Below are positions 1-52,682 of a DNA stretch of 52,682 nucleotides, piece after piece; position 1 is the stretch's first letter, and every line of letters begins with the position of its first letter. Under the pieces are notes generated by a model that saw nothing but the letters and a program-made list of their open reading frames with translations, ran no database searches and was not told the origin of the DNA. Source of the DNA: an uncultured Anaerolineae bacterium (GTDB lineage Bacteria; Chloroflexota; Anaerolineae; Anaerolineales; Villigracilaceae); the NCBI GenBank assembly GCA_937120535.1, contig CAKZJX010000024.1, positions 1 to 52,682 on the forward strand, written 5' to 3'. Position numbers and translations under genes: made by a program.

Positions 1-81
1 ACTTAGGGAAATGGCCAGCGGAGTTGCTACCATCCTTGCTAGTTCACCCAATCTTTTACCAACTTTAGAACAATCACACAT

Positions 82-111
82 TTGACCGATTCTTGATTGG
101 CACGGTATAAT
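82..111 (+). promoter_or_regulatory. sigma-70-type promoter of rpmH block
   Basis: A TTGACC -35 box (82-87) and a perfect TATAAT -10 box (106-111) are separated by 18 bases, about 70 bases before rpmH. This is the only good promoter seen in the first 180 bases. No DnaA-box cluster was recognised there, although this neighbourhood is often next to the chromosomal origin. Confidence 0.75.
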
Positions 112-180
112 CATATACCTGTCCGCCCGAGTGCGGATATTCGCCTGTAGATAGCAAACTCTCGATTTGAGGAACGTAGC

Positions 181-351
181 ATGCCGAAACGAACCTATCA
201 ACCCAAAATTCGCCGCCGTGTACGTGTGCATGGTTTTCGCCAGCGCATGGGCACGGCCGACGGGCGCAAGGTGCTCAAACGCCGCCGCTTGAAAGGCCGC
301 TATCGTCTAACTCCTACCTCCAACCAGCACGTTAAGCGGATACGCTGGTAA
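181..351 (+). CDS. rpmH: 50S ribosomal protein L34
   Basis: A 56-residue, very basic protein starting MPKRTYQPK with the L34 core [21 protein letters not shown]34 is a small protein of the large ribosomal subunit. It is slightly longer than the usual 44-47 residues because of a C-terminal extension ([13 protein letters not shown]). It is the first gene of the rpmH-rnpA-yidD-yidC-khpB block, an order conserved across bacteria. The gene has a strong promoter about 70 bases upstream. The reading frame is short but its identity is unambiguous. Confidence 0.95.
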
Positions 352-387
352 CGAGTTCTGGAGTAGATCTCTGCAGGGTAGAGCGGG

Positions 388-735
388 TTGCAACGTAGAT
401 TCCGCCTGACCCGATCCACCGATTTCAAGCGGGTGCGGCGCTTCGGAAAATCATATGCCCACCCGCTTGTCGTGTTGATCGTACAACGCAACAACGAGGA
501 GCGACTGCGCATCGGTGTCACAGCAGGAAAAACAATCAAGTTGGCCGTACACCGTAACCGCGCAAAACGCCTGCTGCGTGCTGCTATGCAGCATCTGCTG
601 CCGGCCCTTCCGCCCGGATATGACCTGCTCCTCATCGCTCGCCAACCCCTTCCCCAGGCAACCTTTGAGGAAACCCTTCTTGCTCTGCAAACTTTGCTCT
701 GTCGTGCCGGATTATATACACCCCATGCAACCTGA
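388..735 (+). CDS. rnpA: Ribonuclease P protein component
   Basis: A 115-residue basic protein that binds the catalytic RNase P RNA and helps it remove 5' leaders from pre-tRNA. It shows the RnpA N-terminus ([14 protein letters not shown]), the central beta strand [14 protein letters not shown] and the signature RNR helix ([12 protein letters not shown]). The start is TTG at 388, which gives the family's usual N-terminus; no ATG is available. The 3' end overlaps yidD by 11 bases, so translation of the two is probably coupled. The RNase P RNA gene itself was not seen in this window. Confidence 0.93.
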
Positions 736-1018
736 GTTTTATCTCCCTCGTGAGTATCCCAACGAGCCGCGCCTGCGCGATCTGCCGCGCACCCCGCGCA
801 ATTGGCCGCGCCTGATCTTCTTGGCTCTCATTCGTCTCTATCAAATGGTGATCTCACCTGCTTTGCCGCCAGACACCTGTCGCTTCTATCCCTCCTGCTC
901 CCACTACGGCTACCAGGCTATTTACAAATACGGTGTTCTAAAAGGCTCGGTCATGGCGCTTTGGCGTGTGCTGCGTTGCAACCCATTCCATCCAGGCGGA
1001 TACGATCCGGTCCCTTGA
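725..1018 (+). CDS. yidD: Membrane protein insertion efficiency factor
   Basis: A 97-residue YidD-family protein. YidD is a small membrane-associated factor that assists YidC-dependent insertion of inner-membrane proteins. The diagnostic motif is clear: [20 protein letters not shown] followed by [12 protein letters not shown], and near the end a [18 protein letters not shown]-type tail. ATG 725 was chosen because it lies inside the end of rnpA, as in many genomes. The open frame continues upstream but that part is antiparallel noise from rnpA. It sits in the rnpA-yidD-yidC order typical of the family. Confidence 0.93.
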
Positions 1019-1040
1019 ACCTTGAAGGAGATCTTTTTCG

Positions 1041-2126
1041 ATGAAATTGGCTCGTCTCACCCTCTTCCTGTTCCTAGGGCTAATTACCCTTGGCCTGAGC
1101 GCCTGCGGAGGCGCGCCCCCCGCCGCCACCTGGCCTGGTCTGGCCGCCGATCAGGAGGCTGCCTATCTGGCCAACGGCGCCGCAATCTATGCGGTTCGCC
1201 TCAGCGATGGGAAAGCCCTATGGACCTTCTCCAGCCGCTCGGGCTCCACCTTTTACGCCAACCCGGCCTTCACCCAAGACGGGCAGTTGCTGATCGGTTC
1301 AGCTGGCAATGACTATGCCCTATTCCGTCTAGACCCCAAAGCCAGCGATGACCTGCGTGTGACCTGGACCTTCAACGAAGCGCGCGATTACTGGCTTGCC
1401 AGCCCGCTGGTGATAAGCAACCTCGTCTATGCTCCAAACGCCGATGGTAAGCTTTACATCTTCGACCTTTCTCTGCCGGGCGATGGGGCAGAAAAACTGC
1501 TCGCCACCGTCGAATTGGGCGGCAAACTCTGGTCACAACCCGTAACCGACGGAGAACGGCTCTACGTGGCTGCCCTCAACCATCAACTGCACATCGTAGA
1601 TCTTGCCACCTATGCCGTAAAGACGATTGACCTGGGCGGTGCCCTGGCCGGCTCGCCAGCCATCGCTGATGGCCTCCTCTATCTCGGTTCCTTCGCCTCA
1701 GACATCATCGCCATTCGGGTTGCCGATGGCAGCGTGGCCTGGACTGTGCCGGCAAAATCCCGAATTTGGGGGGGGCCCCTCGTGAATGATGGTAAACTAT
1801 ACCTGGGCGACCTGGACGGGAATTTCTACGTGATCGATGTTGCCGACGGCACCGTCCTCACCTCGTTTCAAGCCAACGGCGCTATCATCGCCAGCCCGAT
1901 CCTGGTGCAAAACGACATCCTCTTCGTCACCGAACAGGGTGCCATTTACTCCCTGCGCCCCGGTGAGACAACGCCCGTCAGCCTCGAAAAAGTTGACGGA
2001 CGCCTATACACCACTCCGGTCGCCGTCGGAGATACCGTCTTGGTAGCTCCCTTCCGCAGCGAGTCGGCCCTGTTGGTTGCCCTGGATCGGGATGGACGTG
2101 TTCTCTGGTCGTTCACCCCTCAGTAG
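1041..2126 (+). CDS. PQQ-like beta-propeller lipoprotein
   Basis: 361 residues. The N-terminus is a lipoprotein signal peptide (hydrophobic LFLFLGLITLGL, lipobox LSAC, Cys about residue 22). The remainder is a series of roughly 40-residue repeats with the PQQ/BamB signature (AIYAVRLSDGKALWTF, IIAIRVADGSVAWTV, NFYVIDVADGTVLTSF), so a beta-propeller anchored on the outer face of the membrane. It sits between yidD and yidC and probably belongs to the same transcript. A role in envelope protein biogenesis, by analogy with BamB, is only a guess. A typical RBS (GAAGGAGATC) precedes ATG 1041. Confidence 0.85.
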   Translation: MKLARLTLFLFLGLITLGLSACGGAPPAATWPGLAADQEAAYLANGAAIYAVRLSDGKALWTFSSRSGSTFYANPAFTQDGQLLIGSAGNDYALFRLDPKASDDLRVTWTFNEARDYWLASPLVISNLVYAPNADGKLYIFDLSLPGDGAEKLLATVELGGKLWSQPVTDGERLYVAALNHQLHIVDLATYAVKTIDLGGALAGSPAIADGLLYLGSFASDIIAIRVADGSVAWTVPAKSRIWGGPLVNDGKLYLGDLDGNFYVIDVADGTVLTSFQANGAIIASPILVQNDILFVTEQGAIYSLRPGETTPVSLEKVDGRLYTTPVAVGDTVLVAPFRSESALLVALDRDGRVLWSFTPQ

Positions 2127-2133
2127 AGGTACT

Positions 2134-2946
2134 ATGTCACCTTGGGATCTGTTTGTCTCTGTGTTCGTAAACACCCTGCTGTGGATTTATAGCCTCCTTT
2201 CCGACATTCCCGGCGCCTTCGGCCTGGCGATTATCCTCTTCACCATCCTGATCCGCATCGTCACCTGGCCGCTCAATGCTTCCCAACTCAAGAGCGCTAA
2301 GGCCATGCAAGAATTGCAAAACGACAAGGAATGGCTGGCCATTCAGAAGAAATACGCCAAAGACCGCGAGAAACTGGCTCAGGAGCAACTACGAATTTAC
2401 AAAGAGAGAGGGATCAACCCTTTTTCCTCCTGTTTGCCCATGTTGATCCAACTCCCGATCATCTTTGCCCTCTACCAAAGCATCATGCGTTCTTTGGCTG
2501 ACACCCCCCTGGCTCTTCTGGAACTCACCCGCAGCATTGGCTTTTTCCTCGATGTTGGCGCCCTCATCCCGCTCGACAGCCGCTTCCTCTGGATGGACTT
2601 GGGACGCCCGGAAGGCATTCCTTTACCGTTCCACATCTCCTGGCTACCCAACGGTTTCCCTACGCTGGCCATCATCGTTGCCCTGACCACCTACCTGCAG
2701 ACCAAGCTCACCACCCCTCCCACGGCTAACCCCAGCGATCAATCGGCCATGATGGCCGGCATGATGAACATCTACCTTCCCTTGCTTCTAGGCTGGTTTG
2801 CCATGACCTTTCCATCCGGTCTGGCGGTATACTTCATCACCACCAACCTTCTGGGGATCATTCAGTATGCCATGATGGGTCGCATCCACTGGCGCGCCCT
2901 CTTGCCTGGCGGCGCTCGCAAAGCGGCAACGTCGAAAAAACATTGA
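2134..2946 (+). CDS. yidC: Membrane protein insertase YidC
   Basis: 270 residues of the YidC/Oxa1/Alb3 family, which inserts membrane proteins with or without SecYEG. It has five predicted membrane segments and the groove arginine in the second half of the first conserved helix (TILIRIVTWPLNASQLKS), followed by the cytoplasmic coiled hairpin (KAMQELQNDKEWLAIQKKYA) and INPFSSCLPMLIQLPI. It lacks the large periplasmic domain of proteobacterial YidC, as in Gram-positive-type homologues. ATG 2134 was preferred over the in-frame codon at 2077, which lies inside the lipoprotein gene. khpB follows after 8 bases. Confidence 0.93.
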   Translation: MSPWDLFVSVFVNTLLWIYSLLSDIPGAFGLAIILFTILIRIVTWPLNASQLKSAKAMQELQNDKEWLAIQKKYAKDREKLAQEQLRIYKERGINPFSSCLPMLIQLPIIFALYQSIMRSLADTPLALLELTRSIGFFLDVGALIPLDSRFLWMDLGRPEGIPLPFHISWLPNGFPTLAIIVALTTYLQTKLTTPPTANPSDQSAMMAGMMNIYLPLLLGWFAMTFPSGLAVYFITTNLLGIIQYAMMGRIHWRALLPGGARKAATSKKH

Positions 2947-2954
2947 GGTGAATT

Positions 2955-3725
2955 ATGGCACGTCCTACACTGGAAGTGATCGCTCCCACCGTTGAAGAAG
3001 CCGTTGCCCGTGGTTTAGCGCAACTGGGCTTGACCGCAGCCGATGTCTCTGTAGAAGTGCTGGATGCTGGTTCGCGGGGCTGGTTTGGTTTGGGCAAGCG
3101 GCAGGTTCGCGTGCGATTAACGGTGCACCAGCCGGCTGACGCTTCGCTAAACTCGACCTCTCCTGCCGCCCCCACCCCGGTCCTGATCCCCCAAGCGGAA
3201 CCTCTCTCTGAACCTGCTTCTGCTTCAGACCTCCAACCGGCCTCTGCGCCCAGGCGCGATCCTATCCTCGATCAAACCGAAGTGATGCTTGCCCACCTGG
3301 TTCGTGCCATGGGATTTGACGCGCAAATCTCGGCCCGTCTTGACGAGAACGATCAACCCAACCATCGTTGCGTCCACGTTGATGTTCGTGGCCGCGACCT
3401 AAGTGCTCTGGTCGGACGTCGCGCCGAGACGCTGAACGCTCTCCAATCCATCGCCACGTTGATCGTTGGCAAACAAAGCGGCCAATTCGTTCAATTGGTT
3501 GTAGACGTAGAAGGATATCGTGCGCGTCGCGAAAAGCAACTCCGACAGCTTGCCAAACGAATGGCCGACCAAGTGATGAAAACCGGCCGTCGCATAGTTT
3601 TGGAGCCGATGAGCGCTGCTGAGCGGCGCATCATTCATCTAGCCCTGCGCGATCATCCTTCGGTGACTACAGAAAGCATTGGTGAGGAGCCTCGTCGAAA
3701 GGTCACCATTCGGCTAAAAAAATAA
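2955..3725 (+). CDS. khpB: RNA-binding protein KhpB (Jag/SpoIIIJ-associated)
   Basis: 256 residues with the three-part architecture of Jag/KhpB. The Jag-N domain is at about 1-52 (TVEEAVARGLAQLG, then GSRGWFGLGKRQVRVRL). A Pro/Ala/Ser-rich linker covers about 60-95. A KH domain with the loop GRRAETLNALQ lies near 150. The C-terminal R3H domain includes ERRIIHLALRDHPSVTTES. The family binds RNA in the cytoplasm and affects cell elongation and division. It is the last gene of the yidC block, 8 bases after yidC with a GAGGTG RBS. Confidence 0.92.
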   Translation: MARPTLEVIAPTVEEAVARGLAQLGLTAADVSVEVLDAGSRGWFGLGKRQVRVRLTVHQPADASLNSTSPAAPTPVLIPQAEPLSEPASASDLQPASAPRRDPILDQTEVMLAHLVRAMGFDAQISARLDENDQPNHRCVHVDVRGRDLSALVGRRAETLNALQSIATLIVGKQSGQFVQLVVDVEGYRARREKQLRQLAKRMADQVMKTGRRIVLEPMSAAERRIIHLALRDHPSVTTESIGEEPRRKVTIRLKK

Positions 3726-3731
3726 TCGGCT

Positions 3732-3866
3732 TTGCCCAACGCCACAATCCCTTCACAAATCCTGCAGCGTATTCTGGCCAACCGCAACCGCTCCTCATCT
3801 CGAAGCGACCTAGCCTTGGAGTTGATATACCCCCCATCGGCAGATCAGGGCAAGCTGACGATATAA
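3732..3866 (+). pseudogene. Short orphan frame after khpB, possible gene stump
   Basis: A TTG-initiated frame of 44 codons starts 6 bases after khpB and stops at 3864-3866, inside the 3' end of the convergent SDR gene. Its start (LPNATIPSQILQRILANRN) looks like a real protein N-terminus and faintly recalls RecJ-type exonuclease beginnings. It ends abruptly. It could be the 5' stump of a gene that once followed khpB, cut by the event that brought in the minus-strand SDR. It could equally be chance. Confidence 0.25.
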
Positions 3867-4516
3867 CCGGTTAGGTGAGCAGCTCGAGGGCTACATAGAA
3901 AAAGAACGGCACGAGCGAGATCGGCCGGCACAGTCATTCCATCGGTCTGAAAGCGTCCTAGCCCATGACCGATGGCATGGACGCGAATGCTATAGGCAAA
4001 TAACTCACGGGCTGCCTGCCGTGTGAGACCGATCACACCGAAGACGCTAGCCACATATGCCGAACGATTCAGGACAACTGTCCCGCCGCTGAGCGAGGCT
4101 AGGTTGATGATTACCCCTTCCCCACGTTCACGCATGATGCGGCCGACGGATTGCATCATCAAAAAAGTGGACGTCAGATTCACATCGAGGGTGCGATGCC
4201 AGTCCCATTCGTCCATGTCGAGCAGGGGGACATGCGGCTCCACAGAAGCATGATGGATGAGGATATCTAACCTGCCAAAATCATCCTCGACTTGTTTCAC
4301 CAAAGCCTGAACCCCCACCTTCTTTGCCAGGTCTTCCACATATGTTTGAATTAAGTAGCCTTGGGAATGCGCTTCGGCCTTCAACGTCTCCAAGCTCTGG
4401 GGATTGATGTCGTTCGCAACAACGCGTGCACCATGGGCGGCGAAAATCATTGCCACTTGGCGTCCTGCCCCTCGACCAGCACCGGTAACCAACACAACCT
4501 TGTCTTGAAATTCCAT
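3845..4516 (-). CDS. SDR-family oxidoreductase lacking the catalytic lysine
   Basis: 223 residues with a Rossmann start (VLVTGAGRGAGRQVA) typical of classical short-chain dehydrogenases. The Ser at 141 (NLASLSGG) and Tyr at 154 are present. The expected Tyr-x3-Lys is Tyr-Val-Ala-Ser-Val, so the lysine that lowers the tyrosine pKa is Val158, and the NNAG motif is HHAS. The protein is also slightly short, ending TGYIVSLP where the family usually continues with VDGG. An AAAGGAGG ribosome site precedes the ATG. It may be a decaying or non-catalytic paralogue. It sits next to transposase and NB-ARC debris, with no obvious functional partner. Confidence 0.8.
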   Translation of the reverse strand: MEFQDKVVLVTGAGRGAGRQVAMIFAAHGARVVANDINPQSLETLKAEAHSQGYLIQTYVEDLAKKVGVQALVKQVEDDFGRLDILIHHASVEPHVPLLDMDEWDWHRTLDVNLTSTFLMMQSVGRIMRERGEGVIINLASLSGGTVVLNRSAYVASVFGVIGLTRQAARELFAYSIRVHAIGHGLGRFQTDGMTVPADLARAVLFLCSPRAAHLTGYIVSLP

Positions 4517-4616
4517 TTTGGCCTCCTTTGAAAACCGATCGTCTCGAGTTTAACAAAATTTGGGGCATTGCTGCCCCTGAGCAAAACCGCCTTCTAGTAG
4601 AAACTTGGGGTTGTGA

Positions 4617-4930
4617 GCGCTCAAACATCTACCCAGAAAGAACATTAACAGACTTATCGCATTTTATCAAGCGGTGTATGAGCGTATCTTTACGGTACGG
4701 CGTGACGCCCTGTTGGATGTGCTGGATGCGCTCCTATCGGCTGGCGGTGTGTCGTCCTTCGCTATGCTCAGCCGGCACGAGCGTTTCCGGCGCAAGCGGC
4801 CCAGTCGGTGCGCAGCCGTGGAAGACGGCCCGATCGACCAGCAAGCCTTGCGCACTTTGCTGAGAGGTCAGCTGCCTCGGCGGGGCGGTTGCTTCTTTCC
4901 ACTGGATAGTTCTTCCTGGCCACGTTTTGC
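4617..4930 (+). pseudogene. IS701-like transposase N-terminal remnant
   Basis: The frame reads AFYQAVYERIFTVRRDAL, LLDVLDALL, then RHERFRRKRPSR, QALRTLLRGQLPR and PLDSSSWPRFAAR. From memory this matches the N-terminal region of IS701/IS4-type DDE transposases, in which the stretch around D-x-S/T-x-W-P-R carries the first catalytic Asp. Homology stops around 4925-4935, where the opposite strand begins to read as an NB-ARC protein. Only about 100 of some 400-450 residues remain and no terminal inverted repeat was seen, so it is a dead insertion-sequence fragment. Confidence 0.6.
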
Positions 4931-5404
4931 GGCCAGGGGTGCAGGTTCATCTCCTGGCCGCAGCGGGCGATGGACTCTTCGGTGATTTTGTCGATCGGCA
5001 GGTCGGATTTTTCAGGGCGGTAAGCGCTCACCCAATGCACGCCGGCGAAGCGGTGGCCGTAGGTCCAGGCGAATTGGACCGCCAGTTGGGTCTTGCCCAC
5101 GCCGCCCATGCCAACCAGGGCTTGCTGCACTGCCGGCAGGTCGCCGAAGCTCAGGTTATGGAACAGGCGGCGCAGCTCGGGGTCGGGGCAGGGAAGCGGG
5201 TTCTGGACGTAGCGCTGGGCCTGCGCGCAGCAAGGCGCGGCGGGTCTGGTCGGCGGTCAGCCAGCCCTGCAGGCGCCGCTGTAGTTCCTCATCGATCAGG
5301 GTTTGGGCCGCCACGTCGAGGGCTTCGCTGCCCAGCCAGGTCTTGGCCTGGTGCTTGAGCAGGGCGATCAAGAGTTTGAGCAGGGTGGCGGGGAGGGTGG
5401 ACAT
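4930..5404 (-). pseudogene. Frameshifted, truncated NB-ARC-type ATPase gene
   Basis: The minus-strand start at 5404 gives MSTLPATLLKLLIALLKHQA and ends that frame in RRALLRAG. A one-base shift near 5225-5240 restores a natural continuation (AQRYVQNPLPCPDPELRRLF, then VQQALVGMGGVGKTQLAVQF) with a Walker A motif GMGGVGKT, and later VHWVSAYRP. The protein then dissolves into unrelated residues where the transposase fragment begins. NB-ARC STAND ATPases are usually 700 or more residues, so sensor and repeat domains are missing. It is broken twice: by the internal frameshift and by the 3' junction with IS debris. The original function is unknown. Confidence 0.7.
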
Positions 5405-5446
5405 GGACGGGAGCCTCTCGTAGGCGGCGCCCAGATCGAAGGATGG

Positions 5447-6349
5447 CTAATACTCTCCGTAGTTCACCGGTTGGCTCCAGCGGGGTCGCACCTTTAGGCG
5501 TTCGTGGGTCTCTGGACCGAGTTTCTCCCAGTATTCGGCGCGGTCTTTCACGCCGTAGACCCACTCGTCCAGGTAACGTTTCACCTGGTCGGGCGATTGG
5601 CTGATCTGGTCCCACGCCAGGTAGAACTGGTTGTCGCGGTCGTAGTAGCCCTGGGCGTAGGAGGGGTGACAGGCGTAGGGCACATGACAGACGGCGGTGA
5701 CGATGATGCCGGGGATCAGGGTACGGTTGGGGTCGGAGCGGATCACGGATTCGTCCACGATCTCTTCGGCGGTGAGGATCACCCGTCGGGCGGCGAAGGC
5801 GGCTTCTTTCTGCTCGCCGATGATGCCCCATAGCTGGCCGTTGCCGTTGAGGTCGGCGCGCTGGAGGTGGACGATGGCCACATCGGGGTTGAGGGCAGGG
5901 ACGGCGATCAGGTCGGGGCCGCCATACGGGTCGGGGAGGCGCTTGATGTTGGGGTTGACGCGCTCCAGGTCGGTGGCGCCGGTCTGTTTCATGGGCAGGA
6001 AGGGCAGGCCGGCGGCGCCGGCTTTGAGGCGGGTGATCATGCCGAAGTGGGAGTATTCCTCCCATTCCAGGTCGCCGCGTTCGATGGCCGCCCGCACGAT
6101 GCGCAGGCTGCCCACCCCGGGGTTGCCCATGTAGGAGAAGATCACCTTGCAGGCGCAGCCGGCGGCCACCATTTGGTCGTAGATCAGGTCGGGGGTGGCG
6201 CGGGCCAGGGTGAGGTTCTTCTTGCCTTGGCGGATGATCTCGTGGCCGGCCGCAAAGGGGATGAGATGGGTAAAGCCGGCAGCGTATACGGTATCGCCGT
6301 CATGGACGTAGCGGGAAATGGCTTCGGACAGGGGGAGGAGTTTGCTCAT
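5447..6349 (-). CDS. CoA-transferase family I, alpha subunit (GctA/IpdA-like), orphan
   Basis: 300 residues resembling the alpha subunit of glutaconate/3-oxoacid-type CoA-transferases, with features such as DGDTVYAAGFTHLIPFAAGH, FSYMGNPGVGSL and GGPDLIAVPALNPDVAIVH. These enzymes are alpha-beta heteromers and the catalytic glutamate lies in the beta subunit, which normally follows immediately. Here the downstream position holds NB-ARC and transposase debris and no beta subunit is visible. Either the partner is elsewhere or the enzyme is incomplete. ATG 6349 was chosen because it gives the family-like N-terminus MSKLLPLSEAI. It follows a two-helix membrane protein and an aldehyde dehydrogenase on the same strand. 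Confidence 0.82.
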   Translation of the reverse strand: MSKLLPLSEAISRYVHDGDTVYAAGFTHLIPFAAGHEIIRQGKKNLTLARATPDLIYDQMVAAGCACKVIFSYMGNPGVGSLRIVRAAIERGDLEWEEYSHFGMITRLKAGAAGLPFLPMKQTGATDLERVNPNIKRLPDPYGGPDLIAVPALNPDVAIVHLQRADLNGNGQLWGIIGEQKEAAFAARRVILTAEEIVDESVIRSDPNRTLIPGIIVTAVCHVPYACHPSYAQGYYDRDNQFYLAWDQISQSPDQVKRYLDEWVYGVKDRAEYWEKLGPETHERLKVRPRWSQPVNYGEY

Positions 6350-6384
6350 GGGAGTCCGATCGAGAGAGGGGGGTGAGCCGACGG

Positions 6385-6684
6385 TTATTTCTTCTTTTGA
6401 GCCTGTTGGGCGGTCGCTTTCTTGGCATCCTTGCGTTGCTGCATGAGTTTGCGCAGGTAGCGGAAGCGTTCGGCTTTGGGTGGGGGCGGTTGGGCGCGGC
6501 GGAAGATGGCGCCGATCGCGATCAAGAGCAGCGCTGCGCACATTAGGTTGAAATCGGGCATGGGGTAGGCCGGGTTGACGTCGGAGGCGATGAACAGCAA
6601 GAAGAGCAGGGCACCCGTCACAAGGAAGAAGGTGCCGATGCGGGCGATCAGTTCGTTGGGCTCATAGGTGGTCGGGTCGGTCAT
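6385..6684 (-). CDS. Small two-helix membrane protein, unknown function
   Basis: 99 residues from ATG 6684. There are two hydrophobic segments, at about 14-34 (IGTFFLVTGALLFLLFIA) and about 45-63 (LMCAALLLIAIGAIFRR), followed by a basic Lys/Gln/Ala-rich tail ending KKATAQQAQKKK. The family was not recognised. The gene lies between the aldehyde dehydrogenase and the CoA-transferase subunit and is likely co-transcribed with them. No strong ribosome site precedes 6684. An in-frame start at 6729 would add 15 residues. Confidence 0.6.
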   Translation of the reverse strand: MTDPTTYEPNELIARIGTFFLVTGALLFLLFIASDVNPAYPMPDFNLMCAALLLIAIGAIFRRAQPPPPKAERFRYLRKLMQQRKDAKKATAQQAQKKK

Positions 6685-6765
6685 GGCTAGGCGGAAGGCA
6701 AGGCGCTTGTAGGAAGAAGAGGAGGGCAAGCAGGGGTTTCTCGCCCTCCTGACGTGCGGTTGAGA

Positions 6766-8424
6766 TCAGCTGCGGGCCTTGCGAGCGGCCGGCTTTTTGG
6801 CGGTGGTCTTCTTGGAAGCCGCTTTTTTCTTGGCTGTGGCCTTGGCCGGCTGGCGGCGTACCAGGGTCTGAATTTGCTCGTGCATGTACAGTTGCACATA
6901 GTAGTAGCCGCCGGCGTTCTTGCCCGAGGCGCCAGAACCCTTCCAGCCGCCGAACGGTTGATAGCCGGGCCACGCGCCGGTGGTGGCGCCTTGTGAGCGG
7001 TTGGCGTAGGTGACGCCGGCCTGGATGTGATCGAAGAACCAGCGGGCCTCCTTTTCGGAACCATAGAAGCCGGCGGTCAGGCCGTAGTTCACGCTGTTGG
7101 CGATCTCCATTGCCTCTTCCAGGCTGCTCACCTTGCCAATGGTAGAAATGGGCAGGAACATCTCGTGCTGCCACAGGCGATGGTCAAAGGGTAGATCGGT
7201 GACGAAGGTTGGCTCGCAGTAGTAGCCCTTATCGAAGAAATCGCCGGTCTTCACCCTGCCGCCAGTCAGGAACTGGCCGCCGGCCTGGCTGATCTCCTCG
7301 CAGTAGTTCTTGAAATCGTTGTAGGCCGACTGGTTGATTACCGGCCCGAGGAAGACGCCGCGCTCGGTCGGGTCGCCGATGGTCAGCTTCTCGGTCAATT
7401 CTTTTAGCTTGCCCAGCAACTCGTCGTACACCGGCTCTTCCACCAAGACGCGTGAGGCCGCTGAGCACTTCTGGCCCTGCAGGCCGAAAGCCGAGCGGAC
7501 GATGCCAAGGGCGGCGTCGTCCAGGTTGGCGCGGCGCGAGACGATGGCCGGGTTCTTGCCGCCCAGCTCCAGGATCACTGGCCGGACGTAGCTGCGCTGG
7601 GCGAAATCGCGGAACAGCTTCATGCCTATGTCGTAGGAGCCGGTGAAGGTCACGCCGTCAATGTCGCGGTGATCCACCAGGGCCTGGCCGAGGGTGGAGC
7701 CGGGGCCGGTCACGAAGTTGACCACGCCGTCGGGGAAGCCAGCGTCGCGCAGGCACTCCACGTAGAGGCGGACGATCCAAGCCGTATCGGTGGCCGGCTT
7801 GATCACCACCGTGTTGCCGGCGACTAGGGCCGCTCCTGCTGGGCCGCCGGTTAGAGCGAAGGGGAAGTTGAACGGGCTGATCACCAACCACACCCCGTAG
7901 GGCTTGAGCACCGAGATGTTGGTGATGTCGAAACCTGGGATGGGGTCTTTGTCCATTGGCTTGATGAAACCGTTGTTCTCTTCCATCATGCGGGCGGCGT
8001 AATTCATCAGATCGGCCGTCTCCTGCACATCGCCCAAGGACTCCATACGGTTCTTGCCCACTTCCAACGACATAGCGGCGCCCAGGTCATAGATTCGCTT
8101 CTCGATCAGCGCTGCAGCCTTGCGCACCAACTGGACACGCTTTTTCCAGGGCGTGCGGCTCCAGGCCGGAAAAGCGCGACGGGCCGCCTCAACCGCTCTT
8201 TCGGCGTGCGAGGCATTCCCTTTTTGCATCACCGCCAGGACCAGGTCGGTGTCGACCGGCGAGCGATCCTGCCATTTCTCATCAGCATACACATCCTGGC
8301 CATCGATGAACATGGCATATTCCTGGCCCAGGTTTTGCCGCAATTTCGCTACGGCTTTGTCGAACCGCTTGTGCAGCTCTTCTGGCGGGTTGAACATGGT
8401 GGCATAGGTCAATTTGAACGCCAT
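6766..8424 (-). CDS. Aldehyde dehydrogenase, 1-pyrroline-5-carboxylate dehydrogenase-like
   Basis: 552 residues of the ALDH superfamily, closest by eye to L-glutamate gamma-semialdehyde (P5C) dehydrogenases, which oxidise the proline-degradation intermediate to glutamate with NAD. The catalytic Cys320 is in GLQGQKCSAASR and the general base Glu286 in VILELGGKNPAI. The cofactor region SPFNFPFALTGGPAGAALVA and the C-terminal FGGWKGSGASGKNAGGYYY motif also fit. The last 30 or so residues are an unusual Lys/Ala/Thr-rich tail (AKATAKKKAASKKTTAKK), absent from typical family members. A strong promoter and an AAAAGGAG RBS precede it. Confidence 0.87.
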   Translation of the reverse strand: MAFKLTYATMFNPPEELHKRFDKAVAKLRQNLGQEYAMFIDGQDVYADEKWQDRSPVDTDLVLAVMQKGNASHAERAVEAARRAFPAWSRTPWKKRVQLVRKAAALIEKRIYDLGAAMSLEVGKNRMESLGDVQETADLMNYAARMMEENNGFIKPMDKDPIPGFDITNISVLKPYGVWLVISPFNFPFALTGGPAGAALVAGNTVVIKPATDTAWIVRLYVECLRDAGFPDGVVNFVTGPGSTLGQALVDHRDIDGVTFTGSYDIGMKLFRDFAQRSYVRPVILELGGKNPAIVSRRANLDDAALGIVRSAFGLQGQKCSAASRVLVEEPVYDELLGKLKELTEKLTIGDPTERGVFLGPVINQSAYNDFKNYCEEISQAGGQFLTGGRVKTGDFFDKGYYCEPTFVTDLPFDHRLWQHEMFLPISTIGKVSSLEEAMEIANSVNYGLTAGFYGSEKEARWFFDHIQAGVTYANRSQGATTGAWPGYQPFGGWKGSGASGKNAGGYYYVQLYMHEQIQTLVRRQPAKATAKKKAASKKTTAKKPAARKARS

Positions 8425-8512
8425 AGAGGGACTCCTTTTAGGGGTAAATCTGACGCGTCGGCTGCTCCGACGACGAGAAATTCGGTGTGCAATGCACTAC
8501 AGACGCGGTCGA

Positions 8513-8541
8513 AGTATAGCGCAGGAAAGGGGGAACGTCAA
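8513..8541 (-). promoter_or_regulatory. sigma-70-type promoter of the aldehyde dehydrogenase operon
   Basis: On the minus strand TTGACG (8541-8536) and TATACT (8518-8513) are separated by exactly 17 bases, about 90 bases before the aldehyde dehydrogenase start. The -35 box overlaps the folB stop codon, so a new transcript probably starts here even though folB lies upstream in the same direction. Confidence 0.7.
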
Positions 8542-8906
8542 AGAAAATCGGCCCGTTTCCGTTCCACCTCCACGCCCACCGACTCCGCTTCTGGAATCGC
8601 TCCGGGCTTGTCCACCCGCACGATCGCTTTCTGCACTCCGGGCATTTCCAGACACAAAGCCGCCAAGTCGTTGGCCAGGGCTTCGACAGTGTGTCGGGCG
8701 GCATGTGCCACATGCTCCCGCACGCGACCAGCCAAGAGGCTGTAATCCACGCAATCGGCCAAGTCGTCGCTCCGGCCGGCCCGGCGGGTATCCACGAACA
8801 GGGTGATCTGGATCACGATCGGCCGCGGCCGCTGGCGCTCCCACTCGTGCACGCCCAAGATGCCCGAGACGCGCAACCCCTGGAGGATGATCTTGTCCAT
8901 GCTCAT
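8538..8906 (-). CDS. folB: Dihydroneopterin aldolase
   Basis: 122 residues of the FolB family, which converts 7,8-dihydroneopterin to 6-hydroxymethyl-dihydropterin plus glycolaldehyde in folate synthesis. Visible landmarks are [20 protein letters not shown] (the conserved catalytic-site Glu near residue 22), [15 protein letters not shown], and the C-terminal [20 protein letters not shown]. It overlaps the end of the upstream acyl-CoA dehydrogenase gene by 4 bases (ATGA), so the two are co-translated. No other folate gene is nearby. Start could be 8906 or the second Met at 8900. Confidence 0.88.
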
Positions 8907-10051
8907 CCTGAGCGCAGCACATGGCGGGCGATCACCAAGCGCTGGATCTCGCTGGTGCCCTCGCCGATGGTCATCAGGCGAGCATCTCGGTAGAAGCGTT
9001 CCACCGGATATTCGCGGCTATAGCCGTAGCCGCCGTGAATCTGGATGGCGTGATAGCATACCCGCTCGGCCATCTCGCTGGCGTAGAGTTTGGCCATAGA
9101 CGCTTCTCGGGTGTAGGGACGCTTCTGGTCCTTCAGCCAAGCCGCCTTGTAGACCATGTTGCGAGCCAGTTCGATCTCCATGGCCGAGTCAGCCAACTTC
9201 CACTGAATAGCTTGGAACTCGGCAATGGTTTTGCCGAAGGCCTTGCGTTCTTTCGCATAGGCGACAGCTGCTTCAAAGGCGGCCCGAGCCAGTCCGATGG
9301 CGATAGCCGCAATGGTGATCCGTCCGCCGTCTAGGGTGCTCAAGGCTTGTTGCAGGCCTCGCCCCTCGTCGCCGATCAGATTATCCAGCGGAACGTGGAC
9401 GTTGTCGAAGGTCATGGCGTGGGTGAGAGATCCGTGTAGGCCCATCTTCTTCTCCGCTGGTCCGATGTGTACCCCCGGTGTGTCGGCCGGGACCAGGATC
9501 ATGCTCAAGGAACGCGGACCCGGCTCAGGGCTTGTGCGCACCAGCACGAGGATGTATTCTGCGATCGAGGCGTTGGTGCACCACATCTTCGTCCCACGAA
9601 TCACCCACTCGTTGCCCACCCGTTCGGCACGCGTGAGGATGGACTGCAGGTCGGAGCCGACGCCCGGTTCGGTCATCGCCAGGGCGGCCAGTTTGCCCTG
9701 GCCGCTGGTCACTCGCGGTAGCCAGGTTTGCTTTAAGGTCTCGCTGCCGTAGTTGACCAGCGGTGCGGTGCCCAGGCCGTCGTGGGCGGCCAGGGTGAGG
9801 GCGGTGGAACCGCAGCCCCAGGCTATCTCTTCCATGGCGATGGCTGCGCTGATGCTATCTACGCCGGCCCCGCCGTAGGCTTCGGGAACGTTCAGCCCCA
9901 GCAGGCCGATCGATCCCATCTTGCGAATCGCCTCCCAATTGGGCCAGCCGGTTTCATCCACCTCGTGTGCTTTGGGCCGCAACTCAGCGGCCGAAAAGGC
10001 ATGAATGGTTTCCTTCCACAACCGCTGTTCTTCGCTTAGGTCAAAATCCAT
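8903..10051 (-). CDS. Acyl-CoA dehydrogenase
   Basis: About 382 residues of the classical flavin acyl-CoA dehydrogenase family, which introduces a trans-2 double bond into acyl-CoA and passes electrons to ETF. The FAD/substrate signature [13 protein letters not shown] is present, as are [56 protein letters not shown] and the catalytic-base motif [15 protein letters not shown] 10051 is preferred because GAGGA precedes it; an ATG directly abutting the upstream TAA (10069) is the alternative. It is the fourth gene of a YwiC-DUF2007-DsrE-ACAD-FolB run. The chain-length preference cannot be told. Confidence 0.9.
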
Positions 10052-10069
10052 AGCATCCTCGCATGGCAT

Positions 10070-10408
10070 TTATAGAGTGATGACTTTTGCTGCTCTGCGT
10101 TGTGCTTCTAGAATATCTCCCATGCCCCCTACAATTCCCACGCGCACCTTATCAGTCAGATCGAAATAGTTCAGGCAGGTGCTGCAGATGATCAAATGCA
10201 CACCCTTTTCTTCTAGGGCGCGCAAAGAGTCGAGCACGGGTGAGCCTTCGCAGACCGATTTCACCCCTTCGGCGTAGAAACAGAGAGCTGCTGGTAGATC
10301 ATCGTGCTGCAACAACAGTTCCAGATACTTGGCAAACAGGGTTTGTTGCAGGGTCAGGTCGGCCTTGCCCATGCCGTTGTTGGTGACTAGGATGACGGTA
10401 TCTTTCAT
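10070..10408 (-). CDS. DsrE-fold protein, like the C-terminal half of YedF
   Basis: 112 residues with a DsrE/TusD-like fold. MKDTVILVTNNGMGKADLTL at the start and KGVHLIICSTCLNYFDLTDK in the middle resemble the C-terminal domain of the YedF group of proteins linked to selenium metabolism. In that group an N-terminal TusA-like domain normally precedes it; here there is none. Two closely spaced cysteines (CSTC) could carry sulfur or selenium. It is overlapped almost seamlessly by its neighbours. The presence of selA in the same window makes a selenium link conceivable but unproven. Confidence 0.75.
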   Translation of the reverse strand: MKDTVILVTNNGMGKADLTLQQTLFAKYLELLLQHDDLPAALCFYAEGVKSVCEGSPVLDSLRALEEKGVHLIICSTCLNYFDLTDKVRVGIVGGMGDILEAQRRAAKVITL

Positions 10409-10409
10409 T

Positions 10410-10655
10410 TCATAGGATCTCCTTGTAGTGGTTGGGCGTTTGTTCGAATGCGTTCAGCAAGATACAGGCCTCCTCGAGATCCTCGTTGGGCACGAAGATC
10501 TGCACCTGGGCCAATCCGTCCACCGTGGTGGGGTAAACGTGATGTCCCACCGCTTCTTGGAACAATGCTGTCTGGATGCCATGAGCTTGTAGGTAACTCT
10601 CGATCAGCTCAGCGTTCAAACGGCCGTATACTTCGATTAACTTGGACCATTTCAT
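10410..10655 (-). CDS. DUF2007-type small protein
   Basis: 81 residues resembling the small DUF2007 'putative signal transducing' proteins. The pattern is VYGRLNAELIESYLQAHGIQ (the family's typical start, in which a helix senses or binds something unknown), a central QVQIFVPNEDLEEACILLN and a short tail. No enzyme motif is present. It is translationally close to the DsrE-like gene (stop and next start separated by one base) and follows the YwiC-like gene by 20 bases. The function is not known for the family. Confidence 0.7.
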   Translation of the reverse strand: MKWSKLIEVYGRLNAELIESYLQAHGIQTALFQEAVGHHVYPTTVDGLAQVQIFVPNEDLEEACILLNAFEQTPNHYKEIL

Positions 10656-10675
10656 GGGCTAGTCTCTCCCGGAAG

Positions 10676-11497
10676 TCATCCTTGCCAGGTGATGAGGAAG
10701 AGGATCGTCCATCCGATGCTGACGATCAACTGACGCACACCGATATGGGTCGGTTGCCATCCGATTGCGGGGCGTTCGATGCCCCAGATTGTTTCAACTT
10801 CTTGAAGCAGGTAAGGCAGGAAAAGCCAGCGCGGCAGAAGGCCGGTGGCCGAAAGAACGGCGACCGTCAACAGGTTGAAGGAGGTGAAGGCCATTGCGCC
10901 ACCTCCTTGGCGCCATCGCTCTCGGCGGTCGGGGATGACGTTCTGTTTGCGTTGTTCCAAACGCAGGTAGGCATACACAATACTGGCAGCGCTCTGCCCC
11001 CAGGTCAGCGCCCAAAGCCACCATCCTTCTGGATGATAGGCTCCGCGCCCCACCCAGAACCCAGCCGGCGCGGCCAAGGCCAACACCCCGCTGCCCAAGA
11101 GCTCCAGCTCCACCTGGCCGCGTTCGGCGCGTCGGCTCACCAGCCAGAGGTGCCAGGCAAAGATCGGCAGGGCTGGGACAGCCAGGAATGTCACATATCC
11201 GTGGCCCAGGCGGATCAGGACTAGCCAGGCTAGCAGGGCGATCAGGCCATAGGCGGCGAACCAGAAGCATGCTGCGGCTAGATCGTTGCGCAGTCGCCGG
11301 CCGGCGTAGATTTTGACAAAGATGGTCGCGGGTTGACGCAGGAGAAAAACAGCTAGGGCGGCTATCATCAGGGCCGGCGTAGCACTGGTGATCTGCCGGC
11401 CGGCCGCGATGCCGATCAACAAGGGGCTGAGCAAAAAGATCCACGATCCATGATCGTGTGGAAGAGCAATTTGGCTGCGCAGCAATCGGCTACTCAT
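10676..11497 (-). CDS. YwiC-like integral membrane protein
   Basis: 273 residues with about eight hydrophobic segments. It begins SSRLLRSQIALPHDHGSWIF; the LPHDHGSW(I/V) motif near the N-terminus is the hallmark I associate with the YwiC-like family, whose function is uncharacterised. Later features are LLRQPATIFVKIYAGRR and ELLGSGVLALAAPAGFWVG. ATG 11497 was chosen because a perfect -10 box lies just upstream. The longer frame to 11656 only reads into the thioredoxin gene. It begins a likely operon running to folB. Confidence 0.72.
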   Translation of the reverse strand: MSSRLLRSQIALPHDHGSWIFLLSPLLIGIAAGRQITSATPALMIAALAVFLLRQPATIFVKIYAGRRLRNDLAAACFWFAAYGLIALLAWLVLIRLGHGYVTFLAVPALPIFAWHLWLVSRRAERGQVELELLGSGVLALAAPAGFWVGRGAYHPEGWWLWALTWGQSAASIVYAYLRLEQRKQNVIPDRRERWRQGGGAMAFTSFNLLTVAVLSATGLLPRWLFLPYLLQEVETIWGIERPAIGWQPTHIGVRQLIVSIGWTILFLITWQG

Positions 11498-11504
11498 GCC
11501 CCTT

Positions 11505-11510
11505 ATTATA
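11505..11510 (-). promoter_or_regulatory. -10 box immediately upstream of the YwiC-like gene
   Basis: On the minus strand TATAAT is followed by seven bases (AAGGGGC) and the ATG at 11497. Transcription from this box would start at or one or two bases before the start codon, giving an essentially leaderless mRNA. No good -35 box was found at 16-18 bases. Confidence 0.5.
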
Positions 11511-11523
11511 TTCGGAAGTGTTC

Positions 11524-12042
11524 TCAGGGGGCGTTTGGTTGGCTGCGACTGTTCCACCAGGCACGAATTGCTTGCCAGATCGGGCAACGGTCGTAGATGC
11601 CGCTGAAGATCACTGCTGCGCCCAAGACGATCAGCAGTCCGTTGCCGGTGGTCCATCCCAAGACCAAGCTCAGGCCGCCAGCGGTCAGGCGCAAGACGCG
11701 GTCGAACGGTCGCAGCGCGGCCGGGGCCGGCGTGGTGCCGTGGACCAGGCTTTCGAACAGGGCGCGGTAGGCTTCGCGGCTTTGCGCCCCGACGTAGCGA
11801 TCGACCTCGCGGCCGTTTTGGTACAACAAGACGGTTGGGATGGCGTAAATCCCGTTTGCTTCAACCACCTCGGGGCTATCGTCGGCGTTCACTTCTAGGA
11901 ACATCACTTGATCCTGGTATTGGCGGGCCAGCTCGTTGAGGATCGGCTTGATGGATCGGCACGGGCCACACCACGGGGCCCAAAAATCTACCACCATTGG
12001 CTTGCCCTCTTGAACAAGTCGGTTAAATTCTTCTAGATTCAT
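11524..12042 (-). CDS. Thioredoxin fused to a DUF2892-like membrane domain
   Basis: 172 residues. Residues 1-105 are a full thioredoxin domain with the redox motif WCGPC (Cys25, Cys28), and the cis-proline loop AIPTVLLYQNGREVDR. Residues about 115-165 hold two hydrophobic helices (LRLTAGGLSLVLGWTTGN, LLIVLGAAVIFSGIYDRCPI) resembling the DUF2892/YgaP-type membrane module, which often ends with a CP motif. The thioredoxin would therefore be tethered to the membrane and, having no signal peptide before it, probably faces the cytoplasm. ATG 12042 has an excellent AGGAGA site. It lies 26 bases before the YwiC-like gene. Confidence 0.85.
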   Translation of the reverse strand: MNLEEFNRLVQEGKPMVVDFWAPWCGPCRSIKPILNELARQYQDQVMFLEVNADDSPEVVEANGIYAIPTVLLYQNGREVDRYVGAQSREAYRALFESLVHGTTPAPAALRPFDRVLRLTAGGLSLVLGWTTGNGLLIVLGAAVIFSGIYDRCPIWQAIRAWWNSRSQPNAP

Positions 12043-12200
12043 CGTTCTTCTCCTGGGGAAATGTCTTTGCCCGGCGGCTGATTTTTCCGTCATGAGGCGC
12101 TGGGCGCGCTCGACAACAACGGGAGCACCGCCGGGCCGGACGGTCATCATGTTCGCCCTCTCTGATGAGGTTGGTCGGCCGCCTATTACGTTTGTGCCTG

Positions 12201-12244
12201 TTAAGCAAAGTCGGCCGACCCTGCAGATGCAGAGGGGCCGGCCG
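12201..12244 (-). terminator. Probable transcription terminator of the DegV gene
   Basis: On the minus strand CGGCCGGCCC (12244-12235) pairs with GGGTCGGCCG (12221-12212) to form a 10-bp stem with one G-U pair and a 13-base loop, followed by ACTTTGCTTAA. The U-tract is interrupted, so termination may be partial. It lies about 25 bases after the DegV stop codon. Confidence 0.5.
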
Positions 12245-12269
12245 TCCTTTGACGTCTCCTGATGGGCGC

Positions 12270-13124
12270 CTACATTCCTGCCATATATGCCAAGCCCACA
12301 ACGCCCGGACCGATGTGGCAGCCGATCACCGGGCTGACGCCGGTCAGCATGGCTTCCACTGGGTTCAGTTCGCGTTGAGCGCGCTCCAGCAAGACCTTGG
12401 CTTCGTCTTCGGCGTTGGCATGCAACGTCGCTAAGCGGACCGGCGATTTGCCGCGCGTCTTTTCGTTGACCAATTCCAACACCCGGTCCACGGCCTTGCT
12501 CTTGGTGCGGATGCGTTCTACCGCCTCTACTCGGCCGTCCACCAATGAGAGCACTGGCTTCATGTTCAACGCTGTCCCGATCAAGCGTGCCGCTCCACCG
12601 ATCCGTCCCCCGCGATGCAGGAACTCCAACGTTTCCACCACGAAATATACGCCGGTGTGATCGCGAGCCTTCTCGGCTACCTGCTTGGCTTCTGCTGCAC
12701 TGGCTCCGTCGGCGATGGCGCGGGCTGCCATCAACACCTGAAAGCCCATGGCCATAGCCGTCGAGTAGCTATCCACCACGTGCACCCGCTCGCCGACAGC
12801 GCCTAGGGCTTCGCGCGCCTGCAAGGCTGATTGGATCGTTCCGGAGAGCTTGGACGAGATGAAAATGCCCAACACATCGAAGTCTCGATCGATCAAATCC
12901 TGAAAGATTTGTTGCATGGTTACGATAGACACTTGTGAGGTCGTGGGCATGGTCTTAGCGACCTTCAAGCGTTCGTAGAACTCCTCGGGCTGAATATCCA
13001 CCCCATCTCGAAAAGTCTCTTCGCCCCAGATCAAGAGCTGCGGCGCTACGGTGATGTTATATTGGGCTACCAAATCTTTGGGAATCCATGCGGTGCTATC
13101 GGTCACAACTGCAGCCTTAGACAT
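12270..13124 (-). CDS. DegV family fatty-acid-binding protein
   Basis: 284 residues of the DegV (FakB-like) family, cytoplasmic proteins that bind a fatty acid and can present it to a kinase. The start AAVVTDSTAWIPKDLV, the central FISSKLSGTIQSA loop, the VVDSYSTAMAMGFQV motif and the late VIGCHIGPGVVGLAY are diagnostic. ATG 13124 has a perfect AGGAGG ribosome site; the longer frame to 13241 runs into the mreB promoter region. It is transcribed divergently from mreB. No FakA kinase is seen nearby. Confidence 0.9.
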   Translation of the reverse strand: MSKAAVVTDSTAWIPKDLVAQYNITVAPQLLIWGEETFRDGVDIQPEEFYERLKVAKTMPTTSQVSIVTMQQIFQDLIDRDFDVLGIFISSKLSGTIQSALQAREALGAVGERVHVVDSYSTAMAMGFQVLMAARAIADGASAAEAKQVAEKARDHTGVYFVVETLEFLHRGGRIGGAARLIGTALNMKPVLSLVDGRVEAVERIRTKSKAVDRVLELVNEKTRGKSPVRLATLHANAEDEAKVLLERAQRELNPVEAMLTGVSPVIGCHIGPGVVGLAYMAGM

Positions 13125-13213
13125 ATTTTCCTCCTGGTGTAGAAGATCAACGGCTCTCAAAGTTAAAACACCCATTCTGGGCAAGGGTTGCGAAGAGAAG
13201 GGATCACTCATGG

Positions 13214-13219
13214 TATAAT
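13214..13219 (+). promoter_or_regulatory. -10 box upstream of mreB
   Basis: TATAAT lies 45 bases before the mreB start. A TTGCGA at 13188-13193 is 20 bases away, which is wider than the usual 16-18 spacing, so only the -10 element is proposed. It would drive the mreBCD-mrdA block. Confidence 0.5.
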
Positions 13220-13264
13220 TAAACCCGTGCCAATTTCGCATAGACTATTGTTGAGGAGCCTGTT

Positions 13265-14338
13265 TTGGCGTTCAATCCGCTCAACTGGCTGTTAGGCCTT
13301 TTCTCGCTCGATATTGCCATTGACCTAGGCACTGCCAATACCCTTGTCCATGTGCGCGGCAAGGGGATTGTTGTTAATGAACCTTCCTGGGTGAGCATTG
13401 ACCGCAGGCTGAAGCAACCTATTGCGATTGGCTTAGAGGCCAAGGAGATGGCTGGCCGCACACCAGCAAATGTGATTGCAATGCGCCCCTTGCGCGATGG
13501 CGTGATCTCGGATTTTGACATTGCCCAGGAAATGCTGAGCTACTTCATCGGCAAGGTGCACGAGCAGAGCATTGTTCCCCTGCCCAGTCCACGGGTGATC
13601 GTGGGCATTCCGGCGGGGGTCACCGAGGTGGAAAAACGGGCCGTTTACGACGCCACCATGGTGGCCGGCGCCCGACAGGCTTTCCTGATCGAGGAGCCGG
13701 TAGCCGCCGCTCTGGGCGCTGGCTTGCCGATCGGTGAGATCCGCGGCAGCATGGTGGTGGACATCGGCGGTGGCACCACCGAAGTTGCCGTCCTGTCCAG
13801 CCACGGCGTGGTGGTGTCGCGTTCGCTGCGTGTGGCCGGCGATGAGATGGACCAGGACATCGTCCAGTACCTGCGCAACAAATACAATCTGCTCATCGGC
13901 GAGAACATCGCCGAGCAAGTCAAGTGGACCCTCGGCTCGGCCTACCCCTTGCAGACCGAGAAAACCATGGAGGTGCGCGGTCGAAACTTGGTGACCGGCT
14001 TGCCGGAAACGGTGGAGGTCTCATCGGTCGAGATTCGCGAGGCCCTGGCGCCTTCGGTCAAGGTGATCGTGGATACAGTTCGCGATGCCTTGGAGGAGGT
14101 TCCTCCGGAGATCGTGGCCGATCTGATGGACATCGGCATTTGTCTGACGGGAGGAGGCTCTCTGTTGCAAGGCCTGGCCGACCGATTCTCGGATGAGCTT
14201 CGCTTGCGCACCTGGGTAACTGAGGACCCGCTGACGTGTGTGGTGCGCGGGGCAGCCATGATCTTTGAAGATTTTGACAACTTTAGCCGTTATCTAGTGG
14301 GGTTGGAGCGCGGGAGCACACGCCATGAGTCGAAGTAA
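13265..14338 (+). CDS. mreB: Rod-shape-determining actin homologue MreB
   Basis: 357 residues of the MreB family, an ATP-binding filament on the inner membrane face that organises lateral wall synthesis. The first phosphate loop is IDLGTANTLVHVRGKG, the second DIGGGTTEVAVLS, and the adenosine region is ICLTGGGSLLQGLADRFS. The N-terminal LNWLLGLFS stretch could be the amphipathic membrane-binding segment. The start is TTG at 13265 with a TTGAGGAG ribosome site. mreC, mreD and mrdA follow in the usual order. Confidence 0.96.
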   Translation: MAFNPLNWLLGLFSLDIAIDLGTANTLVHVRGKGIVVNEPSWVSIDRRLKQPIAIGLEAKEMAGRTPANVIAMRPLRDGVISDFDIAQEMLSYFIGKVHEQSIVPLPSPRVIVGIPAGVTEVEKRAVYDATMVAGARQAFLIEEPVAAALGAGLPIGEIRGSMVVDIGGGTTEVAVLSSHGVVVSRSLRVAGDEMDQDIVQYLRNKYNLLIGENIAEQVKWTLGSAYPLQTEKTMEVRGRNLVTGLPETVEVSSVEIREALAPSVKVIVDTVRDALEEVPPEIVADLMDIGICLTGGGSLLQGLADRFSDELRLRTWVTEDPLTCVVRGAAMIFEDFDNFSRYLVGLERGSTRHESK

Positions 14339-14428
14339 GATCGCTCCCTGTGCTTCTCTTTAGATTGTGCTCCTATCGTCCCTCCTTCCCTTTGAGGAGA
14401 AGGGATCGAGCAAGCTTGTAGAGTTTCA

Positions 14429-15274
14429 ATGAGAGAGGTTCTGTCTCATTCCTTACCGACCACGATTGTGTTTTTGCTCATAGCAGGGGTCTTGATGCTG
14501 GCATTTGGGGGCTATCTGGGGGTTGTATCGGACTGGGCAAGTGGGGCGATGGTGCGTGCCCAAACTTGGCTGGCAACGCGCTACACAGCCGTGCAGGACT
14601 TTCTGGCAGCGCCGCGTGATGTGGCGGCCCTGCGTCAACGCAATGCTGAACTCGAAGCCGAGGTGGCAGCTCTGCGGGCTCAGCTTATTGAACTCTCCGA
14701 ACGGGCCAGCCAGGTGGAAGTGTTAGCTTCGTTAGTGAACTATTCGCGGGCTCGCCCCGAATCGCGCTATATTGCCGCTGATGTGATCGGCCGTGACCCC
14801 AGCCCATTCCTGCATTACGTGATCATCAACCGCGGTTCCAACGATGGGTTGCGACGAGGCATGCCCGTGATCACCGACCAAGGCCTGGTTGGGCGCATTG
14901 ACGCCGTGATTGCCGACGCGGCTCGTGTCCAGTTGATTACCGATCCGCGTTCGGCCATCAACGTCCAGTTGCAGCGGTCGGATATCCAGGCGATGCTAGT
15001 CGGTTCGGAGACCGGCACGCTCACCCTGGAGATGATCCCCCAAGACGCCCCAGTAGAGATCGGGGAACTGATCCTGACTTCGGGATTGGGCGGCAATTAT
15101 CCGGCCAACTTGGTGGTCGGTCATGTGATCAATATCCGCAAACGGGAAGCGGATTTGTTCCAGCAAGCCTCGGTGCAGGCGGCTGTGGATTTTTCACGGC
15201 TTTCCATCGTGCTAGTGATCACCAACTTCCGCCCCGTGGAGATTGCTCCGCTCATCCCCACGCGCACCCCCTAA
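14429..15274 (+). CDS. mreC: Rod-shape-determining protein MreC
   Basis: 281 residues. One membrane segment at about 12-32 (TIVFLLIAGVLMLAFGGYLG) is followed by a coiled coil at about 65-95 (ALRQRNAELEAEVAALRAQL) and then the extracytoplasmic beta domain. The characteristic motifs are ADVIGRDPSPFLHYVIINRG, GMPVITDQGLVGRI and LTSGLGGNYPANLVVGHV. MreC links MreB filaments to PBP2 and activates it. It lies 90 bases after mreB with a weak ribosome site, and mreD begins 2 bases after its stop codon. Confidence 0.95.
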   Translation: MREVLSHSLPTTIVFLLIAGVLMLAFGGYLGVVSDWASGAMVRAQTWLATRYTAVQDFLAAPRDVAALRQRNAELEAEVAALRAQLIELSERASQVEVLASLVNYSRARPESRYIAADVIGRDPSPFLHYVIINRGSNDGLRRGMPVITDQGLVGRIDAVIADAARVQLITDPRSAINVQLQRSDIQAMLVGSETGTLTLEMIPQDAPVEIGELILTSGLGGNYPANLVVGHVINIRKREADLFQQASVQAAVDFSRLSIVLVITNFRPVEIAPLIPTRTP

Positions 15275-15276
15275 CC

Positions 15277-15777
15277 ATGCGCAACCTGGTTGCTTTCCCC
15301 ATCTTGCTGCTGGCGGTGATCGTGCAATCGGCGGTGATCAGCCGCATCCCCCTGCTGTCTGGGTTTGCTGATCTGCCGTTGGTACTGGTCACGGCTTGGG
15401 CGCTGCAGCCGAGAGTGACTACGGCTTGGCATTGGGCACTGTTGGCCGGAGCGCTGACCGCCTTTATGAGCGGTTTGCCGGTTGGGGTGCCGATAGCCGG
15501 CTTTTTGTTGGCCGCTGGGTTGGCTCAAGCATTTCGGCGTCGCGTTTGGCAGGCTCCGCTGTTGGCTATGCTGATCGTGATTTTTTTGGCTTCGATGCTC
15601 TATTACTCGCTGTCTTTTCTAGTCTTGTCGCTGTTTGGCGCTTCCCTTTCGCTTTCTACATCCTTCAGCCAGATCGTCCTGCCAGGCGTCTTGCTCAACC
15701 TGTTTTTGGCGGTGACTGTGTTCTGGTTTGTCCGCGATCTGGCTTTGTGGGTGTATCCGACGGAGGAAGAAGTGTGA
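15277..15777 (+). CDS. mreD: Rod-shape-determining protein MreD
   Basis: 166 residues, almost entirely hydrophobic with five or so membrane segments, as expected for MreD, the integral membrane partner in the MreBCD complex. Typical features are the N-terminal ILLLAVIVQSAVISRIPLLS and PLVLVTAWALQP. The sequence is poorly conserved in this family, so the call relies strongly on position between mreC and the PBP2 gene. The final GTGTGA overlaps the start codon of mrdA by four bases. Confidence 0.88.
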   Translation: MRNLVAFPILLLAVIVQSAVISRIPLLSGFADLPLVLVTAWALQPRVTTAWHWALLAGALTAFMSGLPVGVPIAGFLLAAGLAQAFRRRVWQAPLLAMLIVIFLASMLYYSLSFLVLSLFGASLSLSTSFSQIVLPGVLLNLFLAVTVFWFVRDLALWVYPTEEEV

Positions 15778-17969
15778 ATTCGGTCAATGGTACTCGCTTG
15801 TTTTTCGATCCACGCCGCATGGCGGTGGTGTATGTGATGTTGTTTGGTGTGTTTTTAGTGATGATCCTACGCCTGGTAAATTTACAGGTGTTGCAACATT
15901 TGGATTGGCTGGGACAGGCGGTGGAGAACTATACGGTTATTATCCGCGATCCGGCGTCGCGCGGCATCATCTACGACCGCAACGGATATGTGCTGGCACG
16001 CAACGCGCCGGCCTACCATGTGGTGATCACGCCGGCCGATCTGCCGGATGATCCGGCCGATGTTCAGCACATCTATCGTGAGCTTTCGGCGCTGATCGGT
16101 GTGCCGGTCAATCGTGGGACGGTCGAGGATGCCAAACGGATCGCTCCTTGTGTAGAGGGACCGGGTATTGTTCAGTTGGTGGCGTTGGGAGAGTCGTTGG
16201 CTCCGTATACGCCGGTGCGGGTGAAATGTTACGTGGAGGAGAATATCGCCCGTATCGTGCGCGAACGCGCTGTGGATTGGCCAGGGGTCTCGATCGAGGT
16301 GGAACCGATGCGGGAGTACCCAACCGGCTCGCTGACCGCCACCGTGGTGGGATTTCTCGGCCCGATCCCGGCTGCTTTCGAGGCAGAATATCGTGCCCAG
16401 GGATACGTCCCTGGCCGGGATAAGGTGGGGTATGCCGGCATTGAGCTTTCGATGGATGCGCTGCTTTTAGGGAAAAACGGCCGGCGGGTGATCCAGGAGG
16501 ACGTGGCTGGTAAGGTGTTACGCAACTTGGAACCGCCGATCCCTCCCACTCCGGGCTACAACGTTGTCCTGACGATCGACACGCGCTTGCAAGCCGCAGC
16601 CGAAGCCGTGCTCACCAATGAAATCCGTGAATGGAACGAGTTCTTTGGTGAAGAGCGCATCACCAGCGGTGTGGTTCTGGCCTTGAACCCCAAGACCGGC
16701 GAGGTGCTGGCTATGGTCTCGTATCCGACTTATGAGAACAATCGTATGGCCCGCTTTATTCCCGGCTATTACTATCAGCAGCTCAGTCAAGACCCACGAC
16801 GCCCGTTGTTGAACCATGCGATTTCCAGCGAATTTCCACCCGGTTCTACGTTCAAGCTGGCCACGGCGCTAGGTGCGTTGAACGAGGGGGTGATTACGTT
16901 AGGCGATACGATTCAGGCACCGGGGCAGTTGATCCTGGCGGAGAAGTTTTCGCCCAACGATCCGGGACGAGAGCGGCCTTTTGTGGATTGGGTCTACGAG
17001 CTGCGTGGCGTGATCAATCCCCAAGGGTTTGGAACGGTTGATTTTCTTCGTTGCATTGCTTTCTCGAGCAACGTTTGTTTTTACAAGTTGGGCGGCGGGT
17101 ATAAGGATGAGATTCGGCAGGGGTTGGGCATTGAACGCCTGCGCCAATATGCGCGTGCAATAGGCTACGATCAGGCATCCGGCATTGCCCTGCCCGGTGA
17201 ACAGGATGGACTGATCCCGACCCCGCAGTGGAAGCGCATCAATAAAGGGGAGAACTGGTCAACGGGAGATACGTATATCGCCAGTGTAGGACAGGGCTAC
17301 GTCTTGTCCACGCCGCTGCAGGTGCTGATGTCGGCCATGACCATTGCCAACGACGGCAAGCTGATGCAGCCGCTCATCGTGCGCGAGGTACGAGATAGCG
17401 AGGGCAACGTCGTGGAGAAGTGGTACGATCCACTAACTGGTGAGATCACCGATACTCGATCGAGCCCCACGTCGTATCGGATTTCTCCTTTTACCCCTAC
17501 TCTGAAATGGGATATTACGCGCGATCCGCTGATTCGGGAGTATATCTGTGAAGGCCCTTACTGCACTGAGACCGATAATTTCAAGACGGTACAACCCTCG
17601 GTGGTGCAAGCCGTGCAGGATGGGCTGAGGCTAGCGGTGATCGAGAACCAGGGTGGCTTGCGGCGCGGCACGTTGAACCGGGTGTTCACCGAGTTGGTGA
17701 ATTTGCCGATCGCTGTGGCTGGCAAGACCGGCACAGCTGAATATTGTGACGATGTGGCGTTGGCCAAGAATCGCTGTCGCTTTGGTGCCTGGCCGGCTCA
17801 TTCGTGGACGGTGGCCTACGCGCCCCATGAGGATCCGGAGATCATCGTCCTAGCCTTCTGCTACAACGGCGACGAAGGCGCTTCGGTAGCCGGCCCGATC
17901 GTGGCGCGCGTGCTCCAGGCCTACTTTGAGATCAAGGCGATTGATCTGGCAGCCAGCGGTGGCGGATAG
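15774..17969 (+). CDS. mrdA: Penicillin-binding protein 2 (peptidoglycan transpeptidase)
   Basis: 731 residues of class B PBP2, the crosslinking enzyme of cell elongation. A single membrane anchor at about 15-38 is followed by the dimerisation domain (SRGIIYDRNGYVLARNAPAY) and the transpeptidase domain. All three active-site motifs are visible: SxxK as STFK in FPPGSTFKLATALG, SxN as SSN in FSSNVCFYKLGGG, and KTG in VAGKTGTAEY. GTG 15774, overlapping mreD and preceded by CGGAGGAAGA, is the chosen start; the frame open upstream to 15396 is only mreD in another frame. It has longer loops than the E. coli protein (about 630 residues). Confidence 0.94.
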   Translation: MNSVNGTRLFFDPRRMAVVYVMLFGVFLVMILRLVNLQVLQHLDWLGQAVENYTVIIRDPASRGIIYDRNGYVLARNAPAYHVVITPADLPDDPADVQHIYRELSALIGVPVNRGTVEDAKRIAPCVEGPGIVQLVALGESLAPYTPVRVKCYVEENIARIVRERAVDWPGVSIEVEPMREYPTGSLTATVVGFLGPIPAAFEAEYRAQGYVPGRDKVGYAGIELSMDALLLGKNGRRVIQEDVAGKVLRNLEPPIPPTPGYNVVLTIDTRLQAAAEAVLTNEIREWNEFFGEERITSGVVLALNPKTGEVLAMVSYPTYENNRMARFIPGYYYQQLSQDPRRPLLNHAISSEFPPGSTFKLATALGALNEGVITLGDTIQAPGQLILAEKFSPNDPGRERPFVDWVYELRGVINPQGFGTVDFLRCIAFSSNVCFYKLGGGYKDEIRQGLGIERLRQYARAIGYDQASGIALPGEQDGLIPTPQWKRINKGENWSTGDTYIASVGQGYVLSTPLQVLMSAMTIANDGKLMQPLIVREVRDSEGNVVEKWYDPLTGEITDTRSSPTSYRISPFTPTLKWDITRDPLIREYICEGPYCTETDNFKTVQPSVVQAVQDGLRLAVIENQGGLRRGTLNRVFTELVNLPIAVAGKTGTAEYCDDVALAKNRCRFGAWPAHSWTVAYAPHEDPEIIVLAFCYNGDEGASVAGPIVARVLQAYFEIKAIDLAASGGG

Positions 17970-18021
17970 GCGTTATCATCACAAGGGCGTTGCGAAATCC
18001 ATAGGCGATCAAGCGCCGTGC

Positions 18022-18027
18022 TATAAT
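18022..18027 (+). promoter_or_regulatory. -10 box just upstream of minC
   Basis: TATAAT lies 12 bases before the chosen minC ATG and there is no Shine-Dalgarno sequence between them. Transcription from it would leave a leader of only about 5 bases. A TTGCGA is present but 26 bases upstream, too far for a standard -35. Confidence 0.45.
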
Positions 18028-18039
18028 TCCTTACTGGTT

Positions 18040-18753
18040 ATGGAGGGCTCGCAAGCGTTGATCCAGATCAAGGGTCTGCGTGATGGGCTGCTGGTCTCGC
18101 TAGGAGATGCAGAGTGGTCGCAGGCGCGGGCGGCATTGTTGGAGCAGATCGAGGCGCAACAGGCATTTTTCCGCGGGGCGCGCATGGCCTTAGATGTAGG
18201 GAATCGCATCTTCCACGTCAACGATCTAGCCGAGCTGCGCGATCGTCTCTCCGAACACGGTGTGACGTTGTGGGCGGTGATCAGCGAGTCGCCCACCACG
18301 GAGAAGACAGCTCAGTTGCTTGGCCTGGCGACCCGGATTGCCAAGCCGCGACCGCCGGAGCCGGCCCCGATTTTGCCGCAGGAAGTTGGCGAGCACATGG
18401 CATTATGGGTGGCGCGCACCCTGCGCTCGGGGACGCGCTTGGAAGTCCCTGGTCACGTGGTGATCGTCGGGGACGTGAATCCAGGGGCGGAGGTGATCGC
18501 CGAGGGCAACATCGTGGTGTGGGGCCGAGTGCGCGGCTTGGTGCACGCTGGGGCCGGCGGCGATGAGGCTGCTTTTGTATGCGGCTTAGACCTTTCGGCC
18601 GCTCAGGTGCGGATCGGGCGCGTAGCCGCTTTCGTCGAGGATGGAAGTGCTTCGCTGCGGCGTGAGGGAGAGATTCGCCCCCAGAAGGTAATTGTGAAAG
18701 ATGGTCTGTTGCGTTTCGAAGCGTGGCAGGCAACTCTTGGAAAAGGTGAATAA
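18040..18753 (+). CDS. minC: Septum site-determining protein MinC
   Basis: 237 residues in two domains. The N-terminal half (ALIQIKGLRDGLLVSLGD and the following helices) matches MinC_N, which acts on FtsZ. The C-terminal half is the right-handed beta-helix MinC_C (VVIVGDVNPGAEVIAEGNIV, VWGRVRGLVHAGAGGDEAA), which binds MinD. MinC blocks FtsZ ring assembly away from midcell. ATG 18040 gives the expected N-terminus; the frame extending to 17926 runs back into mrdA. minD starts 3 bases after the stop. Confidence 0.92.
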   Translation: MEGSQALIQIKGLRDGLLVSLGDAEWSQARAALLEQIEAQQAFFRGARMALDVGNRIFHVNDLAELRDRLSEHGVTLWAVISESPTTEKTAQLLGLATRIAKPRPPEPAPILPQEVGEHMALWVARTLRSGTRLEVPGHVVIVGDVNPGAEVIAEGNIVVWGRVRGLVHAGAGGDEAAFVCGLDLSAAQVRIGRVAAFVEDGSASLRREGEIRPQKVIVKDGLLRFEAWQATLGKGE

Positions 18754-18756
18754 TCC

Positions 18757-19551
18757 ATGGGCGCTCAGGTTGTAACCATCACATCTGGAAAGGGCGGCGT
18801 AGGAAAAACGACCGCCGTCGCCAATTTGGCCGTGGCCCTGGCTGCTGATGGGGCGCGGGTGGTCTGCATTGACGCCGACATCGGTTTGCGCAACCTAGAT
18901 GTGGTGATGGGTTTGGAGAATCGCATCGTCTACGATCTCGTGGACGTCATCGAGGGACGTTGCCGATTGCGCCAGGCGATGATCCGCGATAAGCGCTTGC
19001 CCGAGCTCTACCTGATCCCAGCGGCGCAAACCCGAGATAAATCGGCGGTCTCGCCCTCGGACATGATACGCCTGTGCGAGGAACTGCGCAACGACGTGGA
19101 TTGGATTTTGATCGACTCTCCAGCCGGCATTGAGCGCGGTTTCAAGAACGCGATTGCTCCAGCGGATCAGGTGTTGGTGATCACCAATCCTGAGGTATCT
19201 GCCGTGCGCGATGCCGATCGCGTGATCGGTATTTTGGAGGCCGAGGGCAAAGGGACACCGTCGTTGATCATCAATCGCCTCAATCAGACTATGGTCAAGC
19301 ATGGCGATATGCTTTCGGCTGAAGATGTGTTGGACTTGCTGGCTATCAAGTTGATCGGCATCGTGCCGGAAGATGATCAGGTGATCGTGGCAACCAACCG
19401 CGGCGTTCCAGTGGCGCTCGATCACAAGAGCCGGGCCGGCCAGGCGTTTCGCGATATTGCCCGGCGGCTGAAAGGCGAACAGGTGCCGTTTATGAACCTC
19501 GAGGCCGGCAGCAGTTTGTGGGAGCGGATCATCAGGCTGGGGAGGAAGTGA
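18757..19551 (+). CDS. minD: Septum site-determining ATPase MinD
   Basis: 264 residues of the ParA/MinD ATPase family. The deviant Walker A motif GKGGVGKTT is at about 11-19, the switch region is DADIGLRNLDVVMGLENRIV, and the Walker B-like stretch is DWILIDSPAGIERGF. The C-terminal amphipathic helix ending SSLWERIIRLGRK is the membrane-targeting sequence. MinD recruits MinC to the membrane and is displaced by MinE. The stop codon overlaps the first base of the minE start. Confidence 0.96.
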   Translation: MGAQVVTITSGKGGVGKTTAVANLAVALAADGARVVCIDADIGLRNLDVVMGLENRIVYDLVDVIEGRCRLRQAMIRDKRLPELYLIPAAQTRDKSAVSPSDMIRLCEELRNDVDWILIDSPAGIERGFKNAIAPADQVLVITNPEVSAVRDADRVIGILEAEGKGTPSLIINRLNQTMVKHGDMLSAEDVLDLLAIKLIGIVPEDDQVIVATNRGVPVALDHKSRAGQAFRDIARRLKGEQVPFMNLEAGSSLWERIIRLGRK

Positions 19552-19805
19552 TGTTGAATTTCCTGAAGTCGAAGCGCAGCGCTACCAGCGCCAAGGAACG
19601 ATTGCAACTGGTGTTGATCCACGATCGCACCGATTTGGCGCCGGCCGAATTGGACGCCCTGAAAGATGATCTGTTGGCTGTCATTTCGCGCTACGTAGAG
19701 ATCGAAACCGAGCAGGTTCGCATTCGGCTGGAAGGCGATGGCCGCTCGCAGCGCTTGGTGGCCGATATCCCTCTTCGCAGCAAGACCCGCCGACGCAGTG
19801 GATAG
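19551..19805 (+). CDS. minE: Cell division topological specificity factor MinE
   Basis: 84 residues with the usual MinE layout: a short N-terminal amphipathic segment (MLNFLKSKRS), the MinD-interacting helix region SAKERLQLVLIHDRTDLAPA, and a C-terminal domain containing DDLLAVISRYVEIETEQVRI. MinE stimulates MinD ATPase and generates the oscillation or gradient that positions the septum. ATG 19551 overlaps the minD stop by one base with GGGGAGGAAG upstream. A complete minCDE set here implies an oscillating Min system rather than a DivIVA-anchored one. Confidence 0.94.
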   Translation: MLNFLKSKRSATSAKERLQLVLIHDRTDLAPAELDALKDDLLAVISRYVEIETEQVRIRLEGDGRSQRLVADIPLRSKTRRRSG

Positions 19806-19832
19806 CAGGCCAGGGTGGTGTAGTAGTGGCTC

Positions 19833-20933
19833 ATGATTCGTAGCGTTTTGTGGCGTCACTTTGATTTCTGGTTGTTGGGCGCGATCGTCTTTGCGGTGGC
19901 CTTCGGCGTGGCGATGATCCGCTCGGCAGTGGCCGGGAACGAGGAGATCGCCCAATCGGTCACTCGTCAGATCCAGTTTGGCATTCTCGGCCTGATTGTG
20001 ATCGCCATTGTCACGGCCCTGGATTATCGCCTGTGGCTCAACATTCACCTAGTGATGTATGGGGTGACGATGGTGTTGCTGATCGGCATTTATATCAGCG
20101 CTCAACCCCAGTTCGGCGCTGCACGTTGGTTCCAGGTGGCCGGCTTTTTCATTCAACCTACCGAATTGGCTAAAGTGGTGGAAATTCTGATCCTGGCCTG
20201 GTATTTTGAGAAGACCAAAGATCAGCCTCGCGATCTGCGCTGGATTTTGGGAAGTTTGGCCTGGGTGTGGGGGTTGGCGATCTGGATCTTCTTGCAGCCC
20301 AATTTGAGCAATGTCATCGTCATGATGGTTATCTGGGCGGCGATGATCTGGATCAGTGGAATTCCGGTACGGTACTTGGCGTGGGGTGGAATAATCGCCT
20401 TGCTAGGAGTGGTGGCAGCGTTTCCTTTTTTGAGGGATTATCAACGCGATCGCATCTTAATCTTTTTGTTTCCTGATCCAAATGTCACCTATGGCGCAAC
20501 GTATAACGTGCTTCAGGCGTTGATCGCCATCGGTTCTGGTGGTCTGCTGGGTGCAGGATATGGGCATGGCACTCAAGTACAGTTGCGTTTCTTGAAAGTG
20601 CGCCATACTGACTTTATTTTTTCGGCCGTTGCGGAGGAATTTGGCTTGCTTGGCGCGTTGTTGGTAATTGCTTTGTTGGTATTTATCATTCTGCGCTGCT
20701 TGCGTGCGGCGCGCTTGGCCCGCGATATATCGGGCGCCTTGATCGCCTATGGGGTGGCGGTCCTGATCTTCTTCCAGGGAGCGGTAAATATCGCGGTGAA
20801 CTTGAGGCTGATCCCGGTTTCCGGCTTGCCGTTGCCGTTTATCAGTTATGGCGGCTCTGGCTTGGTGTCGTTGATGTTGGGGATCGGGTTGGTCGAAAGC
20901 GTGGTCTTACGCCACAAATCCCTTGAGTTCTGA
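19833..20933 (+). CDS. rodA: SEDS peptidoglycan glycosyltransferase RodA
   Basis: 366 residues with about ten membrane segments, the SEDS family polymerase that works with PBP2. Conserved features are QFGAARWFQVAGFFIQPTEL (Trp/Arg loop), GSGGLLGAGYGHGTQVQLRF, RHTDFIFSAVAEEFGLLG (containing the essential Asp of the family) and PVSGLPLPFISYGGSGL. The usual P-D-L-G-T motif reads LQPNLSN, so the conserved Asp there is Asn. It is called RodA rather than FtsW because of the mreBCD-mrdA context and the absence of a C-terminal tail. Confidence 0.88.
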   Translation: MIRSVLWRHFDFWLLGAIVFAVAFGVAMIRSAVAGNEEIAQSVTRQIQFGILGLIVIAIVTALDYRLWLNIHLVMYGVTMVLLIGIYISAQPQFGAARWFQVAGFFIQPTELAKVVEILILAWYFEKTKDQPRDLRWILGSLAWVWGLAIWIFLQPNLSNVIVMMVIWAAMIWISGIPVRYLAWGGIIALLGVVAAFPFLRDYQRDRILIFLFPDPNVTYGATYNVLQALIAIGSGGLLGAGYGHGTQVQLRFLKVRHTDFIFSAVAEEFGLLGALLVIALLVFIILRCLRAARLARDISGALIAYGVAVLIFFQGAVNIAVNLRLIPVSGLPLPFISYGGSGLVSLMLGIGLVESVVLRHKSLEF

Positions 20934-20985
20934 GCCCAATCCAGAAACTTTCTGCATCGAATCCTTCCACCGAGGAGGCTGTTTC

Positions 20986-22470
20986 TTGACCGATCGACCT
21001 GTTCGTGTTCGTTTTGCCCCTTCGCCGACCGGCCATCTGCACATCGGCGGTGCGCGCACGGCGCTATTCAACTACTTGTTTGCCCGAAAAACGGGAGGCC
21101 AGTTCATCTTGCGCATTGAGGATACCGATCGCAAGCGTTTTGTGCCCGGCGCTGAGCAGGAGATCATCGAAGGGTTGCGCTGGCTTGGGTTGGAGTACGA
21201 TGAAGGCCCCGACATCGGCGGCCCATATCGTCCCTATCGCCAGACCGAACGGCTGGAGATCTATCGTCAGCGCGCTTGGGAATTGGTGGAGCGCAGCGCG
21301 GCCTATCCCTGCTTCTGTACCCCAGAGCGGCTTGAGAAGCTGCGCCAGGAACAGATGCGCAACAAGCAGCAAGCCCGCTACGATGGGCTGTGCCGAGATC
21401 TTGACCCCGATGTGGCAGCGCGTCGCGTAGCCCAGGGCGAGCGCTATGTGATTCGCTTCAAGATGCCGCGTCACGGCGTGACCATCGCACGCGATCATCT
21501 ACGCGGCGAGATCGTCACCGAGAATCAGTATCTGGACGATTATGTGCTGCTCAAGTCAGATGGTTTCCCCACCTATCACTTGGCCGCCATGGTGGACGAT
21601 CACGAGATGAAGATCACCCACGTCTTCCGTGGTTCCGAGTGGCTTTCGACGTTTCCGCTGCACGTCCAGGTGGTGCGTGCCTTCGGCTGGGAAGAGCCGG
21701 TGTGGATTCATCTTTCGGTGTTCCTTAAGCCCAGCGGCAAGGGCAAGATGAGCAAGCGCGAGAGCGCCGAAACGTTGAAGGACGGTTATTCTATCTTTGT
21801 CAAGGATATGAAGGAGTTAGGTTTCATCCCAGAAGGTGTGTTGAATTGGATTTCCCTGATGGGATGGGGCGTGCCCGAAGACGATGTGATGACGCTGGAG
21901 AAAATGATCGAGCGATTCGAGATTGACAGTTTGACGCCCTCACCGGCAGCCATTAACTTCCAGAAGCTTGATCATTTCAACAGAGCTCATATCCGCCGCC
22001 TCTCGACTGAGGATCTGGCGCGCCGCATCAAGCCGTACTTCCTGGCCCACAACCTCGCTGTGGATGACGATCAGCTGCTGCGCGTGGTGCCCTTGCTACG
22101 CGAGCGCTTGGTGACCCTGGACGATTGTCTGGCGTTTGGGGCATTTTTCTTTAGTGAGACGGTGGAGCCGGCCCCCGAAGAGCTGATCCCCAAAGGCTTG
22201 AGCGCCCAACAGGCAGCCCAGATCGCCCGCCGCGTCTATGCGATCCTGGAGGCGGTGCCAGATATGGAACCTGTTCACACCGAGCCACCGCTGCGCGCCT
22301 ATGTGGAGGAGTCCGGATTTAACGTCAACCAGGTGTTTGGTTTGGTGCGGGTCGCTGTGACCGGTCAGAGGGTTAGCCCGCCGCTCTTCGAGAGCATGGC
22401 AGTGATCGGCCGGGAGAAGGTGTTGGAGCGGTTGAAGCGCGCCGGCGATATCCTGGAATCGATGTCCTAA
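20986..22470 (+). CDS. gltX: Glutamyl-tRNA synthetase
   Basis: 494 residues of class I GluRS. The HIGH motif is HLHIGG in RFAPSPTGHLHIGGART and the KMSKS motif is KMSKR in GKGKMSKRESAE. RIEDTDRKRFVPG and VFRGSEWLSTFPLH also fit the glutamyl/glutaminyl branch. It charges tRNA-Glu in the cytoplasm. The start is TTG 20986 with a GAGGAGG ribosome site 8 bases upstream; the open frame to 20923 overlaps rodA's 3' end and lacks such a site. It is the last plus-strand gene before a convergent lipoprotein gene. Confidence 0.95.
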   Translation: MTDRPVRVRFAPSPTGHLHIGGARTALFNYLFARKTGGQFILRIEDTDRKRFVPGAEQEIIEGLRWLGLEYDEGPDIGGPYRPYRQTERLEIYRQRAWELVERSAAYPCFCTPERLEKLRQEQMRNKQQARYDGLCRDLDPDVAARRVAQGERYVIRFKMPRHGVTIARDHLRGEIVTENQYLDDYVLLKSDGFPTYHLAAMVDDHEMKITHVFRGSEWLSTFPLHVQVVRAFGWEEPVWIHLSVFLKPSGKGKMSKRESAETLKDGYSIFVKDMKELGFIPEGVLNWISLMGWGVPEDDVMTLEKMIERFEIDSLTPSPAAINFQKLDHFNRAHIRRLSTEDLARRIKPYFLAHNLAVDDDQLLRVVPLLRERLVTLDDCLAFGAFFFSETVEPAPEELIPKGLSAQQAAQIARRVYAILEAVPDMEPVHTEPPLRAYVEESGFNVNQVFGLVRVAVTGQRVSPPLFESMAVIGREKVLERLKRAGDILESMS

Positions 22471-22504
22471 GAAAAAGCCTGCCCCGGTTTGCCGACCAGG
22501 GCAG
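22471..22504 (-). terminator. Rho-independent terminator of the first lipoprotein gene
   Basis: On the minus strand CTGCCC (22504-22499) pairs with GGGCAG (22484-22479) around a 14-base loop, directly followed by GCTTTTTC. It sits between the convergent gltX and lipoprotein stop codons and is oriented for the lipoprotein. The plus-strand side has only a weak T run. Confidence 0.6.
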
Positions 22505-22529
22505 AGCTTTGCTCCAGGAGAGAAGAACA

Positions 22530-23129
22530 TCACGGGGGAAGCATACTCACCGAGTTGCGTCCGATCTTCATCGTCCAGAGGTCCGAGTTGTTGACGCACA
22601 GTCCGGTTCCAGAGGCGGTGCTGGGGTTTTTGGGGTCGTTCACCCAGAAGTAAGCCGAGTAGCATCCCTGAGGAACGGTTAGGATAATCTCACCGTTGCG
22701 AGGCAATTGAATGCCGATCACGCCTGTCACACCGTGACCGCGGTCTTTATAAAGACAGATGCTGCCGTTGACGGGTGCTTTGTTTGAATTGATGATGCGC
22801 AAGGTGAATTTGGGGCCAGGGACGTTGGCCGGCATGGCCTGATAGCAGGGTCCTTGACCGCTCACGGCTCGGGTAGCAGTTGGCGCAATGGTCGGAAATG
22901 TGGGTAGGACAGTCGTAGGAGTGGGAGAGGGAAACGGCGTGGGGGTGTCGGTTGGGGGCGGAGTTGGAGTGGCGGTCGGCATGGCGGCTTGGGTTTGGGC
23001 GGCCATGGTGAACGCCAGAGCCACCGCTGAAGCTTGAATGCTGGCTGCATCAATGGTCGGTGTGGGCTGGGGCCCGCAGGCTGCCAGAAGGAGGATTAAT
23101 CCAAGAAGAATAGGGATAGCTCGCTTCAT
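22530..23129 (-). CDS. Lipoprotein with Thr/Pro-rich stalk, unknown function
   Basis: 199 residues. A lipoprotein signal (PILLGLILLLAAC, Cys18) is followed by an Ala/Gln-rich segment and a low-complexity Pro/Thr/Ser stalk to about residue 88, then a roughly 110-residue cysteine-containing beta-rich domain (FTLRIINSNKAPVNGSICLY, GEIILTVPQGCYSAYFWV). The layout is the same as the next gene and the two look like paralogues: a membrane-tethered extracellular domain on a flexible stalk. The domain was not recognised. The gene has its own terminator. Confidence 0.75.
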   Translation of the reverse strand: MKRAIPILLGLILLLAACGPQPTPTIDAASIQASAVALAFTMAAQTQAAMPTATPTPPPTDTPTPFPSPTPTTVLPTFPTIAPTATRAVSGQGPCYQAMPANVPGPKFTLRIINSNKAPVNGSICLYKDRGHGVTGVIGIQLPRNGEIILTVPQGCYSAYFWVNDPKNPSTASGTGLCVNNSDLWTMKIGRNSVSMLPP

Positions 23130-23233
23130 TATGTATCTACTACTCCTCAGAGTGTTTGGGCTGTTTGGGTGTTGGTTAAACGCTGAATTCGGCCGGAGAG
23201 TTCCCTCGGTAGGTTTGAGGTCGAGGTTCAGGC

Positions 23234-23902
23234 TCAGGGTTGGGTGATGAGGACATTGTTGCGCTTGAAGGTGAAGGTGTATTCTTCAAAGCGTTTGATG
23301 CGGATCTCGCCGCTGTAGGCCTTCCCACGTACATAGGCCACATATAGGCAAAGCCCTGTCGGGAGTTTGATCTTGATGCGGCCGTAGACAGGATATTCGA
23401 TGATGGTGATCAGATCATTTTCTAAGATGCACTGGAAGGAAATATAGGCCGGCCGGGCAGAAAGATTACGGAGGGTGACAAAGCCGTAGGGGACAGCCGG
23501 CGGAACGGTGCCGTAGATCAATGGGCCTGGGGTGGCGGTGGGCGTGCGGCTGGCTGTTACTACGATCGTCTGTGTAGGGGTGGGTGTGGCTGTGGAGGTG
23601 GAGGTAGTGGGTGTAAATGTGCTCGTCACAGCCGAGCCAGAAGGGGTAGGGCTGCTGGTCGGGGTAAGGACATGGGGGGCGTCCGTGGGAGCCGCCAACG
23701 GGAGGAGCGTGGGGGAGGCGAGAACCGATGGCTGGATGGGGAAGGAGGTCGGTGTGGGAAGCGCGGCCAGGGTTTGAGCCGCCAGCGTTCGGGCGACTGC
23801 CATTGCAGTCGTCTGAGCCTGTTCTACGGAGATCGATGTGGGTAGACAGGCAAGTATGATTAGGGAAAGAAGAACGATTCCTATAAGGCGGCGCATGGCC
23901 AA
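23234..23902 (-). CDS. Paralogous lipoprotein with Thr/Pro-rich stalk
   Basis: 222 residues. The signal peptide ends in the lipobox IILAC (Cys19). The following helix SVEQAQTTAMAVARTLAAQT resembles the matching part of its neighbour. A long Thr/Ser/Pro stalk fills about residues 50-125. The C-terminal domain (VPYGFVTLRNLSARPAYISF, IKIKLPTGLCLYVAYVRGKA) has the same order of strands as the downstream protein, including a (L/V)P-x-G-x-C/L-Y turn. Function unknown. Its promoter was not found. The thioredoxin gene 17 bases downstream of its start codon region lies on the same strand. Confidence 0.75.
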   Translation of the reverse strand: MAMRRLIGIVLLSLIILACLPTSISVEQAQTTAMAVARTLAAQTLAALPTPTSFPIQPSVLASPTLLPLAAPTDAPHVLTPTSSPTPSGSAVTSTFTPTTSTSTATPTPTQTIVVTASRTPTATPGPLIYGTVPPAVPYGFVTLRNLSARPAYISFQCILENDLITIIEYPVYGRIKIKLPTGLCLYVAYVRGKAYSGEIRIKRFEEYTFTFKRNNVLITQP

Positions 23903-23919
23903 CCTTCCACCTTGCTGGA

Positions 23920-24264
23920 TCAGGGTTGAGCCACTACTTCCAAGAACTGGCTGACCACGTTTCGCAACATGCGCTCAGGCAGCGCCCCTACCTGCCGGTA
24001 GACCACTTTGCCGTTAAAGATGAACAACATGGTGGGGATGCCCTGCACACCGTAGCGCATAGCCCATTCGGGATTTTCGTCGGTGTTGACCTTGGCGACC
24101 AACAGCTTACCGGCATATTCCTTGGCCAGTTTATCCAGAATAGGCGCTACCATACGGCAAGGACCGCACCACGGCGCCCAGAAATCCACAATCACCGGCA
24201 GGGAGGATTGCAAGACTGTCTTTTCAAAAGCTGCATCAGTCACATGAATGGGTTCGTCGATCAT
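23920..24264 (-). CDS. trxA: Thioredoxin
   Basis: 114 residues, a canonical thioredoxin with the redox motif WCGPC (Cys33, Cys36), the preceding VIVDFWAP strand and the cis-Pro loop GIPTMLFIFNGKVVYR. It reduces protein disulfides in the cytoplasm. ATG 24264 has a CGAGGT ribosome site; the open frame extends 20 codons upstream with no site. Unlike the thioredoxin at 11524-12042 it has no membrane tail. It lies upstream of the two lipoproteins on the same strand and downstream of the two-component genes. Confidence 0.92.
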   Translation of the reverse strand: MIDEPIHVTDAAFEKTVLQSSLPVIVDFWAPWCGPCRMVAPILDKLAKEYAGKLLVAKVNTDENPEWAMRYGVQGIPTMLFIFNGKVVYRQVGALPERMLRNVVSQFLEVVAQP

Positions 24265-24373
24265 ATGTACCTCGCGTTGGAAAGGATGGCAGTCGGCTAG
24301 GCGTGCCAATGTGTAGTATAACATGGAACAACTATTTTCTTCGGATGGAGTATGGAAAGAAAGTCTTATGATG

Positions 24374-25060
24374 TCAGCGGTTGGGTAGATTAACCCATCC
24401 CATACGGATGGCGGTCAGCACGGCCTGGGTACGGTTGGGTTGAGCCAACTTTTCCAGGATGTGTTTGGCGTGGCTGCGGATGGTTTCTTCCGAGACGTTT
24501 AGGTGGGCGGCGATTTGCTTGTAGGTCAGCGGCGTGGCCATCCATTCCAGCACTTCTAGTTCACGCGGGGTGAGGGCGAGGGAGGGGGGAACCTCTTCTC
24601 CTGCTTTGCTGCCCATCCTTGCGGATTGGGTACGCAGGCGTTCTGCTACTCTGCGCATCACATCGGGATGTAGGTAGGCTTCGCCGCGCATCACGGCGCG
24701 GATGGCGGCCACCAGCTCAGCCGGCTCGATGTTCTTGAAGACATATCCTTCAATGCCGGCCGCGAGCAGGTCCAACGCCCGATCGTCTAGTTGGGTGCCG
24801 GTGAGCATCAGAATTTTGATATGGGGATGCTTGGCCCGTAGGGCTAGAGCCATCTGGTGGCCGTCCATTTCGGGCATCACCAGGTCTAGCAGCACCAGAT
24901 CGGGCTGCAGGCGTTCCACGGCCTCCAGACCTTCTCGGCCGTTTTGAGCCTCGCCGATCACTTCTAAGCCATGTTCCAGGCGTAGCACCATGGCTAGGCC
25001 TTTGCGAACCACAGCATGGTCGTCCACGATCAGAATGCGGATGAAATCGGAAGGCGACAT
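24374..25060 (-). CDS. NarL/FixJ-type response regulator
   Basis: 228 residues. The N-terminal receiver domain has the acidic pair in ILIVDDHAVVRKG, the phosphoacceptor Asp59 in VLLDLVMPEMDG, and the conserved Lys in GYVFKNIEPAEL. A linker leads to a LuxR-type helix-turn-helix (LTPRELEVLEWMA, YKQIAAHLNVSEETIRSHAK). It acts as a DNA-binding transcription factor when phosphorylated. The gene follows the histidine kinase gene by 41 bases, forming a pair. Because the kinase promoter region is shared with the sulfur-oxidation cluster, regulation of that cluster is plausible but unproven. Confidence 0.92.
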   Translation of the reverse strand: MSPSDFIRILIVDDHAVVRKGLAMVLRLEHGLEVIGEAQNGREGLEAVERLQPDLVLLDLVMPEMDGHQMALALRAKHPHIKILMLTGTQLDDRALDLLAAGIEGYVFKNIEPAELVAAIRAVMRGEAYLHPDVMRRVAERLRTQSARMGSKAGEEVPPSLALTPRELEVLEWMATPLTYKQIAAHLNVSEETIRSHAKHILEKLAQPNRTQAVLTAIRMGWVNLPNR

Positions 25061-25101
25061 AGATCTTGCTGGGCAACCCCAAACGGTTTGAGTAAGGCGG
25101 A

Positions 25102-26835
25102 TCAGGCGTGGTAGCCGTTGAGGGGCAGAAGGATCATGATTCGCGTGCCGGCGTTGGGCCGGCTGACGATCTCACACGTGCCACCCAAGGCTTGGGCTCG
25201 CTCTCGAATGCCATGCAGGCCGAAGTGCTCTCGATTTTGGCTGCGAGAGAGCACGCGCTCGACGTCAAAGCCGCGCCCTTGGTCGGAAATGTCCAAGATG
25301 ACTTCTTGGTCGGTGACGGCTAGGCATAAGCGGGCCGAGTCCACACCGGCGTGGCGCGCGGCATTGGCCAGGGCTTCTTGGGCCATGCGGTAGAGGGTGC
25401 GACGCAGGCCCGGCGAGAGGGCATCGAAATTGCCCTGGTGGTGGAAGTCAATCCGAAAGGTCTGCGGCCGGCGACAGCTGTTGACGTACTCGTTCAAGTC
25501 TCGCTGAAAGACGTCTAGGGTCAGCGAGGAGGGCCATAGGTCAAAGATCGAGCGACGCACTTCGTCGTGCACGTTGCGGGCCAGGGTGCGCAGCTCGCTC
25601 AATTCGCCTTTGACCAGGTCAGCGCGGTGGGGAAGCATGGAGAGGCATGCCTCGAGGGAGTAAACGATACCGAACAGCGATTGAGCCACCGTGTCGTGGA
25701 TGTCGCGGGCGATGCGGTTGCGTTCGGTCTCGATGGCCAGGCGACGGGCGCGGTCAATGCACAAGATGGTCGTGCCTAGGGCGAGAGCTGCCTGATTGGC
25801 GACCATGCGGATCGTTTCACGACGTTGAGGGCTGAGCTCGCTTCCTTTTTCTTTTTCCAAGAGCAGCAGGCCCACCGGATGGTCGCGCAGCCAGAGCGGG
25901 TAGACGTACCAGCGGCAAGTTCTGAGCCAAGCATTCAAGGCCGCATGGCGGAGGAGCATCTGATCGGTCTCGGTGGTTTCGAGATCGATTTGGTTGAGCA
26001 AGGCGCGAATCAACAGGCCGTTTTCTGGCGCGAGCGGGATCGGTTCTGGGGCTGGGAAGGAGGAGTTGTATGGGTAGAGTTTCCACTCGCCCACCGTCTC
26101 GCGCGACGGGTTAACCACTCCCACGATGGCGCGGCGAAACCCCAAACCGGTGGTGACGGCCCCGAGCACGCGCTGCTGCACCGAAATCACGTCTGGAGCA
26201 GCTTGCAGAAGCACAGTTAGATCGTGGATGACTTTCAGCTGGCGATGGGCGGCGGTCAGGTTTTCGTGTTTTTGGGCCAGCTCATCGCGAGCCTGGGCCA
26301 GTTCATCGCGAGCCTGCTTGATCTCACGCAGCAGCAGGGAAGGATAGGCCAGCAGGATGGGGAACAGCCAGATGCCGGCCACCTGGGTGATCAGGGAAAT
26401 GCCAGGCGTAGGGGGCAGGTTCATCCAACGCTGAGCTACGTGATCGGCCAGCAGGTAGAGAGCCGTAAAGGCCGATGCGGCACTCAAGGCGCCGCGCATC
26501 TGAAAAAAGAACGCGCCCGCTAACACTGGACTGAGCGCGTATAGGTAGAAGGGACTATGGGAACCGCCGCTGATGACCAAGACCAGGGCGCAGAAGATTA
26601 AATCTACGCCGAGGAACAGAGGGCGCTTGGTCACCGCCCGATTTAGATAGGGATTGAACAGAAAGATGAATAGGTTGGCCGCCAACGGCACGCCAAAGGC
26701 CAGGCGAGGGGAGATGGCTAGGGCAGGCCAATGGTTGATCGTCAGGACGGCCGGCAGCAGCGAGGCCCACCGAAAGAAGACCAGGAAGAGAAAGATGTGG
26801 TTGGTGTGCACCAAGGCGCGAAATTTGGAGAGCAT
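25102..26835 (-). CDS. Membrane sensor histidine kinase (HisKA_3, GAF)
   Basis: 577 residues. The first 165 hold about six membrane segments. A coiled coil follows (171-205) and includes an exact 7-residue duplication, ARDELAQARDELAQ. A GAF domain fills about 205-355. The dimerisation domain carries the phosphoacceptor His380 (RNRIARDIHDTVAQSLFGIV), and the C-terminal ATPase has N, G1 and G2 boxes (QEALANAARHAG, DISDQGRGFD, HFGLHGIRERAQALGG). It is the NarX/DegS type. Its start lies 8 bases after a TATAAT box, divergent from tusA. Confidence 0.93.
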   Translation of the reverse strand: MLSKFRALVHTNHIFLFLVFFRWASLLPAVLTINHWPALAISPRLAFGVPLAANLFIFLFNPYLNRAVTKRPLFLGVDLIFCALVLVISGGSHSPFYLYALSPVLAGAFFFQMRGALSAASAFTALYLLADHVAQRWMNLPPTPGISLITQVAGIWLFPILLAYPSLLLREIKQARDELAQARDELAQKHENLTAAHRQLKVIHDLTVLLQAAPDVISVQQRVLGAVTTGLGFRRAIVGVVNPSRETVGEWKLYPYNSSFPAPEPIPLAPENGLLIRALLNQIDLETTETDQMLLRHAALNAWLRTCRWYVYPLWLRDHPVGLLLLEKEKGSELSPQRRETIRMVANQAALALGTTILCIDRARRLAIETERNRIARDIHDTVAQSLFGIVYSLEACLSMLPHRADLVKGELSELRTLARNVHDEVRRSIFDLWPSSLTLDVFQRDLNEYVNSCRRPQTFRIDFHHQGNFDALSPGLRRTLYRMAQEALANAARHAGVDSARLCLAVTDQEVILDISDQGRGFDVERVLSRSQNREHFGLHGIRERAQALGGTCEIVSRPNAGTRIMILLPLNGYHA

Positions 26836-26843
26836 TTGTTGAG

Positions 26844-26849
26844 ATTATA
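26844..26849 (-). promoter_or_regulatory. -10 box immediately upstream of the histidine kinase gene
   Basis: On the minus strand TATAAT is followed by eight bases (CTCAACAA) and the kinase ATG at 26835. No Shine-Dalgarno sequence is present, so the message would be leaderless or nearly so. The rest of the 143-base kinase-tusA intergenic region holds no convincing plus-strand promoter or clear operator palindrome. Confidence 0.5.
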
Positions 26850-26978
26850 TCGCAATCCCCGGCGCAGGGGAGAGGCTTTCACCCTTTTGGGGGAGGTGGA
26901 TTTCCCCGCTGCGTGGGATGTGGAACTGATGTCTTAGGGGTAGGATTATCTTGCTCGAACTGGAGAAAGGAGAGGCGT

Positions 26979-27218
26979 ATGGATGTCTTGAAGGAAGATC
27001 GTGTGTTGGATTGTTCTGGGTTGCTGTGCCCTCTGCCGGTGGTGAAAACCTCGAAGGCGATCAAGGAGTTAAGCGTCGGGCAGATTTTGAAGATGATCGC
27101 CACCGACCCCGGCGCTCCACCGGATATGGAGGCCTGGAGCCGGCAAACGGGTAACGAATTGTTGCTTTCGACGCAGGAGGATGGCAAGTTCGTGTTTTAC
27201 ATTCGTCGGACCAAATAG
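26979..27218 (+). CDS. tusA: Sulfur carrier protein TusA
   Basis: 79 residues of the TusA/SirA family. The persulfide-carrying Cys17 is in the signature CPLP (LDCSGLLCPLPVVKTSKAI), with a further Cys at 12. TusA moves sulfane sulfur between proteins in the cytoplasm and is a standard companion of sHdr and rDsr systems. ATG 26979 has a GAAAGGAGAG site. It is the first gene of an 18-gene co-directional cluster, and two DsrE-type proteins follow. Confidence 0.95.
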   Translation: MDVLKEDRVLDCSGLLCPLPVVKTSKAIKELSVGQILKMIATDPGAPPDMEAWSRQTGNELLLSTQEDGKFVFYIRRTK

Positions 27219-27289
27219 TGCGCGTGGTCCGTGACCACGGGCGCCACCGGGCCGGCTGATAACGTTTTTTGACCCATAAGGAGGTTGAG

Positions 27290-27814
27290 ATGGCAAAGTC
27301 GGATCCAAATGCTCCCAAGCGCCTGGCGATAATCGCCTCAAAAGGCACTTTGGATTGGGCTTATCCTCCCTTCATCCTGGGCACGGCAGCAGCTTCTATG
27401 GGATGGGATGTGGGGATTTTCTTCACGTTTTACGGCTTGACGCTGTTGCGTCCGAAGCTTACGGCCGCCATTTCGCCGCTGGGCAACCCGGCTATGCCGA
27501 TGAAGATGCCCTTCGGCCCGCCGGCTTTTCAGCAGATTAATTGGCCGATACCCCAGTTAATCATGGCCAACGTGCCTGGCTTCAATGCCTTAGCAACCAC
27601 CTTGATGAAACAGACCTTTGAAAACAAGGGCGTCGCCACCATCGAGGAGCTACGCAATATGGCTGTTGAGCTTGAGGTGCGCTTGATCGGTTGTCAGATG
27701 ACCATGGATGTGTTCGGCTTCAAGCGCGAGGACTTCATCCCTCAATGTGAGATCGGCGGTGCAGCGACGTTCTTGGAATACGCAGCCGACGCAGATGTCT
27801 CTTTGTTTGTCTGA
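27290..27814 (+). CDS. DsrE2-type sulfurtransferase/carrier
   Basis: 174 residues resembling the DsrE2 (DsrE/F/H-like) family. Two hydrophobic stretches (AYPPFILGTAAASMGWDVGI and the following FFTFYGLTLL) are typical and may associate with the membrane. Candidate sulfur-binding cysteines are Cys135 in LIGCQMTMDVFGF and Cys153 in PQCEIGGAA. DsrE2 often sits with tusA and hands sulfur to it or accepts it. ATG 27290 has AAGGAGG. Gap to tusA is 71 bases; the next DsrE gene follows after 32. Confidence 0.88.
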   Translation: MAKSDPNAPKRLAIIASKGTLDWAYPPFILGTAAASMGWDVGIFFTFYGLTLLRPKLTAAISPLGNPAMPMKMPFGPPAFQQINWPIPQLIMANVPGFNALATTLMKQTFENKGVATIEELRNMAVELEVRLIGCQMTMDVFGFKREDFIPQCEIGGAATFLEYAADADVSLFV

Positions 27815-27846
27815 GGCCGGGCCGGCGCCCCACGAAGGAGAACCGT

Positions 27847-28242
27847 ATGTGGAAAACCAACGATCCGGATGTCAAGCGCATTCTGTACGTTCAAACCCAC
27901 GGTGAGAAAGACCCCGAACGCACCGCTACGCCGTTTTTCTTGGCCACAGCCGCAGCTGCCATGGATCATGAGGTGGCGATTTACTTCACCATGAATGGGC
28001 CGCAGTGCCTGGCGAAGGGCAACGGCGAGAGGATCATCATCCCGCGCAAAGGCGGCGAGGGAAAGCCTCTGAAGTATTTCATTGACCAGGCCGTAGATAT
28101 GGGCGTGCGCTTGTTGGTCTGCCAACCGTCGCTGGACCTGCATGGCTATACCTTGGACGATCTGATCGAGGGGGTGGAGATGATCGGCGGGGCAGCGTTT
28201 AATGCCATAGCCTGCGAAGCGGATGCAGTGATCGCGTTCTGA
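27847..28242 (+). CDS. DsrE3-type sulfur carrier
   Basis: 131 residues of the DsrE superfamily. Features are KRILYVQTHGEKDPERTATP, the active-site-like Cys92 in LLVCQPSLDLHGY, and Cys54 and Cys123 (AIACEADAV). The last two thirds echo the preceding DsrE2 protein (both have a C-Q-x3-D-x-G/F-Y/F pattern followed by an IGGAA segment), so the two genes are distant paralogues. The role inferred from known sHdr loci is relay of sulfur between TusA and the lipoate-binding proteins. It lies 13 bases before sHdrC1. Confidence 0.85.
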   Translation: MWKTNDPDVKRILYVQTHGEKDPERTATPFFLATAAAAMDHEVAIYFTMNGPQCLAKGNGERIIIPRKGGEGKPLKYFIDQAVDMGVRLLVCQPSLDLHGYTLDDLIEGVEMIGGAAFNAIACEADAVIAF

Positions 28243-28255
28243 TCGAGGGGACGCT

Positions 28256-28963
28256 ATGCCTACAACGCTCGACACGTGGCATCCCGGCAAACCGGTCTCT
28301 AGACACCCTGATGTGCCGTATGAGGAGAAGCAGCGGTTGTTCCTGGAAGTCAAGAACGACCCACGTTACGAGGACTTTCTCTACGGTTGCTATGAGTGTG
28401 GGATTTGCGTTTCGGCCTGTCCTTCGGCGCGGTTTTACGACTTCAGCCCGCGGGTGATCGCCCAAGCCATGGCGCGCGAGGACGTGGAGCGGGTGTACGA
28501 CATTATCGCCGAGGACATCTGGAACTGCGCGCAGTGCTTCTCCTGTTTGCGGTGTCCACGAGGCAATAACCCGGGTGGGTTGGTCACCTTGCTACGGGAG
28601 GTGGCGGTGCGCAATGGCCTGCGCGAGACTCGCGACGTCTTGCAGGGCTATAGCCGCGTGATTTACAAGGTGATGCTCAAGGGCAATCAGGTCTCTCCCG
28701 ACATGTTGCAACCCGATTTCTTCCCCGATTGGGGACCCTGGGTGGCTCAGTTCTCGGCCAATATGGCGGTCTGGCGCAAAGCTATTCCGGTAGATACCTT
28801 GCGCGGCGTCACCGATGCGGCGTGGAAGACCGATCGCAAGACGTTGCTGGAGCTGTATACCATCTGGTTTGAGACCGGCAACATGGACATTATCAAGGAA
28901 GTGGACGAGGGGTTGTACGACCTCCTGATGGACGTTATGCAGGAAGAACTCGAAGAAGGGTAA
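28256..28963 (+). CDS. shdrC1: sHdrC1-like double [4Fe-4S] subunit
   Basis: 235 residues of the HdrC type. There are two four-cysteine motifs: Cys45, 48, 51, 55 in CYECGICVSACP and Cys91, 94, 97, 100 in CAQCFSCLRCP. The second has only two residues before its last Cys, where three are usual. The rest is helical with a tryptophan-rich C-terminus. It would wire electrons between the flavin subunit sHdrA and the CCG subunit sHdrB1 of a cytoplasmic complex. The C1-B1-A order is diagnostic of sHdr loci. Confidence 0.88.
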   Translation: MPTTLDTWHPGKPVSRHPDVPYEEKQRLFLEVKNDPRYEDFLYGCYECGICVSACPSARFYDFSPRVIAQAMAREDVERVYDIIAEDIWNCAQCFSCLRCPRGNNPGGLVTLLREVAVRNGLRETRDVLQGYSRVIYKVMLKGNQVSPDMLQPDFFPDWGPWVAQFSANMAVWRKAIPVDTLRGVTDAAWKTDRKTLLELYTIWFETGNMDIIKEVDEGLYDLLMDVMQEELEEG

Positions 28964-28986
28964 AGGTTTAGAGTGAGGAGCGACGT

Positions 28987-30189
28987 ATGACGACAGCCGT
29001 ACAGGATATTCTGGAACGCAAATCGCAGGCGGTGGCGCCCGACCCAAAGCGGGCACCCACCCACGATATTCGGGAGACGCTCTATGAGTTGGAAGCCAAG
29101 GGGGAGATCATTCTGCAGCGAGTGCCGGAACCTTTCGTGGAAGTGATCACTAAATATGGACGAACCAAACGTATCCCCATCGAACACACTTGGCATCATA
29201 AGTCGTGCGGTCAGTGTGGCCATATTCCAGGATACACCTCGTCGGTGTATTGGCTACATCGCCAGTTCAACCTGGATTTCCTTGACCCCACCGATCAGAC
29301 GTCCTGCACCGGTTGGAATTATTACGCTTCGGCTACCTCAAACGCTGTAGCTCAGGCCGCAGTGATGGTACGCAACTTTGCTGCTGCGTATGAGACCGGT
29401 TATTTCCCGCTCATTCACTGCGGCACGTCGTATGGGCATTATAAGGAGATTCGCGAGCAATTGGTCCATCACAAGAGCTTGCGCGATGAGGTGCGCCGGG
29501 TGTTGGACAAATTGGGTAAGCCTTTGGTGTTGCCCGAGGAGATCGTGCATTATAGCGAATGGGTGCACGTCATGCGCCATCGGATTGCCGAGCGGCAGCG
29601 GGTGGACTTGAGTATGCTCACCGCCACTGTGCATCCGGCTTGTCACTATTACAAGATCGTGGCCGAAGATGCGATTTATGATCCCGATATTTACGGTGGA
29701 CAGCGCACGGCCACGGTCACGGCCACCTTAGAGGCGTTGGGGATCCATGTGGCAGATTATTCTACGTGGTTCGACTGCTGTGGCTTTGGGTTTCGTCACA
29801 TCTTGGTGCAGCGCGATTTCACCCGTTCGTTTGCGGTCTTGCGCAAGATCGAGACCATGAAGCAGGAAGTCGATCCGGATTTGACGGTGACCCACGATAC
29901 CGGCTGCGTTACCACGTTGGACAAGAGTCAGTTTGCCGCTAAGGCCCACGAGCGCAAGGTGGGCATTCCGGTGCTTTCGGATGCGCAGGTGGCGGCCTTG
30001 GCGATGGGCGCCCATCCTTTCCGGGTGATCCAGTTCCATTGGCATTCCACGGATTGGCGCCCGCTGTTGGAGAAAATTGGCGTGGATTGGCGGAGGTATT
30101 GGGAGGAGTTTCAGGAGGACTTGGAGGCGATTCGCGCCGGCAAGAAGGCCGGCATCACCTGGCAAGAGGCCGATCAACCTGTTCTGTGA
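28987..30189 (+). CDS. shdrB1: sHdrB1-like CCG-domain catalytic subunit
   Basis: 400 residues of the HdrB family. The C-terminal CCG domain has the full cysteine set (HPACHYYK, FDCCGFGFRH, HDTGC), which in HdrB proteins binds a noncubane iron-sulfur cluster at a disulfide-handling site. The N-terminal half has a matching series (KSCGQCGH, DQTSCTGW, IHCGTSYGHYKE). In sHdr this subunit is thought to act on sulfur bound to LbpA. It lies 23 bases after sHdrC1 and 12 bases before sHdrA. Confidence 0.88.
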   Translation: MTTAVQDILERKSQAVAPDPKRAPTHDIRETLYELEAKGEIILQRVPEPFVEVITKYGRTKRIPIEHTWHHKSCGQCGHIPGYTSSVYWLHRQFNLDFLDPTDQTSCTGWNYYASATSNAVAQAAVMVRNFAAAYETGYFPLIHCGTSYGHYKEIREQLVHHKSLRDEVRRVLDKLGKPLVLPEEIVHYSEWVHVMRHRIAERQRVDLSMLTATVHPACHYYKIVAEDAIYDPDIYGGQRTATVTATLEALGIHVADYSTWFDCCGFGFRHILVQRDFTRSFAVLRKIETMKQEVDPDLTVTHDTGCVTTLDKSQFAAKAHERKVGIPVLSDAQVAALAMGAHPFRVIQFHWHSTDWRPLLEKIGVDWRRYWEEFQEDLEAIRAGKKAGITWQEADQPVL

Positions 30190-30201
30190 AGGAGAGCGTT
30201 C

Positions 30202-31263
30202 ATGGCTTCTGACAAAGTTTTGATCATCGGCGCCGGCCCAGCCGGCCTGGAGGCCGCCCGTTCGGTGGCCGAACTCGGCGGCGAGGCCATCCTACTGGAG
30301 CAGCGCGAGCGCCTGGGAGGAACCCCCGACCGCGAGCGGTACGCCAAACTCACCCATCATTGGCGCGACGCCTCGGACGTGATCGAGGAGATGATCCAGG
30401 CGGTGAGCAATAACCCGCGGATCGAGGTGAAGACTCAGGCCGAGATCAAGGCCTTCTCGGGCAGCGTGGGTAATTTCGAGGTCCAGCTGGAGGTCGATGG
30501 GGCGCCTGAAACGCTTCAGGTTGGCGCAGTGATCGTCGCTACCGGGTTTCAGCATTTCGATCCTGGACGGGCTACTCAGTCGTACAACTATTACACCTTC
30601 CCCGATGTGATCACGCTGACCGATTTGGAGAAGATGTTGCGCGAGCATAATGTGGTGCGGCCTTCTAACGGCCAACCGCCGAAGAAGGTGGCCTTTATTC
30701 AATGCGTGGGTTCGCGCGACCGCCGGCTAGGGAATGAGTATTGTTCAAAGGTGTGCTGCGGCGTGGCCAGCAAGCAGGCGATCGAGATCCGTCAGCAGTT
30801 GCCGGATGCCCGTGTGTTTATCTTTTACATTGATATGCGCATGTATGGCTATTGGGAGAACGAGATCTATTGGCCGGCCCAGGAGAAATACAAGGTCAAT
30901 TACGTGAAAGGGGTGATCAGCGAGATTTTGCAGAAGGGGGATCAGTTGTTGATCCGCGGCGAGGATACCACCATGGGCCGCCCGATGGAGGTGACCATGG
31001 ACTTGGTGGTGCTCTCGGTGGGCATGGAGCCGAGCGCTGGAACCCGCGCCGTCGCTCAGATGCTGGGGCTGCGCCAGAACCCGTATGGCTTTATCGAGGC
31101 CGGAGGTGCGGGTGGTGTGGACCCGGTGGCGACCTCGCGCGAAGGGGTGTTTGTGGCCGGCGCCGCTGCTGGGCCGGCTGACCTCAACGACTCGATCTCC
31201 AGCGCCGGCCTGGCGGCCGCTCGGGCGGTTGCTGTGGTGCGCAAAGCGTTGGCTCTCGTTTAG
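30202..31263 (+). CDS. shdrA: sHdrA-like FAD/Fe-S subunit
   Basis: 353 residues. An FAD-binding Rossmann fold starts at once (VLIIGAGPAGLEAARSVAEL). A cysteine group at 168, 181, 185 and 186 (CVGSRD ... EYCSKVCC) matches the [4Fe-4S] site of HdrA proteins, and the C-terminus carries a second FAD element (REGVFVAGAAAGPADLNDS). At this size it is the short sHdrA form and lacks the extra ferredoxin domains of methanogen HdrA. As the flavin hub it would take or split electrons. sHdrH begins 4 bases later. Confidence 0.9.
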   Translation: MASDKVLIIGAGPAGLEAARSVAELGGEAILLEQRERLGGTPDRERYAKLTHHWRDASDVIEEMIQAVSNNPRIEVKTQAEIKAFSGSVGNFEVQLEVDGAPETLQVGAVIVATGFQHFDPGRATQSYNYYTFPDVITLTDLEKMLREHNVVRPSNGQPPKKVAFIQCVGSRDRRLGNEYCSKVCCGVASKQAIEIRQQLPDARVFIFYIDMRMYGYWENEIYWPAQEKYKVNYVKGVISEILQKGDQLLIRGEDTTMGRPMEVTMDLVVLSVGMEPSAGTRAVAQMLGLRQNPYGFIEAGGAGGVDPVATSREGVFVAGAAAGPADLNDSISSAGLAAARAVAVVRKALALV

Positions 31264-31267
31264 GCCT

Positions 31268-32065
31268 ATGGCTCTCCCGCAGCGTCCCAGCCACATTATC
31301 AAGCCCAAAACCGGCCCAGATGACCCGGAGTTGCAGGCCGAATTGAACCAGGCCTTGGCCCAGGTGGCGTCGCAGGACGTGATCGCCATTGCTGATGAAT
31401 TGGCCGAACGCCACGAGCGACTCTTTCGCAGACTTCGGCAGGACGCTTCGGCCCTGGCCGCCTCTTGGCCCGAGATCGCTTCGGCCGTGACTCACACCCG
31501 GACTCACGCGCAGACCCTGAGGGACTATTTCGCCCAGCGCCATCTCGCCCCGCTCGAGCAGCTGCTCGGCGAGGATGGGCCGCCGGCCGAACGCCTGGCG
31601 CGCTTCGTGGAGCAGGTGCCCGACCTGGAGATCCGCCTGGCAGTGGAGCTGGCCAGCGGACTGCTGCACAATACCTTCCCTCAGGAGTGCTGGCTGTGGA
31701 CGCGTTGGTTGTGGGACCCTTCGGTGGGCACCGGGATCTTGCCGCTGTTGGCCGGCAGCACGCATAACCTGTGGGCCGCTGACTTGGCTGAGGGATACCG
31801 CCGGGTAGGCAAGGTGACGAGGCTGAGCGCCGCCTTCGGCGAGAGAACCGGCCTGCTTGGGCCGGAGTTGACCGGCGATGCCCGATGCGCCCCGTTCGCC
31901 CAAAGCGCTTTTCTGGCGTGTGCGTATTGCGTGTATCTGTATGGGGTGACCGGCTGGCGTTTGAGCCGCGAGTTTCACGCTCTCTTGCCGGCCCTGCCCG
32001 ATCTGGCCCGGCGGTTGCTAGGGCTGAGGAAACGCCCTGGAGCCGCCTCACCCCGCGCCGGGTAG
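31268..32065 (+). CDS. shdrH: sHdrH-like hypothetical protein of sHdr loci
   Basis: 265 residues, largely helical and rich in Leu, Ala and Arg, with no cysteine motif suggesting a metal site (scattered Cys at CWLW and ACAYC). The part DPSVGTGILPLLAGSTHNLW is the most domain-like. No enzyme family was recognised. By position directly after sHdrA it corresponds to the conserved 'Hyp' gene of sHdr operons. ATG 31268 is chosen because it immediately follows the sHdrA stop; the open frame upstream is within sHdrA. A 523-codon antisense frame here is a shadow. Confidence 0.72.
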   Translation: MALPQRPSHIIKPKTGPDDPELQAELNQALAQVASQDVIAIADELAERHERLFRRLRQDASALAASWPEIASAVTHTRTHAQTLRDYFAQRHLAPLEQLLGEDGPPAERLARFVEQVPDLEIRLAVELASGLLHNTFPQECWLWTRWLWDPSVGTGILPLLAGSTHNLWAADLAEGYRRVGKVTRLSAAFGERTGLLGPELTGDARCAPFAQSAFLACAYCVYLYGVTGWRLSREFHALLPALPDLARRLLGLRKRPGAASPRAG

Positions 32066-32183
32066 GTGGGAAGCGCCGCTCGGGGATGCCAGAGACGCCC
32101 AGCATGGGACCTCGCCCGAGAAGTTGATCTCGTTCGGCTGTGGAGCGATTTGCTGATTTTTGTATCGAGTAGGAGACACAAGG

Positions 32184-33491
32184 ATGACGATCCAGGAACA
32201 GAAAGCGGTGGTTGTCGAGAAGCAGCGGGTGGTAGTGGATGGCGTGGACATCTCGGGACATTGGAACCGGATGTTCGAACAGCGCACGATTTTTGAGTAT
32301 ACGCCGGAGCAGATTGAGGCGATTGCCTCGATCGCAGGTGCTGAGTCGTTTGCGTATTGTTATCAGTGCGCTAAGTGTGTGCCGGTGTGTCCGGTGGATG
32401 TGGTGGGGAATTATGGCCCGCGCAAGTTGTATCGCTATGCCCAGACCGGCGTGAATTTGATGGAGTCGCCTGAACTCTGGTTGTGCACGACGTGTGCCAA
32501 TTGTCTGCGGGTTTGCCCCAAGGAAGTGAATATGGTGGAGATTATGCCGGCGGTGCGCGAGCAGGCGATTTTGCAGGGGAAGTTTGTGCCGCCGGAATTG
32601 CAGCAGGCGTTCGAGAATACGGCTAAGACAGGCAACCCACTCGGTCAGCCTCAACGGAAGCGGGACGCATGGATCGCTAAGGCCGACGTGCCAGTGCCGA
32701 TCATCAAGGACTTGGGCCGGCCTGTGGAGGTGTTGTGGTATGTGGGGTCGTATCCGTCGTATCACCCGCGCGGCGTCGACGCCGCCTGCGCCGCGGCCCG
32801 CATTTTCACTGCCTTGGGGATCGATTTTGCCATCTTGGGCAAGGAGGAGAAGGACGACGCCGATTCGCAACGGTTGGCCGGCGAGAAGGGCTTGTTTGAG
32901 ATGTTAGCGGAGTATAACATTGCTACGTTCAACAAGTATGAGTGGAAGGAGATGGTGGTCACCGGCCCGCATGAGTTGAACGCTTTCAAGAATATTTATC
33001 CGCGCTATGGGTTCAATCGGCCGGTGGTGCACTACACGACTTTCTTGGTGCGATATTTGGATCAGCTCAAGCCGTTGCTCAAGCATCCGGTGCGCAAGCG
33101 GGTCACGTATCACGATCCGTGTTATTTGGGCCGGCACAACGGCGAGTATGAGGCGCCGCGCCTCTTGTTGCAGGCCATTCCGGGGCTAGAGCTGGTGGAG
33201 ATGGGGCGCAACCGCCAGAACGGGTATTGTTGTGGCGGAGGCGGCGGGGGCATGTGGATGGACTCGTTCACCGCCAAGCATACCCGAATGCGCCTTTCGG
33301 AGAAGCGCGCCATGGAGGCGGCGTCCACCGGCGCTGAGGTGTTGGCTGTGGCTTGTCCGTTTGAAGTGTCGCGCTTTGAAGATGCGATGAAGTCGACCGG
33401 CAACGAGCATGTGGGGGTGTTGGATATTTTGGAGCTGCTCGATCGTTCGATGCGGGGCGAGGAAGCGGCTGAACATCCTCAGCCCAGCTAG
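32184..33491 (+). CDS. shdrB3: sHdrB3-like fused HdrC-HdrB subunit
   Basis: 435 residues. The N-terminal HdrC-like part has two [4Fe-4S] motifs: Cys59, 62, 65, 69 (CYQCAKCVPVCP) and Cys101, 104, 107, 111 (CTTCANCLRVCP). The C-terminal part has two CCG-type repeats. In the second, Cys313 (DPCYLGRHNGEYEAPR) and Cys349/350 (YCCGGGGGG) are intact, but the final CxxC reads CPFE. The first repeat has lost its cysteines (VGSYPSY, VTGPHELNAFK). It is clearly paralogous to the soluble half of the membrane protein at 35275-37362. ATG 32184 has AGGAGA. A 118-base gap precedes it. Confidence 0.85.
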   Translation: MTIQEQKAVVVEKQRVVVDGVDISGHWNRMFEQRTIFEYTPEQIEAIASIAGAESFAYCYQCAKCVPVCPVDVVGNYGPRKLYRYAQTGVNLMESPELWLCTTCANCLRVCPKEVNMVEIMPAVREQAILQGKFVPPELQQAFENTAKTGNPLGQPQRKRDAWIAKADVPVPIIKDLGRPVEVLWYVGSYPSYHPRGVDAACAAARIFTALGIDFAILGKEEKDDADSQRLAGEKGLFEMLAEYNIATFNKYEWKEMVVTGPHELNAFKNIYPRYGFNRPVVHYTTFLVRYLDQLKPLLKHPVRKRVTYHDPCYLGRHNGEYEAPRLLLQAIPGLELVEMGRNRQNGYCCGGGGGGMWMDSFTAKHTRMRLSEKRAMEAASTGAEVLAVACPFEVSRFEDAMKSTGNEHVGVLDILELLDRSMRGEEAAEHPQPS

Positions 33492-33523
33492 ATTGGCGCT
33501 ATTCCATTTTGGAGGAGGAAACG

Positions 33524-34279
33524 ATGAACATTGTGGTCGTGCTCAAGCATATTCCCAGCGTGGCCGATGAGCTTCCTGTGCGGGGAAACCAGGTAGATTT
33601 TGATTCGGTGGATTTTGTTCTGAACGAGTGGGATGAGCAATCGCTGGAACAGGCGGCGTTGATCAAAGAAGCCCTAGGCGGCACTGTCACTGCGATTGGC
33701 GTGGATGTGATCGGGGAATTGGATAATCTGTTGCATCTGGCCCTGGCGAAGGGGGCCGATCGGGCGGTGAAGATCGCCGCCGACGATGCGGGGGCTGATT
33801 CGCATCGGCAGGCCAAGTGGTTGAGCGAGGCGATTAGACCAATGGCTCCTGACCTGGTGTTGGTGGGGGTGCAGGCTTCGAATGATATTGATGGGCAGCT
33901 CGGGCCGTTGTTGGCTGCGTATCTCGACCTGCCGTATATCGGCGTGGTGAGCTCTATCGAGGTGCAGGATGGCACAGCGTTGATGAATAAGGAGTTTGCC
34001 GGCGGATTCGGTGCGCGGTATTCGGTGAGGCTGCCTTTTGTGGCCGGCGTTCAAGTTGCGCCTAAGCCGCCGCGTTATGCGCCGGTCAGCAAGATCCGCC
34101 AGATCGCCCAGACGGCGAAGATTGAGGTCCTGGAACCAAGCGGCGAGGCCGATTCGGGCCTGGTCTTCCGCAAGGTGGCGCCGCCGGTGGTCAGCGGACA
34201 TGCGGAGATGATTGAGGGCTCGCCCAAGGAGATCGCCGCCCGTTTGGTGGCGCTGTTGAAAGAGCGTGGTTTGGCCTAG
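33524..34279 (+). CDS. etfB: Electron transfer flavoprotein beta subunit
   Basis: 251 residues of EtfB. MNIVVVLKHIPSVADE and DFVLNEWDEQSLEQAALIKE are typical, and the nucleotide-binding segment VLVGVQASNDIDGQLGPLLA is clear. With EtfA it forms a flavoprotein dimer carrying electrons between dehydrogenases and a quinone reductase. Lying between the sHdr subunits and a membrane CCG protein, it probably carries sHdr electrons to the membrane instead of serving beta-oxidation. ATG 33524 has a strong GGAGGAGG site. Confidence 0.94.
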   Translation: MNIVVVLKHIPSVADELPVRGNQVDFDSVDFVLNEWDEQSLEQAALIKEALGGTVTAIGVDVIGELDNLLHLALAKGADRAVKIAADDAGADSHRQAKWLSEAIRPMAPDLVLVGVQASNDIDGQLGPLLAAYLDLPYIGVVSSIEVQDGTALMNKEFAGGFGARYSVRLPFVAGVQVAPKPPRYAPVSKIRQIAQTAKIEVLEPSGEADSGLVFRKVAPPVVSGHAEMIEGSPKEIAARLVALLKERGLA

Positions 34280-34302
34280 AACGGTTCAATGGAGGTGCGG
34301 GC

Positions 34303-35250
34303 ATGAGCAAGGATATTTTGGTGGTTGCAGAGCACTTTAATGGGAAGATCGCTGATGTGACGTTTGAAATGGTGGGGAAGGCGCGCGAGTTGGCCGCCGG
34401 CCTGGGCGGGAAGGTGGTCGCCCTGGTGATCGGGGCCGGCGTGGAGGCGAACGATCTCGCTTCCGATGCGACCTTACAGGTGAATGAGCCGGCCCTGACC
34501 GAGTTCAACCCCGAAGCCTATGCCCGAATCGTGGAAGCCGTGGTGCAAGAACAGGCGCCGCGCTTGGTGATGTTCGGCTGGACTTCAATGGGGATGGACC
34601 TGGCTGCTTGGCTTTCAGGACGCACGGGCGCCCCGTGTGCGGCCTATGTGCGCGATCTACGTTTGGAGAACGGAGGTCTCGTTATCAGTTGTCAGGCGTA
34701 TAACGGCAAGCTGATCGCCGAGGTGGAGCCTCAGGGCGAGATGACAATCGCGGCCTGCTTGGCTGGGTCGTTTCCGACCGAGGCCGGCCGCGGCGCTACG
34801 GCGGCAACCTCCATCCCTTCACCGATAGCGTTGGACTCGTTGAGAGTGCGATTCGTGGAAGCGATTCAGCCCCCGCCGGGAGACGTGGACATTACGACCC
34901 AGGCGAAGTTGGTGGCGGTTGGCCGCGGCATTGGCGGCAAGGAGAACATCGAACTGGCTGAGGAGTTGGCCGAAAAATTGGGGGCGGTGGTGGCCGCTTC
35001 GCGTCCAGTGGTGGATGCCGGCTGGTTGCCTCGCACCCGTCAGGTGGGCAAATCGGGCTTGAAAGTCAAGCCTAAGTTGTATCTGATGCTTGGCATTTCG
35101 GGCGCGCCAGAGCACCTGGAAGGGATGAAGGACGCCGAGTTGATCATCGCCATCAACACCGACAAGAAGGCGCCGATTTTCAACGTGGCCCACTATGGCG
35201 CAACGGCTGATCTGTTTGAAGTGGCCGAGGCGATGCTGGAGTTGTTGTAG
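34303..35250 (+). CDS. etfA: Electron transfer flavoprotein alpha subunit
   Basis: 315 residues of EtfA. The C-terminal FAD-binding domain is typical: LVAVGRGIGGKENIELAEEL, then the signature around ASRPVVDAGWLPRTRQVGKS and VKPKLYLMLGISGAPEHLEG, ending AIINTDKKAP-type residues (AINTDKKAPIFNVAHYG). The partner EtfB is 23 bases upstream. The pair next to sHdr genes is the feature that, from the literature as I remember it, distinguishes the Etf-linked (type II) sHdr loci. Confidence 0.94.
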   Translation: MSKDILVVAEHFNGKIADVTFEMVGKARELAAGLGGKVVALVIGAGVEANDLASDATLQVNEPALTEFNPEAYARIVEAVVQEQAPRLVMFGWTSMGMDLAAWLSGRTGAPCAAYVRDLRLENGGLVISCQAYNGKLIAEVEPQGEMTIAACLAGSFPTEAGRGATAATSIPSPIALDSLRVRFVEAIQPPPGDVDITTQAKLVAVGRGIGGKENIELAEELAEKLGAVVAASRPVVDAGWLPRTRQVGKSGLKVKPKLYLMLGISGAPEHLEGMKDAELIIAINTDKKAPIFNVAHYGATADLFEVAEAMLELL

Positions 35251-35274
35251 TCTCTCCAGACAAAGGAGGTTCTC

Positions 35275-37362
35275 TTGCTTAGCTCGATCGAGAAAGTTGT
35301 CTTTGTGATCGTCGCTCTGATTGCGCTGGGGGTTTCCTTCCACGGGTTTTGGATGATCGTGTTCACGGTTCGCCAAGGGCGCCCGGCGCCGGAGTTGAAG
35401 AACATCCCTGGCAGTTTGTTGCGAGCGGCTTGGCGCGTGCTCTTGCAGCAGACGATTTTCCGGGCCCGGCCGGCGCTTAGCGCCGTACACCTAGCCTTGT
35501 TCTTCGGCTTGATCACCTATGCTTTTGTGAATCTGTTTGATGTGCTGGAAGGTTTTGTGGCCGGCTTTGATCTGACCTACGGCGGCCGGCATATGACGGC
35601 GATCTTCTTGCCGTCTGGGGTGGTCAACGCTTTCAATTTGATCTCAGATCTGATGAGCGGCGCGCTGTTGGTGGCGATCGTCGTCTTCCTGGTGCGGCGC
35701 TTTGGGGTGCGCGATCGGCGTTTGCAGTTTCGCGAGCAGGTGCTTTTGCATCCCAAGGTCAGGGCCGGCGCCCAACATACCGACTCGCTGATCGTGGGTG
35801 TGTTTGTGATCATGCACGTCACGGCACACTTGCTGACCCAAGCCTTTCGCTTGACCGAAGGCCCCGATCCGTTCATGCCGCTGGCGAGCCTCTTGAATGC
35901 TTGGCTGGGGCCGTCGGAGGTGGGGATGCATGTGGCTTGGTGGGTCAGCCTGGGATGGGTGTTGTTCATCTTGGCTTACATCCCGCCCAGCAAGCACACT
36001 CACTTCTTCTTGGCGCCGATCAATTTGGGCCTAGCCAAACAGACGCCGCGCGGCCAACTCGACCCAGCCATCCCGCTCAAGGTGATCCAAGGCCAGACGT
36101 TTGAGCCAGGGGCCAAGCACATATACGACCTAGCGTGGACGCGCTTGCTCGATGCCTATGCCTGTGTGCAGTGCAACCGCTGCCAGGATGTTTGCCCGGC
36201 TCATGCCTACGGACGCCCACTCTCGCCGGCGGCGCTGGAAGTGAACAAGCGTTATCTGCTCAAAGATGCCACGTTTGGCGGCCGGCTCCAGGTGTTGCAA
36301 CAACCCTTGACCGAGACGGCGATCTCGCCCGAAGCGGTCTGGTCGTGCACCACCTGCTATGCGTGTGTGCGCGTCTGCCCGGTGGGCAACGAGCCGATGG
36401 CCGATATCGTGGACATCCGTCGTCGCTTGATCGTGGACGGCGCTCCGCTGGACAGCGGCGTGCAGAGCGCCTTGCAATCGCTGGCCACCAACGGCAACTG
36501 GATGGGCAAGAGCAAGCGGCTGCGTGGTCGCTGGGCTAAGGAGATGGACTTCCCGATCAAGAACGCTTTGGAGGAGCCAGTAGAGTATTTGTGGTTCGTC
36601 GGGGATACAGCGTCGTTTGATGAACGGGTGATCCCGAACACCAAGATGACCGCTCGGGTTTTCTATCAGGCCGGCCTGGATTTTGGCATCCTCTACCAGC
36701 ACGAGTCGAATGCCGGCAACGATGTGCGTCGGGTGGGCGAGGAAGGGTTGTTTGAGCAGTTGGTGGAACGGAACTTGCAGGTTTTCGGCCAGGCGCAGTT
36801 CCAACGGATTGTCACCACCGACCCGCACTCGCTGAACACGCTGAAGAACGAATATCCCCAGTTTGGGGGCGCCTTTGAAGTGAAGCATTATACAGCGGTC
36901 TTGGTGAAACTATTCGAGGAGGGACGATTGAAGGTGAAAAAGCCGCTCGATCACTACAAAGTCACCTTTCACGATCCGTGTTACCTGGGCCGCTACAACG
37001 GCGGGTTTGCCGCACCGCGCCGTCTGCTGAACCTGCTGGGGGTAGAGTTCCACGAGATGCCGCGCAATTGTGAGAACTCGTTCTGCTGCGGGGCCGGCGG
37101 CGGCCAAATCTGGATGAGTAAGGTGGCGCCCGGAGAACGGCCGGCCGAGAATCGCATTCGCGAAGCCTTGAGCACCCTGGAGAAATTCCCGAACGGCAAG
37201 AAGCAGTTGTTCATCGTCACTTGTCCGAAAGACATGATCATGTATTCCGACGCGGTCAAGACCACCGGCAGCGAGGGTCGCATCGAGGTGCGCGATCTGA
37301 TCCAACTGGTAGCCGAGGCGATCGGGATCGAAGAGGCGCAAGTGGTAGCCATAGCCGCTTGA
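35275..37362 (+). CDS. Membrane ETF:menaquinone oxidoreductase (EMO-like)
   Basis: 695 residues. The first 240 contain five membrane segments with histidines suited to b-type heme (His72, His181, His219 among them), a NarI/HdrE-like module. Two [4Fe-4S] motifs follow: Cys297, 300, 303, 307 (CVQCNRCQDVCP) and Cys358, 361, 364, 368 (CTTCYACVRVCP). The C-terminus has two CCG-type repeats, the second with CYLGRYNGG and FCCGAGGGQ. The first lacks cysteines (VTTDPHSLNTLK). This is the architecture of EMO proteins that accept electrons from EtfAB. TTG 35275 has AAAGGAGG. Confidence 0.86.
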   Translation: MLSSIEKVVFVIVALIALGVSFHGFWMIVFTVRQGRPAPELKNIPGSLLRAAWRVLLQQTIFRARPALSAVHLALFFGLITYAFVNLFDVLEGFVAGFDLTYGGRHMTAIFLPSGVVNAFNLISDLMSGALLVAIVVFLVRRFGVRDRRLQFREQVLLHPKVRAGAQHTDSLIVGVFVIMHVTAHLLTQAFRLTEGPDPFMPLASLLNAWLGPSEVGMHVAWWVSLGWVLFILAYIPPSKHTHFFLAPINLGLAKQTPRGQLDPAIPLKVIQGQTFEPGAKHIYDLAWTRLLDAYACVQCNRCQDVCPAHAYGRPLSPAALEVNKRYLLKDATFGGRLQVLQQPLTETAISPEAVWSCTTCYACVRVCPVGNEPMADIVDIRRRLIVDGAPLDSGVQSALQSLATNGNWMGKSKRLRGRWAKEMDFPIKNALEEPVEYLWFVGDTASFDERVIPNTKMTARVFYQAGLDFGILYQHESNAGNDVRRVGEEGLFEQLVERNLQVFGQAQFQRIVTTDPHSLNTLKNEYPQFGGAFEVKHYTAVLVKLFEEGRLKVKKPLDHYKVTFHDPCYLGRYNGGFAAPRRLLNLLGVEFHEMPRNCENSFCCGAGGGQIWMSKVAPGERPAENRIREALSTLEKFPNGKKQLFIVTCPKDMIMYSDAVKTTGSEGRIEVRDLIQLVAEAIGIEEAQVVAIAA

Positions 37363-37389
37363 GGCGTGTGTGGCGATGGATGAGCGGCG

Positions 37390-37689
37390 ATGACCGTCTG
37401 GACCTGTCCATATTGCGATGTGCAAGGCACGCGATCGGAAGTGCATTTGCACCTGGCCGAGCGCCATGGCGACCGCTTGGGCTTGCGGGTGGATGAATTC
37501 ACCGGCCACACGTTCTACGTCGTGATCTGTCCGCAATGCGGAGCGAGTTATGAACAGATCACCAAGAAAGCCCGCCGTGATCCGGCCTTTTTGGAAGAAT
37601 ATCAGCACGAAATTCGCATGGTGGTTTTCGACTTGCTGTTGTATCATTTGCAAGGGGAGCACGGACTCGGTTCGGGCGGCTCGGGTTGA
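37390..37689 (+). CDS. Small zinc-finger protein within the sHdr cluster
   Basis: 99 residues. The N-terminus is zinc-finger-like: CPYC followed by HLHLAERHGDR (Cys6, Cys9, then His pair). A second CPQC pair lies at about 48-51. The C-terminal half is helical with a Gly/Ser tail. No known family was recognised. It sits 27 bases after the EMO-like gene and 65 before the first lipoate-binding protein, so it is likely co-transcribed. It could be a structural or assembly factor, or a DNA- or RNA-binding regulator of the cluster. Confidence 0.65.
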   Translation: MTVWTCPYCDVQGTRSEVHLHLAERHGDRLGLRVDEFTGHTFYVVICPQCGASYEQITKKARRDPAFLEEYQHEIRMVVFDLLLYHLQGEHGLGSGGSG

Positions 37690-37754
37690 TGTTCTCGCTA
37701 TGGTAGGCGAACAGGCTAGCCCTAGCTCGTTAGATTTGCATCCTGGAGGAACCT

Positions 37755-38192
37755 ATGGCAATTGTGCGCGGTTGTACTATCCCTGAAGATCGCTACTACT
37801 GGGTGGAAAAGCATGTTTGGGCTTTGCCCGAGGCGGACGGCACGGTGAAGATCGGGATCACCGACGCGGCTCAGCGTCTAGCCAAGGGCATCGTCAATGC
37901 AACGCCGAAGGAAGCGGGACGAACGGTGCAGAAGGGCAAATCGGTCGGGACGTTGGAGAGCGGCAAGTGGGTCGGGCCGGTCACGTCTCCGATCAGCGGG
38001 GAGATCGTGGAGGTCAACGAAGTAATGAAGGCCAATCCCTCGCTCATCAACTCCGATCCCTACGGTCAGGGCTGGTTTGTGCGCATTCGGCCCAGCGACT
38101 GGGCCGGCGAGAGCGCCACCTTGCTGACCGGTGAAGCAGCGGTGGAGGCCTATCGGAAGGTGATGGAAGAACAGAACCTCAACTTTGAGTGA
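37755..38192 (+). CDS. lbpA: Lipoate-binding protein, GcvH-like (first LbpA)
   Basis: 145 residues of the GcvH fold. The lipoyl lysine is Lys71 in GTLESGKWVGPV, with the surrounding PVTSPISGEIVEVNE and SDPYGQGWFVRIRP conserved. The glycine cleavage H protein normally has ESVKA at this place; the SGKW/SAKW form is the one seen in the sHdr-associated LbpA proteins. There is no glycine cleavage gene (gcvT, gcvP) in the window. It would carry sulfur intermediates on dihydrolipoate. ATG 37755 follows a GGAGGAAC site. Confidence 0.88.
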   Translation: MAIVRGCTIPEDRYYWVEKHVWALPEADGTVKIGITDAAQRLAKGIVNATPKEAGRTVQKGKSVGTLESGKWVGPVTSPISGEIVEVNEVMKANPSLINSDPYGQGWFVRIRPSDWAGESATLLTGEAAVEAYRKVMEEQNLNFE

Positions 38193-38218
38193 TCGTCTCC
38201 TAGAAAGTCCGTTTGGCC

Positions 38219-38662
38219 ATGATCTATTACGGCTGCGACATCCCTGAAGATCTGTACTACGATGTGGAGCGTGATGTATGGATTCGCTTCGAGGGGGAGA
38301 TCGCCACTCTTGGAATGACCGATGTGGCCCAGACGCGCTGTGGCAAGATCGCTGCCATCCGCTTTCGGCCGGTAGGCAAGCAGGTGGCCCAGGGCAAGGC
38401 CCTAGCGACGATCGAATCGGCCAAGTGGGTTGGGCCTTTTCCGGCCCCCTTTGCGTGTGAGATTGTGGAGACCAACGAGGCGGCCTTTGAGAAGGACATC
38501 CTGATCGCCAACAAGGAGCCCTATAGCCAGGGATGGCTCGTTCGGGTTCGTCTGCTCAACCCAGAAGAGTGTCGCCATTTGGTCACCGGAGCATCAGCGG
38601 TGGCGGCCTATCGCGCGCGAATTGAAGCGCTGCAGGTGCGTTGTTTTCGTTGTGTAGAATGA
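38219..38662 (+). CDS. lbpA: Lipoate-binding protein, GcvH-like (second LbpA)
   Basis: 147 residues, a diverged tandem paralogue of the preceding gene. Shared are the GCDIPEDLYYD start, the lipoyl site Lys69 in ATIESAKWVGPF and NKEPYSQGWLVRVR. The first protein has GCTIPEDRYYW at the same point. An extra Cys (Cys41) and a CFRC tail are unlike the first copy. ATG 38219 was used; TTG 38213 in frame is possible. Two different carriers may serve two sulfur states or two partners. The ligase follows after 20 bases. Confidence 0.86.
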   Translation: MIYYGCDIPEDLYYDVERDVWIRFEGEIATLGMTDVAQTRCGKIAAIRFRPVGKQVAQGKALATIESAKWVGPFPAPFACEIVETNEAAFEKDILIANKEPYSQGWLVRVRLLNPEECRHLVTGASAVAAYRARIEALQVRCFRCVE

Positions 38663-38682
38663 CATTTCCTTATGGAGGAACT

Positions 38683-39768
38683 ATGGTGCGTGCTATTCGT
38701 ATGATCTACCTAGAAGGCGTTTCCCCGCTTCGCTCACAGACGATGTATCATGCTGTGGGCTATGCCATGAAGCCGGATACGCCTAACACCATCCTGCTGG
38801 TCTCGCCGAATGCGCCGTATGTGTGCATTGGCTATCATCAAGACCTGCAGAAAGAGGTGGATGTGGACTACTGCGCTGCCCACGGCTTGCCGGTGTACCG
38901 GCGCGAAGTCGGAGGGGGCGCCGTGTACCTGGACTCGGGCCAGTTGTTTACCCAGTGGATCTTCCATCGGGAAGACCTGCCGGTCTCGTTGGAGGACCGC
39001 TTCCGGCTCTACATTGACCCGATCGTGCAAACCTATCGCGCTTTGGGGATCGATGCCAATTATCGCCCGGTCAACGACATCCACGTCCAGGGCAAGAAGA
39101 TCGGCGGGACCGGCGCGGCCCAGATGGGAATAGCTGAGGTGTTGGTGGGCAGCTTGATGTTCACCTTCGATAAGAAAACCATGGCTCGAGTGCTCAAGGT
39201 GGCCTCGGAAAAAATGCGCGACAAAATCTTCGAGTCGCTCGAAGCCTATATGACCACCATGACCGAGCAGCTAGGCTATCTCCCCGATCGGACGATGGTC
39301 AAAGACCTGTACTTGCAGAAAGTATCCGAAGCGCTGGATGCCGAGATCGTCCCAGGCGAGTGGACAGCCGAAGAAGAGGCCATGGCTCAGGAGTTGGACG
39401 CTCGCTTTGTCTCCGAAGAGTGGTTGTATCAGAAGGGACGATTGCAGCCGCCGGCGGTGAAGATCCATGAAGATGTTTATCTGGTCGAATCGGCCTTCAA
39501 GGCGCCGGGGGGATTAATCCGCGTGGTGGCTCGCTTACACCGTGGGCGGATCGACGACCTCTCCTTCTCAGGCGACTTCACGTTGTTGCCGGCCTTTGCC
39601 CTGGGCGCCTTGGAGCAGGCGCTGCGCGGACAGGCCGCAACCCCCGAAACCTTGAAGAGTCGCATCGAGGAAGCCTACCAGCGCCTCCAGATTCAGTCGC
39701 CCGGCATGACTCCTAGCGATCTGGCAACCGCTGTCCTGAATGCTGTTGCCTCGTCGCCCTCGGCGTGA
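38683..39768 (+). CDS. Lipoate-protein ligase of the sHdr type (LplA plus C-terminal domain)
   Basis: 361 residues. The catalytic domain shows YRREVGGGAVYLDSGQLFTQ, the substrate-lysine region NDIHVQGKKIGGTGAAQ, and the C-terminal accessory domain (VESAFKAPGGLIRVVARLHR onwards) that contributes the small domain of LplA. Such ligases attach lipoate or octanoate to the lysine of LbpA, and dedicated sLpl copies are a known component of sHdr loci. The radical-SAM lipoyl synthases (LipS1/LipS2) that complete assembly in some of these organisms were not seen in this window. ATG 38683 has GGAGGAAC. Confidence 0.88.
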   Translation: MVRAIRMIYLEGVSPLRSQTMYHAVGYAMKPDTPNTILLVSPNAPYVCIGYHQDLQKEVDVDYCAAHGLPVYRREVGGGAVYLDSGQLFTQWIFHREDLPVSLEDRFRLYIDPIVQTYRALGIDANYRPVNDIHVQGKKIGGTGAAQMGIAEVLVGSLMFTFDKKTMARVLKVASEKMRDKIFESLEAYMTTMTEQLGYLPDRTMVKDLYLQKVSEALDAEIVPGEWTAEEEAMAQELDARFVSEEWLYQKGRLQPPAVKIHEDVYLVESAFKAPGGLIRVVARLHRGRIDDLSFSGDFTLLPAFALGALEQALRGQAATPETLKSRIEEAYQRLQIQSPGMTPSDLATAVLNAVASSPSA

Positions 39769-39792
39769 TCTGAGTGAGGGGAGGAGGGCAGG

Positions 39793-40620
39793 GTGTTTTC
39801 ACCGCAATTCTTGCATGGCAAATTGGCTTTGGTCACCGGCGCTTCGCGGGGGATCGGGAGGGGCATCGCCCTGGCCTTGGCCGAGGCCGGCGCCGATGTG
39901 ATCGTTCACTACGCTCGCAAAACCAGCTTGGCTCAAGAGGTGGTGGCCGAGATCGAGCGCCTCGGACGCCGCGCCTGGGCCCTGCGCGCCAACCTGGCCG
40001 ATCCCGAAAAGACCAACGCCATGTTGGACGAAGTGGAACGCACCTGGGGCGGATGTGATATTTTCGTGGCCAACGCCGCCAGTGGCGGGTTCCGTCCTAT
40101 CCTGGCTACCGAGGATAAGCACTGGGATTGGACGATGGAGGTCAACGCCCGGTCCATCCTGCGTTGCGTCCGGCGCCTGACGCCGTGGATGGAACGCCGC
40201 GGTTGGGGGCGCATCATCCCCATCACCAGCATCGGCGGGCAGCGCGTCTTGCCGAATTATGGGATCGTGGGCCTGTCCAAGGCCGTGGTGGATGCGCTCA
40301 CCCGTTACCTGGCTGTCGAACTGGCCCCCAAAGGCATTCGGGTGAATGCTGTCTCGCCGGGCGTGGTCGAGACCGATGTGTTGAACCAGATCGGCAAGGA
40401 TGTGCCGTCGCTGCTTGAGCATCTTCTACAGCGCACGCCGGCCCGGCGCTTGGTCACCCCGCGCCATGTCGGTCAGGTGGTGGTGTTCCTGTGCTCGGAG
40501 GCAGCCGACCTGATCGTCGGGCAGGTCCTTCAGGTGGATGGTGGGTACGGTTTGGTGATGGACGATGGCGGGGTGTCCGATCAAGCGAGGGCGTGGCTGG
40601 CCGGCGATTCGTCGCCCTGA
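39793..40620 (+). CDS. FabL-like enoyl-ACP reductase (SDR)
   Basis: 275 residues. The Rossmann start is LALVTGASRGIGRGIALALA. The catalytic pair is Tyr156 and Lys163 spaced by six (PNYGIVGLSKAVVDALTRYL), the Tyr-x6-Lys pattern of enoyl-ACP reductases and not the usual Tyr-x3-Lys of other SDRs. RYLAVELAPKGIRVNAVSPG and the Asp/Gly end (VLQVDGGYGLV) recall Bacillus FabL. It lies 24 bases after the lipoate-protein ligase. A role in making the octanoyl precursor, or an unrelated SDR use, are both possible. Start is GTG 39793 with GAGGAGGG. Confidence 0.78.
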   Translation: MFSPQFLHGKLALVTGASRGIGRGIALALAEAGADVIVHYARKTSLAQEVVAEIERLGRRAWALRANLADPEKTNAMLDEVERTWGGCDIFVANAASGGFRPILATEDKHWDWTMEVNARSILRCVRRLTPWMERRGWGRIIPITSIGGQRVLPNYGIVGLSKAVVDALTRYLAVELAPKGIRVNAVSPGVVETDVLNQIGKDVPSLLEHLLQRTPARRLVTPRHVGQVVVFLCSEAADLIVGQVLQVDGGYGLVMDDGGVSDQARAWLAGDSSP

Positions 40621-40665
40621 GCGCTTCTTCGACCGCGCAACTTCTATCGGTAGTTAGGTGTCGTT

Positions 40666-42336
<1,671 letters not shown>

Positions 42337-42365
42337 CCCCTTATCGATCAGGAAAGGAGTCCACG

Positions 42366-45329
42366 ATGACCGATCGCCCTTCCATCCCTCCCACCTCTGC
42401 TGGCCTCTCCCTGCCACACTTCTCATTGAGCGCTCGCCCTCCCATCCAACTCACCGAAGTCGTCCATCCCGATGGGCGCATCAGCCAATACCCCCCGCCC
42501 GAATATTGGGACGACTGGGTGGAGTGGGATGGCAAAGAATGGCCCAAGCGCGTCCCTCGGCGCTACACCCTGGTCCCGACGGTGTGCTTCAACTGCGAAG
42601 CTGCCTGTGGCTTGCTGGCCTACGTGGACAAAGAAACCTTCGAGATCCGCAAATTCGAGGGCAACCCGGTGCATCCTGGCAGTCGCGGCCGCAACTGCGC
42701 CAAAGGGCCGGCCACCCACAACCAAGTCTACGATCCTGAGCGCATCCTCTACCCTCTCAAACGGGTGGGCAAGCGCGGCGAGGGCAAATGGCAACGCATC
42801 TCCTGGGAGCAGGCCCTCGACGAAATTGCCGCCAAAATGCGCCAGAGCAAACTGCGCCGTCCGAACGGCATCGTCTACCACGTAGGACGCCCGGGCGAAG
42901 ATGGCTATACCAACCGCGTGGTCCAAACCTGGGGCATGGACGGCCACAACAGCCACACCAACGTCTGCTCCTCCTCTGCCCGGGCCGGCTACAACTTCTG
43001 GAGCGGCCAAGACCGTCCTAGCCCCGATCACGCCAACGCCCGTGTCATTCTGCTGGTCTCCAGCCACCTCGAAACTGGCCACTACTTCAATCCCCACGCC
43101 CAACGCATTATCGAAGCCAAGAGTCGCGGCGCCACCCTGATCACCCTCGACCCGCGTCTATCCAATACTGCTTCCATGAGCAACATCTGGCTGCCTACCT
43201 ATCCCGGCAGCGAGACGGTGGTCCTGCTGGCCATAGCCAACTACCTGATCCAAAACGACCTCTACGATAAAGAATTCATCCGCCGCTGGGTGAATTGGAA
43301 GGAGACGCTTCACGCCGTTGCCCGAGGCTGGTTGCCCCTGAAGGACGCTTCTCTCGCCGAACGCATCTCTGCCCACCTCGCTTCCTCACCAGACCCTGGG
43401 CCGGCCTCCTCGTCCCTCGACCTCTTCCCCCTCTTCGACGCCCTGCTCAAGGACCTCTATGCCGAGTACACCCTAGAGCGCGCCGCCCGTGAGTCCGAAG
43501 TCCCCCTCGATCGCCTCCAAGAAGCCGCTCGTGCCGTGGCCGACTGCGATCACAAACTGGCCACTCACGTCTGGCGTAGCGCCAGCGTGGGCAACCTTGG
43601 AGGCTGGCAGGTAGCGCGCTGCTTGTTCTTTCTGAACGTCCTGACCGGCAGCGTCGGAACGCGCGGCGGCACCTCCCTCACCAACTGGAACAAATTCGTC
43701 CCCAAACCGTTCAAAGGCGCCCCCTCGCCCGAAACCTGGAACGAACTACACTACCCAATCGAATATCCCCTGGCCCACTACGAAATGTCCTTCCTCCTGC
43801 CTCACCTGTTGGAGGAAGGCCGCGGTGAGATCGACGTATACTTTACCCGTGTCTACAACCCGCTCTGGGTGAACCCTGACGGCTTCATGTGGCTGAAGAT
43901 CCTCACCCGCGACGACTCGCCCATCAAGTGCTACGTGGCCCTCACCCCCACCTGGAACGAGACTGCCTGGTTTGCCGACTATGTTCTCCCCATGGGCCAC
44001 GGCCCAGAGCGCCATGACCTGATGAGCCAAGAAACCCATTCCGGCCAGTGGATCGCCTTTCGACAGCCGGTCCGTCGCGTCGCCATGGAGCGCAGCGGCA
44101 TCAAGGTGGACTTCACCTATCAAGCCAATCCGGGCGAAGTGTGGGAAGAAAATGAATTCTGGATCCAGCTTTCGGCTCGCATGGACCCCGACGGGTCGCT
44201 GGGCATCCGTCAATGGTTCGAGTCGCCCTACCGACCAGGCGAGATCATCACCGTTGAAGAATACTACCGCTGGATCTTCGAAAACTCAGTTCCTGGCCTG
44301 CCCGAAGCCGCCGCCAAGGAAGGGCTTACCCCCCTGGACTACATGCGCAAATACGGCGTGTTCGAGATCCGCCGCGAAAACTATCTGCCCTATGCCAAGC
44401 CCATCGGCCAGCCCGAAGACTACCAGGTCGACGAGTTCGATCGCGCTTGGAAGGATGGTCAGGTTGTTGGTCTGGTGGTGGACGGCGCCGTGCGCCCCGG
44501 GTTCGACACCCCGAGCAAGAAACTGGAATTTTTCAGCGAAACGCTCTACCTATGGGGATGGTCGGAGCGGGAATACACTATTCCTTGGTCGCTCAAGAGC
44601 CACGTTCATCCGGAGCATGTGGATCGTGCTAAGGGCGAGATGATCCTGCTGCCCAACTTCCGTTTGCCTACCCTGATCCACACCCGCTCGGCCAACGCCA
44701 AATGGCTATATGAGATCTCCCACAAGAACCCGGTCTGGATCCATCCTCACGACGCTAAGCGGATCGGCGTCGAAACCGGTGACCTGGTGCGAGTGGAGAC
44801 CGAGATCGGCTACTTTGTGGATTCCGTCTGGGTGACGGAGGCCATCAAGCCCGGCATGGTGGCTGTCAGTCATCACCTGGGGCGCTGGCGCTTGCAAGAA
44901 CAGGCCGGCGTGAATCGCGGCGCCTCCAGCTTGGTGAAGATCGATGAAGATGGCTCGGGGCGTTACCATCTGCGCGTCCTGCATGGCGCCACGGCCTGGA
45001 CCTCAGGCGATCCGGATACTGCGCGCATCTGGTGGACCAACGTCGGCGTGAACCAAAACCTGGCCCACGCCGTTCATCCGGATCCGGTGAGTGGCGTACA
45101 CTGCTGGCTACAAAAAGTAGTGGTTCGCCAGGCTGAGCCGGGCGACCGGGCCGGCGACGTGTTTGCCGATACCAACAAGTCCATGGAAGTCTATCGCCAA
45201 TGGCTAGCCCTAACGCGACCGGCCCATCGCTTCAGCCCAGATGGCACCCGCCGGCCCTATTGGCTGAGCCGGCCGCTCAAGCCGACTCGCGCCGCCTATC
45301 AATTGCCGCAACCAGCAGAGGGGACATGA
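42366..45329 (+). CDS. soeA: Molybdopterin oxidoreductase, SoeA-like sulfite dehydrogenase
   Basis: 987 residues of the complex iron-sulfur molybdoenzyme family. The N-terminal [4Fe-4S] ligands are Cys74, 77, 81 and 111. The likely Mo ligand is Cys201 in SHTNVCSSSARAGYNF, and LITLDPRLSNTASMSNIW is typical. No Tat signal is present, so the enzyme stays in the cytoplasm. That, and its place after sHdr, fits SoeA, which oxidises sulfite to sulfate, better than periplasmic polysulfide or thiosulfate reductase. The C-terminal domain (VWIHPHDAKRIGVETGDLVR) is of the usual type. ATG 42366 has GGAAAGGAG. Substrate is inferred from context. Confidence 0.82.
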   Translation: MTDRPSIPPTSAGLSLPHFSLSARPPIQLTEVVHPDGRISQYPPPEYWDDWVEWDGKEWPKRVPRRYTLVPTVCFNCEAACGLLAYVDKETFEIRKFEGNPVHPGSRGRNCAKGPATHNQVYDPERILYPLKRVGKRGEGKWQRISWEQALDEIAAKMRQSKLRRPNGIVYHVGRPGEDGYTNRVVQTWGMDGHNSHTNVCSSSARAGYNFWSGQDRPSPDHANARVILLVSSHLETGHYFNPHAQRIIEAKSRGATLITLDPRLSNTASMSNIWLPTYPGSETVVLLAIANYLIQNDLYDKEFIRRWVNWKETLHAVARGWLPLKDASLAERISAHLASSPDPGPASSSLDLFPLFDALLKDLYAEYTLERAARESEVPLDRLQEAARAVADCDHKLATHVWRSASVGNLGGWQVARCLFFLNVLTGSVGTRGGTSLTNWNKFVPKPFKGAPSPETWNELHYPIEYPLAHYEMSFLLPHLLEEGRGEIDVYFTRVYNPLWVNPDGFMWLKILTRDDSPIKCYVALTPTWNETAWFADYVLPMGHGPERHDLMSQETHSGQWIAFRQPVRRVAMERSGIKVDFTYQANPGEVWEENEFWIQLSARMDPDGSLGIRQWFESPYRPGEIITVEEYYRWIFENSVPGLPEAAAKEGLTPLDYMRKYGVFEIRRENYLPYAKPIGQPEDYQVDEFDRAWKDGQVVGLVVDGAVRPGFDTPSKKLEFFSETLYLWGWSEREYTIPWSLKSHVHPEHVDRAKGEMILLPNFRLPTLIHTRSANAKWLYEISHKNPVWIHPHDAKRIGVETGDLVRVETEIGYFVDSVWVTEAIKPGMVAVSHHLGRWRLQEQAGVNRGASSLVKIDEDGSGRYHLRVLHGATAWTSGDPDTARIWWTNVGVNQNLAHAVHPDPVSGVHCWLQKVVVRQAEPGDRAGDVFADTNKSMEVYRQWLALTRPAHRFSPDGTRRPYWLSRPLKPTRAAYQLPQPAEGT

Positions 45330-45359
45330 ACCTACCCTACCGTATGAAGGAGAATTCCC

Positions 45360-46418
45360 GTGTCGTCAGAGGGCTTTGCTTCTGATACATCTCGCCCTTC
45401 CTCCGATGAATTCGTGTGGACTTATCGCGGCTATCGCATTCGCCCAAGCGAATTCGTCACCGCCATGGTTCACTTTTTCCGCGCTGAGATTCAGCGCGCC
45501 AACGTCTGGCGGCAACGTCTAGATACCACTACCAACTGGGCAGTGGTAACCACGGCCGGCACCCTGTCCATTGCCTTCAGCCAGGTCGACTCCAGCCATG
45601 CCGTGATCATCTTGAACACCCTGCTGGTCACGTTGTTCTTATATATCGAGTCGCGGCGCTACCGCTACTACGAGCTATGGAGTTATCGCATCCGCTTGAT
45701 GGAGACCGATTTCTATGCCGCCATGCTGGTGCCGCCCTTTCAACCCTCGCCGGAATGGGCCGAGAGCCTGGCCGAAAACCTGCTCCACCCTCGCTTTCCG
45801 ATCTCAATGTGGGAGGCCTTGGGCCGGCGCCTGCGGCGCAACTACTTCTGGATATTCCTGATCACGGCCCTGGTCTGGATAGCCAAACTCTGGATGCACC
45901 CCATCCCGGCCGCCGATCTGAACGTCATGATCGCTCGTGCTGCCCTAGGGCCGCTAGACGGCCATCTGGTGATCGGCGTTGGTGTGGCCTATTACCTCCT
46001 TTTGCTCATTCTTGGTCTGTTGACTGCCCGCCTCACCCAAGCTACGGGCGAGGTGCTGCCTCGCTTTGGCCAAGACACTCGCATCGAACCCGTTCACGAA
46101 GCCGCTTCGGATCGGCGCGCCTGGTTCGTTTTCCACACCCATCGTCGTCAGTTTTTGGCCCTTGTGATCACCGACAAAGCCGAGGCCGTCAGCAAGGCCA
46201 TCATGAACGAACTGCGCCGCGGCGTCACCTGTCTGCATGGCACCGGTATGTACACCGGCGCTGAGCGCAACATCCTAATGTGCGCTCTGACCGTGACCGA
46301 GATCAACCACCTGAAGACGGTTACCGCTCGCGAGGATCCTTCGGCCTTTGTGGTGATCACCGCTGCCCAAGAAGTGCTCGGTCGTGGTTTCCTGCCGTTG
46401 CGCAAGGAAGAGAAATGA
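45360..46418 (+). CDS. DUF2270-type membrane protein
   Basis: 352 residues. The N-terminal half (FVTAMVHFFRAEIQRANVWR, then two hydrophobic segments) matches my recollection of DUF2270 membrane proteins. A second pair of hydrophobic segments lies at about 165-235. The cytoplasmic C-terminus (RRQFLALVITDKAEAVSKAI, GVTCLHGTGMYTGAERNILM) looks like the YitT-type C-terminal domain DUF2179. Function unknown; perhaps ligand-gated. It starts with GTG 45360, AGGAGAATTCC upstream, 30 bases after soeA, so it may be the last gene of the transcript. Confidence 0.72.
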   Translation: MSSEGFASDTSRPSSDEFVWTYRGYRIRPSEFVTAMVHFFRAEIQRANVWRQRLDTTTNWAVVTTAGTLSIAFSQVDSSHAVIILNTLLVTLFLYIESRRYRYYELWSYRIRLMETDFYAAMLVPPFQPSPEWAESLAENLLHPRFPISMWEALGRRLRRNYFWIFLITALVWIAKLWMHPIPAADLNVMIARAALGPLDGHLVIGVGVAYYLLLLILGLLTARLTQATGEVLPRFGQDTRIEPVHEAASDRRAWFVFHTHRRQFLALVITDKAEAVSKAIMNELRRGVTCLHGTGMYTGAERNILMCALTVTEINHLKTVTAREDPSAFVVITAAQEVLGRGFLPLRKEEK

Positions 46419-46520
46419 TCGAGAGCGACCTCTTCTCTCTGCTCGGGGGTGACGTGAGCGCAGGCGGGGAATGCAGCCAGGGGCGATAAGCACGCTGAGC
46501 GTCGCGAGCTCACAAGAGCT

Positions 46521-46538
46521 ACCTGACTGAAGTCAGGT
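46521..46538. terminator. Hairpin between convergent genes
   Basis: ACCTGAC and GTCAGGT form a perfect 7-bp stem with a TGAA loop, between the stop codons of the DUF2270-type and AidB-like genes. There is no good T run on either side, so it may be a weak or factor-dependent bidirectional terminator. The rest of the 149-base gap shows nothing else. Confidence 0.4.
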
Positions 46539-46567
46539 TGATCTCCTTTACCTGCCCATCGGGGTAG

Positions 46568-48028
46568 TTATCCGTTTCGGCGGGTCTTCCCTCGAAGCGC
46601 CTCGGCCGTAAAGTACGCCAAGCTTCGAAAGATCTCCTCTGCGCGGGCCTCTCTCTCTTCAGCGGGTAGTTTGAGAAAATTCTCCACCTGCGCGGCGATC
46701 TCCTGCAGGGCTTGTGGGTCGGCTATGGCACTTAAGTGGCGGAAAAGCAACTGATGTGCTCCCTTACGCTCCATCACCTCAAGACCGTCTAAAATTTGGC
46801 GATGAGGCGTCCCTTCCCAAATGGCCAGAATCATCGCCTCCCGCAGCCAGCGCTCAACGCCAAACTCCATCAGTGTTCCCGCTCCGCCATACACCTCCAT
46901 GGCCCACTTGGCCGTCTGAGCGGCTAGCTCCGCCGTCCAATACTTCGCCAGATGCGCAACCAACCGGAAGAGATGATACCGCTCAGAATACGGAGGAGAT
47001 TGTCGCCAGACCTCGTTCAGGAGCTCGACAGCCTCCCAAGCCAGGGCAAAGGCGCTCTTCAGTTGGGTCATTCGATCTTCAAACTGCTTGCGCAACAGGG
47101 GGTGTTCGATGATGGGTTTGCCAAACGCCTCCCGTCCCACCGCAAAGCGGAGCGCGTCGGCCATGGCCCGCTGCGCCAGGGCGACGCTCCCCACGCTGTT
47201 GGCTACCCGAGACAGGTTGAGCACCTCCAAAATGAGATAGATCCCCCACTCGGCCTTGCCCAGAAGATACGCCTCACTCTCCTTGAGCTCGACCTCCCCG
47301 GTGGGGACGGAGCGAGTTCCGATCTTGTCTTTGAGGCGGCGGATGAGATAGTTGAGGCTCCCGTCCTGGCGATGTTTGGGGAGGAGAAAGAGCGCCAGGC
47401 CTCGCACGTTGCGCGGGGCGCCTTCCGGCCGGGCGGCTACGACGGCCAGTTCTGCCCCCACGTTGCTCGCAAAATATTTTTCACCCATAAGCAGCCAGCG
47501 GTCGCCCGCCAGCCTGGCCACCGTCTCCACAGTCGCTCCTAGATCAGACCCCCCTTTGATCTCCGTCATCCAGGTTGCACCCTGCCAGACGGTTTCATCT
47601 CGACGAAGCATAGGGGGCAGAAAGCGGGCCTTCAGCTCTTCGGTCCCATATTTCTCTAGAGGCACTGCCGTTGACAGGGAGACAGTGTAGGGGCAATAAA
47701 GGCCTGGATCGTTAAACGCGGTTACGTATCCCAATAGATACGAGGGCAGCAGAGATTTCTCTTCAAAGACCCGCCAGACGACGCCATCTTGGTAGCCTCT
47801 GTGGAGCATCTTCGAATATTCAGGCGGGAACAAGACCGTGTCTATGCGCTCTCCGAGTGGGTCGAACATGCGTAGCCAGGGCGTGCCTGCGCGGTCGATC
47901 GTCTCCGAGATGGGCCTCTCCTCCTTCTCCCAGTAACCCTCATACGCTTTGAGCGTCGATTCCCCAGGGACTGCCCCGAGCATCTCTTTTAGAAATGCAA
48001 CGGGCGAATGGAGTATGTCAAAACTCAT
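46568..48028 (-). CDS. AidB-like acyl-CoA dehydrogenase
   Basis: 486 residues of the acyl-CoA dehydrogenase superfamily, long form (AidB/DNA-alkylation-response-like). The FAD motif is WMTEIKGGSDLGATVE, then LAGDRWLLMGEKYFASN, ALRFAVGREAFGKPIIEHPL, MEVYGGAGTLMEFGVERWLR and a catalytic-region IWEGTPHRQILDGLEVM. It carries an extra N-terminal helix region and a C-terminal helical tail absent from the 380-residue type. Substrate unknown. Its ATG has a GAGGAGG site. It is monocistronic by layout, with debris upstream. Confidence 0.85.
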   Translation of the reverse strand: MSFDILHSPVAFLKEMLGAVPGESTLKAYEGYWEKEERPISETIDRAGTPWLRMFDPLGERIDTVLFPPEYSKMLHRGYQDGVVWRVFEEKSLLPSYLLGYVTAFNDPGLYCPYTVSLSTAVPLEKYGTEELKARFLPPMLRRDETVWQGATWMTEIKGGSDLGATVETVARLAGDRWLLMGEKYFASNVGAELAVVAARPEGAPRNVRGLALFLLPKHRQDGSLNYLIRRLKDKIGTRSVPTGEVELKESEAYLLGKAEWGIYLILEVLNLSRVANSVGSVALAQRAMADALRFAVGREAFGKPIIEHPLLRKQFEDRMTQLKSAFALAWEAVELLNEVWRQSPPYSERYHLFRLVAHLAKYWTAELAAQTAKWAMEVYGGAGTLMEFGVERWLREAMILAIWEGTPHRQILDGLEVMERKGAHQLLFRHLSAIADPQALQEIAAQVENFLKLPAEEREARAEEIFRSLAYFTAEALRGKTRRNG

Positions 48029-48462
48029 GAATGCCTCCTCTCAATCGGCTCTTGTGCGATCCTCTCTGGTTGGGACCGGCCCCGATCGTTCACGCCGACG
48101 CCTGCGATAGAGCCGCGAGATCCGACATCGGTCGGCGTAGCTGCCATGTACGTTGAAAGACCTCATCAATGTCCGAGCTACAGGCCCTTTCGCAGGCCAG
48201 GTCCATAACCTCACCCACAACCAAGGCGTTCTTATGCTCAATATGACGTCTTGAGGTTCGGAAACATCATGCCGTTGATCGCATGGACTTCCGGGTGTTT
48301 GAGTGTGATTCTAGTTGGTGGGGGCTCTTTTGTGAAGAGAAAAGGACATGGCGAACTCTTTGTCGAGCGATTTTGAACGCCGAATCTTGTCCAGGAGGTG
48401 GTTGGTTTTGCTTTTCATGTTCAGCTTTCATTCGAGCTGGCAGAGTTGTTATAATCTGCCAT
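48029..48462. other. Gene-poor stretch with coding-like debris
   Basis: 434 bases without a complete gene. The minus strand shows two frames in sequence that read like protein: [20 protein letters not shown] then a stop (roughly 48245-48320), and, in another frame, EHKNALVVGEVMDLACERAC continuing to a stop at 48092-48090. Together they could be a small frameshifted C-terminal remnant upstream of the AidB-like gene. The family was not recognised. The right end holds the -10 box of the epimerase gene. Confidence 0.35.
48450..48455 (+). promoter_or_regulatory. -10 box immediately upstream of the epimerase gene
   Basis: TATAAT is followed by seven bases and the ATG at 48463, with no Shine-Dalgarno sequence. 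A poor -35 (TTTCAT, 48426-48431) lies 18 bases upstream. The message would be leaderless. Confidence 0.55.
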
Positions 48463-49404
48463 ATGCAACGCATCCCCTTTCTCGATTCTCACACCGGCGG
48501 CGAACCGACGCGCTTGCTCCAATCCTGTCCATTTGAGCTGGGCGGCGGCTCGGTGGCCGAACAACTGAATGTGCTGCGCACCCGCTATGACTATCTGCGC
48601 CGTATGGCCATCAACGAGCCGCGCGGATCCGACGTGTTGGTCGGGGCATTGCTCGTCCCGCCGGCCGATCCAACCTGTCAGTTCGGCGTGATCTTCTTCA
48701 ACAACGTGGGCTACCTGGGCATGTGCGGACACGGCACGATCGGCGTGGTGGTCTCCTTGGCCTATCTCGGCCGAGTCCAACCCGGCCTGGTCCGCCTGGA
48801 GACCCCGGTCGGTGTGGTGGAGGCCAGGCTGCATCCGGCCTCGCCGGCCGGCCACCCCAACCGCGTCTCGGTGCGCAACGTGCCGGCCTATCGCTATCGC
48901 AGCAACGTTGCCGTGGAAGTAGACGATCAGATCGTCCATGGTGACGTGGCCTGGGGTGGCAACTGGTTCTTCCTGGTCCACGATCATGGCTTGGACGTCT
49001 CGCCACAGAACATCGAACGCCTGACCGATTTCGCCTGGAAGGTGCGGCAGCGCCTGGCGGAGCAGGGGATCACCGGCCAGGCAGGCGCTGAGATCGACCA
49101 CGTGGAACTGTTCGCGCCGGCTGAGCAGGCCGATAGCCGCAATTTCGTGCTCTGTCCGGGGCGGGCCTACGATCGTTCACCGTGCGGCACTGGCACCAGC
49201 GCTGCCCTGGCCTGCCTATATGTCGAGGGAAAGCTCTCTCCTGGCCAAGTGTGGCGTCAACAAAGCGTGATCGGCAGCATCTTCGAAGGTCAGATCGAGA
49301 TCGTAGAAGGACAGATCGTCCCCACGATCACCGGCGAAGCGTGGGTGATGGCTGAGGGGAACTTGCTGGTGGACGAGCGCGATCCGTTTGGTTGGGGGAT
49401 CTGA
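48463..49404 (+). CDS. Proline racemase family, probable 4-hydroxyproline 2-epimerase
   Basis: 313 residues. Both catalytic cysteines are present: Cys88 in [12 protein letters not shown] and Cys241 in [12 protein letters not shown]. Two cysteines mean racemase or epimerase activity; in the related trans-3-hydroxyproline dehydratases the second site differs. The typical N-terminus [10 protein letters not shown] and [17 protein letters not shown] also fit. The next gene encodes a FAD dehydrogenase of the D-amino-acid type, which suggests epimerisation of trans-4-hydroxy-L-proline to the cis-D form. ATG 48463 agrees with the family start; upstream frame has no support. Confidence 0.87.
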
Positions 49405-49487
49405 CACGCTCCGGTTGCGTTGCGCGCCGTGAACGGTGATCTGCCCAACCGAGTTGACAACCTTGTGTCCCTTCAGGAGTATCGATC

Positions 49488-50744
49488 ATGAAACGCGATG
49501 TCTTGATCATCGGTGGCGGGGCGATTGGTTTGCATGCTGCCTACTTCTTAATCCGTTCGGGCCGGCGGGTGGCGATCTTCGATCAAGGGACGATCGGCAC
49601 CGGCAGCTCGGACGGTAACGCCGGCCACATCGTGCCTAGCCATATCGTCCCCTTGGCGGCGCCCGGGGTGATTTCCACCGCTCTAAAGTGGTTGCTGGAC
49701 TCGAACAATAGCCCGTTTGGCTTGGCCGTGCGTTTGCATCCGTCCTACCTGTCCTGGTTGTTGCGCTTCGCTCTTTCGTGTAGCCATAAGAACGTGCAGC
49801 GCTCCCTGCCGGCCCTGAAATGGCTAGGCGTGATGAGCGCCAACCTGTTTGCCCAGATCATCGCCCAAGAAGGCTTCGCCTGCAATTACCAACCGAGCGG
49901 CGTTTTGTTCCTCTACCAAACCGAGGCCGGCTTGCAGGCCGGCCGGCACGAGGCCGATCTACTGCTCCAACACAACCTGCCTGCTGAGGTGCTCTCCCGC
50001 GACGCAGTGCGCCAACGGGAGCCGCTGGTGCGCCCAGAAGTGATCGGTGGTGTACACTTCCTGACCGATGCCTCGCTCCATCCTGGCCGTTACCTGCAGG
50101 CCCTCAAAGAGCGGGTCTATGCCCTCGGAGCAGAGGGCTTCGAGGGAATGTGGGTGACGGATTTGGAGGCGCAAAACGACCGAATTCGCCGAGTGCGCAC
50201 CGATCGCGGCGATTTCGAAGCCGAAACGGTGGTGTTGGCCGCCGGCGCCTGGACGCCGTTCCTGGCCCGCAGCTTGGGGCTACACCTGCCCATCCAGCCG
50301 GCCCGCGGCTACAGCCTGACCGTGACCGCCCCCGGCACTATGCCCCGCCAGGCGCTGTTGCTCGGAGAACGTCGGGTGGCCGTCACCCCTATGGGCGACG
50401 TGCTGCGCTTTACCGGCCGTCTAGAGGTGGGACAAATGTCTATGACCCCCGATCCGCGCTGGTTGTCGGCCATCGAGCGCGCCGTGCGCGAATACATCTA
50501 CATGGATGAGCGCCTAGAAATTCGCCAAACCTGGGCCGGCCTGCGACCGGTCACCCCCGACGGCGTTCCGATCATCGGCTTCTCTCCCCGCCATGCCAAC
50601 CTGATCATCGCCGCCGGCCATGCCATGCTCGGCCTTTCGCTGGGCCCCGGCACCGGCAAAGTGGTGGCCGACCTGGCCAACGGTGTCCCCCTTGACTTCG
50701 ATCTAAGTCCCTTCCGCGTAGATTTTCGCGCCCGAAAGGGCTAA
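49488..50744 (+). CDS. FAD-dependent D-amino-acid (hydroxyproline) dehydrogenase
   Basis: 418 residues of the DAO/DadA family. The FAD fold starts DVLIIGGGAIGLHAAYFLIR, and the C-terminal FAD-contact region is TPDGVPIIGFSPRHANLIIA followed by GHAMLGLSLGPGTGKVVADL. Such enzymes deaminate D-amino acids oxidatively and pass electrons to the membrane chain. Directly after the epimerase gene, cis-4-hydroxy-D-proline is the likely substrate. The gap is 83 bases and contains a CAGGAG site. No downstream enzymes of the hydroxyproline pathway follow. Confidence 0.86.
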   Translation: MKRDVLIIGGGAIGLHAAYFLIRSGRRVAIFDQGTIGTGSSDGNAGHIVPSHIVPLAAPGVISTALKWLLDSNNSPFGLAVRLHPSYLSWLLRFALSCSHKNVQRSLPALKWLGVMSANLFAQIIAQEGFACNYQPSGVLFLYQTEAGLQAGRHEADLLLQHNLPAEVLSRDAVRQREPLVRPEVIGGVHFLTDASLHPGRYLQALKERVYALGAEGFEGMWVTDLEAQNDRIRRVRTDRGDFEAETVVLAAGAWTPFLARSLGLHLPIQPARGYSLTVTAPGTMPRQALLLGERRVAVTPMGDVLRFTGRLEVGQMSMTPDPRWLSAIERAVREYIYMDERLEIRQTWAGLRPVTPDGVPIIGFSPRHANLIIAAGHAMLGLSLGPGTGKVVADLANGVPLDFDLSPFRVDFRARKG

Positions 50745-50774
50745 AAGCGCCTATGTTTGGGTATTCCCTGAGGG

Positions 50775-50780
50775 TATAAT
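50775..50780 (+). promoter_or_regulatory. -10 box immediately upstream of the small membrane protein/selA
   Basis: TATAAT is followed by six bases and the ATG at 50787, without a Shine-Dalgarno sequence. The message for the small membrane protein and selA would begin at the start codon. Confidence 0.55.
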
Positions 50781-50786
50781 CTTCTC

Positions 50787-51191
50787 ATGCTCTCCTTTCG
50801 CCCGTTTCTTCTATCCAGCTTATTCCTGCTGCTGCTCGGCTGGGGCGGTTTATACCTCCTAGTGAACTTTACCTTGCCCACCGTGTGGCCGCGTTGGGCG
50901 TTCTTTGCCTCGTTGGTGGTCGCCCTCACCGCCACGGCCTTCCCGATCGTCTACTTCATCTCTACTCGTTTCTTAGACCAACCTCTCCAACCGTCGGTGT
51001 TGGTGCGCCGGGCGTTGTGGGTGGGTGTATATGGGGCTGTGTTGGCCTGGTTGCAGCTTGCGCGCCTGGTCAACCTATACGTGATTGTTGGCTTGGCGGG
51101 GGGTCTGATCCTGATCGAATACCTCTTGCGCCTGCGGGAACGGGCTCTCTGGCAAGCGCCGGAGCTTCCTGATGACGATCAACCTACGTGA
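50787..51191 (+). CDS. Small integral membrane protein upstream of selA
   Basis: 134 residues with four hydrophobic segments (SSLFLLLLGWGGLYLLV, ASLVVALTATAFPIVYFI, GVYGAVLAWLQLA, VIVGLAGGLILIEYLL) and a short acidic tail. No family was recognised. Its end overlaps the start of selA by 20 bases, so the two genes are translationally linked. That link may be accidental; no other selenium gene (selB, selC, selD) is present in the window. Confidence 0.7.
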   Translation: MLSFRPFLLSSLFLLLLGWGGLYLLVNFTLPTVWPRWAFFASLVVALTATAFPIVYFISTRFLDQPLQPSVLVRRALWVGVYGAVLAWLQLARLVNLYVIVGLAGGLILIEYLLRLRERALWQAPELPDDDQPT

Positions 51192-52563
51192 TTTGCCTTC
51201 GGTCGATCAACTGCTTCAGACGCCGCGCCTGCAGGGGCGGATCCTGCACTACGGGCGGCCGCTCGTCGTACAGGCGCTGCGATTCGCGCTCGACGAGGCG
51301 CGGGCCGCGGCCAAAACTGGCGCTGACCTCCCCCCGCGCGACGTCCTGCTCGCCCGCGCAGAGCATCTGCTCGAAGCCTGGACTCGTCCCTCGTTGCGGC
51401 CGGTGATCAACGCTACCGGCGTGATCCTGCATACCAACCTGGGTCGGGCCCCCCTGAGCCAGCCGGCCCTCGAAGCAATGACGGCCGCTGCCCAGGCCTA
51501 TTCCACCCTGGAGTTTGACCTGGTTAGCGGCAAGCGCGGCTCGCGCTCAGTGCACGTAGAAGGCCTGCTCACACGCCTGACCGGCGCCGAGGCCGCCCTG
51601 GTGGTCAACAACAATGCTGGGGCGGTGCTCTTAGCCCTTTCGACCCTGGCCCGCGGCAAAAAAGTGGCCATTGCCCGCTCGCAGTTGGTGGAGATCGGTG
51701 GCTCGTTTCGCCTGCCTGACGTGATGAAACAATCGGGCGCCAAACTGTTGGAAGTGGGCACCACCAACAAAGTGCGCATCAGCGATTATCAGGAGGCCAT
51801 CGCCCAGGGCGCAGCCGTGATCCTACGCGCCCACCATTCAAACTTCAAGATCATCGGCTTCACCGAAGAGCCAACCCTGGCCGACCTGGCCGCCTTGGCC
51901 CACCGCCACGGGCTGCCGTTGATCGACGACCTGGGCTCGGGCACCCTGCTCGACACGGCGACGTTCGGCTTGGGGCACGAGCCCATGGTGCAAGAGTCGC
52001 TGGCTGCCGGCGCCGACCTGGTCTGCTTCTCCGGCGATAAGCTGCTGGGCGGGCCTCAGGCCGGCATTGTAGTAGGCCGGGTAGAGCTGGTGAACCGCCT
52101 CAAGAAACATCCGCTGGCGCGAGCGCTGCGGGCTGATAAGCTCTGCCTGGCGGCGTTGCATGCCACCCTGTTGCACTACCTGAAGGATGAGGCGACGAGT
52201 CGCATCCCGGTGTGGAGGATGATCTCGATGTCGGCCGAGCAGGTTCGGGGTCGCGCAGAGGCGTGGCGTAGCCGTTTGGGACGGGGTGAGGTGGTTCGGG
52301 CTGAATCGACCGTCGGAGGGGGCAGCCTGCCCGAGGAAGTTCTTCCTACGTTCGTCCTGGCCTTGGATGTGAAGCACCTCAATCGCTTTTTGAAACGCCT
52401 GCGGGAGGCCGATCCGCCGGTGATCGCCCGCGTTGCCGACGATCGGGTGCTGCTTGACCCGCGCACAGTGTTGCCCGAGCAGGAGGAGAGTTTGCTGACA
52501 ATTTTGCAGACCTTGCTTTTAGAGACCTTTGGCGTTGGCGCCCAAATCGATGAACAGGCATAA
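51172..52563 (+). CDS. selA: L-seryl-tRNA(Sec) selenium transferase
   Basis: 463 residues, the normal SelA length. The pyridoxal phosphate lysine is in CFSGDKLLGGPQAGIVVG. LRPVINATGVILHTNLGRAP, the DLVSGKRGSR motif and VNNNAGAVLLALSTLARGKK also fit. SelA turns Ser-tRNA(Sec) into Sec-tRNA(Sec) using selenophosphate. Its presence predicts selenoproteins somewhere in the genome. I looked at the redox genes here for in-frame TGA codons inside cysteine motifs and saw none. ATG 51172 lies within the preceding gene. Confidence 0.94.
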   Translation: MTINLRDLPSVDQLLQTPRLQGRILHYGRPLVVQALRFALDEARAAAKTGADLPPRDVLLARAEHLLEAWTRPSLRPVINATGVILHTNLGRAPLSQPALEAMTAAAQAYSTLEFDLVSGKRGSRSVHVEGLLTRLTGAEAALVVNNNAGAVLLALSTLARGKKVAIARSQLVEIGGSFRLPDVMKQSGAKLLEVGTTNKVRISDYQEAIAQGAAVILRAHHSNFKIIGFTEEPTLADLAALAHRHGLPLIDDLGSGTLLDTATFGLGHEPMVQESLAAGADLVCFSGDKLLGGPQAGIVVGRVELVNRLKKHPLARALRADKLCLAALHATLLHYLKDEATSRIPVWRMISMSAEQVRGRAEAWRSRLGRGEVVRAESTVGGGSLPEEVLPTFVLALDVKHLNRFLKRLREADPPVIARVADDRVLLDPRTVLPEQEESLLTILQTLLLETFGVGAQIDEQA

Positions 52564-52602
52564 TGCGCCCCATCGATCTTCGGAAAGGTCAGGCGGCCTC
52601 TC

Positions 52603-52628
52603 CAGAGTGCGCAGAGGACACGGAGATT
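52603..52628 (+). repeat. 26-bp direct repeat, copy 1
   Basis: The unit begins CAGAGTGCGCAGAGGACACG and ends GAGATT. It recurs exactly at 52657-52682, 54 bases further on, which is the edge of the window. The purine-rich 'cagag' pattern resembles dispersed intergenic repeats seen in several environmental bacteria. Confidence 0.75.
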
Positions 52629-52656
52629 CTAAAGCTCTCTTGCTCAGGGTTTACCG

Positions 52657-52682
52657 CAGAGTGCGCAGAGGACACGGAGATT
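52657..52682 (+). repeat. 26-bp direct repeat, copy 2 (window edge)
   Basis: Identical to the copy at 52603-52628, with flanking ACCG instead of CTCC on the left. It runs to the last base, so the array may continue outside the window. Confidence 0.75.

What the first reader, a model, noticed from the sequence alone, without database searches (positions are those of the whole stretch)
26979..45329. Near-complete Etf-linked sHdr sulfur-oxidation locus with its own sulfite dehydrogenase
Eighteen co-directional genes join sulfur carriers (TusA, two DsrE types), sHdrC1-B1-A-H, a fused C2-B2 subunit, EtfBA, an EMO-like membrane protein, two LbpA, a lipoate ligase and a SoeA/SoeBC-like pair. Gene content and order are visible in the sequence. 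That sHdr oxidises LbpA-bound sulfur to sulfite is established for related systems. The full route from sulfane sulfur to sulfate with all electrons going to quinone, and its presence in a probable Chloroflexota, is my inference.
Basis: partly seen in the sequence, partly recalled or inferred. Interest (0 to 1): 0.85.

Follow-up and report, generated by a model that had tools for sequence, protein, structure and literature searches.

The report
Sulfur-oxidation locus with linked sulfite oxidase
A Chloroflexota bacterium carries in one stretch of DNA the genes to take sulfur atoms to sulfite and probably on to sulfate; the first half of this kit is already known, while the second half looks like an enzyme branch with fused parts for which I found no published assay.

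Summary
In detail: 18 co-directional genes at 26979-45329. The core is the published 'type II sHdr' arrangement, and a 19-gene relative in the Chloroflexota Thermomicrobium roseum was published in 2019 (PMC6776052, passages); that part is known. Less expected is the last pair: an FeS-NrfD fusion (40666) and a molybdoenzyme without visible export signal (42366). Its clade stands apart from PhsA, TtrA, DmsA and an Arx-like enzyme; its anchor is fused in 64 of 80 loci and split in none; it is in 22 of 25 sHdr genomes against 41 of 375 others; elsewhere it often lies near persulfide-dioxygenase-like genes (24 of 76 loci). One relative without it has Sat-AprBA genes upstream of sHdrB1, though three others carry both. 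Best reading: a quinone-linked sulfite dehydrogenase that works like SoeABC, with a fused anchor. No SoeA could be placed in the tree and no activity is shown. A 99-residue zinc-type protein (37390) tracks the locus (23 of its 24 genomes have sHdrB1) and has no PDB fold match at E 0.001.

The parts
24374..26835 (-). Divergent two-component pair: GAF/HisKA_3 histidine kinase (25102-26835) and LuxR-type response regulator (24374-25060); candidate regulator of the locus
   Evidence: Pfam; kinase 56-68% and regulator 64-77% identical (one match over 53 residues only) upstream of tusA in 10 of 10 same-family loci with that region held; weaker in G397 and G391
26979..27218 (+). tusA, sulfur carrier (CPLP motif)
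   Evidence: PF01206 80 bits; CPxP in 27 of 27 aligned relatives
27290..27814 (+). DsrE_2-type sulfur carrier
   Evidence: PF13686 161 bits; GCQ in 13 of 20 aligned relatives
27847..28242 (+). DsrE-type sulfur carrier
   Evidence: PF02635 68 bits; VCQ in 21 of 23 aligned relatives
28256..28963 (+). sHdrC1
   Evidence: 4Fe-4S Pfam; NCBIfam HdrC 73 bits, cut-off 350
28987..30189 (+). sHdrB1, proposed catalytic subunit
   Evidence: CCG domain; NCBIfam HdrB 116 bits, cut-off 450; in 25 of 400 phylum genomes after dropping G336
30202..31263 (+). sHdrA flavoprotein
   Evidence: 6tjr 293 bits full length against at most 223 bits for methanogen-type HdrA; CVGSRD...CSKVCC, pattern in 24 of 25 aligned relatives
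31268..32065 (+). sHdrH by position
   Evidence: No Pfam match above cut-off, no NCBIfam match, no credible PDB relative; conserved in synteny
32184..33491 (+). sHdrB3 (fused C2-B2)
   Evidence: Fer4 + CCG; CCG motif in 29 of 29 aligned relatives
33524..34279 (+). etfB
   Evidence: PF01012
34303..35250 (+). etfA
   Evidence: PF00766 + PF01012
35275..37362 (+). Emo-like membrane Fe-S/CCG protein, proposed ETF:quinone oxidoreductase
37390..37689 (+). 99-residue zinc-type protein (zn99) tied to type II sHdr in this phylum
   Evidence: 24 of 400 phylum genomes: 23 B1-positive, the 24th (G064) cut by a contig end; invariant C6, C9, H21, H26, C47, C50, H86 in 21 rows; AF2 pLDDT 88; no PDB fold at E<=0.001
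37755..38192 (+). lbpA1, lipoyl carrier (ESGK)
   Evidence: PF01597; lysine motif in 26 of 26 aligned relatives
38219..38662 (+). lbpA2 (ESAK)
   Evidence: PF01597; lysine motif in 24 of 25 aligned relatives
38683..39768 (+). Lipoate:protein ligase with LplA-type and LplB-type domains
   Evidence: PF21948; PF10437 just under its cut-off; NCBIfam LplB 53 bits, cut-off 65; GKK motif in 11 of 19 aligned relatives, which include other ligase types
39793..40620 (+). Short-chain dehydrogenase, role unknown
   Evidence: PF13561; also in the G311 locus, not seen in the same-family loci
40666..42336 (+). moBC: multi-cluster Fe-S domain fused to an NrfD membrane anchor
   Evidence: PF13247 + PF03916; fused in 64 of 80 relatives' loci, split in 0
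42366..45329 (+). moA: molybdopterin enzyme without visible export signal, proposed sulfite dehydrogenase
   Evidence: PF04879, PF00384, PF01568; N-terminus; own clade; context
45360..46418 (+). DUF2270/DUF2179 membrane protein, candidate extra member
   Evidence: Pfam; downstream of moA in 11 relatives' loci, in some about 2 kb away

Best explanation
This is a type II sHdr sulfane-sulfur oxidation locus of a Chloroflexota bacterium with its own terminal sulfite oxidase. TusA and DsrE proteins pass sulfane sulfur to lipoylated LbpA. sHdrC1B1AHB3 oxidises the bound sulfur to sulfite in the cytoplasm. Electrons go to EtfBA and through the Emo-like protein to quinone. The molybdoenzyme moA, held at the inner face of the membrane by a fused Fe-S/NrfD anchor, oxidises sulfite to sulfate and also delivers its electrons to quinone. 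Shown here: gene content, order, conservation, clade, lack of a visible export signal, co-occurrence and gene contexts. Established elsewhere: sulfite formation by the sHdr-LbpA pathway in Hyphomicrobium denitrificans (PMC10332631, passages). Inferred: every reaction in this organism, the substrate of moA, its side of the membrane and the electron routes.
For: Complete type II gene set in one cluster by the published definition. sHdrA is nearest to 6tjr (recalled as Hyphomicrobium sHdrA). moA is in 22 of 25 B1-positive and 41 of 375 other phylum genomes (one-sided Fisher p 1e-16, uncorrected for kinship). On the moA tree, sHdr co-location needs at least 5 changes and gene arrangements differ between families, so the link probably arose repeatedly. 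Away from sHdr, moA lies within 5 kb of PDO-like genes in 24 of 76 loci, SulP in 18, SQR in 7; behind DsrE-TusA in Rhodococcus jostii; behind rhodanese and a TauE/SafE sulfite exporter gene in 2 of 3 haloarchaeal regions viewed. In G135, which lacks moA, partial Sat, AprB, AprA and Qmo-like genes precede sHdrB1. moA or aprA is present in 23 of 25 sHdr genomes. The window's genome has no AprA match.
Against: I found no reported activity for any member of the moA clade. No SoeA reference could be placed in the tree. Two of 25 sHdr genomes, G028 and G179, have neither moA nor aprA, and 3 of the 4 aprA genomes (G231, G339, G391) carry moA as well, so simple replacement is seen once only. 41 of the 63 moA genomes show no B1 (one of them, G064, because its contig starts inside hdrH), so moA is not specific to sHdr. 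Neighbour enrichment near against far is moderate: PDO-like 24 against 4 (p 0.002), SQR 7 against 0 (p 0.02), SulP 18 against 6 (p 0.07), any sulfur gene 35 against 13 loci (p 0.03), and the seed genes were chosen among frequent neighbours of the same loci. T. roseum and Natrinema halophilum show no annotated sulfur-oxidation gene beside the pair. No SoxB match, and a type III SQR query found nothing (no positive control), so the source of sulfane sulfur is unknown.
Confidence: 0.72

Rival explanations
1. The core is a type II sHdr system, but moA acts on another sulfur compound (thiosulfate, polysulfide or tetrathionate), or as a reductase, rather than on sulfite.
For: The best solved relative is 2vpw, listed as thiosulfate reductase (147 bits), and the best NCBIfam match is PhsA (208 bits, cut-off 694). 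moA occurs in many genomes without sHdr.
Against: The twin-arginine pattern was absent from 85 of 86 clade rows and present in PhsA, DmsA, the Arx-like and the Rhodobacter protein, with a near match in TtrA. The clade stands apart from these in the tree. Neighbours include sulfite-producing or sulfur-handling genes. AprBA-Sat genes occupy the locus in a genome lacking moA.
Confidence: 0.18
2. The sHdr complex oxidises cellular or organic thiols to disulfides for maintenance energy, as suggested for T. roseum, and does not make sulfite; moA is an unrelated neighbour.
For: The T. roseum 19-gene cluster is raised 45-fold on average during persistence, and its authors proposed thiol oxidation (PMC6776052, passages). 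In T. roseum moA is on the megaplasmid, with no annotated sHdr gene within 20 kb.
Against: LbpA, lipoate ligase and sulfurtransferases match the sulfite-forming Hyphomicrobium pathway (PMC10332631, passages). moA or AprA co-occurs in 23 of 25 sHdr genomes.
Confidence: 0.1

Closest known systems
Type II sHdr-LbpA system (shdrC1B1AHB3 + etfAB), PMC11582611 (passages read)
   Same: Every named gene present in one co-directional cluster, with TusA, DsrE, LbpA and lipoate ligase
   Different: Adds the fused-anchor molybdoenzyme, a 99-residue zinc-type protein and a divergent two-component system; the regulator known from Hyphomicrobium, sHdrR, is an ArsR-type repressor (abstract of PMC12423496 in the listing)
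Thermomicrobium roseum trd_0160-0142 cluster, PMC6776052 (passages read)
   Same: Chloroflexota; hdr, etfAB, tusA, two dsrE and three lbpA in a 19-gene cluster
   Different: Its moA homologue (TRD_RS12030, 60% identical) lies on the megaplasmid
Sulfobacillus hdr cluster II, PMC4378227 (passages read)
   Same: hdr genes with etfAB and a membrane Fe-S/CCG protein
   Different: Its SoeABC-like enzymes are described as three-subunit gene operons
SoeABC sulfite dehydrogenase (PMC5114278 and PMC8076601, passages read)
   Same: Molybdoenzyme with N-terminal Fe-S site on the cytoplasmic side, Fe-S protein, NrfD-like anchor, quinone as proposed acceptor
   Different: Here the Fe-S and anchor subunits are one polypeptide and precede the catalytic subunit; relation to SoeA by tree not tested
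Sat-AprBA-Qmo sulfite oxidation
   Same: Lies in the sHdr locus of relative G135, which lacks moA, and presumably meets the same need
   Different: Unrelated enzymes; no AprA match in the window's genome; 3 of 4 aprA genomes also have moA

Membership tests
Type II sHdr | shdrC1, B1, A, H, B3 and etfAB in one syntenic cluster | tested here: met
   definition read; H by position only
Type II sHdr | sHdrA closer to a characterised sHdrA than to methanogen HdrA | tested here: met
   293 bits to 6tjr against 223 bits or less to methanogen-type HdrA; a bit-score test, not a tree; the identity of 6tjr as Hyphomicrobium sHdrA is recalled
Type II sHdr | Linked lipoate-binding protein with lipoylable lysine and a lipoate ligase | tested here: met
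   modification itself not tested
Type II sHdr | Oxidation of bound sulfane sulfur to sulfite | not testable with these tools
   Needs growth or enzyme assay
SoeABC | Cytoplasmic molybdoprotein with N-terminal Fe-S cluster site | tested here: met
   PF04879; no twin-arginine motif or hydrophobic leader in the window protein; location itself not measured
SoeABC | Separate iron-sulfur (SoeB) and NrfD-like (SoeC) subunits | tested here: not met
   One fused polypeptide; fused in 64 of 80 relatives, split in 0, 11 at contig ends, 5 not found nearby
SoeABC | Catalytic subunit in one clade with characterised SoeA | not tested
SoeABC | Sulfite:quinone oxidoreductase activity | not testable with these tools
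   Context only
Phs/Psr/Ttr/Dms reductases | Exported (twin-arginine) catalytic subunit within these clades | tested here: not met
   (PhsA, TtrA, DmsA in the tree, PsrA not); the long outgroup branches make deeper order unsure

The most novel reading that the evidence does not exclude
moBC-moA belongs to a widespread, so far uncharacterised clade of cytoplasmic quinone-linked sulfite dehydrogenases with a fused Fe-S/NrfD anchor. It spans Chloroflexota, Bacteroidota, Myxococcota, Acidobacteriota, Actinomycetota, Planctomycetota and haloarchaea. It was recruited repeatedly as the terminal sulfite oxidase of unrelated sulfite producers (sHdr, persulfide dioxygenases, probably rhodanese systems) and can be replaced by Sat-AprBA-Qmo in the sHdr locus (seen once; three other genomes carry both). 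The 99-residue zinc-type protein would be a near-obligate, undescribed part and genomic marker of this Chloroflexota sHdr type.
Probability: 0.5. Interest if true: 0.65.

Novelty: new variant of a known kind. Interest (0 to 1): 0.5.

Why it matters
Hyphomicrobium denitrificans, running the sHdr-LbpA pathway, excretes toxic sulfite (PMC10332631), and in what I could read nothing tells what removes sulfite in type II organisms. A linked, recurrent candidate, with Sat-AprBA in its place in one relative, makes the complete route to sulfate testable. Relatives of the candidate exist in cultured bacteria, one of them Rhodococcus jostii RHA1. [quoted passage not shown] the zinc-type protein is a possible marker in this phylum.

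Tried and rejected
Considered and rejected. (1) Methanogen-type or reductive Hdr: NCBIfam and PDB scores speak against it. (2) moA as DMSO, thiosulfate or tetrathionate reductase or Arx-type enzyme: tree and N-termini speak against it. (3) G064 as a genome with moA but no sHdr: its contig starts inside hdrH. (4) The Caballeronia molybdoenzyme as a SoeA reference: it is formate dehydrogenase.

Led nowhere: a SoeA reference for the tree; a fold relative of the zinc-type protein; type III SQR in the own genome (no positive control there). HMSS2 models for sHdr types were not at hand, so sHdrA and sHdrB3 were not placed in trees.

Limits of single tests. The neighbour seeds were picked among the frequent neighbours in the same loci; the near/far comparison is the only control. 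The count of changes used 33 of the 45 clade rows (14 with sHdr close by, 19 without); 12 rows, mostly with a short flank on at least one side, were left out by eye. The export-signal check read the first 60 residues of mechanically chosen starts, so a leader behind a false start could be missed. The sequence motifs counted are recalled patterns.

Rows dropped: G336 (two HdrB-like hits at 29-31% identity) from the sHdr count; 4 of 80 loci without a called moA ORF; 3 of 24 zinc-protein loci (L148, L153, L157, one stop inside the matched span) from the alignment; the Sulfurovum moA homologue, which lies in two frames, from the tree.
Full report
Observation. sHdrH is named by position, and the 99-residue protein at 37390 matches no family above cut-off. 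Expected residues are in place in the window proteins: TusA CPxP, HdrC cysteines, HdrA and CCG motifs, LbpA lysine. The patterns are recalled; in relatives most hold nearly throughout, but the DsrE_2 pattern in only 13 of 20 and the ligase pattern in 11 of 19.

Origin. The window is contig C24 of a 3.1 Mb genome, 98% complete. G352, in the same phylum, has the coordinates of Ktedonosporobacter rubrisoli NZ_CP035758; G126 matches Bacterium HR28 and G316 an uncultured Thermomicrobiaceae MAG. The phylum is therefore Chloroflexota in the wide sense that includes Thermomicrobia.

Known core. Published work defines type II sHdr as shdrC1B1AHB3 plus etfAB in one syntenic cluster (PMC11582611, passages). 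This locus meets that. Sulfobacillus hdr cluster II with etfAB and a membrane Fe-S/CCG protein was described in 2014 (PMC4378227, passages). A 19-gene cluster with hdrABC, etfAB, tusA, two dsrE and three lbpA in T. roseum was reported in 2019, raised 45-fold on average during persistence (PMC6776052, passages). A 2026 paper used T. roseum genes to guide its search and reported Hdr-like genes in Chloroflexaceae MAGs, with caution (PMC13384644, passages). So sHdr-Etf-LbpA genes in Chloroflexota are not new.

Is it sHdr? sHdrA matches PDB 6tjr at 293 bits over residues 6-347; methanogen-type HdrA chains score 170-223 bits, best over residues within 94-346. The listing names 6tjr only as a flavoprotein domain protein; that it is Hyphomicrobium denitrificans sHdrA is recalled. 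sHdrB1 scores at most 50 bits against methanogen-type HdrB chains. NCBIfam HdrA2, HdrB and HdrC models score 271, 116 and 73 bits against cut-offs of 1100, 450 and 350.

Distribution in the phylum. In 400 phylum genomes, B1 was found in 26; I dropped G336, whose hits were 29-31% identical, leaving 25. The molybdoenzyme moA was found in 63 of 400 and in 22 of the 25; G028, G135 and G179 lack it. One-sided Fisher p is 1e-16, uncorrected for kinship. G064 counts as B1-negative only because its contig starts inside hdrH. From the coordinates I count at least 14 of 25 with moA and sHdr-locus genes close on one contig. The arrangement differs: downstream of the ligase (same family, G311, G316), divergent upstream of tusA (G243, G339), or upstream of the sHdr genes in the same direction (G061, G246, G174).

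The molybdoenzyme clade. The one scan of genome contigs found 582 relatives among 591 pattern matches (limit reached) and kept 80, from Chloroflexota, Bacteroidota, Rhodothermota, Myxococcota, Acidobacteriota, Calditrichota, KSB1, Planctomycetota, Gemmatimonadota and others (groups also). Plasmid records add T. roseum (60% identity), Rhodococcus jostii (55%) and haloarchaea (50-52%). In a 50-row quick tree the 45 clade rows are separated with SH-aLRT 100 from an Arx-like protein, PhsA, TtrA, DmsA and a Rhodobacter enzyme; the outgroup branches are long and the program warns about them. The anchor is fused in 64 of 80 loci and split in none; 11 lie at contig ends and in 5 none was found nearby. 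The twin-arginine pattern was absent from 85 of 86 clade rows; L192 matched the bare pattern without a hydrophobic stretch. Of eight comparison proteins, PhsA, DmsA, the Arx-like and the Rhodobacter one matched it, and TtrA shows a near match.

Context as evidence of substrate. In the 76 of 80 loci with a called moA, within 5 kb: PDO-like MBL or MBL-rhodanese genes in 24, SulP in 18, SQR in 7, TusA in 4; any sulfur gene in 35 near against 13 at 5-10 kb (599 against 424 kb of sequence) (names of representatives). Enrichment is clear for PDO-like genes (24 against 4, p 0.002) and weak for SulP (p 0.07), and the seeds came from the frequent neighbours of the same loci. That PDO makes sulfite is recalled family knowledge; that these MBL proteins are PDOs is inferred from domains, best for the type scoring 369 bits to the Blh sulfur dioxygenase model, still under its cut-off of 625. 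R. jostii pRHL3 has DsrE-TusA-FeS/NrfD-moA-Mrp with MBL genes nearby. Natrinema caseinilyticum and Halomicrococcus have rhodanese and TauE/SafE genes before the pair; Natrinema halophilum does not. In T. roseum no annotated sulfur-oxidation gene stands beside moA within 20 kb; the pair follows a regulator annotated as metal-sensitive.

AprA. AprA is over cut-off in 4 of 25 sHdr genomes: G135, G231, G339, G391. In G135, which lacks moA, Sat (partial, at the edge of the stretch), AprB, AprA, two HdrA-like proteins in QmoA and QmoB positions and an HdrCB-like protein lie directly upstream of sHdrB1. The other three carry moA as well, so replacement is seen once. moA or AprA is present in 23 of 25; G028 and G179 have neither. 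The window's genome has no AprA match, no SoxB match, has LipA, and gave no hit to a type III SQR query.

Repeated association. sHdrB1 is also in 11 of 50 named moA genomes, among them Bacteroidota OFTM201, a Myxococcales MAG, KSB1 and Acidobacteriota OFTM26 (given 50 of the 80 loci). Scoring co-location on the moA tree needs at least 5 changes. Repeated gain is the simplest reading, because arrangements differ; repeated loss is not excluded.

The 99-residue protein. zn99 is found in 24 of 400 phylum genomes: 23 are among the 25 B1 genomes and the 24th is G064. Of the two B1 genomes without it, G397's contig ends just after emo and G231 has lbpA directly after emo. Seventeen columns are invariant in 21 rows, including C6, C9, H21, H26, C47, C50 and H86. 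AlphaFold2 gives pLDDT 88; Foldseek finds no PDB match at E 0.001 or better. Zinc binding is inferred from these residues and from weak zinc-finger matches under cut-off; an adaptor or maturation role is a guess. It was not seen in the Myxococcales locus L182.

Flanks. A kinase/regulator pair is conserved upstream in the family, unlike the ArsR-type sHdrR of Hyphomicrobium (abstract in the listing). DUF2270 lies downstream of moA in 11 relatives' loci. In G311 and G080, genes resembling lipS1/lipS2 by position stand beside the ligase where the window has only a ligase; of two tested, one gave a radical-SAM match just under cut-off and one none.

Mechanism. TusA/DsrE to LbpA to sHdr gives sulfite; EtfBA and the Emo-like protein take electrons to quinone; moBC-moA takes sulfite to sulfate and its electrons to quinone. 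Only the parts list and its conservation are shown here; reactions are inferred from the related systems named.

Novelty. Ten paper searches and passages of eleven papers gave no account of a fused-anchor sulfite dehydrogenase clade or of the zinc-type protein. Papers outside the library and all supplements were out of reach, so this is weak. I rate the whole a new variant of a known kind.

Noticed in passing
window 24374-26835 (-): Divergent GAF histidine kinase and LuxR-type regulator conserved upstream of tusA in 10 of 10 same-family loci held; candidate sulfur-responsive regulator unlike sHdrR.
   Followed up: partly
window 45360-46418 (+): DUF2270/DUF2179 membrane protein lies downstream of moA in 11 relatives' loci.
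   Followed up: partly
L071 14-7383 (G135): Sat (partial)-AprBA-QmoAB-like-HdrCB-like genes directly upstream of sHdrB1 in a Chloroflexota genome without moA.
   Followed up: yes
L056/L057 (G311) and L062/L092 (G080): Genes resembling lipS1/lipS2 by position beside the ligase in relatives (one weak radical-SAM match); the window has a ligase only and a LipA elsewhere (C93).
   Followed up: partly
L105 (Rhodococcus jostii pRHL3) 5615-11971: DsrE-TusA-FeS/NrfD fusion-moA-Mrp gene row in a cultured strain.
   Followed up: partly
L104 (T. roseum megaplasmid) 18084-22835: moA pair behind a gene annotated as metal-sensitive regulator; could be a persulfide-responsive CsoR-like protein (recalled possibility, untested).
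   Followed up: no
L082 (G000:C27) 903-1619: A second TusA and DsrE_2-like pair elsewhere in the window's genome.
   Followed up: no
L109 8001-11157 (Sulfurovum mangrovi plasmid): moA homologue (pieces 45% and 34% identical) lying in two frames and not annotated, beside a separate NrfD gene.
   Followed up: no
G028 (L063, L091): Full sHdr locus with zinc-type protein but neither moA nor AprA found in a 99% complete genome; its sulfite route is unknown.
   Followed up: no
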